Below, one piece after another: positions 1 through 64,000 of a DNA stretch of 64,000 bases (its first letter is position 1; every line of letters begins with the position of its first letter). Under the pieces are notes generated by a model, which did no database searches, was not told the origin of the DNA, and saw only the letters and a list, made by a program, of their open reading frames with translations. This DNA is from Arsukibacterium sp. UBA3155. Lineage in GTDB: Bacteria; Pseudomonadota; Gammaproteobacteria; Enterobacterales; Alteromonadaceae. The DNA lies in contig DEYP01000025.1 in NCBI GenBank assembly GCA_002364615.1, positions 248,001 through 312,000 of the forward strand, given 5' to 3'. The translations under genes were made by a program, and so were the position numbers.

Positions 1-50
1 AGTAAGGATACGCCATGCTGTTTTTTTAAACCTAATGGGTGATTTCTCAT
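1..50 (-). CDS. PilV-like minor pseudopilin, N-terminus only
   Basis: This is the first 16 codons of a gene that runs off the left edge of the window. It starts with ATG 13 bases after the FimU-like gene, behind an AAGGTG ribosome site. The visible peptide has a basic leader (GLKKQHG) followed by VSL, which is the start of a type IV prepilin cleavage site (G followed by a hydrophobic, S/T, L). In Pseudomonas the gene after fimU is pilV, so a PilV-type minor pilin is the best guess. The body of the protein is not visible. Confidence 0.6.
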   Translation of the reverse strand, partial: MRNHPLGLKKQHGVSL

Positions 51-63
51 TTTTAGCACCTTA

Positions 64-693
64 TCAAACCGGATTAGCCGGGGTTGGACAGCTATCAGCT
101 ACATCATTACTCACCACCCGGGTACGGCCCCCGGAGCGAAGCTCAATATCCCGACTATTCGGGGTAATGGGGTTGTCTGGCAGACAAATACGTATAATGC
201 CATTTAAGGCGTTATTGGCGGTACCGCTGCGAATTAATCCCTGCGGACTAAACCGGATAGAACTCCCGGTACTACCAATTGTTGCCTCCACCACACTGTC
301 ACTGCCCTGAACCGTTAAATTGGATGACAACATCACGCTGCTGGCAATCGGAGTGGCGTCAATAGTGCCGCGAACTAACCAGCCCTGCCAACCCGCTGAA
401 GGCGCCGCGGAGCAAGTTTCGCCATCTGCAGAATGACAAAAAATCATGCTTTGGTTCTGCTTTATAGCTTCGGTTCTGGCCAGAATAAGGCCGGCCAGAA
501 TATCGTTAGCCTGAGATGTAAGCCGGTTACTGTTCACCAAACTGGCGAAGCTCGGCACCGCCACAGTCAGCACTATGGCTAACACCGCGACGGTTACCAT
601 CAATTCAATCAGGGTAAAGCCATATTGCCAGCCGATGGGTAAGTGCTGGTTCTGCCTGTTATCTGCAACCACTAATGCCATAGTGTTTCCCAT
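64..693 (-). CDS. FimU/FimT-like minor type IV pseudopilin (GspH family)
   Basis: This 209-residue protein carries a type III prepilin signal: a leader ending in YG, then FTLIELMVTVAV. The prepilin peptidase PilD would cut between Gly and Phe and N-methylate the new end. The hydrophobic helix that follows anchors it in the inner membrane before assembly, and the remaining roughly 150 residues form the GspH/FimT-type globular head. Such minor pilins prime type IV pilus assembly. A second ATG at 681, preceded by GGGAAA, may be the true start. The next gene downstream is a second pseudopilin, so this is the head of a fimU-pilV type operon. The exact paralogue (FimU or FimT) cannot be settled from sequence alone. 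Confidence 0.85.
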   Translation of the reverse strand: MGNTMALVVADNRQNQHLPIGWQYGFTLIELMVTVAVLAIVLTVAVPSFASLVNSNRLTSQANDILAGLILARTEAIKQNQSMIFCHSADGETCSAAPSAGWQGWLVRGTIDATPIASSVMLSSNLTVQGSDSVVEATIGSTGSSIRFSPQGLIRSGTANNALNGIIRICLPDNPITPNSRDIELRSGGRTRVVSNDVADSCPTPANPV

Positions 694-831
694 TTCTGTG
701 TTATTTAATTGATTAAAACTTTTTGATAGCGTTACCCTAACAAAAGGCGTTGTCTATTCCTATTGCGACCCGGACTAAAGGTTTATTCTGCCGATAAGCG
801 GCATCGTGTCTAAACGGTTATTACCGCCACG

Positions 832-1554
832 TTAACTCCGGTTGAGCTTTAACGCCTCTTTTACCTGACCGAGCGCCCGGCGACTAACTTCCAGCCGGTC
901 GTCAAGCGCGAATAACTCAATATAATGTTTGCCATCAGCGGTTGACCGTAACGCACTAAAATAGCTTTTGTTTATTAACGTACTACGGTGAATACGCACC
1001 AATTGCTCGGGAAAGCGTTGCTGCAATTGATTCAGGCTAAGCTCCAGTAAAGCTTCACCGTCTTCAAAAACCATGCGTACGTATTTACTGTCAGCACTAA
1101 AATATTGCACTTTGCTTAGTCCAATCTGGCGGGTTGCGGATCCAAGCTGATAGCTGATAGTCTCATCTGCTGCTGCCTGGCGACCGATGTGCGCCCGGGT
1201 TCGATTCCCCAGCCGAGCCAGCGCTGCAGCAAGCCGTTCAGCTGAAACCGGCTTTAAAATATAATCCGCCGGGCAAACCTGATACGCATCCAGCGCATGC
1301 TGTGGGTGCGCTGTGACAAATATAATAGCCGGTGGCAGCGCCTGACTGGCCAGAGTCGCGGCCAGTTGCAGACCATCACCACCTGGCATGGCGATATCCA
1401 GCAGCAATACATCGGGCTGCAATTGTCGGCACATTGTCAGCGCTTGCTGGCTGTTATGCGCCTCACCAACACAACTGAAACCGCTAATCGGCCCAAGTAA
1501 ACGTCGAAGCCTGGCTCTTGCCAGTGGTTCATCATCAACAATCAGTACTTTCAT
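832..1554 (-). CDS. algR: LytTR-family response regulator, AlgR-like
   Basis: The protein has an N-terminal receiver domain (residues 1-120) with the acidic pair Asp7/Asp8, phospho-acceptor Asp53, Thr81 and Lys101. A C-terminal LytTR DNA-binding domain (about 135-238) contains the typical RIHRSTLINK segment. The 240-residue length and domain order match Pseudomonas AlgR. The start overlaps the end of the histidine kinase gene by 4 bases (ATGA), so the two are translationally coupled. In Pseudomonas, AlgR with FimS/AlgZ switches on the fimU-pilVWXY1Y2E operon, and here such an operon lies immediately downstream on the same strand. That regulatory link is inferred from position. The symbol is by similarity and could be replaced by a generic LytTR name. 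Confidence 0.85.
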   Translation of the reverse strand: MKVLIVDDEPLARARLRRLLGPISGFSCVGEAHNSQQALTMCRQLQPDVLLLDIAMPGGDGLQLAATLASQALPPAIIFVTAHPQHALDAYQVCPADYILKPVSAERLAAALARLGNRTRAHIGRQAAADETISYQLGSATRQIGLSKVQYFSADSKYVRMVFEDGEALLELSLNQLQQRFPEQLVRIHRSTLINKSYFSALRSTADGKHYIELFALDDRLEVSRRALGQVKEALKLNRS

Positions 1555-2600
1555 CCGCCCGGGCCAGCCTGGTTTTTAGGAAGCACCAGTTTAACCCGGA
1601 ACTGTCCATTAACAATACTGCGGTTTAAACTGGCGCTGTCGCCAAAATACAGTTGCAAGCGTTGCCGGATATTGGCCAGCGCCACGCCATTACTGCGGCT
1701 TCTATCCAGCGCAGGTGCAAAAGGATTAGTAATAAGCACAGTAACCGACTGAGTACTGTTAATCAGTTCAATATCAATGGTACCGCCATATTGCGCGCTT
1801 TCAATACCGTGACGCACGGCATTTTCCAGCAAAGGCTGTATGGTCAGCGCCGGTACCTGTAATTTGGGTAAGCTTGCTGGTAACTGCCAGTTCTGGCACA
1901 TGCGCTCACCCAGCCGCCACTGCTCCAGCGCCAGATATTGCCTGGCAAGGGTCAGCTCATCGGTCAGACTAATTTGCTCGCCCGCATGCATTGCCGCACG
2001 AAATAAGTCGGCCAGATTTAATAAGGCCTGCTCGGCAGCCTGGCTGTCATGCTGAGTAAGTTCAGCTGCAGTATTTAAACTGTTAAATAGAAAGTGTGGC
2101 TGGATCCGTGCCTGCAACGCTCCTAATTCGGCCCGGCTCTGTGCTGCAAGCTGCTGACTGCGCTCGGCATGCATCAGTCCAAGCTGAATGGCCATTAACC
2201 CCACCACCAGAGCTATCATCAGATTTGCCAGAATAAAATGGACAAAATGTTGGGAAAGCAACACGCCGGCATCATGCAACCATAACCAGGCAAGACTACT
2301 TATCAGCGCTGTGATCACACACAAAATTAACAGACAGCTGGCGGCTATGGATAGTGGTTTTTGCCGGGCCAATACCGGCCGCAGCTTGCAGTAACTGTAA
2401 CCCGACAGCAGGGCTATCCAGTGCACAAATAAACTGATTAACCCCAAACGTTGCCAGGGGCTTTCAGCGGTACCTGGCGCAAAAGCCAGTAAAATAGCCA
2501 CAGCCTGTGCCAGTACCAGTACTCTGAGCACCATCCTGCCGTGGCATAGATCAGGCAGAGGAAATAGCAGGTTAGACTTGCCGGTTACTGAATTATTCAC
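1551..2600 (-). CDS. algZ: LytS/AlgZ-type membrane sensor histidine kinase
   Basis: The N-terminal part has several hydrophobic helices (about residues 20-165). It is followed by a coiled linker and a His_kinase domain with the motif IQPHFLFNSLNT, where the His is the phosphorylated residue, and a short HATPase region (LLENAVRHGI, then NGVALANIRQRL). This architecture is that of the YehU/LytS/AlgZ family that pairs with LytTR regulators, and its partner follows with a 4-base overlap. Translation probably starts at GTG 2600, directly behind a perfect AGGAGG. The ligand or stimulus cannot be read from the sequence. Confidence 0.85.
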   Translation of the reverse strand: MNNSVTGKSNLLFPLPDLCHGRMVLRVLVLAQAVAILLAFAPGTAESPWQRLGLISLFVHWIALLSGYSYCKLRPVLARQKPLSIAASCLLILCVITALISSLAWLWLHDAGVLLSQHFVHFILANLMIALVVGLMAIQLGLMHAERSQQLAAQSRAELGALQARIQPHFLFNSLNTAAELTQHDSQAAEQALLNLADLFRAAMHAGEQISLTDELTLARQYLALEQWRLGERMCQNWQLPASLPKLQVPALTIQPLLENAVRHGIESAQYGGTIDIELINSTQSVTVLITNPFAPALDRSRSNGVALANIRQRLQLYFGDSASLNRSIVNGQFRVKLVLPKNQAGPGG

Positions 2601-2629
2601 CTGTCCTCCTGCCTGATGTTATGTATGGC

Positions 2630-3559
2630 TTAACGCAGCTCTGCCGGTATGGCAAACACCACATTCTCTGGCCTGCCCGGATTTTCGTTCACCGTTTGGC
2701 CGCCCCACATTTTAAGTTGCGCTACCACTTGCTGCACGAGTACCTCAGGTGCTGATGCGCCGGCAGTAACCCCTACCGCGTTAATGTTCTGCAGCCAGCT
2801 TTGCTGAATATCATTGGCGGTATCAATTAAGTAAGCCGTACAGCCCATTTTCTCGGCCAGCTCACGTAAACGGTTCGAATTACTGCTGTTTTTTGCCCCT
2901 ACCACTAACAGTAAATCAGCTTTTGATGCTAAATCACGTACTGCATCCTGCCGGTTTTGAGTGGCATAACATATATCATCTTTTCGAGGGCCGTCGATAT
3001 CAGGGAAGCGCTGGCGCAGTGCGGCAATAACATCTGCAGTATCGTCAACCGACAACGTGGTCTGGCTGGAATAACACAGCTGTTCTGAATTCTTTACCTG
3101 CAACCTGGCGACGTCTTCAACCGACTCAACCAGATAAATGCCGCCTTGCGGATTATCATACTGGCCCATGGTGCCTTCTACTTCAGGATGTCCGGCGTGG
3201 CCAATCAAAATACATTCAATACCCTTGCGACTGGCCCGGGTCACTTCCATATGCACTTTGGTCACTAAGGGACAGGTAGCATCGAATACTTTTAACCCGC
3301 GTTGTTTGGCGTTTTCGCGCACGGCCTGTGATACACCATGCGCACTGAAAATGACGATGTTACCATCGGGTACTTCATCCAGTTCATCCACAAACACAGC
3401 GCCACTGCGGCGCAAGCCATCTACCACAAACTTGTTGTGCACGACTTCATGGCGCACATAAATAGGATGCTCATATAATTCGAGAGCCCGCTCGACAATA
3501 CTGATGGCGCGGTCTACCCCGGCACAAAAGCCACGCGGGTTGGCTAATAAAATATCCAT
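2630..3559 (-). CDS. ispH: 4-hydroxy-3-methylbut-2-enyl diphosphate reductase
   Basis: IspH carries out the last step of the MEP isoprenoid pathway, reducing HMBPP to IPP and DMAPP with a [4Fe-4S] cluster. The three cluster cysteines are visible at Cys12 (GFCAGV), Cys96 (DATCPLV) and Cys197 (DDICYAT), together with the conserved HGV and HPEVEGT segments. The 309-residue length is normal. It lies 4 bases downstream of fkpB, at the end of the ileS-lspA-fkpB-ispH operon, which is a conserved arrangement in gammaproteobacteria. Nothing unusual was seen. Confidence 0.97.
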
Positions 3560-3563
3560 TTGC

Positions 3564-4001
3564 TTAGCTCACTTTTACGATTTCAATGTTAAAAGTCAGG
3601 GTTTGTCCGGCAAGGGGATGATTAAAATCTACTGTTACTGAATCACCCACCACGTCTCGCACTAAGCCCGGCAGTTCAGAGCCATCCGGCATCCCAAAGC
3701 CAATAATGCTGCCCACCTTGGCAGGAGCATCACCAGAAAACTTGCTGCGATCAACATAGTAAATATTATCAGGATTAGGCATACCATAAGCATCTTGTGG
3801 TGCCAGGGTAAACGTTTTCTTCTCACCGGCGACCAAGCCTAATAACTGAGCTTCAAAAGCAGGAGAAATACTACTGTCACCCATTTGCAACTTAGCCGGT
3901 TTATTATGCACCCGGGTACTGTCTGCGGCACTGCCATCGGCCAGAGTAATATCAAAATGAAACAGCACACTACTGTTTGTACTAATTGCTGCCTGCGTCA
4001 T
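3564..4001 (-). CDS. fkpB: FKBP-type peptidyl-prolyl isomerase FkpB (SlpA-like)
   Basis: This is a short cytoplasmic FKBP of 145 residues with the inserted-in-flap architecture of FkpB/SlpA. It has DGSAADST near the start, [18 protein letters not shown], the flap [15 protein letters not shown], and a C-terminal [11 protein letters not shown] strand that closes the FKBP fold. It should catalyse prolyl isomerisation and act as a chaperone. The gene starts within the end of lspA (4-base ATGA overlap), so it is translationally coupled in the ileS operon. Confidence 0.93.
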
Positions 4002-4489
4002 GCTTTTACCTCGGGTTTACTGCTAAAACTATCCCATATTAGTAAGATGGCGCCAATAAAGATCACCGAATCTGCCAGGTTAAATACCGGATAGCTCCAG
4101 CTTTTATAGAACACATGCAGCATATCAATAACATAACCATAAACCACCCGGTCAATTAAATTGCCAATGGCGCCTGCCAGTACCAACGCCAGGGCCAGAC
4201 TAAGCTTTTGCTGTCCACGCCCTACCCGGCTTAACCAGACGGCAATAACCATACTGATCACCACTGCAATAGCCGTGAAAAACCAGCGTTGCCAGCCACC
4301 AGCCTGACTTAAAAATGAAAATGCCGCACCGTGATTGTACACATGCGCCAGCTCAAATACGGGTAATAGCGGTATGCTGCCCTGATACGGAATAGCATGC
4401 AACACCCATTGTTTTGATGCCTGATCAGCTATGATCAGCAGCAGGATCAACCACCACCAGCGCCAGCCCGTTTCTTTAAGTAACTGCAT
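3998..4489 (-). CDS. lspA: Lipoprotein signal peptidase (signal peptidase II)
   Basis: This 163-residue inner-membrane aspartyl protease cuts prolipoproteins ahead of the lipidated cysteine. Four hydrophobic helices are visible. The catalytic aspartates are Asp122 (VIDML) and Asp140 (FNLADS), and the conserved NHGAAFS and GNLIDR motifs are present. The start codon overlaps the ileS stop codon by one base (TGATG). Its substrates in this window would include the predicted lipoproteins MltF, MbnP, MbnH and the S66 peptidase. Confidence 0.97.
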   Translation of the reverse strand: MQLLKETGWRWWWLILLLIIADQASKQWVLHAIPYQGSIPLLPVFELAHVYNHGAAFSFLSQAGGWQRWFFTAIAVVISMVIAVWLSRVGRGQQKLSLALALVLAGAIGNLIDRVVYGYVIDMLHVFYKSWSYPVFNLADSVIFIGAILLIWDSFSSKPEVKA

Positions 4490-7317
4490 CAGGCAAATTT
4501 CCTCAGCTCACCAACGCCGGCGACATTACTGACGCAACGTAAGCAAATTCCGGGGTGAGCACTATCGGCACCCACATCATGCCGGTGATGCCAGCAGCGC
4601 TCGCATTTGGCAGCGGCTGAGGCGACAACCAGCACTTTTAAACCGTCAATATCGGTGGTTACCGCATCGGCTGGAGCGTCATCGCTACTTACCTGCGCGG
4701 TTGAAGTAATTAATGCAAAACGTAGCTCGTCACCCAGTTTAGCCAGCGCCGCGGCCAATTCTGCATTGGCATACAGGGTGACTTCGGCCTGCAACGAAGC
4801 ACCAATCCGATCTTCGCGTCGCGCCGCTTCCAGTACCTTGTTCACTTCATCCCGTACCAGCAAAAGTTGTTGCCAGTATTCGTCATCAAACTTTCCTGCA
4901 GGCATAGCCGCCAGCGCGTCGTACCAGACATCCGTAAAGACATACTTGCTGCGCTCTCCGGGCAGCGCTTGCCAGATTTCCTGGGCGGTAAAGCTCATTA
5001 CCGGGGCCATCCAGCGCACCATGCCTTCAGCAATATGGTACAGCGCACTCTGGCACGACTTGCGGGCAACACTGTCTTTGTGTGCGGTGTACTGGCGGTC
5101 TTTAATCACATCCAGATAAAAACTGCCAAGCTCTACCGTACAGAAATTCATTAACTTCTGGCTGACCTGTAAAAACTGGTAATTATCGTAGGCCTCAACA
5201 ATTTCCTGCTGTAGTTTGGCCGCCCGGCTTACCATCCACAGGTCAAGCTCAACCATTTCATTAAATGGCACCAAATCCGTTGCCGGATTAAAGCCGTTCA
5301 GGTTAGCCAGTAAAAAACGCGCGGTATTGCGAATACGCCGGTATTTATCGGCAGCCCGGTTCAGGATCTCATCTGAAACGGTCATTTCAGAGGTGTAATC
5401 GGTAGTGGCGACCCACAACCGTAAAATATCAGCCCCTAATTTGTTCATGACCTCTTGCGGAGACACTACATTACCCAGTGACTTCGACATTTTGCGACCT
5501 TCGCCGTCAACGGTGAAACCGTGGGTCAGCACCTGACGATAAGGCGCGTGCGTTTTACTCGCTACACCAGTCATTAAGGACGACATAAACCAGCCGCGGT
5601 GTTGATCAGAGCCTTCCAGATATAAATCTGCCTGCTTCGCCTGATTAAACTCCGGCCGCTGGTCAACCACAAAAGCGTGGGTTACCCCTGAATCAAACCA
5701 GACATCCAGCGTATCACTCACTTTGACATAACGCTCAGCATCAGTACCCAGCAGTTCGCTTGCCTCTAAATCGAACCAGGCCTGAATACCGCCCTGTTCA
5801 ACCTTTTGGGCTACCTGCTCAAGCAAAGCCTGAGTTTGCGGGTGCAAAGCTCCGGTGTCTTTATCAACAAACAACGCAATCGGCACGCCCCAGGTACGCT
5901 GGCGGGAAATACACCAATCTGGCCGACCGGCAACCATTTTTTCTATTCGCTGCTGGCCCCAATCCGGGATCCAACGGGTATTAGCAATCTCAGTTAATGA
6001 TTGCTGGCGTAAACCTTGTTTATCCATGCTGATAAACCACTGCGGTGTGGCGCGGAAAATAATCGGCGTTTTATGGCGCCAGCAATGCGGATAACTGTGT
6101 TTGTAAGCCTTGTGAACCAGCAACGCCCCGGCGGCTTTTAATGCTTCGACTACGCTGTCATTGGCTTTGAATACGTGCTGGCCGGCAAACAACGGTGTAT
6201 CTGGCAGATAGACGCCATTGGCGCCTACCGGGTTAGCAACTTCCAGCCCGTATTGTTTGCCCACCACAAAGTCTTCCTGGCCATGGCCAGGCGCAGTATG
6301 CACGCAGCCAGTTCCCGACTCGGTGGTAACATGTTCACCCAGAATAACCGGCACGCTGAAATCATAAAGTGGATGGCGGATCTGCACCAACTCCAGGGCT
6401 TCACCTTTGCAAAAGCCAAGCGCGTGATAGTGTTCAATATTGGCGCGTGCCATTACCTCGTTCACCAGATCGGTGGCGATAATTAAACGCTCCTGACCAT
6501 TCGGGCCCTGCTCTACCTGCACCAGGCTGTAGTCCAATTTGGCATTAACCGCGACGGCCCGGTTGGCAGGAATTGTCCAGGGCGTGGTGGTCCAGATTAC
6601 GACCGACACCGGACCCTGGCCACGATGTTGCTCAGGATGGTCAAATTTATCAACCAGCTGCTCGTCAACCAGCTTAAAGCGCACATCAATTGCGGGTGAT
6701 ACCTTATCCTGATATTCCACTTCCGCTTCGGCCAACGCCGAACCACAGTCAGTACACCAATGCACTGGCTTAAAGCCCTGCTGCAAATGACCGTTTTCAA
6801 TAATCCGGCCCAATACCCGGATAATATTGGCTTCAGAGCTAAAATCCATGGTGCGGTAAGGATTATCCCAGTCACCCAACACGCCTAAGCGCACAAAATC
6901 CGTTTTCTGCGCTTCAATTTGGGTTTGCGCGTAATCACGACAATGCTGGCGAAACTCGGCTACCGTCAGTTTAGTGCCGGGTTTACCGTATTTCTTTTCA
7001 ACAACCAGCTCAATGGGCAGACCGTGGCAATCCCAGCCAGGTACATAGGGGGCATCGAAATCTGACAGCGTTTTCGCTTTAACAATAATGTCTTTTAAAA
7101 TTTTATTAACGGCGTGGCCAATATGAATGTTGCCGTTGGCATAGGGAGGACCGTCATGCAAAATAAAATTTTTTTTGCCTTTTTTGGCGCTGCGGATCTG
7201 CTGATACAGGTTATCTTCTGTCCACTTCGCCAGCATTTGCGGCTCGCGCTGCGCCAGATTGCCGCGCATGGCAAACGCCGTTTCAGGCAGGTTAAGGGTA
7301 TGCTTATAATCGCTCAT
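4489..7317 (-). CDS. ileS: Isoleucine-tRNA ligase
   Basis: This 942-residue class I synthetase charges tRNA-Ile. The HIGH motif appears as GNIHIGHAV, and KMSKS as [12 protein letters not shown]. The editing (CP1) domain lies between them. The C-terminal zinc site is complete, with CERCW and CLRC cysteine pairs, as in the bacterial-type enzyme. It heads the coupled genes lspA, fkpB and ispH, with ribF 22 bases upstream on the same strand. No unusual feature was found. Confidence 0.98.
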
Positions 7318-7339
7318 CCGTTTTATTCCGTTTTAAAAG

Positions 7340-8290
7340 TTAGCTGACGCTGCTGGCATTAGTAGCCAGGCGACTAAAATACATTTTGGCAGCATGCATA
7401 TCTGCCGTAATTTGTTGCTGCAAGGCGGTCAGGTCTGAGAAACGCTGCTCAGATCGCAGCTTATGGCGCAACGTTACCGCTATCTGACTGCCGTATAAAT
7501 CACCTTTGAAATCAAAAAGATGCGCTTCAAGCTGTTCTCGCTGACCTTGCACTGTAGGCCGGTTACCAATATTTGCCACGCCCTGAAAACGACCATATTT
7601 GGTCTCGGCGGTAATGGCGTAAACGCCGCTAACCGGCAATTTGCGCCGGTAAAGCCAGACATTAGCCGTTGGAAAGCCTAGATCCCGCCCCAGCTTACGA
7701 CCGTGCCGCACCCGTCCGGTTAAACTGAACGGCCGACCCAACATGGTTTCAGCTGCGTATAAATCGTCCTGCTGCAATGCCTGACGGATCAAGGTACTAC
7801 TTACCCGTTGCTGGCCAAGTTTCAAACTCGAGGTGCTGCTCAGCCCAAACTGATAGCGCGCTGCGGCCGCTGCCAGCATGTTAAAGTCACCTTCCCGATT
7901 GTTACCAAACCGAAAGTCATCGCCGACGATAAGCTGCTTCGCTCCCAGTTGGCTTAACAACAGCTGCTCGATAAATACCTCGGGCTGCATTGACGCAAAG
8001 CGCGGGTTAAAGTTAACACAAATTAAACGGTCAATGCCCAGCCGGGACAACTGGCTATATTTCTCCCGAAAGCGGCTTAACCTGGCAGGCGCTGCGCTAC
8101 CGGCAAATAATTCCAGTGGTTGCGGCTCAAACACCATAACGCAGGAGGGTAAGTTACGTTGCTCCGCTATGGCCCGTACTTGCTGCAGTACCGCCTGATG
8201 CCCAAGATGCACACCATCAAAGTTACCTATGGTCAACACACAGCCATGATGCCGGGGTTGTATGTTATGTAAGCCGCGAATTAACTCCAT
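7340..8290 (-). CDS. ribF: Bifunctional riboflavin kinase/FAD synthetase
   Basis: RibF converts riboflavin to FMN and then FAD. The N-terminal FAD synthetase domain (about residues 1-180) shows the nucleotidyltransferase motif GNFDGVHLGHQ and a later SSTLIRQAL. The C-terminal riboflavin kinase domain (about 185-305) shows GFPTANVW and VSGVYAI. The 316-residue length is typical. The gene lies between murJ and ileS on the same strand, the common gammaproteobacterial order. Confidence 0.96.
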   Translation of the reverse strand: MELIRGLHNIQPRHHGCVLTIGNFDGVHLGHQAVLQQVRAIAEQRNLPSCVMVFEPQPLELFAGSAAPARLSRFREKYSQLSRLGIDRLICVNFNPRFASMQPEVFIEQLLLSQLGAKQLIVGDDFRFGNNREGDFNMLAAAAARYQFGLSSTSSLKLGQQRVSSTLIRQALQQDDLYAAETMLGRPFSLTGRVRHGRKLGRDLGFPTANVWLYRRKLPVSGVYAITAETKYGRFQGVANIGNRPTVQGQREQLEAHLFDFKGDLYGSQIAVTLRHKLRSEQRFSDLTALQQQITADMHAAKMYFSRLATNASSVS

Positions 8291-8344
8291 GCCTGCCTTA
8301 AGGTTGCTGTTACTGCTGATAAACGCGGCATTATAACCACTAAC

Positions 8345-9919
8345 TTAATTGCTTTCAGCAACAGTTTGCACCCTAAAATCTGATAACCGCACGCCCAACA
8401 ACCATAACATGACAAAATAACTGACAATACCCAATACGCACAAAAGCGCCAACCGGCCAGCCTGAGACCAGAAATCCAGGCTCAGCCACAGCGAAAACGG
8501 TGGGCTTAGCCAGAATAAACCGCCCGCCATAGCGACACTTGCCAGGGCAATTTTTGCCAGAAATATCCAGCTACTTTTACTAAAATGAAATACCTCTGCT
8601 TGTGCCAGCCCGCGGTATAGTAAAAACGCATTTAAGCTTGCCGACATTGCCGTAGCCAGTGCCAGGCCGACATAGCTTAGCCAGGGTGCCAGTATCAGGT
8701 TAAACACCATATTGGCCACCATGGCGATAATACCAATGCGTACCGGGGTTTTAATATCCTGTCTGGCGTAAAAACCCGGGGCGAGGACTTTAATCACCAT
8801 AAAACTCAGCAAACCGCTGGCGTACGCAATAAGGCTGTACGACACCATCATCACATCTTGCTGACTGAATTCGCCACGCATAAATAACAGCATGATAATC
8901 GGTTGTGCTAATACCATCAGTGCCGCCATTGCCGGTAAACCAAACATGGCAACAAACCGGATAGCCCAATCCAAAGTATGTCGGAATTTAGCTGCACTGG
9001 CCGTCGCATGATGGCGCGACAAATTAGGTAAAATAACGGTGGCAATGGCAATGCCAAACAACCCCAGCGGAAACTCGATTAACCGGTCTGAATAATAAAG
9101 CCAGCTTACGGCGCCGGTCAGCAAAAATGACGCGATAACCGTATCTAGTAATAAATTAATTTGGCTTACTGACACGCCAAACAAGGCAGGCAGCATTAAG
9201 GTACGGATTTTCTTCACGCCAGGGTCACGCCAGCCCCATTTGGGCATGACCAGTAAACCTGCTTTTGCCAGAAACGGCAGCTGAAACAGCAGCTGCACCA
9301 ACCCACCAATAAATACCCCCCAGGCAAGCGCCATGGCGGGCTCATTCAGCTGCGGTGCCAGATAAAGCGCCGAGCCAATAATCGCGATATTTAAGAAAAC
9401 CGGGGTAAAGGCAGCAACGGCAAACCGGTTATAAGTATTTAGCAATGCCCCACTTAACGCTACCAGACTAATAAACCAGAGATAAGGAAAAGTAATTTTC
9501 AGCATAAGACTGGCAAGCTCAAACTTGTGAGCATCAGGTCCATCGTTCAGCCACTCAATAAACCAGCCCATCCCAAATAACATGGCAATAAGCGGTGACG
9601 CTATCACGCCAAACAAGGTTACCAGGGTGACAATTACGCCAAGCGTACCGGCAACTTTTGCGATCAATTCCCTTACCGCATCATCGCCATGATGCGCTTT
9701 AACTTCACTTAAAACCGGCACAAAAGCTTGAGAAAATGCGCCTTCAGCAAACAGTCGTCTTAAAAAGTTAGGGATCCGATTAGCGAAAAAGAACACATCG
9801 GCGGCGGCCCCTGCGCCAACGAAATTTGCCACCACGACATCACGAACTAAACCTAACACTCGTGAAATCAGTGTCATAGCACTGACAATCAAGCCAGATT
9901 TTAATAATTTTCCCGACAC
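8345..9919 (-). CDS. murJ: Lipid II flippase MurJ
   Basis: This polytopic inner-membrane protein of 524 residues belongs to the MOP superfamily and flips lipid II for peptidoglycan synthesis. Conserved family segments are present near the N-terminus (TLISRVLGLVRD, FFFANRIPNFLRRLFAEGAF) and about 14 hydrophobic helices can be seen. Translation most likely begins at GTG 9919, 8 bases behind AGGAG. It lies 54 bases upstream of ribF. The region between murJ and the divergent rpsT holds the rpsT promoter. Confidence 0.96.
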   Translation of the reverse strand: MSGKLLKSGLIVSAMTLISRVLGLVRDVVVANFVGAGAAADVFFFANRIPNFLRRLFAEGAFSQAFVPVLSEVKAHHGDDAVRELIAKVAGTLGVIVTLVTLFGVIASPLIAMLFGMGWFIEWLNDGPDAHKFELASLMLKITFPYLWFISLVALSGALLNTYNRFAVAAFTPVFLNIAIIGSALYLAPQLNEPAMALAWGVFIGGLVQLLFQLPFLAKAGLLVMPKWGWRDPGVKKIRTLMLPALFGVSVSQINLLLDTVIASFLLTGAVSWLYYSDRLIEFPLGLFGIAIATVILPNLSRHHATASAAKFRHTLDWAIRFVAMFGLPAMAALMVLAQPIIMLLFMRGEFSQQDVMMVSYSLIAYASGLLSFMVIKVLAPGFYARQDIKTPVRIGIIAMVANMVFNLILAPWLSYVGLALATAMSASLNAFLLYRGLAQAEVFHFSKSSWIFLAKIALASVAMAGGLFWLSPPFSLWLSLDFWSQAGRLALLCVLGIVSYFVMLWLLGVRLSDFRVQTVAESN

Positions 9920-10032
9920 CCGCTGCTCCTTTATTTTCGCTATCGCTATTTTGGCTCTTTATTAGTAATGATTACCAGTAGCTGCAACAATTTAATTCCT
10001 GCACTTTTTCCTGCACTTTAGCGTTAAAGCAT

Positions 10033-10063
10033 TTGACAACGGGCCATTAAATAGGCATATTAT
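10033..10063 (+). promoter_or_regulatory. Predicted sigma-70 promoter of rpsT
   Basis: A perfect TTGACA lies at 10033-10038. The -10 element is either TATTAT at 10058-10063 (spacer 19) or CATATT at 10056-10061 (spacer 17). It stands 44 bases upstream of the TTG start of rpsT. An ATG at 10062 overlaps the -10 box and therefore cannot be the translation start from this promoter. Confidence 0.55.
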
Positions 10064-10106
10064 GCGGCCTTTAAAGAGTCCGGTTTTAGTTTTTAGGAGT
10101 GTTACC

Positions 10107-10376
10107 TTGGCTAACATTAAGTCTGCTAAGAAGCGCGCAATTCAATCAGAAAAACGTCGTCAGCAAAACGCCAGTCAACGTTCTATGATGCGTACTTTCA
10201 TCAAGAAAACCTACGCAGCGGTATTAACTGCTGACGTAACCGCTTCTACTGAAGCGTTCAACAAAATGGTACCTGTAATTGATCGTATGGCGGCCAAAGG
10301 CCTTATCCATAAGAACAAAGCAGCACGTCATAAAGCTCGTTTAAATGCGCATGTTAAGGCATTAAAAACCGCTTAA
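10107..10376 (+). CDS. rpsT: 30S ribosomal protein S20
   Basis: The protein (89 residues) is a basic helical protein starting [10 protein letters not shown] after the initiator, and it binds 16S rRNA early in 30S assembly. The start was placed at TTG 10107 because AGGAGT lies 6 bases upstream, because the mature S20 sequence begins exactly there, and because an in-frame ATG at 10062 falls inside the promoter. E. coli rpsT also uses a TTG (UUG) start, where S20 represses its own translation, so this poor start codon may be part of conserved autoregulation. A strong hairpin terminator follows. Confidence 0.97.
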
Positions 10377-10386
10377 TTGGTCGTGA

Positions 10387-10424
10387 CCAACAAAAAAGCC
10401 AGCGCAAGCTGGCTTTTTTGTTGG
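10387..10424. terminator. Bidirectional rho-independent terminator (rpsT / ArsR gene)
   Basis: Two perfectly complementary 17-base arms (10387-10403 and 10408-10424) flank a GCAA loop, with A and T runs inside the arms. It can end transcription from rpsT on the plus strand and from the convergent ArsR gene on the minus strand. Confidence 0.93.
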
Positions 10425-10437
10425 TGAGCACTGGTAA

Positions 10438-10737
10438 TTAGCTGCAATACATTTTGTGCATTAACGCAATAAGTTGCTCTGCTTCATCACTGCTCAACCG
10501 ATAATAAACGGTCTGTGCTACTTTACGGGTTTTAACCAGCTTGTGGCGACGTAACAATGCCAAATGTTGCGACAAAGCAGACTGACTTAAATCCAGCTTG
10601 TCATTGATATCACCTACTGACATTTCGCCTTCCAGCAAGTGGCATAAAATTATTAAACGTCGCTCATTCGACACTGCTTTTAACAGTTTCACTGCTTGCG
10701 CTGAATTTTCCAGCATGTCATTCAAGTTCATTTTCAT
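10438..10737 (-). CDS. ArsR-family repressor of the BigR/YgaV/SqrR type
   Basis: This 99-residue winged-helix protein has the ArsR helix-turn-helix (LDLSQSALSQHLALLRRHKLV) split over residues about 48-70 and a following beta wing. Two cysteines stand out: Cys32 in ILCHL and Cys98 at the C-terminus (MYCS). Their separation of 66 residues equals that of the sulfide-sensing cysteines in SqrR, BigR and YgaV, which form a tetrasulfide bridge. It lacks the metal-site motif ELCVCDL of ArsR/SmtB metal sensors. I infer a persulfide or redox-responsive repressor. No sulfide-oxidation gene lies next to it, so its targets are unknown. Confidence 0.85.
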   Translation of the reverse strand: MKMNLNDMLENSAQAVKLLKAVSNERRLIILCHLLEGEMSVGDINDKLDLSQSALSQHLALLRRHKLVKTRKVAQTVYYRLSSDEAEQLIALMHKMYCS

Positions 10738-10862
10738 TTCTCTGACTTTCTGTATTTGGCAAAATAGTACCGATTAGACCTGAATGCGACAAGATAATCA
10801 TTGTTAATTAACAAAATAAAACAATAAACAAACATGAATAAGGCAAAGAATAGCCATTGCAG

Positions 10863-11240
10863 CTAGTGCTGAATTGACTGTACCAGATTACAAATTCGTT
10901 TTGCCGAAAAGGGCTTTACCACAAAAGCATTGGCACCGCCGGCAATCGCATCCTTCAAATTTTCTACACTGGAATATGCAGACACCATAAAAACTTTCGT
11001 CTGATCATCCAATTGTTTGAAACGCCGCAATAGTACCTTGCCATTGATGTCTGGCAGCTGAATATCAAGAAAAACTAACTGTGGGTGGTAAGTTGAAAAT
11101 AGCTGATCGGCACTGGCGCCATCAGCTGCCTCATAGATAGTGGTAATACCAAGCTGTCCCAAAATCTGTCGTAAGTAATCGCGTACCGTGCTGGTGTCAT
11201 CTACCAGTAACGCTGAAGTGAAAGGTTGTAGTGCTTGCAT
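10863..11240 (-). CDS. Single-domain response regulator (CheY-like)
   Basis: This is a lone receiver domain of 125 residues. Asp14/Asp15, phospho-acceptor Asp59 (VFLDI), Ser88 and Lys109 (VVKPF) are all present, so it should accept a phosphoryl group. There is no output domain, so it works by protein contact, as CheY or Spo0F do. No histidine kinase is adjacent, and the partner is unknown. It is transcribed away from the M28 peptidase gene and toward the ArsR gene. Confidence 0.85.
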   Translation of the reverse strand: MQALQPFTSALLVDDTSTVRDYLRQILGQLGITTIYEAADGASADQLFSTYHPQLVFLDIQLPDINGKVLLRRFKQLDDQTKVFMVSAYSSVENLKDAIAGGANAFVVKPFSAKRICNLVQSIQH

Positions 11241-11390
11241 CCCTGAAGCCTCGTTACTGAAAAAACCTTAAAAAGCGTTGTCAGGAAGCCTTATCCTGAA
11301 CAAAATGCATTTCAACGCCCGCCGCTAGGGCTGGTATAGAAAGCATGCTAAAGTTCCGATAATGTAACAACACCAAGGTAGAATGAAAAG

Positions 11391-12731
11391 ATGAAATTGT
11401 GGTTTACAACAATAATAGCGGCAGCCAGCTTTGCCATAAGTGGCGGCGTTCAGGCTAACCAACTGGAACTGAATAATGATCTCCCCTATAAATTAGTAGA
11501 ATCATTAACAGTTGAAGTCGGCCCCCGCCTTGCTGGCAGTGAAGCCGACGCCCGGGCCGTGGCATGGGCAGAGCAGAAATTTAAACAGCTGGGCTTTGAT
11601 AAAGTCTGGACCGAACCTTTTACCATGCAATATTGGGAGCGAGGCAACGCCAGCCTGAGAGTCGAGGCGCCTTTTAATCAGGCGTTAGTCCTGACGGCTC
11701 TAGGCGGGTCAGTCGGTACCCCCTTTGATGGGATCACCAACCAGGTGGTGATGTTTGACAGTTTACAGCAGCTGCAGCAAGCGGATCCTAAAACGGTTAA
11801 AGATAAAATTGTTTTTATTAACCAGACGCTGCGCAAAGATATTCGTGGCAGCTTTTATGGCCAGGTGGTTGGTGCACGTGCTCAGGGCGCTGTAGAAGCC
11901 GCGAAACTGGGCGCCAGCGCTATTATTATTCGCTCGGTCGGGACCAGTAATAACCGCTTCGCCCACACTGGCATTATGCGTTATCAGGAAGATGTGCCAA
12001 GGATCCCGGCTGCTGCGATTTCGGTACCTGATGCCCAGCAGCTGAGCAAAATGCTGACACTTAACCCCGAAACTCGTTTAAGTCTGCATATGCAGAACAA
12101 CCTGCCAGGTGAAGTGACCAGCCATAATGTCATAGCAGAAATAACGGGTAGTAAACGACCCGATGAAATCGTGCTAATTGGCGCCCATATCGACTCCTGG
12201 GATGAAGGTACTGGCGCACTGGACGATGGCGCAGGTGTAGGCCTGGTGATGGCCACTGCCGCCTTGCTGAAACAACAACGGCCAGAGCGCACTATCCGGG
12301 TAGTATTGTTTGGCAACGAGGAAGGAGGACTAATCGGCGCCCGTGCCTATGCTGCACGCCATGCCGCTGAGTTAACCAATCATGTATTTGCCTCAGAATC
12401 TGACTTTGGCGCCGGCCGGATCTGGCGTTTTGATACTGGCTTTGGTGAGCAGGCACTGGCATTTGGCGCTGACATTCAGCAACAACTTAAACATCTTGGT
12501 ATCGAGGCCGGCAGCAATACCGCTTCTGGTGGACCCGATGTGTCCGTGTTAAAAGCCATGGGTGTACCGGTAGCCAGCTTGCAGCAAGACGGTACCGATT
12601 ACTTCGATTACCATCATACCCCCAACGATACGCTGGATAAGATTGATCCGGCTGCACTGCAGCAAAATCTGCAAGCCTGGCTGATAATGACCCGCGCTGT
12701 AGCCAACAGCAAGGTTGATTTAAGAAAGTGA
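11391..12731 (+). CDS. Secreted M28-family zinc aminopeptidase
   Basis: A signal peptide (first about 22 residues, ending GVQA) directs the protein to the envelope or outside. A PA-like insert precedes the M28 catalytic domain. The paired-zinc ligands can be seen in order: His in GAHIDSWDEG, Asp in GALDDGAG, the catalytic and ligand Glu pair in GNEEGG, Asp in SESDFG, and His in YHHTPND. The 446-residue length fits bacterial carboxypeptidase Q-like M28 enzymes. It probably trims peptides for nutrition. The gene appears monocistronic. Confidence 0.9.
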   Translation: MKLWFTTIIAAASFAISGGVQANQLELNNDLPYKLVESLTVEVGPRLAGSEADARAVAWAEQKFKQLGFDKVWTEPFTMQYWERGNASLRVEAPFNQALVLTALGGSVGTPFDGITNQVVMFDSLQQLQQADPKTVKDKIVFINQTLRKDIRGSFYGQVVGARAQGAVEAAKLGASAIIIRSVGTSNNRFAHTGIMRYQEDVPRIPAAAISVPDAQQLSKMLTLNPETRLSLHMQNNLPGEVTSHNVIAEITGSKRPDEIVLIGAHIDSWDEGTGALDDGAGVGLVMATAALLKQQRPERTIRVVLFGNEEGGLIGARAYAARHAAELTNHVFASESDFGAGRIWRFDTGFGEQALAFGADIQQQLKHLGIEAGSNTASGGPDVSVLKAMGVPVASLQQDGTDYFDYHHTPNDTLDKIDPAALQQNLQAWLIMTRAVANSKVDLRK

Positions 12732-12772
12732 GCGCTTAAATAAGCGGTTAAGTTGCGGTACCGTTTTCACAA

Positions 12773-13147
12773 TCAGTTTGTCAGCGCCCGGCGATGCCGG
12801 CGCTGCAAATTACGGGTTAACCACAATTGTACCCCTACGATGAGCAAAATGACGGCCGATGGATAATAAAGCTGGCTAAAGGGCATGGTAAAAATAATCA
12901 GCGCCGATAATAAGCAGACAAAAGGCAGCAGCTCATAACCCCAAAATGGCACAGGGCCCTTTTTTCGCTCTGCAAAAACGTCATCTTCGCGCCGGTGCTC
13001 CGAACGCACTATCCACACCAAAGCGCCAGCCATAAACAGTAGGGTACCTGACATCATTCCAAGCAAAGACGGTAACAGCACCATACTGATTAAGCCTGCA
13101 AGCATATAACTGTAAGGCAACGGTTCATATATTTTAGTTGGTAGCAC
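12773..13147 (-). CDS. Hypothetical four-helix inner-membrane protein
   Basis: I do not recognise a named family. The protein has two hydrophobic helices in the first half (around SYMLAGLISMVLLPSL and GTLLFMAGALVWIV), a charged loop rich in Arg, Glu and Lys, and two more helices (LLPFVCLLSALIIF and SAVILLIVGVQLWL), then a basic tail. The start was set at GTG 13147 (124 residues) because GAAGGTGA lies just upstream. An ATG at 13204 would add 19 residues without a good ribosome site. It is convergent with the M28 peptidase gene. Confidence 0.6.
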   Translation of the reverse strand: MLPTKIYEPLPYSYMLAGLISMVLLPSLLGMMSGTLLFMAGALVWIVRSEHRREDDVFAERKKGPVPFWGYELLPFVCLLSALIIFTMPFSQLYYPSAVILLIVGVQLWLTRNLQRRHRRALTN

Positions 13148-13439
13148 AACATCACCTTCTAATATCAACCTTAACAACACCCTTAAGTATAGAAGCCCGT
13201 GCATGCTTTGCCTGTTTTTTGTGCAACCTGATGATCAGTAACCATTCGCAGATTAGCTTTTCTAAACCGTTACGAAGCACTAAAGCATACAAATCATACT
13301 GTTAAAGCGGTGAGAGCAAAAAGCACCACTCATATACATTAGAATATATAATGATAAAGTTATAAAATTACTCAGTTGATGAAATGTTAGCCACTGCGCA
13401 TAATGCGCGCCATTGCAGTAGGCTTTGTGGCGGAAACGT

Positions 13440-13727
13440 ATGGAAAATGTAGTGTACGACATCATCAGCTGGATAGGTTTAACCATTTGTATTGGTGCGT
13501 TTTTTATCAAAGATGTACTTTTACTTAGATTAGCTACGCTAATAGGTTGCAGCCTGTTATTCGTATATTACAGCCATATCTCTATACCGCAGGGCGTTAT
13601 TTCTAACCTGTTGGTATTGTTGATTAATGCTTACTATTTAGTGCGTTTTGCCAATGCCCGCAGAAAAGCGTTGATCGCCAGCAAAGTCGCTACGCCAGCG
13701 CCTGGCGTATTAACGACAGAAAACTAG
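13440..13727 (+). CDS. Small membrane protein, YgjV/SemiSWEET-like
   Basis: This 95-residue protein has three predicted transmembrane helices. The pattern SWIGLTICIGAFFIKD, then RLATLIGCSLLFVYY, then SNLLVLLINAYYLVRF resembles a half of the YgjV inner-membrane family. It also fits the three-helix topology of SemiSWEET-like proteins. Function is unknown. The start at ATG 13440 follows a weak GCGGAA site, and a TTG at 13425 is an alternative. It sits alone, upstream of smrA on the same strand with an 86-base gap. Confidence 0.6.
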   Translation: MENVVYDIISWIGLTICIGAFFIKDVLLLRLATLIGCSLLFVYYSHISIPQGVISNLLVLLINAYYLVRFANARRKALIASKVATPAPGVLTTEN

Positions 13728-13813
13728 CCACATAGCAGGTACTGCTGCTTCAGGCTTTTTTCAGGTTCACTGACACGCTATACTTAGCCGCCCAGAGTAG
13801 TTGGAGCCGGCTA

Positions 13814-14389
13814 ATGCAAGACAATGAACTTGACCTGTTTCTACAGGAAATGACTGATGTTAAACCTTTGTCACAAGATGAAGTGCGTCAGCAAACCGAA
13901 TTCAGCCCTACCTTAGCCCAGCAAGCGAGGCGCAAAGCCGCCGAACAGGAAATGGAGTACGATCCAAACTATCTGAGCATGGAATATGTTGATTTAGTGA
14001 AACCGGATGATCCTTTCGCATTTTGTAAAGACGGGGTGCAGCAAGGCGTATATCGCAATTTACGGCTGGGCAAGTATCAGCTGGATGCGACCTTAAATCT
14101 GCTGGGAAAAACCCTGACGGAAGCGCGCAGCCAGCTGTTGCATTTTATTGAGGATTGCCATAAGCGTGGTATCCGTACCTTATTGGTTCATCATGGTATG
14201 GGGCGTAACAGCAAACCCCACCCGGCTATTCTTCGCAGCTACGTATTTAAGTGGTTGCCACAGTTACCGGCGGTGCTGGCGGCTCATACTGCTCAGCGCC
14301 AGCATGGCGGTTATAGTGCAACCTATGTGTTACTACAGAAGAATGCGGAGCAAAAACGGCAAAATCGGGAACGGCATACTAAGGGTTAA
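13814..14389 (+). CDS. smrA: Smr-domain endonuclease SmrA (YdaL-like)
   Basis: The protein (191 residues) has the N-terminal LDLFLQEM...DVKPL motif of the SmrA/SmrB group and a C-terminal Smr domain (about 88-180). Visible Smr elements are LDATLNLLG, matching the usual LDLHG position, HHGMGRNSKPHP at 126-137, and HGGYSATYVLL. Family members cut RNA or DNA; SmrB cleaves mRNA at collided ribosomes. Residue patterns around LRLGKY and the C-terminal RQNRERH tail fit SmrA (YdaL) better than SmrB. Which substrate this paralogue cuts is not known from sequence. Confidence 0.88.
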   Translation: MQDNELDLFLQEMTDVKPLSQDEVRQQTEFSPTLAQQARRKAAEQEMEYDPNYLSMEYVDLVKPDDPFAFCKDGVQQGVYRNLRLGKYQLDATLNLLGKTLTEARSQLLHFIEDCHKRGIRTLLVHHGMGRNSKPHPAILRSYVFKWLPQLPAVLAAHTAQRQHGGYSATYVLLQKNAEQKRQNRERHTKG

Positions 14390-14552
14390 ACGATAAAATA
14401 GTGGATGGTGGGGGTGGTCTCAAACGATGGTCTTAAACATCAAGGGGCCAGAGCAATTAACCAGCTTACACCGGTAACAACCCTAACCCCTTGATAGTTG
14501 GTCATTCCATTTGACCGAATTTTTCCCTGCAGCCTTAACTATTATTAACCAA
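14390..14552. other. Non-coding stretch with a 9-bp long-range inverted repeat
   Basis: No gene was seen between the smrA stop and the small minus-strand ORF. The only structure noticed is ATCAAGGGG at 14439-14447 paired with CCCCTTGAT at 14487-14495, with a 39-base gap and no T-run. Confidence 0.35.
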
Positions 14553-14666
14553 TCAGATTAACAACCAGGCCGCTTCGGCTTTGGTCAGAAACGCCGACAG
14601 TGCCATAAGACACACCACAACGGCGATTGCAGTAAAGCCAAAACCACGACTGGACGCTTTACTCAT
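14553..14666 (-). CDS. Possible 37-residue single-pass membrane protein
   Basis: This ORF is too short for usual gene calling. It starts with ATG behind a CTGAGGT ribosome site 7 bases upstream. The peptide has a basic start (MSKASSRG), a hydrophobic stretch (FTAIAVVVCLMALSAFL), and a short tail ending AAWLLI. It may be a small membrane protein or a secreted leader-like peptide. It is unrelated to anything I can name. The upstream 116 bases are AT-rich and could hold a promoter. Confidence 0.4.
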   Translation of the reverse strand: MSKASSRGFGFTAIAVVVCLMALSAFLTKAEAAWLLI

Positions 14667-14782
14667 AATATACCTCAGTAACGCATTTTCTTCTTTTTAT
14701 TAGAGTTTAAGAAACCTTAAACCGTTGCTGAGTTTAGTTAATTTGTTACAAATTTACAATAACTGTGTTTTTAACCAGTAAG

Positions 14783-15703
14783 TTAGTAGCCTTTTAGTAA
14801 ATTAACCGGATGGTGCAACGTCAGACCTTGCTGACTGCGTTGATAATTATCGGCAATCTGGCTGACTACCGTGCTTACATTCGTTACCGCTGATACATGG
14901 GGAGTAACCAGTATCGCCGGATGCTGCCACAGTGGGCTGTCTTGGGGTAAGGGTTCCTGGCGGAATACATCAAGACATGCTGCCGCCAACGGGCCGTTAT
15001 TCAATGCTGCCAATAACGCAGCGTCATCAACAATAGCGCCCCTGGCAACGTTAATAAAAATTGACTGAGGTTGCAGAGCCTGAAAAAAATTGGTGTTAAG
15101 CCTACTTTCGGTGGCCGCAGTCAGTGGCAGCAAGCAAATAATAACGTCTGCTGACGCGACTGCCTGGTGTAGCTGTTCCTCACCTGCATAACACTGAATA
15201 CCTGGCAGGCTTTTACTGCTGCGGGACCAACCTGCCACATGAAAACCCAACCGGGTAAAATGTTGTGCGGCAGCACTGCCAAGTTCCCCCAGCCCCAGAA
15301 CCGTAATATGGCTAAACTTACGGGGGCCTTTAGGCCGCCATAATAATTGCTGCTGCTGAGCGCTGAACAGATCAAGTCTTAACCGATAGTAGCTTACCAC
15401 GCCGTCAAGATAACTGACCATGGCGTCGGTTAAAGCAGGGTCTACTATCCGGCTGATTGGTACATCGGGTAGCGTCGGATCACTCAGAATGGAGTCGACA
15501 CCGGCTCCGAAACACTGAATCGCCTTTAAATTAACCAGGCCGTTCAGGCAACCATGGGGTTGCTTCCATACCACGGCAAACTCCACCTCAGCCGGTTCAT
15601 TCAGCTCCGGCCAGATTTCAATGGGTATGTCTGGCAAGGCTTGCTGCAGCCGTTGCTGTAAATCATCTAATTTCCGATCCGGAATGATCAGGGCAATACT
15701 CAT
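14783..15703 (-). CDS. ghrA: Glyoxylate/hydroxypyruvate reductase A-like D-2-hydroxyacid dehydrogenase
   Basis: This 306-residue protein has the NAD(P) fold of the D-isomer 2-hydroxyacid dehydrogenases. The Rossmann motif is VLGLGELGSAAAQ, the catalytic Arg lies in NVARGAIVDD, the Glu in DVFRQEPL, and the His in VTPHVSA. It should reduce glyoxylate and hydroxypyruvate. The length matches E. coli GhrA (312). The start was placed at ATG 15703 (MSIALIIPD), which matches the family N-terminus. An upstream ATG at 15796 adds 31 residues that resemble nothing in the family. Confidence 0.85.
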   Translation of the reverse strand: MSIALIIPDRKLDDLQQRLQQALPDIPIEIWPELNEPAEVEFAVVWKQPHGCLNGLVNLKAIQCFGAGVDSILSDPTLPDVPISRIVDPALTDAMVSYLDGVVSYYRLRLDLFSAQQQQLLWRPKGPRKFSHITVLGLGELGSAAAQHFTRLGFHVAGWSRSSKSLPGIQCYAGEEQLHQAVASADVIICLLPLTAATESRLNTNFFQALQPQSIFINVARGAIVDDAALLAALNNGPLAAACLDVFRQEPLPQDSPLWQHPAILVTPHVSAVTNVSTVVSQIADNYQRSQQGLTLHHPVNLLKGY

Positions 15704-15875
15704 GGGCAATTCCGTATATAACCAGCCAATAACACCCGCTAATACTAACTCATAAAGTGCTGATGCAGTACCCGGAAAACTTCTGTAAATTGCCATAAAA
15801 CTGTCGCGCCGCTGTCATACTGCAGCGATAGCCTGCAGGTAGAGGTCGGTGAACCGACACTATGCAGGAGGTTTT

Positions 15876-17615
15876 ATGTTTAATGTCGAGCAGGTTATTC
15901 AGCAACAAATGCCGGGTATCAGCGGCAAGCCATGGCTGTATAAACCACTAAAAGGTGCCTTAAGTTATTTACTGCATGAGCAGGAATTTGCTGCATTTGG
16001 CCAACAATATCCGCATTTGCAGGGGCTGGACTTTGTCGAGCAGGTTCTGGAGTACTTTAATTTCAGCTACAGTGCCCGCGACAATGAAATTGCCCGCATC
16101 CCCTCCAGTGGCAAAGTGGTGATTATTGCTAATCATCCCATTGGCTCTCTGGATGGACTGGCGCTGATTAAACTGATCAGTGATATCAGGCCAGACGTTA
16201 AAATTATCGCCAATCAGTTGCTGATGTCGGTAAGTGCACTGCATAGCCTGCTGTTGCCCGTCAATAATATGGGCGGCGGTACTGAGCGTGGACACTTAAG
16301 TCGGATCAGAGCGCATTTGCAGCAGGAAGGTGCTCTGGTGCTGTTTCCGGCAGGAGAAGTGTCACGCTTAAAACCAAACGGGGTGCGTGATGGTAAGTGG
16401 CACAATGGCTTTTTACGCTTTGCCAGCAGCGCCAAAGCGCCCATATTACCTATCTATATCGATGGCAGAAACTCAGCCCTGTTTTATGGCGCCTCTATGC
16501 TTTACAAACCGCTGGCGACGATGTTGTTGGTGCAGGAGATGTTTAAACAACAACGCAAAAACATCTCTATGCGAATTGGTGAACAGATCCCTTACGACAG
16601 CTATGGCCAACTGCCGTCATCCACAAAAGAACAGCTTAAATTATTTAAAAAGCACCTGTATCGACTCGCCAAAGACAAAGCGCCATTGCTGCGTACTCAA
16701 AGTACTATCGCCCAACCGGAAACCCGAGCTCAATTAAAAGCTGACTTAGCGAATTGCCAGCAGCTTGGAACTACCAGCGATGGCAAACTTATTTATCTGT
16801 ATCATCATAAGCAAAGCTCCGCGCTAATGAGAGAAATTGGCCGTTTACGGGAACTGGCGTTTCGGGCTGTGGGCGAAGGCACTGGCAATAAACGGGACAT
16901 TGATAAATACGACAGTACCTATCATCATTTAATTCTGTGGGACCCTGCCGAATTAGAAATGGTTGGCGCTTACCGGCTAGTGCCTGCAGTACAAGTATGC
17001 ACAAATCACGATGTCAGTGGTTTATACACCGCAAGTTTGTTTCATTATAACCAGACCATGCAACCTTATTTAGCGCAGGCGCTGGAGCTTGGTCGCAGTT
17101 TTATTCAACCGCGATACTGGGGTAAAAGGAGCCTGGATTATTTATGGCATGGCATCGGCGCATATCTACAATACCACCCTCATATTCGTTATTTGTTCGG
17201 AGCGGTCAGTATTTCGGCCAGCTACCCACAAACTGCGCGAGACCTACTGGTTTATTTTTACTCCTTATATTTTAGCTCTGAACCCTCTCTGGCTATGGCA
17301 GTTCATCCTTACTTATTTTCTTCGACGCATCAGCATGAGCTGGAGCTGCATTTTTCTGGCAATGATTACCATGCTGATTTTATCCAGTTAAAACATTTAT
17401 TGGCTAACATGGGACTTAATGTTCCGACTTTATATAAACAATACAGTGAATTATGCCAACCAGGCGGCGTCAGTTTTCTGGCATTCAGCACCGATCCGGC
17501 TTTTGCTGACTGCGTTGATGGCCTGGTGCTGGTCGATCTTCAACAATTAAAACCGGCCAAACAAGCCCGGTATCTGCCGCAACTGGCAAGCTTAGATTAC
17601 GTAAAGGCAGTGTAA
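15876..17615 (+). CDS. OlsF-like bifunctional acyltransferase (ornithine lipid synthesis candidate)
   Basis: The N-terminal half (about residues 65-250) is a PlsC-type acyltransferase with the motif NHPIGSLDGL and a later VLFPAGEVSRL that replaces FPEGTR. The C-terminal half (about 290-570) is an OlsB-like GNAT/hemolysin-type N-acyltransferase with RELAFRAVGEGTG, DLQQL and a conserved ELGRSFI segment. This domain order is that of OlsF, which makes lyso-ornithine lipid and then ornithine lipid in some gammaproteobacteria. The start ATG 15876 follows a perfect AGGAGG. Ornithine specificity is inferred from architecture only, and another acyl acceptor is possible. Confidence 0.78.
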   Translation: MFNVEQVIQQQMPGISGKPWLYKPLKGALSYLLHEQEFAAFGQQYPHLQGLDFVEQVLEYFNFSYSARDNEIARIPSSGKVVIIANHPIGSLDGLALIKLISDIRPDVKIIANQLLMSVSALHSLLLPVNNMGGGTERGHLSRIRAHLQQEGALVLFPAGEVSRLKPNGVRDGKWHNGFLRFASSAKAPILPIYIDGRNSALFYGASMLYKPLATMLLVQEMFKQQRKNISMRIGEQIPYDSYGQLPSSTKEQLKLFKKHLYRLAKDKAPLLRTQSTIAQPETRAQLKADLANCQQLGTTSDGKLIYLYHHKQSSALMREIGRLRELAFRAVGEGTGNKRDIDKYDSTYHHLILWDPAELEMVGAYRLVPAVQVCTNHDVSGLYTASLFHYNQTMQPYLAQALELGRSFIQPRYWGKRSLDYLWHGIGAYLQYHPHIRYLFGAVSISASYPQTARDLLVYFYSLYFSSEPSLAMAVHPYLFSSTHQHELELHFSGNDYHADFIQLKHLLANMGLNVPTLYKQYSELCQPGGVSFLAFSTDPAFADCVDGLVLVDLQQLKPAKQARYLPQLASLDYVKAV

Positions 17616-17728
17616 AGATTAACCAAAGTTCAGTTAGCATTAAGCCAAAGCCGCCTATAACCTCTACACTTGTGTAATGTGTTATCTACGTTGTTGATGC
17701 ATTGCCGCCCACTGTGGAGGAAACCACT

Positions 17729-19108
17729 ATGTTAAGTAACAGTGTAAGCGTAAAAGCCCTGCTACTCAGTGTGCTACTGATGTTTAGCATTAGCGCTAAA
17801 GCCAGTGACGCCCTGTCTCAGGCAGAAATGGACCAGATGCTGGCGCCGGTGGCACTTTATCCGGATACCGTGCTGACGCATGTGCTGATTGCCGCAACCT
17901 ATCCGTTGGAAGTCGTTCAGGCTGCCCGCTGGTCTGAATTGAACCCTGATTTAGACGGTGATGCGGCCGTACAAGCTGTCGCTTCTGAAGATTGGGAGCC
18001 CAGCGTCAAGGCATTGGTGGCATTTCCTGATTTATTACAACGCCTTAGTAATGACCTGAATTGGACGCAGCAACTGGGTGAAATGTTTTTAACGGACGAA
18101 GCTGCCGTGCTGGCCAGTATTCAGCAATTGCGTGAGCGTGCTTATCAGCAGGGTTCGTTGGATAAAATGAAGCATTTGACGGTACAGCGTGAACGTGAGG
18201 TGATTGTCATTGAACCACGCCGCCCTGAAGTGATTTATGTGCCTTACTACGATACCCGCGTGGTGTATGGTAACTGGCGCTGGTCGGCGTACCCACCGAT
18301 ATACTGGCATGCCCCCCGTGGCTTTCACGTTAGTAATCATTTTTACTGGGGTCCCAGCTTTACGGTACGTCCGTCATTCTATTTCAGTATATTTGACTGG
18401 CATCATCGCCATATAGTGGTTAATCACCATTATTATCACACCCCACCTCGTTATTATCCGCGTAGAAATAAGCACTATACTGACGCCCGGCGCTGGCAGC
18501 ATGACAGTTACCACAGACGTGGTGTGCACTACCGGCACGAGGTGCTGAACCGTCAGCATAACTTTGGCTATGCCCGGCAGGTAACAAAGGAATACCGGGC
18601 AGAAACCGGCAAACAACGCGAACAGCAACATCGCGAACAGTACAACAACAATCAGCAAAGCCGTGAACGCACCATTATGCAGCGGCGTACCGCTGAGCAG
18701 GTTAATTTACGCCAGAACTCTGCAGCCACCGCCAGCCGTCAGCTTAATAGCCAGCAGCGGGCTGAGCGGATTGAGCAGAACGAAAGGCCTCAATTAAACC
18801 ATCGTGAGCAACAGGCCAGCCGGCAGCAAGCTGAACGTCAGCCGGCAAGAACCACGGTAAGCCGGCCGATGCACACTGCTACGCCGATGACGGCTGAGCG
18901 CCAGCAGGTGGTGCGTCAACAACAGACCAGGCCAGAACAGCGGATAACCCCGGTGCAGCGGCCAGAGCCACAGGTGCAGCGCCAGGTTCAACCGCAACGT
19001 CAGGTCCAGCCACAACGTCAGGTCCAGCCACAGCGACAGATAGAGCGGCCGGCCCCCAGTGCCAGTCGCGAAGTACGCGGCAACCGCGAGGCACAGCGTA
19101 TTGAATAG
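17729..19108 (+). CDS. Secreted DUF3300-domain protein with Gln/Arg-rich tail
   Basis: A signal peptide (about residues 1-26, ending AKASD) precedes the DUF3300 domain (about 30-260). That domain shows the family segments MDQMLAPVALYPDTVL, QAARW, WEPSVKALVAFP and a Trp/Tyr/His-rich segment (PPIYWHAPRGFH). The remaining 200 residues are low-complexity, rich in Gln, Arg and Glu, with QPQRQV repeats. Function of the family is unknown; an envelope location is likely. The start ATG 17729 follows TGGAGGAAA. A hairpin terminator lies just downstream. Confidence 0.85.
   Translation: MLSNSVSVKALLLSVLLMFSISAKASDALSQAEMDQMLAPVALYPDTVLTHVLIAATYPLEVVQAARWSELNPDLDGDAAVQAVASEDWEPSVKALVAFPDLLQRLSNDLNWTQQLGEMFLTDEAAVLASIQQLRERAYQQGSLDKMKHLTVQREREVIVIEPRRPEVIYVPYYDTRVVYGNWRWSAYPPIYWHAPRGFHVSNHFYWGPSFTVRPSFYFSIFDWHHRHIVVNHHYYHTPPRYYPRRNKHYTDARRWQHDSYHRRGVHYRHEVLNRQHNFGYARQVTKEYRAETGKQREQQHREQYNNNQQSRERTIMQRRTAEQVNLRQNSAATASRQLNSQQRAERIEQNERPQLNHREQQASRQQAERQPARTTVSRPMHTATPMTAERQQVVRQQQTRPEQRITPVQRPEPQVQRQVQPQRQVQPQRQVQPQRQIERPAPSASREVRGNREAQRIE
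18983..19036 (+). repeat. Three tandem 18-bp repeats in the DUF3300 gene
   Basis: Three in-frame copies of an 18-base unit (consensus CAGGTCCAGCCACAACGT) encode the hexapeptide QVQPQR. Such perfect short coding repeats can expand or contract by slippage without breaking the frame. Confidence 0.85.
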
Positions 19109-19130
19109 CCCGGCTCTTGTATCAGCTGTT

Positions 19131-19165
19131 AAAAAAGCCAGAGCAATCATGCCCTGGCTTTTTTT
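19131..19165 (+). terminator. Rho-independent terminator after the DUF3300 gene
   Basis: AAAAAAGCCAG at 19131-19141 pairs with CTGGCTTTTTT at 19154-19164, and the T-run continues to 19165. Confidence 0.88.
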
Positions 19166-19242
19166 CGACTAAAGTTGGGGCTGGCAACGGCACTTACTGT
19201 GCTTTACAGTAGCAGCAACCGTTAATTTTCAGGTAACGCACT

Positions 19243-21090
19243 ATGGCACCTGCCCCGCTTAACTGGCAACAGTTGCTTAAATCCGGTAACCGGATTTTTA
19301 TTGGTTCGCACGCTGCGGTGCCTACAGCCCTTATTGACGATTTAATTAACCACGCCAACAGTCTGCACGATATTGAAATTGTTCAGCTGGTAACGCTGGC
19401 CGACAATAAATGGGCAGAGCCGCAATATCAGCATTTATTTAAAGTGAATACCTTTTTTATTGGCGGTGAAAAAATTCGTCAGGCGGTAGCGGAAGGGCGG
19501 GCTGACTATACCCCCTGCTTTATGACGGATATACCGGCCCTGTTTACCGACGGTGTGTTACCGCTGGATGCCGCTTTGATCATGGTAAGCCCGGCAGATG
19601 AACATGGTTATCATTCGCTTGGGGTTTCAGTTGACGTGGTGGCCGCCGCAGCCAAAGCGGCTAAAAAAGTGATTGCGCAGGTAAACCCGCAAATGCCTAT
19701 TACCTTTGGCCAGTCCTTTATTCACCGTGACGACATTGACACCTTTTATTATGCTGATCAAACCTTGCCTGAGGCAGTAATGCCCGAGCTGGATGCCCGT
19801 ACCGAACGAATAGGCCAGTATGTGTCACTACTGGTGGAGAACGGCGCTACAGTCCAGCTGGGTGTCGGTCGTATTTGTGCTGCAGTTACCAAGTACCTCA
19901 GTAATCATAAAGATTTGGGCCTGCATAGCGAAATGCTCACCGATGGCGTGCTGGAACTGATCAGAAAAGGCGTCATCAATAACCGGCGCAAAACCTTTCA
20001 TCCGGGTAAGGCCGTGGTTAGTTTCTGTATCGGCAGTAAAGCGCTGTATCAGTTTGTCGATCAAAACCCGCATATCGGCTTTTATCCCAGCGAGTATGTT
20101 AACTCACCGGCCAATATTGCGCGCAACGATAAAATGGTCGCCATTAACAGTGCCATCGAAGTAGATTTAACCGGCCAGGTTGTCTCAGATTCAATTGGTC
20201 ATCATTTTTACAGCGGTATTGGCGGCCAGGTTGATTTTAGCCGCGGCGCGTCAATGAGTAATGGCGGCAAACCGATTATCGCCCTGCCCTCCACCGCTAA
20301 AAATGGCAGTATTTCCCGTATTGTGCCGCATATCAGACAAGGTGCCGGGGTGGTGACCAGCCGTGGCCATGTCCATTATGTGGTAACCGAGTTCGGGGTA
20401 GCGTCTTTGCGTGGTAAAAGTGTGCGTGAGCGGGCGCTGGAACTGATTCGGGTAGCGCATCCGAAGTTTCGCAGTCAGTTGCTGGCAGAGGTACGGAAAT
20501 TTTACTGGGTACCCCATTATCAGCTGCAGACACCGGTAGACGTTGCCGAACTGGGCGCAGTCGGCTTTAAGGAATTACAGCTTGACGGTGAATTTTTTGA
20601 TTTACGACCCTTGAATCCTTCGGACGAGCGTCGATTACAGGAGTTTTTTTACTCTCATACCAAAGAAACCCTGCAAATGCGCTACAACACCATACCGACC
20701 CAAATGAGCAGGGAGAAATCATGCACTCTGGTCAGTGTCGATCAGACAGAAGATTTAGCCCTGTGTATCGTCAGACAAAAAGGCTCAGTGGTCGAAATTC
20801 AGGCTGTCGGTCGCTATTACCTGATTAAAGCCAATAACAGCTGTGAAGTGGCTTTTGTTACCCGGGAGAAACACCAGGGTAAAGGCATGGCCAAACGTCT
20901 GCTGCAAGAAATGATTGATATCGCTGGCAGCCGCAAACTAAGCAAAATGACCGCCTATGTCCGCGCAGAAAATAAACCCATGCTTAGCGTATTTACCAAA
21001 GCCGGCTTTAAACGCAAAGGTTATGATGATCCCAGTGAGGTATTTCTGGAACTCGATTTAGCGACTGCAGCAGACAGAGGAGCCCACTGA
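19243..21090 (+). CDS. Acetyl-CoA hydrolase/transferase fused to a GNAT acetyltransferase
   Basis: Residues about 1-435 form an acetyl-CoA hydrolase/CoA-transferase module of the ACH1/Cat family. The catalytic Glu lies in VTEFGVASLRGKS, and a glycine-rich GIGGQVDFSRGA segment is present. Residues about 455-605 are a GNAT domain, with the acetyl-CoA-binding loop in REKHQGKGMAKRLL. The 615-residue fusion is known in proteobacteria. It may couple acetyl-CoA level to acetylation of a protein or small molecule. The stop overlaps the start of the deacetylase-family gene by one base, which suggests a linked acetylation/deacetylation role. That link is inference. Confidence 0.88.
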   Translation: MAPAPLNWQQLLKSGNRIFIGSHAAVPTALIDDLINHANSLHDIEIVQLVTLADNKWAEPQYQHLFKVNTFFIGGEKIRQAVAEGRADYTPCFMTDIPALFTDGVLPLDAALIMVSPADEHGYHSLGVSVDVVAAAAKAAKKVIAQVNPQMPITFGQSFIHRDDIDTFYYADQTLPEAVMPELDARTERIGQYVSLLVENGATVQLGVGRICAAVTKYLSNHKDLGLHSEMLTDGVLELIRKGVINNRRKTFHPGKAVVSFCIGSKALYQFVDQNPHIGFYPSEYVNSPANIARNDKMVAINSAIEVDLTGQVVSDSIGHHFYSGIGGQVDFSRGASMSNGGKPIIALPSTAKNGSISRIVPHIRQGAGVVTSRGHVHYVVTEFGVASLRGKSVRERALELIRVAHPKFRSQLLAEVRKFYWVPHYQLQTPVDVAELGAVGFKELQLDGEFFDLRPLNPSDERRLQEFFYSHTKETLQMRYNTIPTQMSREKSCTLVSVDQTEDLALCIVRQKGSVVEIQAVGRYYLIKANNSCEVAFVTREKHQGKGMAKRLLQEMIDIAGSRKLSKMTAYVRAENKPMLSVFTKAGFKRKGYDDPSEVFLELDLATAADRGAH

Positions 21091-22007
21091 TGGCCATTAC
21101 TGTATTTAGCCATGCCTTTTGTCGCCAGCACGATGTTGGCGCAGATCATCCGGAATGTCCTGAGCGCTTAGATGCAATAAACGATCAGTTAATCCGCTCC
21201 GGGCTCGATTATGTTTTACAACAAAAAGATGCCACCGCCGCCACCAGGGCCGATTTATGCCGGGCGCACAGCACGCTTTATGTCAGCGAGTTGTTTAACA
21301 AAGCGCCAACTGAGGGTCATATCTGGCTCGATCCGGATACCCAGATGATGAATAAAACGCTGCAGGCGGCACTATACGCCGCAGGCAGCGGTATCAATGC
21401 AGTAGATGAGGTAATGCAGGCTAGCGATAAACAGGCCTTTTGCGCTATTCGGCCGCCAGGCCATCACGCCACGCATGAACAGGCGATGGGGTTTTGTTTT
21501 TTTAATAACATCGCTATTGCAGCAGAGTACGCGCTGAACCAATATCAGCTGAAGCGCGTGGCGATAGTCGATTTTGACGTTCACCACGGCAATGGCACTG
21601 AAGATATTTTTAAACACGAGCCCAGAGTGTTGTTTTGCTCGTCATTTGAATACCCGTTATACCCCAATACCGGTGCCGACACGGTTTCAGACCACATTAT
21701 TAATTTACCATTACCAGGGGGGTGTAAGGCCAGCCAATGGCGTTCTGAAGTCAGCCAACACTGGCTGCCTGCACTGGATGCCTTTGCTCCTGAGCTTATT
21801 CTGGTATCCGCTGGCTTTGATGGCCATGCCGAAGATGAAATGGCACATTTTATGTTACGTGAAGACGATTATCACTGGCTGGCGACGGAGCTTAAAACGC
21901 TGGCCAATACACACTGTCAGGGGCGTGTCGTCGCCATGCTCGAAGGCGGCTACGCCCTTAGCGCATTAGGTCGCAGCGTGGTGGCTTTTTTAAAAGGGCT
22001 AATGTAG
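21090..22007 (+). CDS. Histone deacetylase-family zinc amidohydrolase
   Basis: This 305-residue protein has all the active-site motifs of class II-type bacterial deacetylases. It has the His-His pair in RPPGHHATH, zinc ligands in DFDVHHGNGT and in SAGFDGHAEDE, and LEGGY near the end. It should remove acyl groups from acetyl-lysine, acetylpolyamines or similar amides. It is co-transcribed with and overlaps the acetyl-CoA hydrolase/GNAT gene (TGATG). The physiological substrate cannot be told from sequence. Confidence 0.92.
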   Translation: MAITVFSHAFCRQHDVGADHPECPERLDAINDQLIRSGLDYVLQQKDATAATRADLCRAHSTLYVSELFNKAPTEGHIWLDPDTQMMNKTLQAALYAAGSGINAVDEVMQASDKQAFCAIRPPGHHATHEQAMGFCFFNNIAIAAEYALNQYQLKRVAIVDFDVHHGNGTEDIFKHEPRVLFCSSFEYPLYPNTGADTVSDHIINLPLPGGCKASQWRSEVSQHWLPALDAFAPELILVSAGFDGHAEDEMAHFMLREDDYHWLATELKTLANTHCQGRVVAMLEGGYALSALGRSVVAFLKGLM

Positions 22008-22064
22008 TAAAAAATGACCTGCTCAGGATGTTTTAAGTCGGGCGAAAACCTTAACGTAAACAAT

Positions 22065-22092
22065 AAAAAACCCTGCAAATGCAGGGTTTTTT
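22065..22092. terminator. Bidirectional terminator between the deacetylase gene and purL
   Basis: Twelve-base perfect arms (22065-22076 and 22081-22092), each ending in a run of six A or T, flank an AAAT loop. The two flanking genes converge here. Confidence 0.93.
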
Positions 22093-22110
22093 AGCTACAC
22101 AAAACAGATG

Positions 22111-25100
22111 TTAGCCCAGCCAGACCCGGGCGTTACGGAACATGCGCATCCACGGGCTGTCTTCCTGCCAGTCATCCGGGTGCCAGGAATTGGCAACGGT
22201 GCGGAACACCCGCTCCGGATGCGGCATCATAATGCTAACCCGGCCATCCGTGGTGGTCAGCGCCGTAATACCTGCTGCTGAACCATTCGGGTTAGCAGGG
22301 TAGTGCTCGGTAACTTTGCCGAAGTTATCGACAAAGCGCATGGCCACCGTGCCACTGTGATTGGCTTTGGCGAAGGCTTCGCTGCTAGCAAACTCAGCAT
22401 GACCTTCACCGTGTGACACGGCAATTGGCATGCGTGAACCGGCCATGCCGCTGAAAAACAGTGACGGACTTTGCTGCACTTCTACCAGGCTGAAGCGCGC
22501 TTCAAACCGTTCTGATTTATTGCGGACAAAGTGTGGCCAAAGTTCTGCCCCCGGGATCAAGGATTTTAAGTTAGACATCATCTGACAGCCATTGCATACG
22601 CCTAACGAGAAGGTAGACTGACGTTCAAAAAACGCCGCAAACTGCGCCCTGGCAATATCGTTAAACAATACCGACTTGGCCCAGCCTTCGCCGGCACCAA
22701 GCACATCGCCGTACGAGAAACCACCGCAGGCAGCTAAGCCGTTAAAGTCGCTAAGCTTAACCCGCCCGGCCAGAATATCACTCATATGCACATCAACCGC
22801 GCTAAAACCGGCACGGTTAAATGCCGCGGCCATTTCAAGGTGCGAGTTCACACCTTGTTCGCGCAAAATAGCGACTTTGGGTGCAACCCCTTTCACAATG
22901 TAAGGTGCAGCGACGTCTTCATTTGCGTCAAAGCTAAGACTGACATTTAAACCCGGATCGGTTTCATCGGCTTTCGCTGTAAATTCTTGCAGTGCTCCAG
23001 CCGGATTGTCACGCATTGCCTGCATCTGGTATGTCGTTTCAGCCCAGATACAGCGCAAGCGGTTGCGACTGTCACTGAATACGGTGTGCTCGCCACGGTT
23101 GAAGGACAGTTTGTCATCTGTCGTTACCGGACCCAGCGCATGGCTGCACGCGGCCAGTTTATGCTCAGCCAGAACCTGCTGCACATATGCCAACTCGCTG
23201 TCAGCTACCTGGAGCACTGCACCGGGCTCTTCACTAAATAACACGGCTAAATCATCGTCACCCAGGCTGCTGATATCGGCGGCAACACCGGCTTTACCGG
23301 CAAAGGCCATTTCTGCCAGAGTAATAAATAAACCACCGTCGGAGCGATCATGATAGGCCAGCAGTTTTTGCTCTCGCACCAGTTGCTGCACTGCCGCAAA
23401 GAAATTCAGTAATAGTTGTGGGCTGTCTAAATCAGCTGGAGTTTCACCCAATTGTTTATATACCTGAGTTAAACAGGACGCACCTAAGCGGTTAGCGCCC
23501 TGACCCAGGTCGATAAGTAACACACTGCTGGCACCTTTGTCAGTGCGAAGCTGTGGGGTAACCGTTTTACGAATATCTTCTACCCGGCCAAATGCCGTTA
23601 TTACCAATGACATTGGCGAAGTAACCGCCTTCTCTTCACCATTTTGCTGCCATTTGGTTTTCATCGACATCGAGTCTTTGCCAACCGGAATGGTCACATT
23701 TAAGGCAGGGCACAATTCTTCACCAATGGCTTTTACCGCAGCGTAAAGCCCGGCATCTTCACCCGGGTGGCCAGCAGCAGACATCCAGTTGGCAGATAAT
23801 TTAACTCGCTTTAAATCGCTGATATCACTACAGGCAATATTGGTGATGGCCTCGGCTACCGCTAAGCGGGCAGAAGCGGCAAAATCCAGTAAGGCGACCG
23901 GGGTACGCTCACCCATTGCCATCGCTTCGCCATGGTAAGTATCATAGCTGGCGGCAGTAATACCGCAGTTGGCAACCGGGATCTGCCACGGACCAACCAT
24001 TTGATCACGCGCCACTAAGCCGGTAACGGTCCGATCGCCAATAGTAACCAGAAAGGTTTTTTCCGCAATGGTGGGTAAGCGCAGCAACCGTTCAGCGGCA
24101 TCAGCAATGCTAATACCTTCACGGCGCAGGGGTTGGCCAGGGGTTTTAGCGCTTTGCACATCACGGTGCATTTTCGGTGCTTTACCCAGCAATACGCTAA
24201 GCGGTAAATCAATGGGTGTATTGCCAAAATGTGTATCGGTCAAGGTCAGATGCTGCTCACTGGTGGCTTCACCCACTACCGCATAAGGCGCTCGTTCGCG
24301 CTGACATATCTGCTCAAAAACCGACATTTTTTCCGGCGGTATGGCCATCACATAGCGCTCTTGTGACTCGTTACACCAAATTTGCAGCGGCGACATGCCG
24401 GGTTCATCGTTCGGTACATTGCGCAGTTCAAACTTACCACCAACGCCACCGTCATTAACCAGCTCCGGGAATGCGTTAGATAAACCGCCAGCGCCAACAT
24501 CGTGAATAAAACAAATCGGATTGTCGTCGCCCAACTGCCAGCAGCGGTCAATTACTTCCTGACAGCGCCGTTCAATTTCCGGGTTTTCCCGCTGCACTGA
24601 GGCAAAGTCGAGATCTTCTGCAGACTGACCAGAGGCCATCGATGACGCCGCCCCACCGCCCAAACCGATATTCATGGCCGGACCACCTAATACCACCAGC
24701 TTAGCGCCAGGGGGTAGCTCTCCTTTTTGTACATGATCGGTGCGAATATTGCCCAGTCCACCGGCAATCATAATAGGTTTATGGTAACCCCTGACTTCTT
24801 CACCGTTATAACTGGTTACTTTTTCTTCATAAGTACGAAAGTAACCGTTAATCGCCGGGCGGCCAAATTCATTGTTAAACGCAGCACCACCGAGCGGGCC
24901 TTCCAGCATAATATCCAGCGCACTGACTATGCGTTCAGGCTTGCCAAAGTCTGTTTCCCACGGCTGGGTAAAGCCAGGGATCCGCAAATTCGACACCGAA
25001 AACCCCACCAGACCGGCTTTGGGTTTTGAACCAACACCGGTGGCGCCCTCATCCCGTATTTCACCACCAGAACCGGTCGCCGCACCCGGGTAAGGGGAAA

Positions 25101-26004
25101 TAGCGGTAGGATGGTTGTGGGTTTCCACCTTCATAAGAATATGAATATCTTCATGATGATAGTTGTATTCGGCCGTATCCGGCACCGGAAAAAACCGACC
25201 CGCAGCGGAACCGGTCATTACTGCGGCATTGTCTTTGTAGGCAGACAAAACATAATCGGGCGTATGCTCAAAGGTATTTTTTATCATTTTGAACAATGAC
25301 TTAGGCTGTACTACACCGTCGATAGTCCAATCGGCATTAAAAATTTTATGGCGGCAGTGCTCAGAGTTAGCCTGAGCGAACATATAAAGTTCGATATCAT
25401 TGGGATTGCGGCCTAACTGCTGAAAATTGCTGACCAGATAATCAATTTCATCATCCGCCAACGCCAGGCCCATCGCCATATTAGCTTCTGCCAGCGCCTG
25501 ACGGCCACCACTGATAATATCAACCGAACTTAACTCTGCCGGTGCAGCATGCGCAAACAAAGCGCCGGCCTGGTCAAACTCGCTAAACACAACTTCCATC
25601 ATCCGGTCATGTAATAGACCGCTAACTACGTTCAATTCGCTGTTAGTTAAGGTACGCTCACTCTCAATGTAATAAGCGATACCACGTTCCAACCGCTTAA
25701 TTTTGCCTAGGCCGCAATTGTGGGCAATATCACTGGCCTTTGATGACCAGGGTGAAATAGTGCCGGGACGCGGCGTGACTAAGAGTAACTGGCCAACAGG
25801 GTCATGGCTGGCGATAGCCGGACCGTAAGTCAGCAGTTTATCCAGGGTGCTTTGTTCGTCACTGCTCAGTGCAGCGCTATTTTGCGCAAAGTGCATATAC
25901 TCGGCATAAATTGTGGTTACCGGCACCGCGCGTTCGGCACATTGGTCAAGTAACTTGGCAATTCGAAATTCGGACAGTGCAGGTGCACCACGCAGGATCA
26001 ACAT
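22111..26004 (-). CDS. purL: Phosphoribosylformylglycinamidine synthase
   Basis: This 1297-residue single-chain PurL catalyses the fourth step of purine synthesis, using glutamine and ATP. An N-terminal PurS-like part, a linker and two AIRS-type halves are followed by a C-terminal class I glutamine amidotransferase (about 1040-1297). The catalytic Cys is in [10 protein letters not shown] and the His/Glu in HGEGHAEF and MPHPERVF. Motifs GGGAASSM and [17 protein letters not shown] are typical. The length matches the E. coli enzyme (1295). It is monocistronic, and its upstream region is shared with the divergent mltF. Confidence 0.98.
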
Positions 26005-26055
26005 AGGCTAGGGTTCCGTTGGTTGAGCGTCGATGGAAGCTGATTTAAGCGCGCT

Positions 26056-26061
26056 ATTATA
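26056..26061 (-). promoter_or_regulatory. Candidate -10 box of purL
   Basis: A perfect TATAAT is found on the minus strand 52 bases upstream of the purL start. No good -35 hexamer could be placed at 16-18 bases, and no PurR operator-like sequence was seen. This is a weak prediction. Confidence 0.35.
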
Positions 26062-26154
26062 AAGAAATTTGACGCTAAGTGGTATGTGAAAAAACTGACT
26101 GTTTAGCTTAAGTTTGGTATAACAGTCGCCAAAGTAGTAAATATCAGGTTTGGC

Positions 26155-27594
26155 ATGCAACTAAAGGTGTTGTTCTGGCTGGCCATTTGTCTGTTAAGCG
26201 CCTGTACGCCCGTAACAGAACAAACATCTCAGCTTGACACTATTTATCAGCGCGACAGTTTGCGGGTTGGCTTATTGCATGGCCCAACCAGTTATTTTAT
26301 TGGTATTGATGGCCCCTCTGGTTTTGAATACGAGCTTGCGCAGACCCTGGCACATCGCCTGGACGTTAAGCTGGAACTATTCCCCAGCTACCACTTAGAC
26401 GAGCTATTACAAAAACTGGATACCGGCCAGGTAGATTTTATTGCCGGCGGACTCACGCTAACCTCACAGCGACTCAGTCGATATCGGGCTGCGCCTGCCT
26501 ATCGTTGGATCAATGAACTACTGGTATTTCGGCAAGGCGATGACTGGCCGCGCTCGCTTGATGATATTAAAGAGCCCATTGTGGTTATTCAGGACAGCAG
26601 CCATGCTCAGACCCTTGACAGACTGAGCATTGACCATCCCAACTTGCGCTGGCAGGAACAAAAAGATCTCGATGCCGACGATGTGTTGCAATTGGTGGTA
26701 GATGGCAGCATACCCTATACCCTGACCGACTCGAATCAGTTAGCCATAAACCGGCGTTTTTATCCCAATTTAAGCATTGGTTTTACCGTTAGCGAAAATT
26801 TACCGGTGGCCTGGTTACTTGCTGCTGATACTGACGATTCCCTGCTGACAGTTTTAATTGAATTTTTTGGCAATATTTATCAGAGCGGCGAGCTGATTAC
26901 GCTGGAAGACCGTTATTTTGGTCATGTCAGTCAGTTCGACTATGTTGACACCCTGCAATATATTGATGCCATCAACCACACCTTACCTGATTACAAAGAC
27001 TTGTTTATCCAATATGCTGGCGAGCTGGATTGGCGATTGCTGGCGGCTCTTTCTTATCAAGAGTCGCATTGGGATCCCAAAGCCCGCAGCCCTACCGGGG
27101 TGCGCGGCCTGATGATGCTGACCCTGCCCACTGCAAAACAAATGGGTGTTAGCAGCCGGTTACATCCTGAACAAAGCATCCGGGGTGGCAGCCGCTATTT
27201 ACACCGGCTGGTCAGCCGGATCCCGGAACGTATCGCCATGCCAGACCGTCTGTGGTTTGCGCTGGCGTCTTATAACATTGGTTGGGGTCATGTTGAGGAT
27301 GCCCGCATTCTTACTCAGCGCCAGGGAGCAGACCCTGATACCTGGCTGGAGGTGAAACAACGGTTACCCTTACTACGGCAAAAAGCGGTTTACCAGCATA
27401 CCCGTTTTGGCTATGCCAGAGGCGATGAAGCCGTGACTTACGTCGAAAATATCCGTCGTTACTACGACACATTGATTTGGACTGACGAAAAGCAGCAGGC
27501 TGAACAACGGCTGGAGCAGCAACGCTTAAAGCTGACGGAGCAATTTTCCCCGGGAGCTGACACCGCAGCCGCCAAACCCGATATAAAACAATAA
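26155..27594 (+). CDS. mltF: Membrane-bound lytic murein transglycosylase F
   Basis: The protein (479 residues) begins with a lipoprotein signal (LLSAC, Cys17 lipidated). An ABC-transporter-like solute-binding domain follows (about 30-265), then a lysozyme-like SLT domain (about 285-430). The catalytic Glu303 is in SYQESHWDP, with GVRGLMMLT and the late ASYNIGWGH motif as in MltF. It cleaves peptidoglycan glycan strands to 1,6-anhydromuramic ends; the N-terminal domain senses muropeptides in homologues. It is divergent from purL, as in many gammaproteobacteria. Confidence 0.96.
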   Translation: MQLKVLFWLAICLLSACTPVTEQTSQLDTIYQRDSLRVGLLHGPTSYFIGIDGPSGFEYELAQTLAHRLDVKLELFPSYHLDELLQKLDTGQVDFIAGGLTLTSQRLSRYRAAPAYRWINELLVFRQGDDWPRSLDDIKEPIVVIQDSSHAQTLDRLSIDHPNLRWQEQKDLDADDVLQLVVDGSIPYTLTDSNQLAINRRFYPNLSIGFTVSENLPVAWLLAADTDDSLLTVLIEFFGNIYQSGELITLEDRYFGHVSQFDYVDTLQYIDAINHTLPDYKDLFIQYAGELDWRLLAALSYQESHWDPKARSPTGVRGLMMLTLPTAKQMGVSSRLHPEQSIRGGSRYLHRLVSRIPERIAMPDRLWFALASYNIGWGHVEDARILTQRQGADPDTWLEVKQRLPLLRQKAVYQHTRFGYARGDEAVTYVENIRRYYDTLIWTDEKQQAEQRLEQQRLKLTEQFSPGADTAAAKPDIKQ

Positions 27595-27699
27595 AAAAGC
27601 TCTTTTATCTGCCGGCTCTTGTTGTCAGCAAGCGGCGGCACTATAGTAACGCCATATTTACGTTGCCCAGGCAACGTCAGCAACAAATGTAGGTTAATT

Positions 27700-27885
27700 A
27701 TGCTTGCTCGCAAGAAACCAGCGTTAAAGCGCCGTAAACTCAGCGCCTTTGCCATTAGTTCCAGTCGGCGCCGGGTAAAACGAAACACCGATTTAGTTAA
27801 ATTGCACCGCAGACGGCGTAATTATCAGACCATTATGCAGGATCATCCGGGACTTCAGGAGCCGCCCCAGCCAGAGCCGGGTTGA
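27700..27885 (+). CDS. Small, very basic hypothetical protein
   Basis: This 61-residue ORF starts at ATG 27700, ten bases after an AGG. It is rich in Arg and Lys (ARKKPALKRRKLSAF, SSSRRRVKRN, LHRRRRNYQ) and ends in a Pro/Glu-rich tail. The composition suggests nucleic-acid or membrane binding. Its last 53 bases overlap the 3' end of tadA on the other strand. A 7-base inverted repeat (CGTTGCC-CA-GGCAACG, 27661-27676) stands just upstream. No family was recognised, and it may not be expressed. Confidence 0.4.
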   Translation: MLARKKPALKRRKLSAFAISSSRRRVKRNTDLVKLHRRRRNYQTIMQDHPGLQEPPQPEPG

Positions 27886-28360
27886 CAGCTGCCTGTTTTG
27901 CTAACTTCTTTTCCTGGCGACGTCGCTGAAAAAAAGCAGATAGTGCAGCCGCACATTGCTCTGCCAGCACCCCAGCCGTTACCTCAAGCTGATGATTCAA
28001 TTTCGGGTGCTGGACCAAATTCATGATAGAGCCAGCGGCACCGGTTTTGTAATCACTGGCACCAAATACCAGTCGTGCCAGCCTGCTATGCACCAGCATG
28101 CCTGCGCACATGCTGCAAGGTTCCAGAGTTACATATAAAACACAGTCCGTTAACCGGTAATTCTGTAACACTGCCCCAGCCTGGCGTACTGCCAGCATTT
28201 CAGCATGGGCTGACGGATCATTTAAACGGATCATCTGGTTATAGCCCTCAGCAATCAGCTGGCCATCTTTGACAATGACCGCGCCAACTGGCACTTCTCC
28301 GGCCTGCTCGGCTTTACTGGCGAGTTGTAACGCTTTGTCCATCCAGAATTGATCGGTCAT
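27833..28360 (-). CDS. tadA: tRNA-specific adenosine deaminase
   Basis: TadA converts A34 to inosine in tRNA-Arg(ACG). The deaminase zinc site is clear: His52-Ala-Glu54 (AHAEM) and the PCSMC motif at 81-85, with GASDYKTGAAGS after it. The length is 175 residues, the last about 25 of which form a charged tail. Its position beside mltF and purL matches the mltF-tadA neighbourhood of E. coli. Confidence 0.96.
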   Translation of the reverse strand: MTDQFWMDKALQLASKAEQAGEVPVGAVIVKDGQLIAEGYNQMIRLNDPSAHAEMLAVRQAGAVLQNYRLTDCVLYVTLEPCSMCAGMLVHSRLARLVFGASDYKTGAAGSIMNLVQHPKLNHQLEVTAGVLAEQCAAALSAFFQRRRQEKKLAKQAAVNPALAGAAPEVPDDPA

Positions 28361-28499
28361 AAACCCTTACAATTAATTTCATCACCTTGAACAAGTTTAC
28401 CACTACTATCTGGTGATATTGACTAAACTTTTAGTTTTTATACTATAGCCGGATTAGCAAAAATAAATTAATCTATTGATTTATATATTAATTAAAACA

Positions 28500-28515
28500 T
28501 GGCATCAGCTTTGCT
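28500..28515 (+). promoter_or_regulatory. Sigma-54 (-24/-12) promoter of the PspB-like gene
   Basis: The sequence TGGCATCAGCTTTGCT matches the RpoN consensus TGGCACGN4TTGCT at 14 of the 16 positions including the unspecified four, with GG and GC separated by exactly 10 bases. It stands 47 bases before the start codon. An alternative sigma-70 promoter (TTGACT 28419, TACTAT 28441) and a dyad, ACTAAA-CT-TTTAGT at 28422-28435, lie further upstream. Confidence 0.75.
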
Positions 28516-28562
28516 TTTCGTTACATACTTCATTACATACTTACAAAAGAAAGGAGAACATC

Positions 28563-28775
28563 ATGGGACCATTTGAAGTTGGCGCCATCGCGATTATCGG
28601 CGGCTTGGCTTACGCAGCTTACGAAGTGTATATGAAAAACAACGCTAAAGCTGGCAAAGGTGAATTTGAGGCACTACGTGTTGAATTGCAACGACTCAGA
28701 GAACGCGTGAGTACCCTGGAAAGCATAGTCACCGACAAATCATATCAGTTGAAAGATCAAATTAATAAATTATAA
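28563..28775 (+). CDS. PspB-like small membrane protein with coiled coil
   Basis: This 70-residue protein has one N-terminal membrane helix (VGAIAIIGGLAYAAYEVYM), a short basic linker, and a C-terminal coiled-coil segment (LRVELQRLRERVSTLESIV). The last part resembles the MRERIQALESIL segment of PspB, the inner-membrane sensor partner in the phage-shock response. The start ATG 28563 follows AAAGGAGA. A sigma-54 promoter precedes it, as in the psp operon of E. coli. No pspA or pspC is adjacent, so it may be a stand-alone relative. Confidence 0.65.
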   Translation: MGPFEVGAIAIIGGLAYAAYEVYMKNNAKAGKGEFEALRVELQRLRERVSTLESIVTDKSYQLKDQINKL

Positions 28776-28800
28776 CTGAGCACGTAGCTAGCCCATTACT

Positions 28801-28825
28801 GCTGCCGCTTCGCCGGCAGCTTTTT
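28801..28825 (+). terminator. Rho-independent terminator after the PspB-like gene
   Basis: GCTGCCG (28801-28807) pairs with CGGCAGC (28814-28820) and is followed by TTTTT. Confidence 0.85.
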
Positions 28826-28947
28826 GCTTTTTAGGTGTCACAGAATTCACTATTAATTAGTCAAAATCACTATTTTACGGGTAGTACATTATATAAAAAC
28901 CCCGACAATAAATTCATAAATAATTGTTAAATATAGTTTTTAATTTA

Positions 28948-28963
28948 TGGCATAGCTTTTGAA
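28948..28963 (+). promoter_or_regulatory. Weak sigma-54-like element
   Basis: TGGCATAGCTTTTGAA has the complete -24 half and TTG of the -12 half, but the near-invariant C is replaced by A. It lies 29 bases upstream of the next gene, the right distance for a promoter. TCACTATTTTA occurs at about 28867, upstream of it. Confidence 0.4.
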
Positions 28964-28992
28964 CTACTGTAGTTATACCAACATAAGGAACT

Positions 28993-29220
28993 ATGCTCAT
29001 GAACAAAACAATCATTATTATTATTGCTGTCGCACTGGGTATTTACTGCTTGCCAACTATTTTGGCTATTATCGGTTCAGTATTTGGCATTTTGCTTGGT
29101 CTGGTCGCGGCAGTATTCGCCCTGGGCATCACTGCAATTGTTACCCTGGCACCCTTACTGCTGTTTGTCTGGCTGGTATGGTGGCTAATTCGTGACAACC
29201 GCAAAACGCAGCAGTATTAA
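28993..29220 (+). CDS. Small two-helix membrane protein
   Basis: This 75-residue protein is almost entirely hydrophobic: an N-terminal stretch (IIIIIAVALGIYCLPTILAII), a Gly-rich middle, and a second block (LAPLLLFVWLVWWLI) before a charged tail (RDNRKTQQY). AAGGAA lies just upstream; ATG 28993 or ATG 28999 may be the start. Function is unknown. Its position after the PspB-like gene and the sigma-54-like element suggest membership of the same envelope-stress group. A hairpin follows it. Confidence 0.65.
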   Translation: MLMNKTIIIIIAVALGIYCLPTILAIIGSVFGILLGLVAAVFALGITAIVTLAPLLLFVWLVWWLIRDNRKTQQY

Positions 29221-29250
29221 ATAAAACATCCGACGAACCGCAGTTTCTGG

Positions 29251-29283
29251 AAAGCCCTGCCAGATTAACCATGGCAGGGCTTT
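29251..29283. terminator. Hairpin terminator between convergent genes
   Basis: AAAGCCCTGCCA (29251-29262) pairs with TGGCAGGGCTTT (29272-29283). The T-run is short (three), so efficiency is uncertain. Confidence 0.6.
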
Positions 29284-29305
29284 ATTCGTGTCGCTATAAA
29301 AAGAC

Positions 29306-30265
29306 TTAACTCACCGACAACCGCTTTAACCGCAGCAGATCGCGCACCACCTCGTAAGCCGGTATTAACGCCAAACTTAACACGAAGAATTTAATCGTAC
29401 GCTGCAGCCAGTTTGGATCAAAGTGGCGGACCCAATTATCTGTGTCCAATTGCAATAGCGGCCCGCTTAATGCCAGAGTTAACAACATTAGCGTAAAAGC
29501 CAGGTTAACCAGCACATTTAACCGTAGCAATGGCGTATGCCACAATCGACGGCTTAATTGCCACAAACTACCAATAACTCCCAAGACAATAACAGGACTA
29601 AACCACATCAGTAACGGTAAAACGTGTGCGCTAAATACGGATTGAGCCGCAGCAGTGACAGCAAAATTTTGCTGCCATAATGGTAACCAGATAATCAGTA
29701 ACAGAAAGGCATAGGTCGCCAAATCGCTGAAAATATCACTAAGGCTAATATGCTGCCAACCAGCACCTACCGGCGGCAACTGTTTCGGATGCCATTGATC
29801 ATAAGTTTTAGATGAGCCCGCAGCAGCATTAACTGGCATCAGCGCAAACCCCAGAGTAATAGCAGTAAAGCCAAATACCGCATCTTCAATAAACCCCGAT
29901 GCCAGTCCCAAAATAAAGCGTATCAGGCCGAAATCAGCACCCGTTAACCAGGCTTTGGTCATAAAAACCACCTGTAGTACAAACAACACACCTAGCACCA
30001 TAAAAAGGGTATGTTTATAAAGCGGCATCAGATGCGCCCTGATCAGCGGTTCGGTTGGGCAAAACTGGCGGGCTACCTGTGTTGGGTGCCCCATATTTTT
30101 CAAAACATCAGCCACTTGCTGGTCGGTAAGATCTTGGCCAGTTTGTTCAGCCAGTGCATCCAGCTGATCCATAATATTGGCCTGCAATTCCCGGCCAATT
30201 TCCTGCCGTTTTGGCTCAGGCAGTTCGCGTTGCACCGCCGCGATATAACGTTTAACTAAATCCAT
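29306..30265 (-). CDS. HAAS-domain multi-pass membrane protein partnered with PadR
   Basis: The first about 85 residues are the charged HAAS/DUF1700-like domain typical of proteins encoded next to PadR repressors (RELPEPKRQEIGRELQ, then GHPTQVARQF). About six to seven hydrophobic helices follow. The start ATG 30265 overlaps the stop of the PadR gene (TGATG) and has GAGGAG upstream. The 319-residue protein probably senses or transmits a membrane signal to PadR, as proposed for HAAS proteins. The specific function is unknown. Confidence 0.75.
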   Translation of the reverse strand: MDLVKRYIAAVQRELPEPKRQEIGRELQANIMDQLDALAEQTGQDLTDQQVADVLKNMGHPTQVARQFCPTEPLIRAHLMPLYKHTLFMVLGVLFVLQVVFMTKAWLTGADFGLIRFILGLASGFIEDAVFGFTAITLGFALMPVNAAAGSSKTYDQWHPKQLPPVGAGWQHISLSDIFSDLATYAFLLLIIWLPLWQQNFAVTAAAQSVFSAHVLPLLMWFSPVIVLGVIGSLWQLSRRLWHTPLLRLNVLVNLAFTLMLLTLALSGPLLQLDTDNWVRHFDPNWLQRTIKFFVLSLALIPAYEVVRDLLRLKRLSVS

Positions 30266-30633
30266 CAGCTTTTCTCCTCTTCCTGCTGAATAAGCATGGT
30301 TTGCTCTGGCTGCAACAGCGGCCCCAGGGCATTGTTTAAGGTGGTCCATTCTCCGGTAAGTTGTGCCAGCAATTCAGCACCCAGTTCAGATATTTGATAG
30401 TAGCGCCGTTCCCGCCCTTCCCCTTGTTGCCATTCACTGTCAAGTAAGCCCTGATCGGCGAGGCGCCGTACCAGCGGGTATAAGGTACCTTCGTCTATAT
30501 CAATGTCGTTATCCTGCAACTGCCGGCGCAGCGAGTAGCCGTAGTGGCGCTGACGTAACGATGCCAGCACCGCCAGCACCAGCACGCCGCGACGCAATTC
30601 CAGGCGCATTTTATCTAGTTGAGCTGATGTCAT
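30265..30633 (-). CDS. PadR-family transcriptional repressor
   Basis: This 122-residue winged-helix protein has the PadR core RRGVLVLAVLASL, GYSLRRQLQ, DEGTLYPLVRRLADQGLL and the wing GRERRYYQISELG. The start was set at ATG 30633 (MTSAQLDKMRLELRRG), which matches the family. A longer frame to 30711 adds a Cys-rich segment that overlaps the operator-like dyads and is unlikely to be translated. It is coupled to the HAAS membrane gene. Two dyads directly upstream suggest autorepression. Confidence 0.88.
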   Translation of the reverse strand: MTSAQLDKMRLELRRGVLVLAVLASLRQRHYGYSLRRQLQDNDIDIDEGTLYPLVRRLADQGLLDSEWQQGEGRERRYYQISELGAELLAQLTGEWTTLNNALGPLLQPEQTMLIQQEEEKS

Positions 30634-30654
30634 AATCCGTCCTTGTATACGGTT

Positions 30655-30684
30655 GTTGCATACTGTGCAACGCATACTGTATGC
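30655..30684. promoter_or_regulatory. Operator-like double dyad upstream of padR
   Basis: GTTGCA-TACTG-TGCAAC (30655-30671) is directly followed by GCATAC-T-GTATGC (30672-30684). Both are inverted repeats with 6-base arms located 22-51 bases before the PadR start, as expected for a PadR autoregulatory operator. Confidence 0.55.
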
Positions 30685-30819
30685 CACACAGCAACATACT
30701 AGGCGACGCACAGTATAAAATCAAGCAACAGATAGTCAGTTTTGCTAAATTTTGGTTTTAATCAAATTTCGAACATCACTAAAATCACTTAAGCTATTGT
30801 TTATACGCTATAAAAATAT

Positions 30820-30835
30820 TGGCTCGTTTTCTGCC
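30820..30835 (+). promoter_or_regulatory. Sigma-54 promoter of the YccF gene
   Basis: TGGCTCGTTTTCTGCC matches the -24 (TGGC.CG) and -12 (TGC) elements with the exact GG-N10-GC spacing, 35 bases upstream of the start codon. Confidence 0.65.
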
Positions 30836-30870
30836 TGTAACACATGAAATTAAAGTAATAAGGACTAAAA

Positions 30871-31284
30871 ATGAGTGTGTTCAGACTGATATTTAATATA
30901 CTGTGGTTTGTATTAGGCGGCTTTGTGATGGGACTGCTGTGGTGGCTGGTTGGCGTATTGTGTTTTATCAGTATTATTGGTATTCCGTTTGGCCGCAGTT
31001 GCTTTGTCATTGGTGAGATGGCGTTTTGGCCATTCGGCCAGGATGCAGTAAACCGGCGTTATGTTAACCGATATGATGATATTGGCACCGGTACCTTAGG
31101 GCTGCTCGGCAATATTATCTGGTTTTTGCTATTCGGAATTTGGCTGGCGATAGGTCATTTAGGCCATGCCATAGTATGCTTTATTACGATCATCGGTATT
31201 CCGTTTGGCATTCAGCATTTAAAGCTGGCGATGTTAAGCCTGGCACCGATTGGTAAAACAGTGGTGGCACGCCGCGCGATTTAA
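30871..31284 (+). CDS. yccF: YccF-domain inner-membrane protein
   Basis: This 137-residue membrane protein carries two copies of the YccF (DUF307) repeat, seen as FISIIGIPFGRS and FITIIGIPFGIQ, each inside hydrophobic helices. About four membrane segments are expected. The family's function is not established. The start ATG 30871 is preceded by AATAAGGAC, and a sigma-54-type promoter lies 35 bases upstream. It ends 41 bases before the alkyltransferase-like gene. Confidence 0.88.
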   Translation: MSVFRLIFNILWFVLGGFVMGLLWWLVGVLCFISIIGIPFGRSCFVIGEMAFWPFGQDAVNRRYVNRYDDIGTGTLGLLGNIIWFLLFGIWLAIGHLGHAIVCFITIIGIPFGIQHLKLAMLSLAPIGKTVVARRAI

Positions 31285-31324
31285 CGCATGCAGTTATTAA
31301 ACAGCCATAGGCTGGGAGCAGAGT

Positions 31325-31663
31325 TTGACGGCAGAGAACTACCAGAAAATTTGGCAGACCGTATTATTAATTCCCGCTGGTAAAGTCGCCAGCTACGGCC
31401 AGGTTGCTGATTTAGCCGGTCTGCCGGGCCGGGCCAGGTTAGTGGGTAAAGCACTAGGCTACGCTCCCACAGAACTGGCCGTGCCATGGTACCGGGTACT
31501 GCGAAGTGATCGCAGCCTGGGATTTGCCCCAGGTTCAGCCACTGCACTGGAACAGCGGCAACTCTTGCTCGCCGAGGGTGTAGTGCTAAAACATAACCGG
31601 GTGAGCAAAGCGACGCTTTGGCAGCCTGACTTAGCCGAGCTGCTGTTTAAGTTGCAGTATTAA
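31325..31663 (+). CDS. ybaZ: Alkyltransferase-like (ATL) DNA repair protein
   Basis: This 112-residue protein is the MGMT active-site domain, but the reactive Cys of PCHRV is replaced by Trp55 (PWYRV). That makes it an ATL protein, which binds O6-alkylguanine and flags it for nucleotide-excision repair instead of removing the alkyl group. The family's IPAGKVASYGQVA and GRARLVGKAL helix-turn-helix segments are present. The likely start is TTG 31325, with GGGAG upstream; no nearby in-frame ATG exists. Its end overlaps the convergent LVIVD-repeat gene by 17 bases. Confidence 0.9.
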   Translation: MTAENYQKIWQTVLLIPAGKVASYGQVADLAGLPGRARLVGKALGYAPTELAVPWYRVLRSDRSLGFAPGSATALEQRQLLLAEGVVLKHNRVSKATLWQPDLAELLFKLQY

Positions 31664-34388
31664 CAGGCTTATACCCCTGCTTTATTCTGCGCCACAGTGG
31701 CCACACTCCCAACAGCAGCATACTAAACGGCATACTGCCACCGGATGATTCTGCTGCAGCCGGCGGCGGCGTTGGCAATGGTGTTGGGCCGGCCACTATT
31801 GTTAAGGTAATGCTGGCGGTGGCAGCAGCACCTCTGGCATCGGTAGCAGTAACACTTAGCACCAGTTGACTGCTACTGGCAGGTGCAATAAAACTAACCG
31901 TACTGCTATTGGCGTTTTGCAAACTAACGCCTGGCCCGCTGTCTTGCTGCCATTGATAACCTATCCTATCGCCCTCGGCATCCGTTGCCACTGCGGTTAA
32001 GGTCACGCTCTGGCTGGCATTAAGCTGCCGATTTTCACCAATAGTGACCATCGGCGGCGTATTGGCGTCGTCATCTAAAATTGTCAGAGTAAGCTCAGCG
32101 CTCGCGCCAATCTCTGTGCCGTTACTACCGGATAACCGCAATATCGCCGTTTCATCCTCTTCCAACAGCGTATCAGCGACAATTTGCAGCTCAATTTGTC
32201 GCTCACTGTTGTCACCATCCGGCCAACTCAGCTCGCCACTGGCCGCCATAATATCTTCACCAATGGTCGCGGTGCCGCTTTGTAACTGATAACTGACACT
32301 TAACGCCCCGTCGCTACCACCGAGCCTGCGTACGATTATCTCTACACTGCTATCAGCTTCTAACACCGATAGTGCCGATTCTGCCAGACTAATTACCCCG
32401 GCCCTGGGAGGATCATCGCCAAAGCGCAGTCGCACATAAGAGGGGCTGTGCAGGCTGGCACCATTTTTCGGGTCAAATAATCGGATAAACAGCTCGCGCC
32501 CCGCGTCCAGCCCCCGATCCAAGGTGGTAATACTGATGGTTTTATTACTACTGTCATTTGCCACCCAGCTTAGGCGACCACTGCTATTCTGATAGTCCAG
32601 ACCCGGTTCAGCCCGCCCGGCCAGGATTTCATAGCCAACGCTTACTGCTGCCGTGCCACCTAAGCGAATTACCTGCAGCTGCGCCACATCGCCAGGATTC
32701 ACCCGCAGCTCATTCTGACTAAACGCCAGTGCGCCGGCTTGCAGATTAGTGGTGTTATCACGAAAGAGATAAAGACCACTATTAATATCACTACCGATGA
32801 TGATGCCGGAAGGCAAATAAGGATACACCCCCCACATGCCGTTAAACGCTGCGCTATCAGCAGCAGGAAACGTATCAAAGAACCCGGCTTGCACCGGCAT
32901 TGTCGGGTCCGTAATATCAAGGATAGTTAAACCACGTTGATAGTTTGACATGTAATAACGGTTACCCCGGACAAAGCCATTGTGGTCAATTGCTCTGGTA
33001 GGTCCGCTGAAGGTGGCAGCTAAGCTTGGTGACGTTAAATTACTCAGCTCAAAAACCCGTACTGTGGTATTTAAACCGTGATTTACCTCATCCAGTTCGT
33101 CATGCACAAACAAGTATTGCTGATCTTCACTCCACCAGCCGGAATGCACATAGCTGGCCAGGCTGTAACTAAAATCAGCCAGCGCCAGGTTGCTGGCACC
33201 GCTTATATCCCATAGTTTGATATTCTGTTCATTAAAGTCAAATAGCACCTGGCACTCTGGCCGGTCACACTGACTACTGGCGCGCTGATCAGTAATCAGC
33301 ATGGAAGCAACATCATGACTGTAATCGCTGCGACTGGCACCGGTTTGTAACCAGTTGGCGCTTAACTGTAAAGGGTTGGCCAGGCTATAACTGGAGACCG
33401 CCCCACCTTGCTCTGGCTGACCCGCGATATGTAGCGCAGGAACCTGACCACTTAACGCCGTATTAGTGGTGTAATCAACATTGCTAATATACAAATTATG
33501 GGCTGAACGAGCTGCAGTATCTGCAACGGCAAGGCTCACACTCGCCGGTAAGTTATTTAAATCAATAATCTGAATATTATTGTTGGCCTCAGAGGAAACA
33601 TAAGCATAAGCCTGCCAGCGACCCAGTTCATCATTAAAAAACTGCAATACTTTAATGTCACGCCAGGTGGTATTAGTGCCACCAATGGTTCCTACCTCGA
33701 CCGGCGCTGCCACGTCTGCCAGATTGACCACTGCAGTGCCGTTATTCAAACCGATTAGCGCATATTCAATACCGCTGTTCAGATCGACATGGCCCCAGAT
33801 GTCATTGGCTGAACTGGGTGCAGAACTAAAATCGGTCAACGGCAAATGGCCTAACAAATCAATCTTATCGCAATTAAAAATACCTGCCTTACCATTCACA
33901 CATGCTGCGCTCTGCTGCGACTGTCCCAGCGCAGTATGGGCTGCAAGTTGCTGGTTAAGCTCAGCGCCAAAACGTCCGGGACCATCGCTGATAACCCGAA
34001 AACCGCGCTTGCTCAACTGATTGACGAATGCAACCGGCACCCCGGTTAATACGGTCTGATTTAATTGCGGCGCCTGCTGTAAAAAGTGATCAAAACGGTT
34101 ATAACCCCCCAGCACTGGCACAATTTCGCTTAGCAGTAATACCGCATCATCAACACTATTAAGCTGGTAATGACCTGAAGCTACCAGCACCTTATCGCCT
34201 TTACCTGCCTGGCTTAATGCATAGCCGATGCTGCGACAAGGCCGCAACACATTGTCACAGCGTCCGGTGTCTTGCCCGGTCTCCGCCACAAACCGGGCTT
34301 TGTCGTGCTCAGCATGCGCCAGTACCGATGGACAAAACCAACAGAGGGTAATTAGGCTAAAGAGTGACAAACAGTAAATCGTTTTCAT
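31647..34388 (-). CDS. Choice-of-anchor B (LVIVD-repeat) surface protein with GlyGly-CTERM
   Basis: This 913-residue protein has a signal peptide (about 1-24), a Cys-containing N-terminal segment, and LVIVD-type beta-propeller repeats (NIQIIDLNN, GLTILDITDPTMP) up to about residue 560. Two Calx-beta-like domains follow (about 560-780; SGTATIGEDI...), then a PKD-like domain (about 790-875). The C-terminus has a Ser/Gly-Gly motif (SSGGSMP), a hydrophobic helix (FSMLLLGVW) and a basic tail, as in GlyGly-CTERM sorting signals processed by rhombosortase. It is divergent from the MbnP/MbnH pair and may share its control region. Confidence 0.82.
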   Translation of the reverse strand: MKTIYCLSLFSLITLCWFCPSVLAHAEHDKARFVAETGQDTGRCDNVLRPCRSIGYALSQAGKGDKVLVASGHYQLNSVDDAVLLLSEIVPVLGGYNRFDHFLQQAPQLNQTVLTGVPVAFVNQLSKRGFRVISDGPGRFGAELNQQLAAHTALGQSQQSAACVNGKAGIFNCDKIDLLGHLPLTDFSSAPSSANDIWGHVDLNSGIEYALIGLNNGTAVVNLADVAAPVEVGTIGGTNTTWRDIKVLQFFNDELGRWQAYAYVSSEANNNIQIIDLNNLPASVSLAVADTAARSAHNLYISNVDYTTNTALSGQVPALHIAGQPEQGGAVSSYSLANPLQLSANWLQTGASRSDYSHDVASMLITDQRASSQCDRPECQVLFDFNEQNIKLWDISGASNLALADFSYSLASYVHSGWWSEDQQYLFVHDELDEVNHGLNTTVRVFELSNLTSPSLAATFSGPTRAIDHNGFVRGNRYYMSNYQRGLTILDITDPTMPVQAGFFDTFPAADSAAFNGMWGVYPYLPSGIIIGSDINSGLYLFRDNTTNLQAGALAFSQNELRVNPGDVAQLQVIRLGGTAAVSVGYEILAGRAEPGLDYQNSSGRLSWVANDSSNKTISITTLDRGLDAGRELFIRLFDPKNGASLHSPSYVRLRFGDDPPRAGVISLAESALSVLEADSSVEIIVRRLGGSDGALSVSYQLQSGTATIGEDIMAASGELSWPDGDNSERQIELQIVADTLLEEDETAILRLSGSNGTEIGASAELTLTILDDDANTPPMVTIGENRQLNASQSVTLTAVATDAEGDRIGYQWQQDSGPGVSLQNANSSTVSFIAPASSSQLVLSVTATDARGAAATASITLTIVAGPTPLPTPPPAAAESSGGSMPFSMLLLGVWPLWRRIKQGYKPVNTAT

Positions 34389-34506
34389 AGCGGTGCCTGT
34401 GCTTATTTATCGCTGGGGCCTTACCGGCATTTGCCTGTATCGCCAGTCGATTTTTTAATAGGTTTAGCGTATTGTTAACCGTAGATTTTTTAAACACAAC
34501 CTAATT

Positions 34507-35274
34507 ATGAATATTGCTAAAACCGCTTTTCTGAGTATAACCTTTGTTGTGGCTAGCGGCCTTTTAATTGCCTGCAACCCCAAGCCTGATCGTAAAGCAC
34601 TAACTATTATGAATATCAACCCAGCCTGGCAGCAACAACCGATAGTTTGCCATGAGGCTATTACGATACAAAACGAACAGTGGAAACTGCAGTATCTGCG
34701 GTTTTATCTCAGCGATTTTAAGCTTAATCAGCAACCGCAATTGTTAACAATTACACCATGGCAGCAGCCAGGCTTAGCGTTGCTTGGTACCGATTGTCAT
34801 GGCAACGATAACTGGCAGCTCACTTTTGCTGAACCGCTGGCTCCAGGTCAACTGAGTTTCACCCTTGGCCTGCCCTTTGCGATTAACCATCAGAACCCCC
34901 TGACTGCAATCTCACCGCTGAATTTCAGCGAAATGTTCTGGAGCTGGCAACTGGGTTACAAGTTTTTACGGCTGGATATGCAAGGCCCCGACTATGGCTG
35001 GGCGTTTCACCTGGGGTCGACAGGCTGTCAGTCCGCCAGCGTTTTGCGCCCTCCGGCACTGCCATGCCGCGCTGTTAATACCTTTGAAGTAACACTGGAT
35101 TATCAGCCAAATCAGAAACTGCAGCTCAACCTGGCGGCACTGCTGTCTGACATTGTACTTAGTCAACAAAACAGCTGCATGTCTGACAGCCTGCAGACTA
35201 GCTGTCAGCGGCTTTTTGATAATTTAACCCTGACCGCCCCGTGGAAATTGAGCCCGGCGAGCTCTGCTCCATGA
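34507..35274 (+). CDS. mbnP: MbnP-family copper-binding lipoprotein (metallo-mystery pair)
   Basis: This 255-residue protein has a lipobox (LLIAC, Cys23). Six further cysteines (48, 97, 174, 187, 224, 233) include those of the four-Cys motif, with the family's GSTGCQ and LPCRAV. The MFWSWQLGYKF segment (143-153) holds the conserved tryptophans. In characterised MbnP, one Trp is oxidised to kynurenine by the partner MbnH to build a copper site. The stop overlaps the next gene by 4 bases (ATGA), so the pair is coupled. The symbol is by family. No methanobactin genes are present here, so the role is a stand-alone copper protein. Confidence 0.85.
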   Translation: MNIAKTAFLSITFVVASGLLIACNPKPDRKALTIMNINPAWQQQPIVCHEAITIQNEQWKLQYLRFYLSDFKLNQQPQLLTITPWQQPGLALLGTDCHGNDNWQLTFAEPLAPGQLSFTLGLPFAINHQNPLTAISPLNFSEMFWSWQLGYKFLRLDMQGPDYGWAFHLGSTGCQSASVLRPPALPCRAVNTFEVTLDYQPNQKLQLNLAALLSDIVLSQQNSCMSDSLQTSCQRLFDNLTLTAPWKLSPASSAP

Positions 35275-36437
35275 AATTATTCGCATCCTGCAAGCAAATG
35301 CCACTCACTTTCTGCATGATAGTGCTGCTAATGCTTACCAGTTGTGGCAAGCCAACTTCGCCAGACTCAAGCTGGCAATGGCCACTGCCAGAAGGCATGC
35401 CTTACCCGGTTGTACCTGCAGAAAACCCGATGACCCGGGCAAAAGTAGAGCTTGGCCGCTATTTATTTTATGACAAGCAGCTGTCAGCGAATGGCAAGCA
35501 AAGCTGTGCCAGTTGTCATCAGCAGCAATTTGCCTTTGCAGAGCCAAGCGGTCGCTCAGTCGGCAGCACCGGTCAGCAACATCGACGTAATGCATTAGCC
35601 TTGGTAAACGTGGCGTATAACAATACGCTTACCTGGGCCCACGATGGCCTGACGGACATTGAACAACAGTTGCTGATTCCGCTATTTAGCGAGACCCCGG
35701 TGGAGCTGGGATTAACCGGCGCTGAGCAGCAACTGATGCAACGACTTGAACGCCCCCCCTACCCGCAGTTATTTCAGCAGGCGTTTAATAGTGAGCAGCC
35801 TGATATGCAGCAGGTCGTATTTGCCCTGGCCAGTTTTGTCCGCAGTTTACTGTCGTTCCAGTCTGATTTTGACCGCTATGCTTATCAGAATGAAGATGCA
35901 GCACTAAGCCCAGTGCAAATTGAAGGCATGAACCTGTTTTTCTCTGAACGGCTGGAATGTCATCACTGCCATGGTGGTTTTAATTTCACTCAGGCTACCA
36001 ACCATAGTCAGCAGCGTTTAGACTTGCGACCATTTCATAACACCGGGTTATATTTTGCAGCACGGCCCGGCCGGGCTGCACCAGGCTACCCGCAACACGA
36101 TCGCGGCCTGGCAGAAATTACCATGAACAGCGCTGACGATGGTCGCTTCAGGGCGCCAACCCTGCGCAACATTGCCCTGACCGCCCCCTATATGCATGAT
36201 GGCAGTCTGGCAACACTTGAGCAGGTTTTGGATTTTTATCAGGCTGGCGGCAGAACGATAACAGCAGGGCACTATGCAGGTGATGGTCGGCAACATCCGG
36301 CTAAAAGTCAGTTTGTCCGCGGGTTTAAACTTACTAACAGCGAACGTGAGGCAGTCCTGGCTTTTTTAAACAGCCTTAGCGACCCGCAATTTATCGCAAA
36401 CCCCGAGCATAGTAACCCTTGGTTAGCACACCCATAA
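35271..36437 (+). CDS. mbnH: MbnH-type di-heme cytochrome c peroxidase-like enzyme
   Basis: This 388-residue MauG/CcpA-family protein has two c-type heme motifs, CASCH (79-83) and CHHCH (230-234). The conserved RAPTLRNIALTAPYMHDG segment provides the second heme environment. A lipobox (LTSC, Cys25) predicts a membrane-anchored periplasmic lipoprotein. Enzymes of this branch perform oxidative tailoring of a protein Trp, here presumably on MbnP. It starts at ATG 35271 inside the mbnP stop codon. A terminator follows. Confidence 0.88.
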   Translation: MKLFASCKQMPLTFCMIVLLMLTSCGKPTSPDSSWQWPLPEGMPYPVVPAENPMTRAKVELGRYLFYDKQLSANGKQSCASCHQQQFAFAEPSGRSVGSTGQQHRRNALALVNVAYNNTLTWAHDGLTDIEQQLLIPLFSETPVELGLTGAEQQLMQRLERPPYPQLFQQAFNSEQPDMQQVVFALASFVRSLLSFQSDFDRYAYQNEDAALSPVQIEGMNLFFSERLECHHCHGGFNFTQATNHSQQRLDLRPFHNTGLYFAARPGRAAPGYPQHDRGLAEITMNSADDGRFRAPTLRNIALTAPYMHDGSLATLEQVLDFYQAGGRTITAGHYAGDGRQHPAKSQFVRGFKLTNSEREAVLAFLNSLSDPQFIANPEHSNPWLAHP

Positions 36438-36516
36438 TCGCACAATTTCACAACACAGTCGTGCATCCTATATCTAACCTGGTTCGACAATAACTGTCCG
36501 GTAAACCAGCAAAAAA

Positions 36517-36540
36517 ATACCGGCCTAAGTTGGCCGGTAT
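36517..36540. terminator. Bidirectional terminator between mbnH and the BON gene
   Basis: ATACCGGCC (36517-36525) pairs with GGCCGGTAT (36532-36540), with an A-run before and T-rich sequence after. Confidence 0.85.
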
Positions 36541-36583
36541 TATTGTTTACGGGTTATCGGTATTTGCTCAGAAAGCAATCACA

Positions 36584-37150
36584 TTAGTAGTCTTTCTTTG
36601 CTACTCTCAATTGATTATCAACACCCTTAACATCTTTAGTCTTTTTGGCAATAGCTTCAGCCAAATCTTTTTCTGCATCAGAATCGACCTCACCTTTCAG
36701 CATTACCATGCCGTTTTTAACATCAACGTCAATAGCTGTACCACTCGTTTCCGACTCAAACAGCAAGCGGGTTTTTACTACGGTCGCCAATTTCGCATCA
36801 GTTAAGCCACCCACGTCTTCGTCGTGGTCTTTCTTATTTCGCATTTTGCTGTCTTTAACAACAACTAATTTATTGTCCACCGATGTTACGCCATCCAGAT
36901 TTTCAATTAGTTCGGCAGCAAGCGCTTTATCTACTTCCCTATCGACTTTACCTGTTAATATGACTTTACCATTTTTTACATCGGTATTGATGTTAAATGA
37001 GTTCAGGTTACCGTTCAGTAATAAGGTAGTTTCAGCTTTGCCATCTATCCAGGCATCCTTTGAACTGTCTTTCCAGTCGTTGGCGGTTGCTGATAGAGAA
37101 GTACCGGCCAGGGCCACGGTCATCATTACGGCTAAAGTTGTACGTTTCAT
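36584..37150 (-). CDS. Periplasmic protein with two BON domains
   Basis: A signal peptide (about 1-23) precedes two BON domains (about 36-104 and 118-186). Each carries the typical pattern NGKVILTGKVDREVDK or NGMVMLKGEVDSDAEK, followed by a V..V.G...VDN.L segment. OsmY-like BON proteins bind phospholipid and rise in envelope or osmotic stress. A good sigma-54 promoter lies 36 bases upstream on the same strand. AAGGAG precedes the ATG. Confidence 0.9.
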   Translation of the reverse strand: MKRTTLAVMMTVALAGTSLSATANDWKDSSKDAWIDGKAETTLLLNGNLNSFNINTDVKNGKVILTGKVDREVDKALAAELIENLDGVTSVDNKLVVVKDSKMRNKKDHDEDVGGLTDAKLATVVKTRLLFESETSGTAIDVDVKNGMVMLKGEVDSDAEKDLAEAIAKKTKDVKGVDNQLRVAKKDY

Positions 37151-37185
37151 ATAGTCACTCCTTCGTTGTGAGACGCTAATAACTT

Positions 37186-37201
37186 TGCCAGTTTAATGCC
37201 A
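37186..37201 (-). promoter_or_regulatory. Sigma-54 promoter of the BON-domain gene
   Basis: On the minus strand the sequence is TGGCATTAAACTGGCA, with GG and GC spaced by 10 bases as RpoN needs. It lies 35 bases before the ATG. Confidence 0.65.
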
Positions 37202-37310
37202 ACATCTTTAATAAATACAAGTTATTGATCTACAAATAAATGTTAAATACCGTTCATTTAGTGTTAATTTTTTGATTGTATTTTTAACCGATCACCCGGT
37301 AAATAATTCA

Positions 37311-37769
37311 CTATTTTATTCTCAATAATAGCGGGCAAAGCTGATCCGTAACAATTTGCAAGCCAGCCGTTAAGTTAGCCAATGCCCTGGCATTGTCTGG
37401 CTGCGTCAGGCCCCGGTTCAACCGTTTAAATGTGCCTAATTGCCAGCGAAGTTGTTGTGGCAGTTCTGCCAACCATGTCTGCTGTTCTGGTTCAGATTCT
37501 GGCTCTGCGCTGTTGTCCTTGTACCACTGACAAATCGCATTCACATCCTGATCTGATGCAACCTTGGTATTTTCAGCTGCCGCAAAAGTCGCCGCTTGCT
37601 GATGCAACAATTCCAACTCAATAAAATAACGTCGAATATTATTATCGGCTATTAATGGCGCGGTTCGCTGATAGAACAATCTTGCCTGTTCACTTACTGC
37701 CAACACCAGACTTAAAATTGCCTGATCGCCTGCACAATGATTTGCTGCTTTTAAATCGTATGCCAACAC
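37311..37769 (-). CDS. Helical cytoplasmic protein of unknown function
   Basis: This 152-residue protein has no signal or membrane segment. It appears to be an all-helical bundle, with an NIRRYFIELELLHQQAATF segment reminiscent of the DUF2383/PA2169-type four-helix proteins that accompany BON and DUF883 genes. I cannot assign a family firmly. The start is GTG 37769, eight bases behind AAGGAG. A weak sigma-54-like element lies 40 bases upstream, and the sigma-54 activator gene is divergent. Confidence 0.6.
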   Translation of the reverse strand: MLAYDLKAANHCAGDQAILSLVLAVSEQARLFYQRTAPLIADNNIRRYFIELELLHQQAATFAAAENTKVASDQDVNAICQWYKDNSAEPESEPEQQTWLAELPQQLRWQLGTFKRLNRGLTQPDNARALANLTAGLQIVTDQLCPLLLRIK

Positions 37770-37809
37770 AATGCCATCTCCTTAAACTACTTACTTCCAG
37801 TAATTCATA

Positions 37810-37825
37810 TTCAATTCATGTACCA
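37810..37825 (-). promoter_or_regulatory. Weak sigma-54-like element
   Basis: On the minus strand it reads TGGTACATGAATTGAA. GG and TTG are correctly spaced, but the -12 C is an A and one -24 base differs. It lies 40 bases before the GTG start of the helical protein. Confidence 0.35.
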
Positions 37826-37885
37826 AGTTTAAAGTTCTGATTTTTAATAAGTTAAGTATTGCGTCTTGTGTCCTCAATATAAATT

Positions 37886-37900
37886 CAGTAAATTTTACTG
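37886..37900. promoter_or_regulatory. Palindrome, candidate activator binding site
   Basis: CAGTAAA-T-TTTACTG is a perfect 7-base-arm palindrome in the intergenic region between the divergent helical-protein gene and the sigma-54 activator gene. It lies 61 bases upstream of the weak sigma-54 element, within the range of an enhancer-type site. Related TAAA(A/T)TTT cores occur upstream of other genes in this group. Confidence 0.5.
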
Positions 37901-37962
37901 ATTGCCATTGTTAATTTTACATTGCTGAACTAGAGTAATGCACGAATAGAAGGAGTGACGCC

Positions 37963-39306
37963 ATGAGCAAACCACGGTTATTTATTCATCTGCGTGACCC
38001 GGAACTCACTGAGAAATTACTGCAATCGCCTGCCGTCAGACAATTTATCATCATAAAGAGCAGCGACAGTTCAGCCTGGTCTGAACAACTTCAGCAGCAA
38101 TGTGATCTTGCCCTTATCGAGTCCGACGAGAATGACAGCGACGATTATAGCCGACTGCTGGCCAGCAAAAAGCTCACCGAGATCGATTTCATTTTTATTA
38201 GCAGCGGTAAGCCCATTGAATTGCTGGACAGATTAATGCAGCGGGGAGCAGGGTATCATTTCCGGGCACCTTTGGATTTCGGTTCGGTAATCGATACTTT
38301 GCAGGATTTTTATCAGCAACTAAGTACAGAGCGCAAAAACATCAAGGCTACCTCCAGTGAACTTGATCAATTCGGAATGTTGGTAGGTTCCTCCAAGCCA
38401 ATGCTAAAACTGTACCGGACTATACGAAAGGTAGCCGTTACTGAAGCTAACGTACTGATAGTAGGCGAAAGTGGTGCCGGTAAAGAGTTGGTTGCCAATA
38501 CCCTGCATCTGGCCAGTTTACGTGCCGACAAGCCCTTTGTAGCAATAAATTGTGGTGCACTTAGCCCAGAGTTGATCGACAGTGAACTTTTTGGTCATAT
38601 CAAAGGCGCATTTACCGGTGCTCATCGTGATCATCAGGGCGTGTTTTCTCAGGCTGAGGGCGGAACTTTGTTTCTGGATGAAATTACCGAAATGCCGCTT
38701 GAGCAACAGGTAAAATTACTCAGGGTACTGGAAAACGGAGAATACCGGCCGGTCGGCAGCGATAAAACGTCTACCGCCAATGTGCGGATTGCCGCGGCAA
38801 CCAACCGCGACCCGATACAGGCAATTGCCGAAGATATGCTGCGGGAAGATTTATATTTCCGACTGGCCCAGTTTCCAATAACAGTGCCACCCCTTCGCGA
38901 CAGAGCAGATGATGTCATTGGCCTTGCACAACACTTTCTGGCCTATCGCAATGTGCAGGAGCAACAGAGTAAGCAATTTTCCGCCGAAGCACATCGCCTG
39001 ATTGCTCATCATTGCTGGCCTGGCAATGTCCGGGAATTAAAGCATGCCGTGGAGCGTGCCTATATTCTGGCGGGTACTATTATCGAGCCAGAACACTTAT
39101 TACTGGATGAACCTAAAAGCGAGGCAGATGCTGAGATTGTTGTCGACGCGATACCAACCGGGGTGCGATTAGATGAGTTAGAAAAAGCGGCAATATTGCG
39201 CACCCTTGCTAAAAATGGCGGTAATAAAACAGATACTGCGCAACAGCTTGGTGTTAGTGTAAAAACGTTATACAACAAACTGGAAAAATATCAATTAGAA
39301 CGCTGA
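37963..39306 (+). CDS. Sigma-54-dependent activator with degenerate receiver domain
   Basis: This 447-residue enhancer-binding protein has a full AAA+ core (about 138-370): Walker A GESGAGKE (168-175), GAFTGA loop (215-220) for sigma-54 contact, Walker B TLFLDE, and the arginine fingers in REDLYFRL. A Fis-type helix-turn-helix ends it ([18 protein letters not shown]). The first about 125 residues look like a receiver, but the acceptor position reads LIESDEND with Glu53, and the usual KP is RAP. It is therefore unlikely to be phosphorylated and may be constitutively active or ligand- or protein-controlled. It lies among genes with sigma-54 promoters and probably controls them. Confidence 0.9.
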
Positions 39307-39399
39307 CATGCCAGACAAACTCAGGCTAATCAAGTTTCGGCTACAGCATATTAAAAAAAAGCGCCTGCGCTGAATCAATCACCTCAATCGGCCAGATAA

Positions 39400-39431
39400 A
39401 AAAAGCCACTGCAAAGTTGCAGTGGCTTTTT
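39400..39431. terminator. Bidirectional terminator (activator gene / DUF1328 gene)
   Basis: AAAAAGCCACTGCAA (39400-39414) pairs with TTGCAGTGGCTTTTT (39417-39431) around a two-base gap. Confidence 0.92.
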
Positions 39432-39452
39432 CAGATCTCAAAGTACTTGTGG

Positions 39453-39629
39453 CTAGACCTTCGGCGCTTTGCCTCGTATAGCACCCGATATCAGTGCGAT
39501 AACCAACAGCACAATAAAAATAAAAAAGATGATTTTCGCTATCCCGGCGGCAGCTCCGGCAATACCGCCAAAACCCAGTACACCCGCAATCAACGCGATA
39601 ACTAAAAAGGTTAATGCCCATCCTAACAT
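39453..39629 (-). CDS. DUF1328 (YtjA-family) small membrane protein
   Basis: This 58-residue protein begins [20 protein letters not shown], then [20 protein letters not shown] and a second helix ending ISGAIRG, exactly the DUF1328/YtjA pattern. It has two membrane helices with a glycine/alanine-rich turn. The start ATG 39629 follows AAGGAGC. A sigma-54 promoter lies 55 bases upstream, and a stable stem-loop occupies the leader. Function is unknown; homologues are stress-induced in several proteobacteria. Confidence 0.92.
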
Positions 39630-39661
39630 TTTTGCTCCTTAGTGCATGGTTTGCACTTAGT

Positions 39662-39681
39662 GTGAATAGTTCGCTATTCAC
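39662..39681 (-). ncRNA. Stem-loop in the 5' leader of the DUF1328 mRNA
   Basis: GTGAATAG and CTATTCAC (8-base arms, perfect) flank a four-base loop, CGAA as read on the mRNA strand. It lies between the predicted sigma-54 promoter and the start codon and might affect stability or translation. It is a cis element, not a separate RNA gene. Confidence 0.45.
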
Positions 39682-39683
39682 TA

Positions 39684-39699
39684 TGCGAATGGCATGCCA
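39684..39699 (-). promoter_or_regulatory. Sigma-54 promoter of the DUF1328 gene
   Basis: The minus-strand sequence TGGCATGCCATTCGCA has the full TGGCA of -24 and GC of -12 with 10-base spacing. Confidence 0.65.
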
Positions 39700-39821
39700 A
39701 TAATAGCCAATCTCAAGTCATTGATTTATAAAAGGTAAAATTAGCACTCTAAAATAAACATACGATGGAAAGCAAAAAATCAGCAATTATTACTTACGCC
39801 AGAGTAACTTTTTCCTGACAA

Positions 39822-40907
39822 TTACTCTTTGCTTATTGTGTCGCTGTCAGCACTGAGTAATATGCGCCAGTAAGGAAACAGCTCAAAATGAGAAGCAATT
39901 ATCTTCAGGCAAACCAGTAAAGGTATAGCAATTAGTACCCCTACAGCCCCCCACATCCAGCCCCAGATGAACATCCAGATCACAACGAGCAAAGGATTCA
40001 TATTAAATCGTTTACCCAAGGCCATAGGGGTAACCAGTTGCGACTCAATGATATTAAGCATCAAAAATGTTGCCGGGACCATCAGTGCCTGCCCCGTTAC
40101 ATCAAACTCAACAAATCCAACAGCAGCCAGCAAAACGGTTAAGATAAAAGGCCCAAGATACGGTGCAAAATTTAACACGGTTGCCAAAACACCCCATAAC
40201 AGCGGATCCGCTACGCCCAATATACTCATCACTAAAAACGTAGCAACACCGAGCATAATGTTGATAGCGGAAATCACCAGTACATAACGGCTTATGTCGT
40301 GCTCTATGGTCTGATACATTTTTACCAGATTTTTCTTTTCATTCAGAGTCGACGCGCCCCGCACAATGTTACGAAGCAAGGTGCCGCCAAACACCAGAAA
40401 TAAATACGTAAGAATAATGATTGTTGCCAGCTGAAACAGCATCATTGCTGTGGTTTGAGCCAGCATGGAAAGCAAAGGAACGAAACCTGCCCCAATTGCG
40501 GAATCAATCGGGTTTTTCTCGTCTTCATTTTCAGATAGTACTGAGGTTTTTAAAGAGTCAAGCGAACCTGCCATATCATCAACCTGCAGCGCCAGTTTGC
40601 TGCTCAAAAGTGGCAGTCGCTCCATCCAGGCAGCAGCAGGGCTGTATAGCAGACTAACTCCATATCCTACAGCGCAGACAATGACGACAAGTACGATTAA
40701 TGAGGAAAAAGGTTTTGGCAATTTCAGCCGAACTAAAAACCTGACAGCCGGGCTGGCAAACAATGCGATAAAAGCGGCGACTATAATTGGCAGCAATAAG
40801 CTTCGGGTAAAATAAAAGGTGTAAATCACTGCCAGCGCAGTCAGTATTTTGAGCGCAAGCTCTGCGCTCAAGCGACTACGTCTGGCGAGTGACGGCGGAG
40901 CAATCAA
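39822..40907 (-). CDS. AI-2E-family (UPF0118) membrane permease
   Basis: This 361-residue protein has the typical AI-2E exporter-family layout: two N-terminal helices (ILTALAVIYTFYFT, LLLPIIVAAFIALF), a central extracytoplasmic segment with coiled character, and a C-terminal cluster of about five to six helices with LGPFILTVLLAAVGF and NPLLVVIWMFIWGWMWGAVG. Members export varied small molecules or act in Na+/H+ exchange; transport of autoinducer 2 is not proven for most. It follows the YqjK-like gene by 31 bases, so it probably ends the yqjD-like operon. Confidence 0.88.
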   Translation of the reverse strand: MIAPPSLARRSRLSAELALKILTALAVIYTFYFTRSLLLPIIVAAFIALFASPAVRFLVRLKLPKPFSSLIVLVVIVCAVGYGVSLLYSPAAAWMERLPLLSSKLALQVDDMAGSLDSLKTSVLSENEDEKNPIDSAIGAGFVPLLSMLAQTTAMMLFQLATIIILTYLFLVFGGTLLRNIVRGASTLNEKKNLVKMYQTIEHDISRYVLVISAINIMLGVATFLVMSILGVADPLLWGVLATVLNFAPYLGPFILTVLLAAVGFVEFDVTGQALMVPATFLMLNIIESQLVTPMALGKRFNMNPLLVVIWMFIWGWMWGAVGVLIAIPLLVCLKIIASHFELFPYWRILLSADSDTISKE

Positions 40908-40938
40908 AATAACTCCAGATAAAGACAGGACAATGAAC

Positions 40939-41190
40939 CTAAGTTAATAAGCGTAACCATTTTATCGCTCCAACGCCCCGCATTGTTTTCACCACGATAC
41001 TATGACGAAATTGCATCAGCATACCCGCGCTAAAACTTAATGTTAAACCCGGAGCGGACCCAAGAAACTGCTTAGTGCGTTGCCCCGCCAGCCAAAGGTA
41101 AGCATGGCGAAGCTGCTGATGTTGTTCAAATGCCTCGTTACATTGTTGTATTTTAAGCCTGTCTTTTTTAGTCAGCAGATCGATCAGCAT
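40939..41190 (-). CDS. YqjK-like small protein
   Basis: This 83-residue basic protein lies directly behind YqjE, as yqjK does in E. coli. It has an amphipathic, Gln/Arg-rich N-terminal helix (KKDRLKIQQCNEAFEQHQQLRHAYL) split over residues about 10-33, and a weakly hydrophobic C-terminus. ATG 41190 follows GGAGG at the right distance; the start overlaps the yqjE end by 23 bases. Assignment rests on position and general pattern more than on motif. Confidence 0.6.
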   Translation of the reverse strand: MLIDLLTKKDRLKIQQCNEAFEQHQQLRHAYLWLAGQRTKQFLGSAPGLTLSFSAGMLMQFRHSIVVKTMRGVGAIKWLRLLT

Positions 41191-41638
41191 TATCACCTCC
41201 GGCAGTTTCAGTCGAGAATCGGAGAATCCCTTTAACCTGAGCTACAGTATTGCTAAAGCCAATCTGCTTCAGCGAATAACGCATATTTCGCAAACACCAA
41301 TACAAAAAAGCAAGCTGGAATAAAAGTAACACACCAGCAGTGAGCGGCACAGATGAAGTAGCTTGCAATAGCAAGTAGCCCGCAAACACCAATATCGAGC
41401 CCCATAACATGATGACTCCCGCGCCCAGTGCCACTAATAACCCCGCCGCAAGCATTAAGCCCCGGCGGGACAGCGCCATTTCAGCACTGGCAGTCTGCCT
41501 GGTAAGCTGAGTTTGTTGTTTGTATTGGTCGGCACTGAGGCTAAGCAATGAGGCTAGTTCAGTTAGCTGAGCCATTACTTTTTCTGGTAATGGCTCAGTA
41601 GCCGCTTGCTGCGGCTCCGTATCCTGCGGTCCAACCAT
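41168..41638 (-). CDS. yqjE: YqjE-like phage-holin-family inner-membrane protein
   Basis: This 156-residue protein begins with a polar helix (LTELASLLSLSADQYKQQTQL), followed by two membrane helices (RRGLMLAAGLLVALGAGVIML and LLLQATSSVPLTAGVLLLF) in tandem. The layout is that of YqjE (phage holin family 8-like). It begins two bases after the YqjD-like stop, so it is in one operon with it. Function is unknown; the E. coli homologue is found near ribosome-associated YqjD. Confidence 0.8.
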   Translation of the reverse strand: MVGPQDTEPQQAATEPLPEKVMAQLTELASLLSLSADQYKQQTQLTRQTASAEMALSRRGLMLAAGLLVALGAGVIMLWGSILVFAGYLLLQATSSVPLTAGVLLLFQLAFLYWCLRNMRYSLKQIGFSNTVAQVKGILRFSTETAGGDNADRSAD

Positions 41639-41640
41639 AA

Positions 41641-41970
41641 TCAGTTGCCGCGACGCAGCAGGGCGCTAACAAGCATGCCTGCAGCGAAAGCGATACCTGC
41701 TGCCGCTAACGGATTCTCCTGAGCAAATTGTTTACTGCGCTCATATGAGCCCTGCATTTGCATTTTCAGCTCTTCTTGCTTCTGGTCAATAGTAGCCTTG
41801 GAGCTTGCCGCAGTTCTGCGTAACGAGTCTTCTGCTGTGGCTGCTTTACCAGCCATCGTATCAACTGCTTGATGCGCTGCTTCTGACGCGCGTTCAGTTA
41901 CAGGCGAGTTAGTTAACGGAGTCGCTTTAGAATTACCAGCTGCTTTACTACCAGTTTGAGTTGTTGCCAT
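41641..41970 (-). CDS. yqjD: DUF883 (YqjD/ElaB-family) membrane-anchored protein
   Basis: This 109-residue protein has a long charged helical N-terminus (SSKATIDQKQEELKMQ) and one C-terminal membrane helix (AAAGIAFAAGMLVSALL) with a RRG end, as in ElaB/YqjD. In E. coli YqjD binds stationary-phase 70S and 100S ribosomes at the membrane and slows growth. A near-perfect sigma-54 promoter lies 95 bases upstream. It heads the yqjD-yqjE-yqjK-AI-2E operon. Confidence 0.85.
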   Translation of the reverse strand: MATTQTGSKAAGNSKATPLTNSPVTERASEAAHQAVDTMAGKAATAEDSLRRTAASSKATIDQKQEELKMQMQGSYERSKQFAQENPLAAAGIAFAAGMLVSALLRRGN

Positions 41971-42064
41971 TGTAAACCTCCTGCTTATGTATAACGAAAA
42001 TACAGCATGTGGACTTACACACCTGTATCACTATTTAAGACTAAACTATTACTACAATGCCTGT

Positions 42065-42080
42065 TGCAATGCCTATGCCA
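42065..42080 (-). promoter_or_regulatory. Sigma-54 promoter of the yqjD-like operon
   Basis: The minus-strand sequence TGGCATAGGCATTGCA matches TGGCA-N6-TTGCA completely, with GG-N10-GC spacing. It is the best match in the window. CAGTAATTTGG lies about 30 bases further upstream. Confidence 0.78.
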
Positions 42081-42211
42081 AAAATCATTAAATAAAAAAT
42101 CATTTAAAGTCAGTAATTTGGAAATAGAATCGTGACGGGCCGAACAGGATTTTTTAACAGTATAGTGTAGAAGTTACCTGATAACAGTAAACATTACAGG
42201 CCCGATAATAA

Positions 42212-42237
42212 AAAAGCCAGAACAGAGTCTGGCTTTT
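42212..42237 (-). terminator. Terminator downstream of lysS
   Basis: AAAAGCCAGA (42212-42221) pairs with TCTGGCTTTT (42228-42237). The minus-strand T-run follows the hairpin. Confidence 0.85.
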
Positions 42238-42252
42238 ATCTTGAAAAACTAA

Positions 42253-43773
42253 TTACTTATCGTGATGCAGCCGCATATGCGGAAACAAAATAACGTCACG
42301 GATAGACGCAGCATCTGCCAGCAGCATCACTAAGCGATCGATACCGATGCCCTGCCCGGCTGTCGGCGGTAAACCGTGCTCCAGCGCTGTGACAAAGTCT
42401 TCATCATAAAACATGGCTTCGTCATCACCAGCATCCTTTTGAGCGACCTGCTCGCGAAAACGCTCAGCCTGGTCTTCAGCATCGTTTAACTCACTAAAAC
42501 CATTGCCCAGTTCACGGCCACCAATAAAGAATTCAAAACGGTCGGTAATTTCCGGGTTATGATCGTTACGCCGGGCCAGCGGCGACACCTCAGCCGGGTA
42601 TTCGGTAATAAAGGTTGGGTGACGCAGTTTGGTCTCGACCAGCTCGTCAAACACTTCCATTAAAATACGGCCATGGCCATAGTTGTCTTTAACCTGAATG
42701 CCTAATGATTTAGCCAGCTCTGCCACCGCTTCACGCGTGGCTAACTGCTCTTTTGTGACCGACGGGTTATAGTGCAAAATGGAGTCGGTTACTGACATGC
42801 GGGCAAAGGGTTTACCAAAGTCGAACACTTCGCCCTGATATGGCACTTCTGTACTGCCCAGCACATCCAGCGCTAAGCCACGGAACAGCTTTTCAGTTAA
42901 ATCCATCAGGTCGTTGTAATCGGCATAGGCCCAGTAAAACTCCAGCATAGTAAATTCCGGGTTGTGCCGGGTAGACACCCCTTCGTTGCGGAAATTGCGG
43001 TTTAGCTCAAACACTTTTTCAAAACCACCAACCACTAAGCGTTTTAAATATAGCTCAGGCGCAATACGCAAAAACATCTGCATATCCAGTGCATTGTGGT
43101 GGGTTTCAAAGGGTCTTGCTGATGCGCCGCCAGGAATAGCCTGCAGCATCGGTGTTTCTACTTCTAAAAAGCCTTCGTCGTTAAAAAAGCGCCGGATATA
43201 AGCTACGGTTTTACTACGCACTAAAAAGGTTTTGCGTGACTGCTCATTAGAAATTAAATCAAGGTAGCGCTGCCGGTAGCGCGCTTCGTTATCGGTTAAA
43301 CCGTGAAACTTATCCGGTAACGGCCGCAATGCTTTGGTTAATAAGCGTATATCACTTAACCATACCGTTAACTCGCCGGTCTGAGTTTTGAAAAGGTGGC
43401 CTGTAGCGCCAACAATATCGCCTAAATCCCACTTCTTAAATTGCTCGTTGTATACCCCTTCAGGCAAACTGTCACGGGCAACATACAATTGAATTTTACC
43501 GCCCATGTCAGCAACAGTGGTAAAGCTGGCTTTGCCCATAATACGCCGGGTCATTATCCGGCCGCCCAGGCTAACCGTAATTTTCTGCGCTTCCAGTTCT
43601 TCTTTGGTTAAATGATCGTACTTTGCAATCACTTCACTAGAGATACTGTCACGGCGAAAATCATTCGGAAACATAAAGCCGTCAGCACGAAGACCGGCAA
43701 GCTTCTGTTTTCGCTCAGCAATCAGTTTATTAACGTCCTGAATTTCTTCTTGTGGTTGCTGCTGGTCAGACAT
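42253..43773 (-). CDS. lysS: Lysine-tRNA ligase (class II)
   Basis: This 506-residue class IIb synthetase charges tRNA-Lys. It has an N-terminal OB-fold anticodon-binding domain (about 60-150) and the class II motifs 1 (EVETPMLQ), 2 ([20 protein letters not shown]) and 3 ([10 protein letters not shown]). It follows prfB by 39 bases in the conserved prfB-lysS order. No unusual feature was found. Confidence 0.98.
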
Positions 43774-43812
43774 GGTGCGTTTCCTGATTGAGAGAGAAAG
43801 TTAAAATAAATA

Positions 43813-44911
43813 TTACAGGCCAGCTTTTAGACTGGCTTCAATAAACTTGTCGAGATTACCATCGAGCACCGCCTGGGTGTTGCGGGTTTCGATGCCGGTA
43901 CGTAAATCTTTAATTCGCGAATCATCCAGCACGTAGGAGCGGATTTGACTACCCCAGCCGATATCGGACTTGGTATCTTCCAGCGCCTGTTTTTCGGCAT
44001 TCTGTTTTTGCAATTCAAACTCATACAGCTTGGCGCGTAGCTGCTTATAGGCGTTGTCGCGGTTTTTATGCTGCGAACGATCGTTCTGACATTGCACCAC
44101 GATATTGGTTGGCAAGTGAGTGATCCGCACTGCAGAGTCAGTCCGGTTAACGTGCTGGCCACCGGCACCCGACGCCCGGTAGGTATCAATGCGTAAATCG
44201 GCCGGATTAATGTCAATTTCAATATCGTCATCAATTTCCGGCGCCACAAATACTGAGGCAAAAGAAGTATGGCGGCGATTGCCCGAGTCAAACGGACTTT
44301 TACGAACTAAGCGATGCACACCGGTTTCAGTACGCAGCCAACCATAGGCGTAGTCGCCGGAAAATTTAATGGTACAGCCTTTAATACCGGCGACATCGCC
44401 GTCGGTGACTTCATAAATTTCAGGTTTAAAGCCTTTATCATCGCCCCAGCGCAAATACATCCGCATTAACATGCTGGCCCAGTCCTGGGCTTCAGTGCCA
44501 CCTGAACCCGCCTGAATGTCCAGATAACAATCGTTCTGATCATTTTTACCCGAGAACATCCGCCGAAATTCCAGCAAGGCCAGCTGCTTTTCCAGATCGG
44601 CTAATTCAACTTTGGCTTCTTCAAAGGTGTCTTCATCTTCGGCTTCTACCGCCAGTTCTACCAGGCCAGCCACATCTTCCAGACCCTGATCCAGCCGGTC
44701 AATAGTTCCCACCACTTGTTCAAGTGCCGAGCGCTCTTTACCCAATGCCTGCGCTTTCTCCGGATTATTCCAGACAGCAGAGTCTTCCAGTTCGCGTGAA
44801 ACTTCTTCTAAACGCTCTTTTCTGCCATCGTAGTCAAAGATACCCCCGAAGCACATCAGTGCGTTCAGTCAGATCTTTAATGCTATTGTTCACCGGATTC
44901 ACTTCAAACAT
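43813..44911 (-). CDS. prfB: Peptide chain release factor 2, with programmed +1 frameshift
   Basis: RF2 ends translation at UGA and UAA. It is read in two frames: ATG 44911 opens 25 codons that end at an in-frame TGA (44836-44834). A +1 slip on CTT TGA C then joins the main frame to give 365 residues, the same as E. coli. The SPF anticodon-like motif falls at 205-207 and GGQ at 250-252. Residue 246 is Ala, the efficient variant, not the Thr found in E. coli K-12. It is in the recJ-prfB-lysS order. Confidence 0.97.
44833..44848 (-). promoter_or_regulatory. prfB frameshift site
   Basis: The mRNA-strand sequence is CGGGGGTATCTTTGAC. The Shine-Dalgarno-like GGGGG lies three bases before CTT TGA C. 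Low RF2 leaves UGA unread, and the ribosome slips, giving autoregulation as in E. coli. Confidence 0.95.
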
Positions 44912-45027
44912 GGATTGCCCTGGGTCTTAAAACGATCAAAAAATTGTTGCGGATTATAGCAAAGATATGGCTGGCAGTGCAGCCATCTATTGACGATTTT
45001 TAATAAATGGCGGGGAGCGCCTTTAGT

Positions 45028-46758
45028 TCAGCTCAGTGCGGTCATATGCCGCACAATAAGTTGTAAGTTTTGCTGTTCGCGGTATTCGTTAATATCCAGC
45101 TGAAAAGCCAGGTGCACTTTCTTCACGTTGACATCCGGCCAGGTTTTATTATCGGCATTAAACCAGATAGCATCAATCAGCAGTCCGTTTGCCCCTTGCA
45201 ACATCAGTTTTAAATGCCGTTCGGCCAGCATTTTCTGGCTTACTAAGGCAAATTCACCATCGAAAACCGGTTCAGGAAATGCCTGCCCCCAAGGTCCGGC
45301 ATTTTGCAATAACCGGGCAAAATTGAGATCAAAGCACTCCGCCTCAAGCTCACCGTCACTGTATATTACGGCGGTCAGCTGCTCAGCCGTTAAATGTTTT
45401 TTGGCGGTTAAGCTTAGTGCCAGCTGAAAGGTTTCCAGGCGCTCGGCAGCGATGGTTAGCCCGGCTGCCATAGCATGGCCCCCAAATTTTTTAATTAGCC
45501 CCGGGTACTGGCTGGCAATTTCTTCCAGTAAATCTCGGATATGTAAGCCGGGTATTGATCGGGCCGAGCCTTTCAACTCGCCATTGTCGCCTTCAGCAAA
45601 CACAATAGTGGGCCGGTGAAACTGCTCTTTAATCCGACCGGCTAAAATACCGATCACGCCCTGATGCCAGTCACTACGGTATAAACATAAACATTCCGGC
45701 AACGTAGTGCCGTCAAACGATAACTTGCTTAAAAAGGCTTGCGCCTCTAACTGCATGCTTTGTTCTATTGCCCGGCGTTCGACATTAAGCGCATCAAGCT
45801 CTGCAGCGTACTGCCGGGCTAAACCCAGCTCAGGTGCCAGCAGACAACTTATGCCCAGTGCCATATCATCCAGCCGGCCCGCCGCATTTAAACGCGGCGC
45901 CAGTGAAAAGCCAAAATCGCTGGCCGTCAGCTTCTGTGCCTTGCGGTTGGCAACATCAATCAGTGCCTGAATGCCAGGCCGGCATTTACCACTGCGAATT
46001 CGCATCAGGCCCTGATGCACTAAGATACGGTTGTTGGTATCGAGCGGCACCACATCGGCCACCGTTCCGAGCGCGACTAAATCCAGTAATTCGGCAATAT
46101 TGGGTTCTGTCTGGCCGTTGTCAGTAAAATAGTGTTGTTCACGCAAACCAGCCCGCAGCGCCATCAGCAAATAAAATGCGACACCTACACCGGCCAATGC
46201 CTTACTGGGGAAGGAACAGCCGGGTTGATTGGGATTAACAATCGCATCGGCATTGGGTAAGGTGTTGCCAGCTAAGTGGTGGTCAGTCACTAAAACTTTT
46301 ACACCCGCTTTTTTAGCCAATGCCACGCCTTCCACAGCCGAAATACCATTATCGACGGTAATGATTAATTCAGCGCCTTGCGCTACCACCAGCTCTGCCA
46401 GCTCCGGGGTCAGGCCATAACCATATTCAAAGCGGTTTGGCACCATATATTCCAGATATTTAAAACCAAAGGCTTTTAAACCTGCCATTAATACGGCAGT
46501 ACTGGTGGCCCCATCAGCGTCAAAATCGCCAACAATGACAATATGTTGCTGCTGATGCAATGCAGTAATCAATAGCTGTACTGCCAGGTCTATCCCTTTT
46601 AAAGCACTGAAAGGCAATAACCCAGCCGCCCCCCGCTCCAGTTCATTGCTATGATTGATGCCGCGATTCTGGTACAACCGACGTAGTACAGGGTGTAGGT
46701 GTTCCGCGATAATCTGGTCGGTCATTGGCTCACGCCGGCTGATTTGTTTTAACTGCAC
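45028..46758 (-). CDS. recJ: Single-strand-specific 5'-3' exonuclease RecJ
   Basis: This DHH-family nuclease acts in recombination and mismatch repair. The metal-binding motifs are GDFDADGATS, TVDNGIS and TDHHLAG, followed by the late motif GGHAMAAGLTI. The start was placed at GTG 46758, giving 576 residues against 577 in E. coli. An upstream ATG at 46809 adds 17 residues that do not resemble RecJ, while VQLKQISRRE at the GTG start does. It lies 94 bases from dsbC on the same strand. Confidence 0.96.
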   Translation of the reverse strand: MQLKQISRREPMTDQIIAEHLHPVLRRLYQNRGINHSNELERGAAGLLPFSALKGIDLAVQLLITALHQQQHIVIVGDFDADGATSTAVLMAGLKAFGFKYLEYMVPNRFEYGYGLTPELAELVVAQGAELIITVDNGISAVEGVALAKKAGVKVLVTDHHLAGNTLPNADAIVNPNQPGCSFPSKALAGVGVAFYLLMALRAGLREQHYFTDNGQTEPNIAELLDLVALGTVADVVPLDTNNRILVHQGLMRIRSGKCRPGIQALIDVANRKAQKLTASDFGFSLAPRLNAAGRLDDMALGISCLLAPELGLARQYAAELDALNVERRAIEQSMQLEAQAFLSKLSFDGTTLPECLCLYRSDWHQGVIGILAGRIKEQFHRPTIVFAEGDNGELKGSARSIPGLHIRDLLEEIASQYPGLIKKFGGHAMAAGLTIAAERLETFQLALSLTAKKHLTAEQLTAVIYSDGELEAECFDLNFARLLQNAGPWGQAFPEPVFDGEFALVSQKMLAERHLKLMLQGANGLLIDAIWFNADNKTWPDVNVKKVHLAFQLDINEYREQQNLQLIVRHMTALS

Positions 46759-46852
46759 ACCTAATACCTGTATTATGTCACTTTTGTTGTCATAACTAAG
46801 TTTTGTCACTGGCTTTTCACCCGGCCTCTAAACCACGGCGTACCACTGGGGC

Positions 46853-47587
46853 TTACATTGCTTCAAGCTGTTTTAACAGACTTTCAGCCGGCTGATAACC
46901 GGGAATTATCCGACCACTTGCCAACACTAAGGCCGGGGTACCATTGATACCAAAAGACTGACCCAGCTCATAATGCCGTTTCACCGGGTTTTCACACATC
47001 GCCGGAGGGTTACGCTTGCCATCTTTGGCTAAATCCATGGCTTTTTGCTGATTACGCGAACACCACAGATGTTGCATTTCCAATGCCGTTTTACTGTTTA
47101 AGCCGCCTCTGGGGAAGGCCAGATAACGGACAGTAATGCCGGCCTTGTTGTAATCTTTCATTTCGTTGTGCAGCTTTTGACAAAAACCACAGGTTGGGTC
47201 AGTAAAGGCATACACAATATGTTGCTCATTCTCCGCTTTATACTCAATGTAGCTGTCAGCCAAAGCCGGTATTTGCTTGTTAACATAACTACGCATCTGT
47301 ACATCGTTTACCAGCTCAGATTGTTGTAGGTCGAAGACATTACCCTCAATAAAAAAGCGGCCATCGGTACTGGTAAAAAACAAGCCTCGCTGGGTAAACA
47401 CCTGTAACAAGCCCGGCATCGGGCTGTTGGCAACCGCATTTACCTGCAAGCCAAGCGGCGCAAGACTGTTGGAGATATCACTGAGCTCTGGCGCTTCACT
47501 TTTCTGTTGCGCCAGCACACCGGCACTTAAACTCACACTTAAACTAAATACACCCAGAGTAAGGGTACCTGATAACCAGTTTTTCAT
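46853..47587 (-). CDS. dsbC: Periplasmic disulfide isomerase DsbC
   Basis: A signal peptide (about 1-26, ending GVLA) is followed by the dimerisation domain and a thioredoxin-like domain with the redox motif CGFC at 133-136. The cis-Pro loop is GTPALVLASG, and a second Cys pair (LWCSR, AMCENP) matches DsbC. It reshuffles wrong disulfides in the periplasm. The 244-residue length is normal, and the xerD-dsbC-recJ order is conserved. Confidence 0.96.
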   Translation of the reverse strand: MKNWLSGTLTLGVFSLSVSLSAGVLAQQKSEAPELSDISNSLAPLGLQVNAVANSPMPGLLQVFTQRGLFFTSTDGRFFIEGNVFDLQQSELVNDVQMRSYVNKQIPALADSYIEYKAENEQHIVYAFTDPTCGFCQKLHNEMKDYNKAGITVRYLAFPRGGLNSKTALEMQHLWCSRNQQKAMDLAKDGKRNPPAMCENPVKRHYELGQSFGINGTPALVLASGRIIPGYQPAESLLKQLEAM

Positions 47588-47618
47588 AAACCTTCCTAAT
47601 TAATGTAGCGGATAAACC

Positions 47619-48536
47619 CTAGCCACGCGGATGATGTAGCTGATGCAGTTGCTGCAAACGAGCCTGAGCAACATGGGTATAAATTTGGGTTGTGGATAAA
47701 TCACTATGCCCCAGTAGCATTTGTACGACTCGTAAATCGGCACCGTGGTTCAACAAATGGGTGGCGAAAGCATGGCGCAGCGTATGCGGTGACAGCTCTG
47801 CCTGAATACCCGCTACTTTGGCATAAAACTTAATCCGGTGCCAGAACGTTTGGCGGGTCATCTGGCTACCACGGCTGCTGGTAAACACTAAATTACTGTC
47901 GCCTTTCACTAAATCAGTACGGGCATGATGCAAATAACGACTAAGCCAATCCTGGGCGTCTTCACCCATCGGCACTAACCGCTCTTTACTGCCTTTGCCA
48001 AGCACCCGCAATACGCCCTGATTAATACTCACCTGCTGCAAAGTCAGACTTGTTAATTCAGTAACCCTTAAGCCGCACGCATACAGCAGTTCCAGCATGG
48101 CTTTATCGCGAAACTGAATAAGTTCATTACAGTCAGGCGCTTGCAGCAACGCCTCAACATCTTGCTCAGATAAGGTTTTAGGCAAACTACGTCCAATTTT
48201 AGGATTAACCAGTTCTGTTACCGGATTAACGTCGCAGCGCCCGGCCTTATGATAATGTCGGTAAAACCGTCGCAAGCTGCTGAGCATTCTGGAGCCACTA
48301 CGTGGACTCAGTTGTTGCTGATAACGAATAGCCAGAAACTGATTAATCAGCTGGCTGTCTGCCGTTAAAAAGTGTTGCTGCTGCGTTGCCAGGTAACGGC
48401 CGAACAAGGTCAAATCACTGCCATAGGCACTTAACGTATGCGGGCTGACATCTTTCTCTAACCAGAGCTGATCCAGAAATTGTTGAATCAATGCCTGCTC
48501 GGCAGGGGCCAGGGCTGGTGGTTGTTCCGGGTTCAT
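47619..48536 (-). CDS. xerD: Site-specific tyrosine recombinase XerD
   Basis: XerD with XerC resolves chromosome dimers at dif. The catalytic set is complete: Arg157, Lys181, His251, Arg254, His277 and Tyr286. The N-terminal SAM-like core-binding domain spans about 12-110. The length is 305 residues. It is divergent from fldB and followed by dsbC, the order known in Enterobacteria, which supports XerD rather than XerC. Confidence 0.96.
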   Translation of the reverse strand: MNPEQPPALAPAEQALIQQFLDQLWLEKDVSPHTLSAYGSDLTLFGRYLATQQQHFLTADSQLINQFLAIRYQQQLSPRSGSRMLSSLRRFYRHYHKAGRCDVNPVTELVNPKIGRSLPKTLSEQDVEALLQAPDCNELIQFRDKAMLELLYACGLRVTELTSLTLQQVSINQGVLRVLGKGSKERLVPMGEDAQDWLSRYLHHARTDLVKGDSNLVFTSSRGSQMTRQTFWHRIKFYAKVAGIQAELSPHTLRHAFATHLLNHGADLRVVQMLLGHSDLSTTQIYTHVAQARLQQLHQLHHPRG

Positions 48537-48745
48537 GATTTATTGCCTGAGTGGCGATACTGCTGCATCCTATATTAGCCGATCACACTCATTGGGCATA
48601 GCCCCGGTTTTATTCCGGAGCAACGACCCGTTACCCCCGCTGCATCATGTTATCAGCGTCATCATCACCTCTGCTGCATGTCTGATGTGGGTTCTGCTAA
48701 CAGCTTCTGCTACAATACGCCGCAGAACTTGCAGGCGGAACTTCG

Positions 48746-49264
48746 ATGAAAATAGGCTTATTTTACGGCTCAACCACATGCTATACCGAAATGGTGGCAG
48801 AAAAAATTCAGGCACTGATCGGCGCTGATGTGGTCGATTTGCATAATATTAAAACCGTGTCACTGAGCAGAATGGCTGATTATCAGTTACTGATACTTGG
48901 CCTATCCACCTGGGATTTTGGTGAAATCCAGGAAGACTGGGAAGCACATTGGGATGAGATCAGTCATATAGACTTAACCGGTAAAACCGTCGCTATATAT
49001 GGTATGGGCGATCAGCTGGGTTACGCAGAGTGGTTTATTGATGCTGTAGGTATGCTGCATGACGCTATCGCCCCACAGCAACCCGATCGGATTGGCTTCT
49101 GGCCCACCGCCGGCTACGATTTTATCGCCTCTAAAGCACTAACGGACGACGGACAGTTGTTTTACGGTCTGGCGCTGGATGATGAAAACCAATACGAACA
49201 AACTGACGAGCGGCTAAATATTTGGGTAAGCCAGATATTAACCGAAATAGCCGAGCGGCTTTAA
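48746..49264 (+). CDS. fldB: Flavodoxin FldB
   Basis: This 172-residue flavodoxin has the FMN-phosphate loop as GSTTCYTE and the aromatic FMN-stacking segments STWDFGEIQEDW and GMGDQLGYAEWF. It transfers electrons at low potential. Its position, divergent from xerD, is that of fldB in E. coli. Confidence 0.93.
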   Translation: MKIGLFYGSTTCYTEMVAEKIQALIGADVVDLHNIKTVSLSRMADYQLLILGLSTWDFGEIQEDWEAHWDEISHIDLTGKTVAIYGMGDQLGYAEWFIDAVGMLHDAIAPQQPDRIGFWPTAGYDFIASKALTDDGQLFYGLALDDENQYEQTDERLNIWVSQILTEIAERL

Positions 49265-49302
49265 TCAAATGCATTTGGCCGGGCGTCTTTAACAGAGTGT
49301 CA

Positions 49303-50049
49303 TTAGAACTTCAGATAAAAATCCCGTAACAGGCTTCGGTATTGTTCGCTGTAACAGCCGGTGGGTTCGTGAATAATCAATTGTTGCTGCGCCGGCGTGC
49401 ATGCCTCCCTTTGCCACTGCATCAGGCGGCGCAGGGGCAGGTTATCAGAGCGGCTAAACACCACACAGCTTGCGCTGAGAAACCAGCCCTGCTCCAGCGC
49501 TATCCGGCTGAATGTTTCAGCACCGGTATCAGGCAATATCAGCGCAAAGCTTCCCCCTGGTGCCAGTAGCGCTGCGGCTTTGGCCAGCAATAAAGGCATC
49601 GGCAAGCTGTCGGTATGCCGGGCCTGGTTACGCTGGCTATCTGGACTTAGCAAGGCATTGTCAAAAAAAGGCGGGTTAGACACAATTAAAGCGTAACGTT
49701 CAGCTGGCTGATAGGTTAGAATATCGCCTCTTAAAAGTTGCAAGCGACTGGCAAAGGGGCTTTGGTCAAAATTGTGCTTAGCCTGGCCGGCGGCATCGGC
49801 ATCAAGTTCAATCGCATGAATGTTTGCTGCAGGAGCGCGTTGTGCCAGCATTAAACTGATTAAGCCACTACCGGTACCAATGTCTAACACTGTACTGGCG
49901 GCAGCAGTCACTGCAGAGTCTGTTGTGCTGAATATAGCTGGCAGACGGGCCCAGGCTCCCAGTAGTAGACCGTCAGTACCGACTTTCATCGCGCACTGAT
50001 CATGGCCCACAAAAAATTGTTTACACTTAAAACCAGCTGACATCTTCAC
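49303..50049 (-). CDS. trmN6: tRNA1(Val) (adenine37-N6)-methyltransferase
   Basis: This SAM-dependent enzyme of the YfiC/TrmN family (248 residues) methylates A37 of tRNA1-Val. The SAM-binding motif is LDIGTGSGLISLMLAQ, and the catalytic N6-adenine motif NPPF is present in IVSNPPFFDN. The GHDQCAMKVGTDGLLLGAW start is typical. It is divergent from srmB, as in E. coli. Confidence 0.94.
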   Translation of the reverse strand: MKMSAGFKCKQFFVGHDQCAMKVGTDGLLLGAWARLPAIFSTTDSAVTAAASTVLDIGTGSGLISLMLAQRAPAANIHAIELDADAAGQAKHNFDQSPFASRLQLLRGDILTYQPAERYALIVSNPPFFDNALLSPDSQRNQARHTDSLPMPLLLAKAAALLAPGGSFALILPDTGAETFSRIALEQGWFLSASCVVFSRSDNLPLRRLMQWQREACTPAQQQLIIHEPTGCYSEQYRSLLRDFYLKF

Positions 50050-50119
50050 CTCTGGCGACAGTTTACTGAGTGCTTAGCGGGTTTGTCATCTGAATAATGC
50101 CATTTCAAGGAATACCTTT

Positions 50120-51343
50120 ATGAGCTTTGCCGATTTTCAATTCGACGACTCTATTAACCAGGCACTGGACCAGGCTGGTTTTACCGAGCCTACTCTTATT
50201 CAGCAACTGGCCATTCCGCCAGCACTGGATGGTCGGGATGTGCTGGCCAGCGCGCCTACCGGCACCGGAAAAACTCTGGCTTTTGTGTTGCCGGCTATAC
50301 AGTACCTGCTGGATTTCCCGCGGCGCGACCCAGGCTTCTGCCGGGTACTAGTAATGACGCCCACCCGCGAATTGGCATTTCAGGTATATGAAGAATTTAA
50401 ACAGCTGGCGCAGTACACCAAGCTTAACGTTGGGGTTATTACCGGCGGCATTAATTACGGTAGCCATAAAGACACGCTGGAAAAAAATAACGACATTCTG
50501 GTTGCCACGCCGGGTCGCTTAACCGAGTACCTGGATGAAGAGAGCTTTCAGGCTGATGAAGTGGAAGTACTGATCCTGGATGAAGCCGATCGGATGCTCG
50601 ACATGGGCTTTATTGGTGAAATGAACCGGATAGTGCTGGAAGCCCGGCGCCGACGCCAGACCTTTTTATTCTCGGCCACGCTGGAGGGGTTAAACCTGGA
50701 ACGGTTTGCCGAGCGGGCTTTAAAAGAGCCGGAACTGATTGAAGCTGTACCATCACGCAAAGAAAAAGCAAAAATTCTGCAGTGGTTGCATCTGGCTGAT
50801 GACAACGTGCATAAGCTGGCATTGCTAACCCATATTCTCAAGCAGCAAGATGTCACCAAAGCTATTGTGTTTGTCAAAACCCGCGAGCGACTGGCCAGCT
50901 TAACCGGCCAGCTGGAAAGCGCCGGCATTAAATGCTGCTGGCTGCAAGGCGAAATGCCGCAGGATAAGCGCTTGCAGGCAGTCCAGCGTTTCAGCCAGGG
51001 CCAGGTTCCGGTGCTCATTGCCACCGATATTGCAGCACGCGGTCTGGATATTGATGATATTAGCCATGTTGTTAACTACGACATGCCACGCGGTGCCGAC
51101 ACCTATGTTCACCGTATTGGCCGCACCGGCCGTGCGGGCAAAAAAGGCACTGCTATCTCGCTGGTGGAAGCGCATGATATGGCAATGGTCGCCAAAGTGG
51201 AGCGCTATACTGAACAAAAATTGAAACGGCGGGTGATTGATAGCCTGCGGCCAAAACATAAAGAAGCCAAAATTGGCACAAAAAAGAAAAAGCCCGGTAA
51301 GTTAGCAGCCAAAAAACTGGCAAAGAAAACCGTAAAAAAATAA
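50120..51343 (+). CDS. srmB: DEAD-box RNA helicase SrmB
   Basis: SrmB assists 50S subunit assembly. This 407-residue helicase has the Q motif (GFTEPTLIQQLAIP), motif I (APTGTGKT), Ia (PTRELA), II (DEAD), III (SAT), IV-V (ATDIAARGLDI) and VI (HRIGRTGRAG). A basic Lys-rich C-terminal tail follows. The divergent trmN6 neighbour supports SrmB over other DEAD-box paralogues. A terminator hairpin follows. Confidence 0.93.
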   Translation: MSFADFQFDDSINQALDQAGFTEPTLIQQLAIPPALDGRDVLASAPTGTGKTLAFVLPAIQYLLDFPRRDPGFCRVLVMTPTRELAFQVYEEFKQLAQYTKLNVGVITGGINYGSHKDTLEKNNDILVATPGRLTEYLDEESFQADEVEVLILDEADRMLDMGFIGEMNRIVLEARRRRQTFLFSATLEGLNLERFAERALKEPELIEAVPSRKEKAKILQWLHLADDNVHKLALLTHILKQQDVTKAIVFVKTRERLASLTGQLESAGIKCCWLQGEMPQDKRLQAVQRFSQGQVPVLIATDIAARGLDIDDISHVVNYDMPRGADTYVHRIGRTGRAGKKGTAISLVEAHDMAMVAKVERYTEQKLKRRVIDSLRPKHKEAKIGTKKKKPGKLAAKKLAKKTVKK

Positions 51344-51366
51344 CCGTTTTACCGATTGGAGCTGCT

Positions 51367-51401
51367 GCAAACTGGTGATTTTTACCCCAGTTTGCTGCAT
51401 T
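51367..51401 (+). terminator. Rho-independent terminator after srmB
   Basis: GCAAACTGG (51367-51375) pairs with CCAGTTTGC (51387-51395), followed within a few bases by TTTTTT. Confidence 0.8.
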
Positions 51402-51467
51402 TTTTGCCAAAGCATGCTATCAATAGCCATAAATTAGGAATAATTTATTACTACAGGGCATTGAACC

Positions 51468-52535
51468 ATGAATAAACGCCAATTTTTGCAATCCAGCGCG
51501 CTGGCCCTCACTGCTTTACCCCTCGGACTACTCCCTCTTAGTAGCTGCGCTGCAATAAGCAACACGGCAACCGCAGCTAATGCTGGTATTGTTCTGCCCA
51601 AAATGCTCAACCCCGGCGATACTGTGGCACTGGTCAGCCCGTCAAAAGCAACAGATGAACGGCTTGATGTGCAAATAGCCACTGAAGTGCTGCAGGCACT
51701 TGGCTTTAAGGTAAAGCTGGGCCAGCACCTTGAAAACCGCCGCGGCCATCTGGCCGGTACTGATCTGGAACGGGCTGCTGATATCAATGCCATGTTTGCT
51801 GACACCAGCGTCAACGCCATTATTTGTTTACGAGGTGGCTCTGGCGCTGCAAGGTTGCTACCACTACTCGACTACCCGCTCATTAAACGCAACCCGAAAG
51901 TGCTGCTCGGCTACTCTGACATTACTGCCTTGCACAATGCGATTAATGCCCAGACCGGGCTGGTGACCTTTCATGGTCCGAATGGCACCGGAAGTTGGAA
52001 CAGCTTTAACGCCGAACAATTTCAGCGGGTATTTTTTCAGCGTGAACAGATGCGCTATCAAAATGAGCTGAATGCCAAAGATGAACTGGTACCGCGCCAG
52101 AATCGGATAGAAACGATTACCGGCGGCAAAGTTCAGGGGCAGTTAATGGGCGGCAACTTAACAGTATTAACGGCGTTAGCAGGCTCACCTTACTTACCTG
52201 ACTTCACCGATAAGATTTTATTTCTGGAAGATGTAGAAGAAGCACCCTACCGCATTGACCGTATGCTCAGTACCTTAAAACTGATGGGTGCGCTGGATAA
52301 AATTGCCGGCTTTATTTTTGGTGAGTGCACTGCCTGCAGGCCAGGCGGCGGCTTTGGCTGGCTAACCATGGATCAGATATTCGACGACCATATTAAGCCG
52401 CTGAATATACCCGCCTATCGCGGCGCAATGATTGGTCATATCAGTAAACAATTTATTGTGCCGCATGGCGCTCCGGTGGAAATGGATGCGGACACCGGCA
52501 CCTTCCGGATGCTGAACAGCGTGTTCCAGGGTTAA
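51468..52535 (+). CDS. S66-family LD-carboxypeptidase lipoprotein
   Basis: The 355-residue protein begins with a KR-containing hydrophobic signal and a lipobox (LSSC). The S66 (LdcA-like) motifs GDTVALVSPS, LRGGSGAARLL, LGYSDITALHNA, VTFHGPNG, LFLEDVEEAPYRIDRML and GHISKQFIVPHG are all visible, the last with the catalytic His. It would trim the terminal D-Ala from peptidoglycan tetrapeptides. A lipoprotein anchor would put it in the periplasm, unlike cytoplasmic E. coli LdcA. The Tat-like KR start lacks a true twin-arginine. Confidence 0.88.
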   Translation: MNKRQFLQSSALALTALPLGLLPLSSCAAISNTATAANAGIVLPKMLNPGDTVALVSPSKATDERLDVQIATEVLQALGFKVKLGQHLENRRGHLAGTDLERAADINAMFADTSVNAIICLRGGSGAARLLPLLDYPLIKRNPKVLLGYSDITALHNAINAQTGLVTFHGPNGTGSWNSFNAEQFQRVFFQREQMRYQNELNAKDELVPRQNRIETITGGKVQGQLMGGNLTVLTALAGSPYLPDFTDKILFLEDVEEAPYRIDRMLSTLKLMGALDKIAGFIFGECTACRPGGGFGWLTMDQIFDDHIKPLNIPAYRGAMIGHISKQFIVPHGAPVEMDADTGTFRMLNSVFQG

Positions 52536-52560
52536 TATGTAATCTGAGGCAGAGTGCGGA

Positions 52561-52855
52561 TTACTCTAAGACGACCGTTGAAGCCCTGTACGGGCGGATA
52601 AATTCGTAGGGAACGAATTTAAACTGCCTTGCTGGCCCGTAGGGTAAACTTCAAGGATGAAGTTTATAAACGAGCCTACAGGGATGTATTTACGGCGTGT
52701 CGTCGTGAGTCATGGGTACGCTCCCGGGTTTAAGCGACTAAGCTGGAAATCCCGCTGTGCTCGCCACAGCAACTCGCAAGCCATCCCTGGCTTGCTCAAA
52801 CACTCTGTGGCTGTGCATCGGGACACCAGCTCAGTCCGCTAAGTTTATCCGTAAA
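52561..52855. repeat. Structured palindromic intergenic repeat
   Basis: No gene is present here. The stretch is a chain of hairpins: GCCC-TGTAC-GGGC (52583-52595), AAATTCGT/ACGAATTT (52600-52620) and TAAACTTCA/TGAAGTTTA (52645-52666). A nested pair follows, with outer arms GCCACAG (52763) and CTGTGGC (52805) around inner arms GCAAGCC (52776) and GGCTTGC (52789). The two AT-rich hairpins share a four-base AGGG/AGGA-type loop. It looks like a dispersed intergenic element of the REP/MITE kind, but a second copy was not found in this window. Confidence 0.6.
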
Positions 52856-52860
52856 ATAAT

Positions 52861-54159
52861 TTACCGCTCCCAGTACGCCTCTTCCAGGCTATCCTCGCGC
52901 TCCGGTAAGCCTTTTGATAATCGCGGGGCGTTCTGCACCAGAATTTCATAACTTACCCGGTTGGCATATTTACACAGCTGGGCAAAACTGGAATACGCCA
53001 GATACGGCATTTCATGCTTGCCTGATAACGGCTGTACCTGCTTATGAAAATGATTGGCGGCCATATCATGCAAAATAGCCGACAACGCGCCATCGCCTGC
53101 ACCATTGGTATTTTTTATCCGCTCCGGGCCGCCCAGATAGGGATCGATATGCGAATACACTTTGAGTGGCTGCTCACAGTATTTGCGTAGCATCGGCCGG
53201 CTGAACTCATACTGGTTAAAATCGGCCAGGCTGGCCGACTTAATCGGGTTGCTGCTTTCCCGTTTTACGCTGTCATCAGTATGGCCGCATAAATACAGGC
53301 CCTCGGCACCGGCGGTGATCAGCACCATATCGGTATGGTCCAAAATAGCTTCCGCTGCTTTCAGCGGATCAGCAAAGCCGGTAAGCGCTTCGGCTTCCAG
53401 CTCGTTCATCGCCAGCACATTAACGTAATTTTTAATGGTACTGATAATTTGCTCGCGATTTTCCTCTACCAGATGACGGGTACCTAAGCTCATGACTACC
53501 GGAACATCATGCGCTTTGGCATCTTCCAGCGCCTTGTGCATGGCGCGCTGAATTGGCTGATTGGTTGCCCGAAGCGGATAAGCACTGACTACAAAAGCAG
53601 AAGCGGCGGCAATAATGTCAGTGGGAATATAATCCGGTTCCAGTTGGTCCATGTCGCTTGGGTCAATAACAAAGGTGCGTTCACCATCCGGGGTAATCAT
53701 GGTAATGCCCCGGCCAATATCGCCGGCAACACCCTGCAAATGGTTCATATCCACTTTTGAGCTGGTGTGACAAACATAATGATAAGCGGGCGATCCCAGG
53801 GCAATATTGGCGGACATCACACCAAGCAATACTGATTTATCGTCGGCCAGCACGGAATAATTGTGGATGGTATTGCCGATAGTACCGCCGGCAAAATGAT
53901 CGGATATTGCCTGCTTGCTAACCAACTCCTGATAAATCGCATTGGCCGTAGCATGCTCAACCAGGTTAGACAGTCCTTTTTGAATATCGTAACGATTCAA
54001 AAAATCATCAGTGACGCTGGCAACCACATCAACTATGGTTTGGTCCAGGCCTACAATATAGGTGTCCAGCTCAGGGCGCACTTCAAAGCTTGGTAATTGT
54101 GGCTTTGGCTGAGATACAGGGAAGTAATGTTTAATTTTACGCAGGCCGGGAAATTTCAT
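52861..54159 (-). CDS. gsk: Inosine-guanosine kinase
   Basis: This 432-residue PfkB-family kinase phosphorylates inosine and guanosine in purine salvage. The ribokinase signature is clear: VGLDQTIVDV near the start, GGTIGNTIHN, and the catalytic motif NGAGDGALSAIL. The length matches E. coli Gsk (434). It is monocistronic on the minus strand. Confidence 0.95.
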   Translation of the reverse strand: MKFPGLRKIKHYFPVSQPKPQLPSFEVRPELDTYIVGLDQTIVDVVASVTDDFLNRYDIQKGLSNLVEHATANAIYQELVSKQAISDHFAGGTIGNTIHNYSVLADDKSVLLGVMSANIALGSPAYHYVCHTSSKVDMNHLQGVAGDIGRGITMITPDGERTFVIDPSDMDQLEPDYIPTDIIAAASAFVVSAYPLRATNQPIQRAMHKALEDAKAHDVPVVMSLGTRHLVEENREQIISTIKNYVNVLAMNELEAEALTGFADPLKAAEAILDHTDMVLITAGAEGLYLCGHTDDSVKRESSNPIKSASLADFNQYEFSRPMLRKYCEQPLKVYSHIDPYLGGPERIKNTNGAGDGALSAILHDMAANHFHKQVQPLSGKHEMPYLAYSSFAQLCKYANRVSYEILVQNAPRLSKGLPEREDSLEEAYWER

Positions 54160-54241
54160 GCTAAAGGCTCAACAACAGACAGGCTGACATTTTAGCAAAA
54201 ATGTCAGCAAAGCCTAAGCGCCTTATGTCACCTTTGGACAA

Positions 54242-55018
54242 TTATTCTGGTTGCTGGCGCAAAAATACCGGTTTATCTGCTGTTGAATCGTCGCGGCTAT
54301 ACCGGTAACCCCCCAGGTTAAAATCGTTAATAGCTTTAGCATCAGTGAGTTGCTGCTGAATAACGTAGCGCGCCATCAGTCCCCGGGCTTTTTTGGCAAA
54401 GAAGCTGATTATTTTATACTGGCCGTTTTTGTAGTCTTTAAATATTGGGGTAACTACTTTGGCCTGCAGTGCTTTGGGTTTAACCGCTTTAAAATATTCC
54501 TGCGATGCCAGATTAAGCAGCACATTAGTATTAAGCTCAGTCAGCTGACTATTCAGGTTGTCAGTAATCTGCCGCTGCCAGAATGCATATAAATCTTTGC
54601 CCGCGCCATTTGCTAGTTTGGTGCCCATTTCAAGCCGATAAGGCAGCATAAGGTCGAGCGGACGTAATACACCGTATAAACCACTTAAAATGCGCAAATG
54701 CTGCTGACTGAACTCGAGTTGTGACGTGGTTAAACTGGCGGCATCCAGGCCCTGATAAACATCGCCGTTAAACATAAACAACGCCGCTTTTGCCTCATTT
54801 TCGGTGTAATCTGGCTGCCACTCGCTAAAGCGGGCGGCATTTAAACCGGCCAGCTTGTCGCTGATATGCATCAGTGAGCTCAGTTCTGCCGGGCTAAGTT
54901 GCTTGCAAAGTGTTGCCAGCTCTGCTGCCTGTGGCAATAATGCCGGCTTAGTGGTCGCCAGTTTTAATGAAACGGGATTGGCATCAAGATCTTTTGCGGG
55001 GGATACAACCATCAACAT
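54242..55018 (-). CDS. yaaA: Peroxide stress protein YaaA
   Basis: YaaA (DUF328) lowers free iron during peroxide stress and shows a DNA-binding fold in crystal structures. This 258-residue protein has the family start MLMVVSPAKDLD, the segment ALFMFNGDVYQGLDA, HLRILSGLYGVLRPLD and YRLEMG. The start was placed at ATG 55018 because AGGTG lies 7 bases upstream; GTG 55027 is an alternative. No OxyR site was recognised. Confidence 0.94.
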   Translation of the reverse strand: MLMVVSPAKDLDANPVSLKLATTKPALLPQAAELATLCKQLSPAELSSLMHISDKLAGLNAARFSEWQPDYTENEAKAALFMFNGDVYQGLDAASLTTSQLEFSQQHLRILSGLYGVLRPLDLMLPYRLEMGTKLANGAGKDLYAFWQRQITDNLNSQLTELNTNVLLNLASQEYFKAVKPKALQAKVVTPIFKDYKNGQYKIISFFAKKARGLMARYVIQQQLTDAKAINDFNLGGYRYSRDDSTADKPVFLRQQPE

Positions 55019-55355
55019 AAATAACACCTGTAATACTTATTCGAAATAATAGCGGTTATTACGCGCCTCGCGCCGGGTTTGACCTGCTTTTGCTACAATA
55101 AAATCGATTTTTTACTTTTATAGCACCGGCTTTGTAAGATCATTTATATCCTGTGCTAAGGTGATCGGTAAACTGGGAAATGGCGACAACGGCGCCTGTT
55201 CGCGCCATGGCAATATAATAATTTAGCGGATCAGGTGCAACGATTATTCGGGAAACCCGATCACACCCCGGCATTTTTGTAGTAATATTCCTACATTTAT
55301 TGCTTGAAAGCGTTATAAATCTTAAAATACTTTAAAAAAACGGTAATTAAACAAT
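55019..55355. other. Intergenic region between yaaA and talB
   Basis: No gene was seen in this roughly 330-base stretch. An extended -10-like TGCTACAAT is at 55091-55099, with TTGACC only 9 bases upstream of the hexamer, so no convincing sigma-70 pair can be placed. The last 60 bases are AT-rich and precede talB. Confidence 0.4.
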
Positions 55356-56306
55356 ATGAGCGATTTATTAAGTCAACTTAAAGCGGTTACTACCGTGGTA
55401 GTAGATAGTGGAGATTTGGGTGCGATAGAGCAATTCCGGCCCGTTGATGCCACCACTAACCCGTCACTCTTGCTAAACGCGAGTCAGCTCGATTTTGCTA
55501 AACCCATGCTGTCAGCTGCTATCCGTTATGCTAAAACTCATGCCGATGACAACGCTGCCATACTTGAATTGGCCTGCGACAAATTTGCCGTGGATGTCGG
55601 CACCGCCATTAGTAAGCTGGTTCCTGGCCGGGTATCGACAGAGGTGGACGCACGTTTATCGTTTGATACCGAGGCTACGGTGGCCAAGGCGCTACAACTG
55701 GTAGAATTGTATCAGCAAAATGGCGTCAGCTCCGATCGTATTCTGATTAAAGTCGCCTCAACCTGGGAAGGTATTCAGGCCGCCCGTCAGCTGGAGCAGC
55801 AAGGTATTCAGTGTAACCTTACTTTACTATTCCACATGGCACAGGCCCGGGCCTGTGCTGAGGCAGGTGCGTATCTTATTTCACCGTTTGTCGGCCGCAT
55901 TCTCGATTGGTACAAAGCGAATACCAAACAAGACTATACCGCCGATACCGATCCTGGTGTGCTGTCGGTGCGTGATATTTATCATTTTTACAAAGAACAT
56001 GGCTACCCAACGGTGGTGATGGGCGCCAGCTTCCGCAATACCGGTGAAGTACTGGCATTAGCAGGTTGTGATCGCTTAACCATTAGTCCGGGGTTGCTGG
56101 ATGAACTAAGTAAACAAACAGGCAGCCTGGATATAAAATTGCGCGATAGCGGCGCTAACACGCCCAAGCCAGCCGCTCTTACTGAAAGTGAGTTTCGCTG
56201 GCAGTTAAACGAAGATGCGATGGCAACAGAAAAGCTGGCTGAAGGTATTCGCAAGTTCGCCGTCGACCAACGTAAGCTGGAACAGCTAATTGCCAGCCAG
56301 GTATAA
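55356..56306 (+). CDS. talB: Transaldolase
   Basis: Transaldolase moves dihydroxyacetone units in the pentose phosphate pathway. This 316-residue class I enzyme has Schiff-base Lys132 (ILIKVAST), matching the E. coli TalB position, and motifs DATTNPSL and [10 protein letters not shown]. It is followed closely by pgi on the same strand, so the two sugar-phosphate genes may be co-transcribed. Confidence 0.97.
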
Positions 56307-56352
56307 ACCCGGTCAGGGTCAATAAAGAATGGATGCAGCACAGGAGCAGCTT

Positions 56353-57999
56353 ATGTCGGACAGTATAACCCAAGAGCCCGGTAAGATTAATAAGCTAAGT
56401 CAGCTTGCCAGGCTGACAAAAGGTGGCCATTTACGCGACGCGTTTAAAACCGATCCGAAGCGGGCAGCACGCTACACCACCAGTGCCTGTGGTATTACTC
56501 TGGATTATGCCAAAAATCTGATTGATGAAACCAGTTGGCAAGCGCTGCAGCAACTGGCAACCGACAGCAGTATTAGTAAGCTGCGTCAGCAAATGCAGCA
56601 CGGTGACGATATTAATAATACCGAGCAGCGAGCGGTATGGCATTGCCGTTTGCGTCAGCAAGATGTAACGGCATTAACCCTGAATGGCGAAGATATTGGC
56701 CAGCAAATTACCGAATGCCGCGCCAGAATGGCCGCGCTGGTCGATACGCTGCACCAGCAACAGTATCTTGGTTATCAGGGTAATCCGATTACCGATCTTA
56801 TCTGGGTCGGCATTGGAGGCTCGCTACTGGGTCCGCAAATGGCAGTTGAAGCGCTAACCCCCTATCACTGCAGCCCGGTGAATTTGCATTTTGCCGGCAA
56901 TATTGATGGCGCCGTGGTAAGCGATATTCTGGCGGGGCTAAATCCTGCTACCACTTTGGTGGTGGTGGCATCGAAATCATTCGGCACAGAAGAAACCAAG
57001 CAAAACGCCCTGGCTATCCGCCAGTGGTTTACCGAGCATGGTGCTGACAAAAAGGCCATCGCCCATCACTTCTGGGCCGCCTCATCAAATATTACTGCTG
57101 CCGCTGAATTTGGTATCGAACAGAAAAATATTCTGCCAATGTGGGACTGGGTCGGTGGCCGTTACTCCCTCTGGTCAGCGATCGGTCTGCCGGTTGCGCT
57201 GATGATTGGCAATCAGCAGTTTAAGCAGCTGCTGGCCGGCGCCGAAGCAATGGATAAGCATTTTTTTAATAGCCCGTTTGAGCAGAATATGCCGGTTATT
57301 ATGGCATTACTGGGTGTCTGGTACATTAACGGCCATGACTGCCAGGCTCAGGCGCTGTTGCCATACAGCCATTATTTACGCTTGTTGCCTTCTTATGTGC
57401 AGCAGCTGGATATGGAAAGTAATGGTAAAGGCGTGGATCGCCATGGCAAAGCACTGCCTTATGCCAGCGCACCGGTGATCTGGGGCGATGCCGGCACCAA
57501 TGGCCAGCATGCCTATCATCAGTTGCTACACCAGAGTGCCCTGGCAGTACCGGCCGATTTTATTCTGCCGTTAAAGGTTAAGCACCCGCTTTCTGACCAG
57601 CATAGCCGGCTGGCTGCCCATTGTTTTGCCCAAACGCAGGCCTTAATGCAGGGTAAAACGCTGGAAGAGGCGATGAGCGAGTGTCTGGCGCAGGGCATGA
57701 GCGAGCAGGAAGCCAGCGCACTGGCGCCGCATAAAGTATCGCCAGGTAATAAACCCAGCAATACCTTATTACTGCCGGAGTTGTCGCCTTACTATTTAGG
57801 GGCATTAATCGCCTTATATGAACATAAGGTATTTTGCCAGGGTGCGATTTGGCAACTTAATAGCTTCGATCAGTGGGGTGTTGAGCTGGGTAAGCAGTTA
57901 TCCGGCCCAATTTATCAGGCGCTTATCGGCAATACCAGTGACAACTTCGACAGCTCTACTGCGTCGTTAATTAAGCAGTTTATGGCCGCTCAGAACTAA
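56353..57999 (+). CDS. pgi: Glucose-6-phosphate isomerase
   Basis: This 548-residue enzyme interconverts glucose 6-phosphate and fructose 6-phosphate. Signature motifs are WVGIGGSLLGPQMA, ASKSFGTEETKQNA, DWVGGRYSLWSAIGLP and the late NSFDQWGVELGK. The start was set at ATG 56353 because CAGGAGC precedes it; ATG 56329 adds 8 residues. It lies 46 bases after talB. A hairpin terminator follows. Confidence 0.97.
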   Translation: MSDSITQEPGKINKLSQLARLTKGGHLRDAFKTDPKRAARYTTSACGITLDYAKNLIDETSWQALQQLATDSSISKLRQQMQHGDDINNTEQRAVWHCRLRQQDVTALTLNGEDIGQQITECRARMAALVDTLHQQQYLGYQGNPITDLIWVGIGGSLLGPQMAVEALTPYHCSPVNLHFAGNIDGAVVSDILAGLNPATTLVVVASKSFGTEETKQNALAIRQWFTEHGADKKAIAHHFWAASSNITAAAEFGIEQKNILPMWDWVGGRYSLWSAIGLPVALMIGNQQFKQLLAGAEAMDKHFFNSPFEQNMPVIMALLGVWYINGHDCQAQALLPYSHYLRLLPSYVQQLDMESNGKGVDRHGKALPYASAPVIWGDAGTNGQHAYHQLLHQSALAVPADFILPLKVKHPLSDQHSRLAAHCFAQTQALMQGKTLEEAMSECLAQGMSEQEASALAPHKVSPGNKPSNTLLLPELSPYYLGALIALYEHKVFCQGAIWQLNSFDQWGVELGKQLSGPIYQALIGNTSDNFDSSTASLIKQFMAAQN

Positions 58000-58048
58000 C
58001 TGAATTTTCAATGTAGTCTGGAATGATTCTCTACCGTTACCCAATTTC

Positions 58049-58074
58049 AATGGCGCTTTTAAGCGCCATTTTTT
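58049..58074 (+). terminator. Rho-independent terminator after pgi
   Basis: AATGGCGCTT (58049-58058) pairs with AAGCGCCATT (58061-58070), followed by TTTT. Confidence 0.88.
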
Positions 58075-58241
58075 ATGGCGGAAAACGACTGTTAAAAGCG
58101 ACTTTTACAGACGACGCTTGGCCAATCACCGCTAGCTGGACTAACCTTTATTGGTAATTTTTTAATGTTGACTGCTTTGCGAACGGTCTTGGTTGTAATA
58201 CATCCGACTTCTGGCGCGAGCGGGCAACCTGAACGGGAGGA

Positions 58242-60785
58242 TTGTTTATCAGCACGCAACCGTCAGCTACAAAAAATCAGCATCATTTAAAGGCTAACGT
58301 CACTGATTTGCATGGCGCAAATGAGCATGAGGCACAAAAACCGCTGGTGTTAATTACCGGCGCCAACGGCAACATTGGTTCGGCGCTGGCACAGTGCCTG
58401 CGCCAGGATTATCAGGTAGTTGGATTGGATCAGGATAAAGCTGACGATATTGTCGTTGCTGACTTAACCTCGGCGGATTCATTAACGCTCGCCTTTAACG
58501 ACATTCGCCAACGTTATGGCAATAACATTGCGGCGGTAATCCATCTGGCGGCTTACTTTGATTTTACCGGTGAAAAGTCACCACTGTATGATGAAGTCAA
58601 TGTGAAAGGGACTGACAAACTGCTGAGTGCGCTGGCAGATTTTGACGTGGAACGGTTTATTTACTCCGGTACTATGCTGGTACATAAACCGGTTTCACCC
58701 GGCGAAGTGATCAGCGAAAAATCGCCAATAGCGCCGAAGTGGGCTTATCCAGAATCAAAAGCAGCTACTGAACAGGTTATTCGACAGCATCGTAACGGTA
58801 TTCCCTGCACCTTTTTACATCTGGCCGGTATTTATAACGAAAGCAATGCAGTCCCCACTTTAAGCCACCAAATGGCCAGGATCTACGAGCGGGACTTAAA
58901 GTCGCACCTCTATGCAGGGGATCTGGACGCGGGCCAGTCCTTTATTCATCAGGACGATATGACAGCGTTATTTAAACGCTGTGTTGAGCGGCGCAATGAC
59001 CTGCCAGACGACTGCACTATTCTGGCCGGTGAGCCGGACACCTTAAGCTATAGCGAACTGCAGGATAAGCTGGGTAAGTTAATTCATGGCGAACAGCACT
59101 GGCGCACCATTAGTTTACCGCAACCTATTGCCAAAGCAGGTGCCTGGCTGCAGCTTAAAGCAGAACCCGTGGTGCCCGATGCCATTGACCATGGCGAGCC
59201 GCCGTTTATCCGCCCCTTTCTGATTGAGCTTGCTTCTGATCATTATGCGCTGGACATCAGTCAGGCCGACCATTTATTAGATTGGCAACCAAAACACTGC
59301 ATTGCCGACATGTTACCCAACATGGTGAAGCAGCTGAAAAAAGATCCGATCAGCTGGTATCAGGATAATGGTATCCGGCCACCTGATTGGCTAAAGGAGG
59401 CAAACGAGCTTACCAATAACCCCGAAAAACTGCGAAAACGTCATGAAAACTGGTATCGACAGGAATACCAGCGCAACATCTGGGGCCCCCTGTTCAACAT
59501 GGCCCTGGGCTGCTGGTTAATCGCCTCTATTCCTCGTCTGGTTTATCAAAACCAGGCCATGCTGGTCAGCGACATGTTATCTGGCGCCGCAATTATCGTG
59601 CTGGCATTTTTATCGCTGTCCTGGCGCTTACCCGCAGCACGCTGGGCCACTGCGGCCGTTGGCTGCTGGCTGCTCGTTGCGCCCTTGCTATTCTGGACGC
59701 CCGAACCTGCCATTTACCTGAACAGTACCATCATTGGTTGTCTGGTGATCGCCTTCTCTGTGCTATTACGCCCGGCACCCGGAGTATCACCACTGGCCGC
59801 GATGACCGGGCCGGATATTCCCCCGGGTTGGTCTTATTCGCCCTCTACCTGGTTTCAAAGACTGCCTATTATTATTCTGGCGTTTATTGGTTTTTTTATT
59901 TCTGCTTACATGGCGGCATACCAATTAGGCCATATTGATGCCATCTGGGAGCCCTTTTTTAACGGTGCCATTGCCGCTGATGGCAAAAATGGCACGGCGG
60001 AAATTATTACCTCGTCGGTATCTGAAGCCTGGCCTGTGCCAGACGCTGGCGCCGGGGCACTGGTGTACCTGCTTGAAATTCTGGTTGGGGTTGCCGGTTC
60101 CCGTGCTCGCTGGCGGACCATGCCCTGGCTGGTTATCCTGTTTGGTATTCTGATTGTACCAATGGGGGTGATCTCCATTACCTTTATCATTATCCAGCCG
60201 ATTATCCTTAGCACCTGGTGCACCCTGTGCCTGTTTGCAGCAACCGCCATGCTATTACAAATTCCGTTTTCACTGGATGAATTAATTGCCACCTGTCAGT
60301 TTCTTAAACGGCGCAAACAGCAGGGTCAGTCGGTACTGCGGGTATTTTTCACCGGTGATACCGATGAGGATGATGGCCGCCGCCAGCAAGATAGCTTTGA
60401 ACAATCGCCATTGCAGATCATAAAAGCGGCTTTTAGTGGCGGCGTACGCCTGTGCCCGTGGTTAGTGGTCTGCATCCTGGTTGGCGCCCTGCTTATGTTC
60501 AGTCGTCTGTTGCTGGGGGTAGATGGCACCATGGCTAATGCCCATCACTTACTCGGCGCATTGGTGATCACCATCTCGGTTATCGCGTGGGCTGAAAGCG
60601 GACGGGCTCTGCGCTTTATTAATCTGTTGCTGGCGCTGGCACTACTTATTTGCGCTATTGTCATCAGCTCCAGTACGCTGGTCATGCTCGCCACCCTGCT
60701 AGCCGCCGCCGTGATAATGGTAGCGAGTATTCCCAAAGGCCCGGTTAGCAGTGAGTATGGTAAATGGTCAAAACTGGTGGTATGA
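58242..60785 (+). CDS. SDR epimerase fused to SPW-repeat and VKOR-like membrane domains
   Basis: Residues about 25-385 are an extended SDR/NAD-epimerase with the nucleotide motif TGANGNIGSAL and YPESKAATE (Tyr-X3-Lys). Residues about 410-510 hold the membrane SPW-type repeats (WGPLFNMALGCWLIASIP). Residues about 545-700 resemble a VKOR domain with the redox pair Cys660/Cys663 (WCTLC). About four more helices follow. The VKOR loop segment has no cysteines where the shuttle pair normally is. The start is uncertain: GGGAGG lies only one base before TTG 58242 and is better spaced for ATC 58248. The combination suggests a membrane redox or sugar-modifying role, otherwise unknown. Confidence 0.75.
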   Translation: MFISTQPSATKNQHHLKANVTDLHGANEHEAQKPLVLITGANGNIGSALAQCLRQDYQVVGLDQDKADDIVVADLTSADSLTLAFNDIRQRYGNNIAAVIHLAAYFDFTGEKSPLYDEVNVKGTDKLLSALADFDVERFIYSGTMLVHKPVSPGEVISEKSPIAPKWAYPESKAATEQVIRQHRNGIPCTFLHLAGIYNESNAVPTLSHQMARIYERDLKSHLYAGDLDAGQSFIHQDDMTALFKRCVERRNDLPDDCTILAGEPDTLSYSELQDKLGKLIHGEQHWRTISLPQPIAKAGAWLQLKAEPVVPDAIDHGEPPFIRPFLIELASDHYALDISQADHLLDWQPKHCIADMLPNMVKQLKKDPISWYQDNGIRPPDWLKEANELTNNPEKLRKRHENWYRQEYQRNIWGPLFNMALGCWLIASIPRLVYQNQAMLVSDMLSGAAIIVLAFLSLSWRLPAARWATAAVGCWLLVAPLLFWTPEPAIYLNSTIIGCLVIAFSVLLRPAPGVSPLAAMTGPDIPPGWSYSPSTWFQRLPIIILAFIGFFISAYMAAYQLGHIDAIWEPFFNGAIAADGKNGTAEIITSSVSEAWPVPDAGAGALVYLLEILVGVAGSRARWRTMPWLVILFGILIVPMGVISITFIIIQPIILSTWCTLCLFAATAMLLQIPFSLDELIATCQFLKRRKQQGQSVLRVFFTGDTDEDDGRRQQDSFEQSPLQIIKAAFSGGVRLCPWLVVCILVGALLMFSRLLLGVDGTMANAHHLLGALVITISVIAWAESGRALRFINLLLALALLICAIVISSSTLVMLATLLAAAVIMVASIPKGPVSSEYGKWSKLVV

Positions 60786-60796
60786 AAAATAGTCAC

Positions 60797-60823
60797 GGCT
60801 GACTGACGCTGTCAGCCCTTTTT
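60797..60823 (+). terminator. Rho-independent terminator after the SDR/VKOR fusion gene
   Basis: GGCTGAC (60797-60803) pairs with GTCAGCC (60811-60817), followed by CTTTTTT. Confidence 0.85.
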
Positions 60824-60936
60824 TGAACTCATTAGCGTTATGTTCGTCCTAAAGCAAAGGACTTACAAATTGGCCTTGCAGCAGTAACATGCATTGTCAC
60901 AACCCGGTATTTTTTCGACCGACGGAGGACACTGAA

Positions 60937-62079
60937 ATGGTTGAACAATTAACCAAAAATACGGTTACTGAATTAGCGAAAATCAACGAGCCTGTGTGTA
61001 TTTCATTATATATGCCGACACACCCGGCCTTCCCGCAACGAAATGAAAACCCTGTTGTATTTAAAAATCTGTTGCGTGATTTGCGCCAGCAGTTGATTTC
61101 AGAACATCCTGATGCTGACCACGATACCTTGCTTGAGCCTTTTGAGCAGCTACAAGAGGACGAGGAATTCTGGACTCATCAACAAAACGGGTTGGCGGTG
61201 ATTGGCGGTGCCGACTTTTTTAAAGTGCTCAGGTTACCGCAGGCAGTTTCAACCCGGACGTTCATCTGTAGTCACCCCTATCTGACACCACTGATCAGGA
61301 TCACCCAGGCCGCAGACAATTATCAGGTGCTTTGTCTCACCCGCGATACGATCAACTTGTTTGAAGGTAATCGCGACAGTCTGACTGAAATAAGCCTGCA
61401 CCCGGATGTACCTAAAACTAAAGAAGAGGCGCTTGGCAGCGAGCTGACGCCGGGCGATCAGACCGGCTTTCAACAGGGTTTTGGAGCCGCGGGTCAGCGC
61501 GGTGATCCTTATGCTCATGAGTCGGGTGGCAACGACAAACAAGCTGAAATTGACATTGACCGCGAGCGTTACTTCCGGGCGGTTGATAAAGCCGTCCTTG
61601 AACATCATTCGCGTCCGTCTTCACTGCCACTTATCCTTGCCGCGCTACCCGAAAATCAGGCATTCTTTCGTGAGGTCACTCATAACCCTTTCCTGCAAGA
61701 GCAGGGGGTGAACCCGGATTTAAGTAATCTGGATACTGACAAGCTGCAACAGGCATGCTGGCAGCTGATGTCGAGTCATTTTAACGAGCAAATTGAAGAG
61801 ATGGTGCAGCAATTTAAGGAATCAGAACATCAGGGGCTTGCCTCAGACAAGCTGGCAGACATTGAACAAGCCGCTGAGACCGGCCGGGTGGCAACCTTAC
61901 TGGTCGAAGCTGACCGGCTTAATGTAGCCAAAATAGATAAATACGACGCCAGCAATGAGCACCCGGATATGCTGGAAGAACTGGTGCTAACCGTTATTCA
62001 ACACGGCGGCGATATTATGGTAATGCCGCCACAACGCCTGTCCACTAAAACAGGTGCAGCGGCCGTTTATCGGTTTTGA
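60937..62079 (+). CDS. Bacterial eRF1-like (baeRF) protein, candidate ribosome hibernation factor
   Basis: This 380-residue protein matches the bacterial archaeo-eukaryotic release-factor family layout. It has an N-terminal domain with CISLYMPTHP, a middle segment with IGGADFFKVLRLPQAV and CLTRDTINLFEGN, and a C-terminal domain ending in GAAAVYRF. The family includes Balon, a hibernation factor that binds ribosomal A sites in Psychrobacter. No GGQ is present, so it is not a peptide-release enzyme. The start ATG 60937 lies 8 bases behind GGAGGA; an upstream ATG at 60889 has no such site. Ribosome binding here is inference from family. Confidence 0.72.
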   Translation: MVEQLTKNTVTELAKINEPVCISLYMPTHPAFPQRNENPVVFKNLLRDLRQQLISEHPDADHDTLLEPFEQLQEDEEFWTHQQNGLAVIGGADFFKVLRLPQAVSTRTFICSHPYLTPLIRITQAADNYQVLCLTRDTINLFEGNRDSLTEISLHPDVPKTKEEALGSELTPGDQTGFQQGFGAAGQRGDPYAHESGGNDKQAEIDIDRERYFRAVDKAVLEHHSRPSSLPLILAALPENQAFFREVTHNPFLQEQGVNPDLSNLDTDKLQQACWQLMSSHFNEQIEEMVQQFKESEHQGLASDKLADIEQAAETGRVATLLVEADRLNVAKIDKYDASNEHPDMLEELVLTVIQHGGDIMVMPPQRLSTKTGAAAVYRF

Positions 62080-62108
62080 CCAGCCAAGGTCGTGTTAGCT
62101 GAGAACGT

Positions 62109-62165
62109 GTGGCGGTATCTTCTATAAATCAGCGAAGTTGGTGAAACAGAAGATACCGCTGCCAC
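62109..62165. other. Long imperfect inverted repeat
   Basis: GTGGCGGTATCTTCT (62109-62123) is complementary to AGAAGATACCGC plus CAC (62148-62165), with a TGC insertion, across a 24-base loop. No T-run follows, so it is not a typical terminator. It lies between the baeRF gene and the aldolase gene. Confidence 0.55.
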
Positions 62166-62284
62166 TTTACTTCAATACCGCTATTTTTATTTAAACAGCA
62201 CCATTGATCCCCCCTGTTAAGTCCCTTAGACTTCTGAACATCTATTTGCCAGCGCTACGCTGGCAGCTTGCCGGAGGTAACGCC

Positions 62285-63052
62285 TTGCAACCTTTACCCA
62301 AACTTAATTTACGCGACAAGGTCAGTGCACAAGAGTGGCAGCTGCGGCTGGATTTAGCCGCCTGCTACCGGCTGGTTGAGCATCATCGCTGGGGCGATTT
62401 AATTTATACCCACTTATCGGCGCGACTGCCGGGTACTGAACATTATCTGGTGAATGCCTTTGGCCTGACCTTTGACGAAGTCACCGCCTCTAACCTGGTG
62501 AAAGTCGATTTAGACGGCAATATTCTGGACGATACACCATTTAAGATTAACCCGGCTGGCTTTACCATTCACAGCGCTATTCATGAAGTGCGCTCCGATG
62601 CGCATTGCGTTATTCACCTGCATACCAAAGAAACCATAGCGGTGGCGACCCAGCAGCAAGGCTTGCTGCCGCTCAGTCAGTACGCCATGTTCTCGTTAGG
62701 CTCCCTGGCTTATCATCAGTACGAAGGCTTAGCGGTGAACCAGGATGAAAAAGCCCGCTTGCAGGCCGATTTAGGCCAGCATAACCATATGCTACTGGTC
62801 AATCATGGTGGCCTGACAGTAGGCCCAACAGTGGGCGATGCCTTTATGCGCTTTTACGATTTACAACGCGCCTGTGAAATTCAGCTGGCGCTGCAGGCCA
62901 GTGGCCAGCCGGTAATACCGGTACCCCAACCGATAGTCGATAATATTAGTCAGCAAGCCAAAGTGGTGCACAGCGGCAGCACTGGTGGCCAGTTAGCCTG
63001 GCCGGCAATGCTGCGTAAAGCCTACCGGCTTGACCCCGGTTTTGCTCAGTAA
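62285..63052 (+). CDS. Class II aldolase/adducin-family protein
   Basis: This 255-residue protein has the class II aldolase/adducin fold. It contains a family ribose- or phosphate-site region (HHRWGDLIYTHLSARLPG), the metal-binding histidines in VIHLHTKE, and a late His in LLVNHGGLTV. Members act on short sugar phosphates such as fuculose 1-phosphate or in related keto-sugar steps. The start TTG 62285 follows GGAGG by 7 bases, which decides it over an upstream ATG at 62204 that lacks a ribosome site. It is 26 bases upstream of the enolase-superfamily gene, so a two-gene sugar-acid operon is likely. Confidence 0.8.
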   Translation: MQPLPKLNLRDKVSAQEWQLRLDLAACYRLVEHHRWGDLIYTHLSARLPGTEHYLVNAFGLTFDEVTASNLVKVDLDGNILDDTPFKINPAGFTIHSAIHEVRSDAHCVIHLHTKETIAVATQQQGLLPLSQYAMFSLGSLAYHQYEGLAVNQDEKARLQADLGQHNHMLLVNHGGLTVGPTVGDAFMRFYDLQRACEIQLALQASGQPVIPVPQPIVDNISQQAKVVHSGSTGGQLAWPAMLRKAYRLDPGFAQ

Positions 63053-63078
63053 CCGTTGCAAACCTAACAGGAGTTACG

Positions 63079-64000
63079 ATGAAAGTTACCCGCGTAGAAG
63101 TCTTTGATATTTTTTGCCCGGATCGCCCGGCCTGGACCCCGGTATTTGTGCGTATTCATACCGATGAAGGCATTAGCGGTGTCGGTGAAGCCGGCCTGGC
63201 GTACGATTTAGGCCACAGTGCAGCGGCAGCGATGATAAAAGAAATGGCCGAAGCCTTTTTAATTGGCCATGACCCGTTTCAAACCGAAAAGCTCTGGTCG
63301 CGCATGCTGCGCGAAAGCTTCTGGGGCCTGGGCGGCGGCCCGGTTATCTACTCAGCCATGAGCGCCATTGATACCGCGTTGTGGGATATTAAAGGTAAAG
63401 CACTTAATTTACCGGTATATCAGCTGCTGGGCGGTAAGGTAAACGACAAGCTGCGTACTTACGCCTCACAACTGCAGTTTGACTGGGGCCCGGAATTCAA
63501 AGCGCTGGTGCACCCCGAGCAGTACGCTGAAGCGGCGTTAAAAGCCATGGCTGAAGGCTATGACGCGGTAAAAGTTGACCCTATTCAGTACGACAAAAAC
63601 GGCAACACTTACTACGACCGTACTAATATTATCTCCCGTACTGAAATGAAACTGTACCGGGCCAGAATGCAGGCTATCCGCGATGCCGTGGGTGACGAAG
63701 TCGACATTATTTTTGAATGCCACAGCCTGCCAGGTGCAACCTCGGCGATTCAGATTGGTGAAATTGCCAAAGAATTCGACTGTATGTTTTTTGAAGAGCC
63801 GGTGAATTACCTGAACCACTCTTTACATGCCAAGGTAGCGGATAAAGTGGCGGTGCCTATTGCCGGTGGCGAGCGGCTTTATAACCGCTGGGGTGTGCGG
63901 CCTTATCTGGAAGATCAGAGCATTGACGTACTGCAGCCGGATATCGGCCTGTGTGGCGGCTTTACCGAAACCAAAAAAGTGTGTGATTACGCCGATATTT
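63079..64000 (+). CDS. Enolase-superfamily sugar-acid dehydratase (mandelate racemase/muconate lactonizing family), N-terminal part
   Basis: The gene begins at ATG 63079 behind AGGAG and is cut by the window end after about 307 codons. The N-terminal capping domain (MKVTRVEVFDIF, FVRIHTDEG, GVGEAGLAYDLG) and the TIM-barrel start are typical. KVDP and ECHSLPG occupy the catalytic and metal-ligand area, followed by FFEEPV and IAGGERLY, and LQPDIGLCGG. This suggests a galactonate- or related-acid dehydratase subgroup, but substrate cannot be fixed. It is probably co-transcribed with the aldolase-family gene. Confidence 0.85.
   Translation, partial: MKVTRVEVFDIFCPDRPAWTPVFVRIHTDEGISGVGEAGLAYDLGHSAAAAMIKEMAEAFLIGHDPFQTEKLWSRMLRESFWGLGGGPVIYSAMSAIDTALWDIKGKALNLPVYQLLGGKVNDKLRTYASQLQFDWGPEFKALVHPEQYAEAALKAMAEGYDAVKVDPIQYDKNGNTYYDRTNIISRTEMKLYRARMQAIRDAVGDEVDIIFECHSLPGATSAIQIGEIAKEFDCMFFEEPVNYLNHSLHAKVADKVAVPIAGGERLYNRWGVRPYLEDQSIDVLQPDIGLCGGFTETKKVCDYADI

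Follow-up and report, generated by a model that had tools for sequence, protein, structure and literature searches.

Small envelope genes with sigma-54 promoters in an Arsukibacterium genome: two probable regulons side by side, one of PspF and one of an orphan activator

Little is known of what the stress-associated proteins BON/OsmY, DUF1328, YqjD and YccF do. In Escherichia coli, osmY-ytjA and yqjCDEK are stress genes linked to RpoS. The locus described here encodes the same or similar protein families, with the adjoining osmY and ytjA and the order yqjD-yqjE-yqjK as further points of likeness; in contrast, the E. coli genes lack a sigma-54 element, and no sigma-54 activator (bEBP) is annotated in the E. 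coli stretches compared. FleQ/FlrA and VpsR are orphan bEBPs with a non-phosphorylatable receiver, and they share with the activator of this locus an AAA+ domain with a GAFTGA loop, a Fis-type HTH and an apparently receiver-like N-terminus without the phospho-Asp, although the neighbours of the latter are BON, DUF1328 and YqjD genes rather than flagellar or biofilm genes. The PspF regulon of E. coli comprises pspABCDE and pspG, the latter being the only other target known beyond the psp operon (PMC9239133). As in the present genome, PspF occurs there with pspA, pspB and pspC, and the pspA and pspG enhancers match those of one group of genes in the locus (set B). Set B differs in having three further members, namely yccF and the genes of a 75-aa protein and an additional PspB-like one, and the E. 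coli -12 boxes are of the form GG-N10-GT, whereas GC or GA is found here.

The window, which is the whole 64,000-nucleotide stretch of Arsukibacterium sp. UBA3155 DNA that was analysed, had been credited in an earlier note with five GG-N10-GC elements (28500 and 30820 on the plus strand; 37186, 39684 and 42065 on the minus strand), two weaker ones (28948, and 37810 on the minus strand) and a sigma-54 activator gene at 37963. All seven elements were found, the weaker two being GG-N10-GA, a variant also seen at the pspA promoter of the genus, and a Sigma54_activat domain is encoded at 37963. Scores were taken from an approximate sigma-54 matrix that follows the published consensus and has a maximum of 18.8 bits, and set against a sample of 400 kb of the same genome (20 stretches, about 10%), in which 41 intergenic sites of at least 9.5 bits occur in 59.7 kb of gaps. 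Hits are enriched in the stretch under study, where 8 such sites in 2.2 kb of gaps compare with 1.5 expected (Poisson P 1.9e-4), and 7 sites of at least 11.5 bits with 0.48 expected (P 8e-7). These counts take in two probable chance sites outside the earlier list (29147+ and 30671-), without which 6 compare with 1.5 (P 0.005) and 5 with 0.48 (P 1.5e-4); the element at 28500 is missing from them because the crude gene caller hid it in an overlong ORF. A score of at least 11 bits was reached by 10 of 228 sampled upstream regions, against six of the seven listed units. The promoters look real and conserved, the seven elements being kept before most orthologues examined while the flanking sequence diverges. 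Sigma-54 (RpoN) itself is encoded in the genome (TIGR02395, 512 bits, over cut-off).

The features of set B are as follows.

28411..28427, plus strand: set B enhancer (PspF-type) TGGTGATATTGACTAAA; 14.1 bits with the pspF-pspA matrix, above 169/169 control upstream regions
28500..28515, plus strand: -24/-12 element TGGCATCAGCTTTGCT; 14.9 bits
28563..28775, plus strand: 70-aa protein, one N-terminal membrane helix predicted by eye, C-terminus PspB-like (family alignment)
28856..28872, minus strand: set B enhancer of the 28993 gene, near-palindromic, match on the minus strand; 17.5 bits, above 169/169 controls
28948..28963, plus strand: -24/-12 element TGGCATAGCTTTTGAA, GG-N10-GA; in 3/3 linked orthologues, also in G005, G010 and G023
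28993..29220, plus strand: 75-aa small hydrophobic protein; three further orthologues
30733..30749, plus strand: set B enhancer of yccF TAGTCAGTTTTGCTAAA; 12.6 bits, above 169/169 controls
30820..30835, plus strand: -24/-12 element TGGCTCGTTTTCTGCC before yccF; 11.8 bits, at least 11 bits in 25/27 orthologues
30871..31284, plus strand: yccF; PF03733 127 bits, NCBIfam YccF over cut-off

The matrix for this enhancer (motif B) was built only from pspF-pspA intergenic regions and compared with 169 control upstream regions. By this measure a PspF-type enhancer precedes the -24 box at each of the three set B genes of the genome, and the motif exceeds the control 95th percentile at 20/25 orthologues of the 28563 gene, 19/27 of yccF and 2/3 of the 28993 gene. 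It fails in 5/25 regions of the 28563 gene and in 8/27 yccF regions, including those of G003, G016 and G019, all of which lack the activator. At the set A genes described below motif B is near background, and in E. coli it scores 17.0 at pspA, 15.8 at pspG and at most 4.3 at seven other upstream regions. A combined enhancer B pattern had 22 matches (4 for the reversed control) spread over 13 of 19 genomes, including 10 before 28563-type genes, 3 before 28993-type genes and 2 possible extra targets; neither yccF nor pspA was recovered by it in the 19 genomes. The -24/-12 element of the 28563 gene reaches at least 11 bits in 19/25 orthologues, with five of the six failures being tandem pairs whose first copy has the site, and that of the 28993 gene does so in 3/3. 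A PspB identity for the 28563 protein was rejected on its PF06667 score, which is below cut-off (15.4 bits against a gathering score of 25.6; E 0.02). The 28993 protein has no Pfam family over cut-off, and a PspG identity was rejected, with no Pfam PspG match at E 10.

The earlier note saw no pspA or pspC and on that ground considered the response distinct from the classical psp operon. The absence can at most apply to the window, and the conclusion is wrong for the genome, whose contig C5 carries pspA, pspB and pspC (PF04012, PF06667 and PF04024, all above cut-off) with pspF divergent from them. PspF exceeds the TIGR02974 cut-off in 28 of 30 genomes, the present one included. Because its enhancers are of the pspF-pspA type, two of its elements (28563 gene and yccF) are kept in genomes without the local activator and pspF and pspABC are present in the genome, the preferred reading of set B is a PspF regulon with added members.

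The remaining units surround the activator, and BON, DUF1328 and yqjDE constitute set A.

36584..37150, minus strand: BON protein, two BON stretches, OsmY-like; PF04972 122.6 bits
37186..37201, minus strand: -24/-12 element TGGCATTAAACTGGCA before BON; 12.3 bits, at least 11 bits in 20/21 orthologues
37285..37302, minus strand: set A enhancer of BON TTACCGGGTGATCGGTTA; 18.1 bits, above 169/169 controls
37311..37769, minus strand: 152-aa protein, encoded divergently from the activator; no Pfam match
37810..37825, minus strand: -24/-12-like element TGGTACATGAATTGAA, GG-N10-GA; weak, 8.4-9.9 bits, in 12/12 orthologues
37886..37900, minus strand: palindrome CAGTAAAATTTACTG, possible autoregulatory site; aligned in 23 loci
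37963..39306, plus strand: orphan sigma-54 activator (bEBP); Sigma54_activat (PF00158) 221 bits, HTH_8
39453..39629, minus strand: DUF1328 small hydrophobic protein; PF07043 58.7 bits
39684..39699, minus strand: -24/-12 element TGGCATGCCATTCGCA before DUF1328; 14.6 bits, at least 11 bits in 17/18 orthologues
39790..39808, minus strand: degenerate counterpart of the set A enhancer at DUF1328, positioned as the TTACC..GGTAA of relatives
39822..40907, minus strand: AI-2E family transporter; PF01594 153 bits
40939..41196, minus strand: small protein at the YqjK position; by position only, no Pfam match
41168..41638, minus strand: membrane protein at the YqjE position, by gene order; PF07332 19.6 bits, below the cut-off of 28.4
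41641..41970, minus strand: YqjD-like protein, DUF883 C-terminus; PF19029 24.9 bits, just below the cut-off of 27
42065..42080, minus strand: -24/-12 element TGGCATAGGCATTGCA before yqjD; 16.6 bits, at least 11 bits in 6/6 linked orthologues
42174..42190, minus strand: set A enhancer of yqjD TTACTGTTATCAGGTAA; 14.3 bits, above 169/169 controls

The set A enhancer has the form TTACCG-N5/6-CGGTAA. Scored as motif A against the 169 controls, it exceeds their 95th percentile at 20/21 BON and 5/6 yqjD orthologues, and at 15/18 of DUF1328, a score that is not independent because the matrix derives from DUF1328. In the present genome the DUF1328 upstream region itself scores 3.4 bits, which is background, as is motif A at the set B genes. 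In G011 and G014 the yqjD operon has been relocated, and there the -24/-12 elements score 16.1 and 14.1 bits, respectively, with enhancer A still recognisable. The combined enhancer A pattern was matched in 27/27 genomes, including five without activator and BON; among the matches listed, the recurrent ones that were recognised lie upstream of BON, DUF1328 and yqjD. The BON protein scores below the cut-off of the OsmY equivalog model.

The activator carries the GAFTGA loop in 18 of 20 aligned rows and GSFTGA in the other two, and none of the 25 NCBIfam models listed (of 28) reaches its cut-off. No receiver appears among the Pfam matches of the 20 N-termini, and the phospho-Asp position is occupied by Glu or Gln in 19 of 20 rows and by Gly in one. 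The N-terminus may have a receiver-like fold: in comparison with the PDB, 11 of 18 weak matches are receivers (best E 0.03), and a pairwise profile comparison gives E 0.0016 at a probability of only 16%. A weak resemblance to PF01596 (Methyltransf_3) in 10 of 20 N-termini (best E 1.7e-4) was taken as spurious. Because the phospho-Asp is replaced, the bEBP is probably governed by a protein partner or its own level rather than by a kinase.

Outside the genus, all 20 loci with this activator N-terminus, drawn from seven families, have a BON gene within 4 kb, and a sigma-54 element of at least 9 bits precedes it in 19/20. A count of 22/295 is a lower bound, with at most 14 candidates scored per genome; L361 and L364 are contigs identical to L297 and L298. 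Module genes were absent from all 33 background or other-bEBP loci, which span 20 kb (20 loci), about 4 kb (10) or 12 kb (3), compared with about 20 kb for activator loci, and of which two 4-kb loci fall inside two of the 12-kb ones. A BON orthologue (at least 66%) is present in 18/18 genomes with the activator and 2/7 without (Fisher P 4e-4); for DUF1328 the association is weaker (14/18 versus 2/7, P 0.058). Among the DUF1328 genes near the activator, the one in G038 was missed by tblastn but found by profile. An AI-2E homologue lies near the activator in 6/20 loci outside the genus, all in families f11 or f21. Seven unlinked BON genes (8 rows) have no element of at least 9 bits, but the one in G037 lies downstream of a DUF1328 gene with such an element. 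Motif A passes in only about 8/20 BON regions outside the genus. The set A enhancer is not visible in most of the distant families.

The earlier note had drawn the seven units together as one local RpoN-dependent envelope-stress regulon under the 37963 activator. The position, enrichment and conservation of the elements give good support for RpoN control of these small envelope genes, and RpoN is encoded in the genome; the single regulon does not hold, because two unrelated enhancers divide the genes and promoters are kept without the activator. In the window no element is more than about 10 kb from the activator, and yccF falls within the 20-kb slice around it in 5/5 Arsukibacterium relatives, but yccF is missing from that slice in 14/14 other loci and 7/7 genus members without the activator have the 28563 and yccF elements, which makes control of all seven units by the one protein very unlikely. 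Still less credible is a chance origin of the -24/-12 matches, with sigma-70 or sigma-S transcribing the genes. Loose matches (at most one mismatch) are indeed frequent genome-wide, at 1169 against 480 for a reversed control, such that the bare pattern is uninformative as a test, and no sigma-54 element precedes E. coli osmY, ytjA, yqjC, yqjD and yccF, where scores do not exceed 6.7 bits; the enrichment over the genome's own background, and conservation in most orthologues amid diverging flanks, rule against chance.

A further alternative is that set A is served by another bEBP, with the local one only a linked gene or co-regulator. In G018 and G020, BON and DUF1328 retain their set A promoters and enhancer A in the absence of a 37963 orthologue; the nearest bEBP there, encoded next to a CHASE3 histidine kinase, is a related, phospho-competent response regulator. 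Likewise, in G037, where no activator orthologue was found, BON directly follows a DUF1328 gene whose GG-N10-GA element scores 13.8 bits. Against this stand the linkage of activator and BON in every locus outside the genus and their strong co-occurrence, as well as the remaining bEBPs of the genome, which among the matches listed reach 38-45% identity to the activator over the aligned part; this alternative is considered unlikely. Two sigma-54 regulons side by side, with set B under PspF and set A under the 37963 bEBP, are the favoured reading, to which we assign a probability of roughly 0.7 on the sequence evidence. The sequences show the elements, the two kinds of enhancer, their conservation and the linkage of the genes, whereas the pairing of proteins with enhancers, the receiver-like fold, the signal and a role in envelope stress are inferred from them.

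In the two-regulon arrangement, inner membrane stress would lead PspF, encoded on the other contig next to pspABC, to switch on the 28563 and 28993 genes and yccF. The 37963 bEBP is predicted to bind TTACCG-N5/6-CGGTAA at a distance of some 80 to 117 bp upstream of the -24 box; once enhancer-bound, it would remodel sigma-54 polymerase, switching on BON, DUF1328, yqjDE and their neighbours, and possibly the divergent 37769 gene. Set A would be the novel part, an apparently undescribed second sigma-54 envelope-stress module beside Psp with its own activator. More tentatively, and at somewhat less than even odds, an undescribed pathway parallel to Psp may extend through seven families of the order, in which an orphan, phosphorylation-independent bEBP governs BON, DUF1328, a small lipoprotein, a phosphatase-diacylglycerol-kinase fusion and, in some families, YqjDE and the AI-2E transporter. 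If the two-regulon reading is correct, the PspF regulon would be widened past the psp operon and pspG, and a second sigma-54 envelope response would be added whose activator seemingly bypasses phosphorylation. The defined sigma-54 enhancers at BON/OsmY, DUF1328, YqjD and YccF offer a route to the signal that induces them.

Within the genus, the divergent 37769 protein could restrain the bEBP as PspA does PspF, a guess from gene order. The protein does not match DUF2383 (PF09537), to which its G015 homologue (L040) is weakly alike (19.1 bits against a gathering score of 30.8). By tblastn, genes of its type were found in 0/20 loci outside the genus, and the ORF at the equivalent position in G029 has 22% alignment identity. 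At the 37810 element, about 23 bp hardly vary in 20 of the 23 loci aligned; of the other three, two are cut short and one lacks the element. The palindrome at 37886 scores with the set A matrix in 0/12 cases, and takes the form GGTAAAACTTACC in many Rheinheimera.

The seven −24/−12 elements that an earlier note had read in this stretch (28500 to 42080) are all at their positions, five in the GG-N10-GC form and two in the GG-N10-GA form. The elements and the activator gene among them are as follows.

28500, plus strand: element before the 28563 gene, which encodes a PspB-like protein of 70 aa
28948, plus strand: element before the 28993 gene, which encodes a 75-aa protein
30820, plus strand: element before yccF
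37186, minus strand: element before the BON gene
37810, minus strand: element before the 37769 gene, which encodes a 152-aa protein
37963, plus strand: orphan sigma-54 activator (bEBP) gene, divergent from the 37769 gene
39684, minus strand: element before the DUF1328 gene
42065, minus strand: element before the yqjDE operon

Using an approximate sigma-54 matrix based on the published consensus, the seven score 16.6, 14.9, 14.6, 12.3, 11.8, 11.6 and 9.9 bits. The GG-N10-GA form is not disqualifying, because the pspA promoter of the genus has it in many members (TGGCAAGAAACCTGAA). The genome holding the window is 3.89 Mb in size, and its closest named relatives at the locus are Arsukibacterium, followed by Rheinheimera, Alishewanella and Psychromonas. 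Against 400 kb of this genome, with intergenic sites counted per kb of gap, sigma-54 sites are enriched: sites of at least 9.5 bits occur at 3.6/kb in the stretch versus 0.69/kb of sampled gap, and at 0.60/kb in the window outside the stretch. With the threshold raised to 11.5 bits, there are 7 sites versus 0.48 expected (Poisson P 8e-7), a count that includes 29147 (plus) and 30671 (minus), neither of them listed earlier, and that lacks 28500 because crude gene calling masked it; leaving out the two additional sites gives 5 versus 0.48 (P 1.5e-4). Among sampled upstream regions, 10 of 228 reach 11 bits. Elsewhere in the window, a sigma-54-like site of 11.3 bits (19188-19203) lies ahead of an open reading frame at 19243. 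Genes for a PadR regulator and a membrane protein with a HAAS domain (29306-30711) lie between the 28993 gene and yccF. A palindrome close to the PadR start, kept in several Arsukibacterium, appears to be the regulator's own operator; it may account for a chance sigma-54 match there (30671-30686).

The elements are also conserved upstream of orthologues, as judged by a threshold of at least 11 bits: BON in 20/21, DUF1328 in 17/18, yqjD in 6/6, yccF in 25/27, the 28993 gene in 3/3 and the 28563 gene in 19/25. Five of the six failing orthologues of the 28563 gene belong to tandem pairs whose first copy has the element, at 14.9-15.4 bits. Such pairs were seen in five genus genomes (L154, L155, L156, L147 and L149), the element preceding the first copy. 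Upstream of the 37769 gene the element is weak (8.4-9.9 bits), yet it is found in all 12 orthologues, and approximately 23 bp surrounding it are near-invariant in 20 of 23 aligned loci.

Side-by-side comparison of the DNA upstream of orthologues revealed two distinct conserved motifs, here enhancers A and B. The matrix for enhancer A, TTACCG-N5/6-CGGTAA, draws on DUF1328 sites in more distant genomes (eight distinct sites), and that for the PspF-type enhancer B on pspF-pspA intergenic regions only (27 genomes, 11 distinct sites); a region passes when it exceeds the 95th percentile of 169 control upstream regions. Enhancer A passes for BON (20/21), yqjD (5/6) and DUF1328 (15/18, not independent of the matrix), a group designated set A, as well as for 2/25 orthologues of the 28563 gene, 2/27 of yccF, 0/3 of the 28993 gene and 0/12 of the 37769 gene. 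Enhancer B passes for the 28563 gene (20/25), yccF (19/27) and the 28993 gene (2/3), designated set B, and for 1/21 of BON, 3/18 of DUF1328, 1/6 of yqjD and 2/12 of the 37769 gene. In the genome itself, BON, yqjD and every member of set B outscore the whole set of 169 controls for their respective motifs; DUF1328, with a degenerate site of 3.4 bits, does not beat the controls for enhancer A. Where the yqjD operon has been relocated (G011 and G014), enhancer A is kept, along with sigma-54 elements of 16.1 and 14.1 bits. A single regulon under the 37963 activator, as first proposed, is thus disfavored, since the enhancer sequences divide its genes in two.

That proposal had also noted that no pspA or pspC was seen. 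The genome does have both: contig C5 carries pspF divergent from pspA, with pspA, pspB and pspC above Pfam cut-offs. Of 30 genomes, 28 have a PspF above the curated cut-off, and all 30 have a PspA match. The enhancer B matrix, from which E. coli was left out, scores E. coli pspA at 17.0 and pspG at 15.8, and seven other E. coli upstream regions at 4.3 or less. A search of 25 genus genomes found the 28563 and yccF genes in every one. Seven of these genomes lack the 37963 activator, and all seven carry both elements, first copies of tandem pairs included; enhancer B passes for yccF in 4/7. Three further orthologues of the 28993 gene (G005, G010 and G023) are each preceded by an enhancer B site and by a GG-N10-GA element scoring 11.1-12.6 bits. 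On these sequence comparisons, set B probably belongs to PspF. Most likely, if the known E. coli mechanism is carried over, membrane stress would free PspF from PspA, and PspF would then drive set B along with pspABC. In single genomes, reading frames of 267 aa (L310) and 232 aa (L321), each behind an enhancer B site and a sigma-54-like element (10.4 and 14.6 bits), are possible extra PspF targets.

By its AAA+ domain, GAFTGA loop and Fis-type HTH, the 37963 protein is a bEBP; none of the best 25 of 28 NCBIfam models matched it above cut-off. No Pfam receiver was matched in the N-terminal 136 residues of any of 20 members of its type; the N-termini of 10 of them gave weak matches to a methyltransferase family (best E 1.7e-4). 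Against the PDB, 11 of 18 weak matches were receivers (best E 0.03), and the N-terminal profile is colinear with true receivers at a pairwise E of 0.0016, with a probability of only 16%. Because Pfam finds no receiver and these matches are weak, we only infer a receiver-like fold. Opposite the phospho-Asp stands Glu in the profile comparison, and Glu or Gln in 19 of 20 rows.

An orthologue of this activator (at least 58% identity) occurs in 18 of 25 genus genomes. BON (at least 66%) accompanies it in 18/18, versus 2/7 genomes without it (P 4e-4), and DUF1328 in 14/18 versus 2/7 (P 0.058). G018 and G020 depart from this pattern: lacking the activator orthologue, they retain BON and DUF1328 with enhancer A. 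In G020 a related bEBP was confirmed to have a true receiver domain and to adjoin a CHASE3 histidine kinase, and the G018 bEBP is much like it in sequence (L247, L248); this receiver-bearing bEBP may replace the orphan activator. In set A, the orphan bEBP would bind TTACCG-N5/6-CGGTAA, centered approximately 80 to 117 bp upstream of the −24 box, and open the sigma-54 polymerase. As the phospho-site is missing, control is likely exerted by a protein partner. One candidate is the 37769 protein, whose gene diverges from that of the activator, and it is put forward solely for the likeness of this arrangement to the pspA-pspF pair. Outside the genus the 37769 protein was not found, apart from a 22% positional match in G029.

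The machinery is already known, the targets are unexpected, and set A would form a second pathway alongside Psp. Neither the listings of a literature search, made mostly without subscription papers and not proving absence, nor passages of PMC3162934, PMC9239133, PMC4641369 and PMC12316311 gave an account of yccF under PspF or of a bEBP-BON-DUF1328 module.

The set A module extends beyond the genus. Among 295 genomes from the order, at least 22 match the 37963 N-terminal profile, and they represent 9 of 99 genera; all 20 matches outside the genus, from seven families, were compared. BON lies within 4 kb of the activator type in 20/20 loci, 19 having a sigma-54 element of at least 9 bits. DUF1328 is present in 15, where eight have their own element of at least 11.5 bits, six are co-directional behind BON and one is neither. 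Linked yqjD occurs in seven (element of approximately 14 bits or more in 6/7), a small lipoprotein gene in 14, a phosphatase-DAGK fusion in 13 (Pfam on one) and an AI-2E transporter in six. At 33 loci, taken as background or around other bEBPs, none of the module genes turned up. None of seven unlinked BON genes has an element of its own that reaches 9 bits; one of them, in G037 (L096, L119), follows DUF1328 with a 13.8-bit GG-N10-GA element, and a search of that genome found no activator orthologue. Enhancer A passes the control threshold in only approximately 8 of 20 BON regions outside the genus, mostly in families f6 and f15, and therefore the DNA target has probably drifted together with the activator protein in other families. 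In family f15, a gene for a CsbD stress protein lies near the activator (L049, L355).
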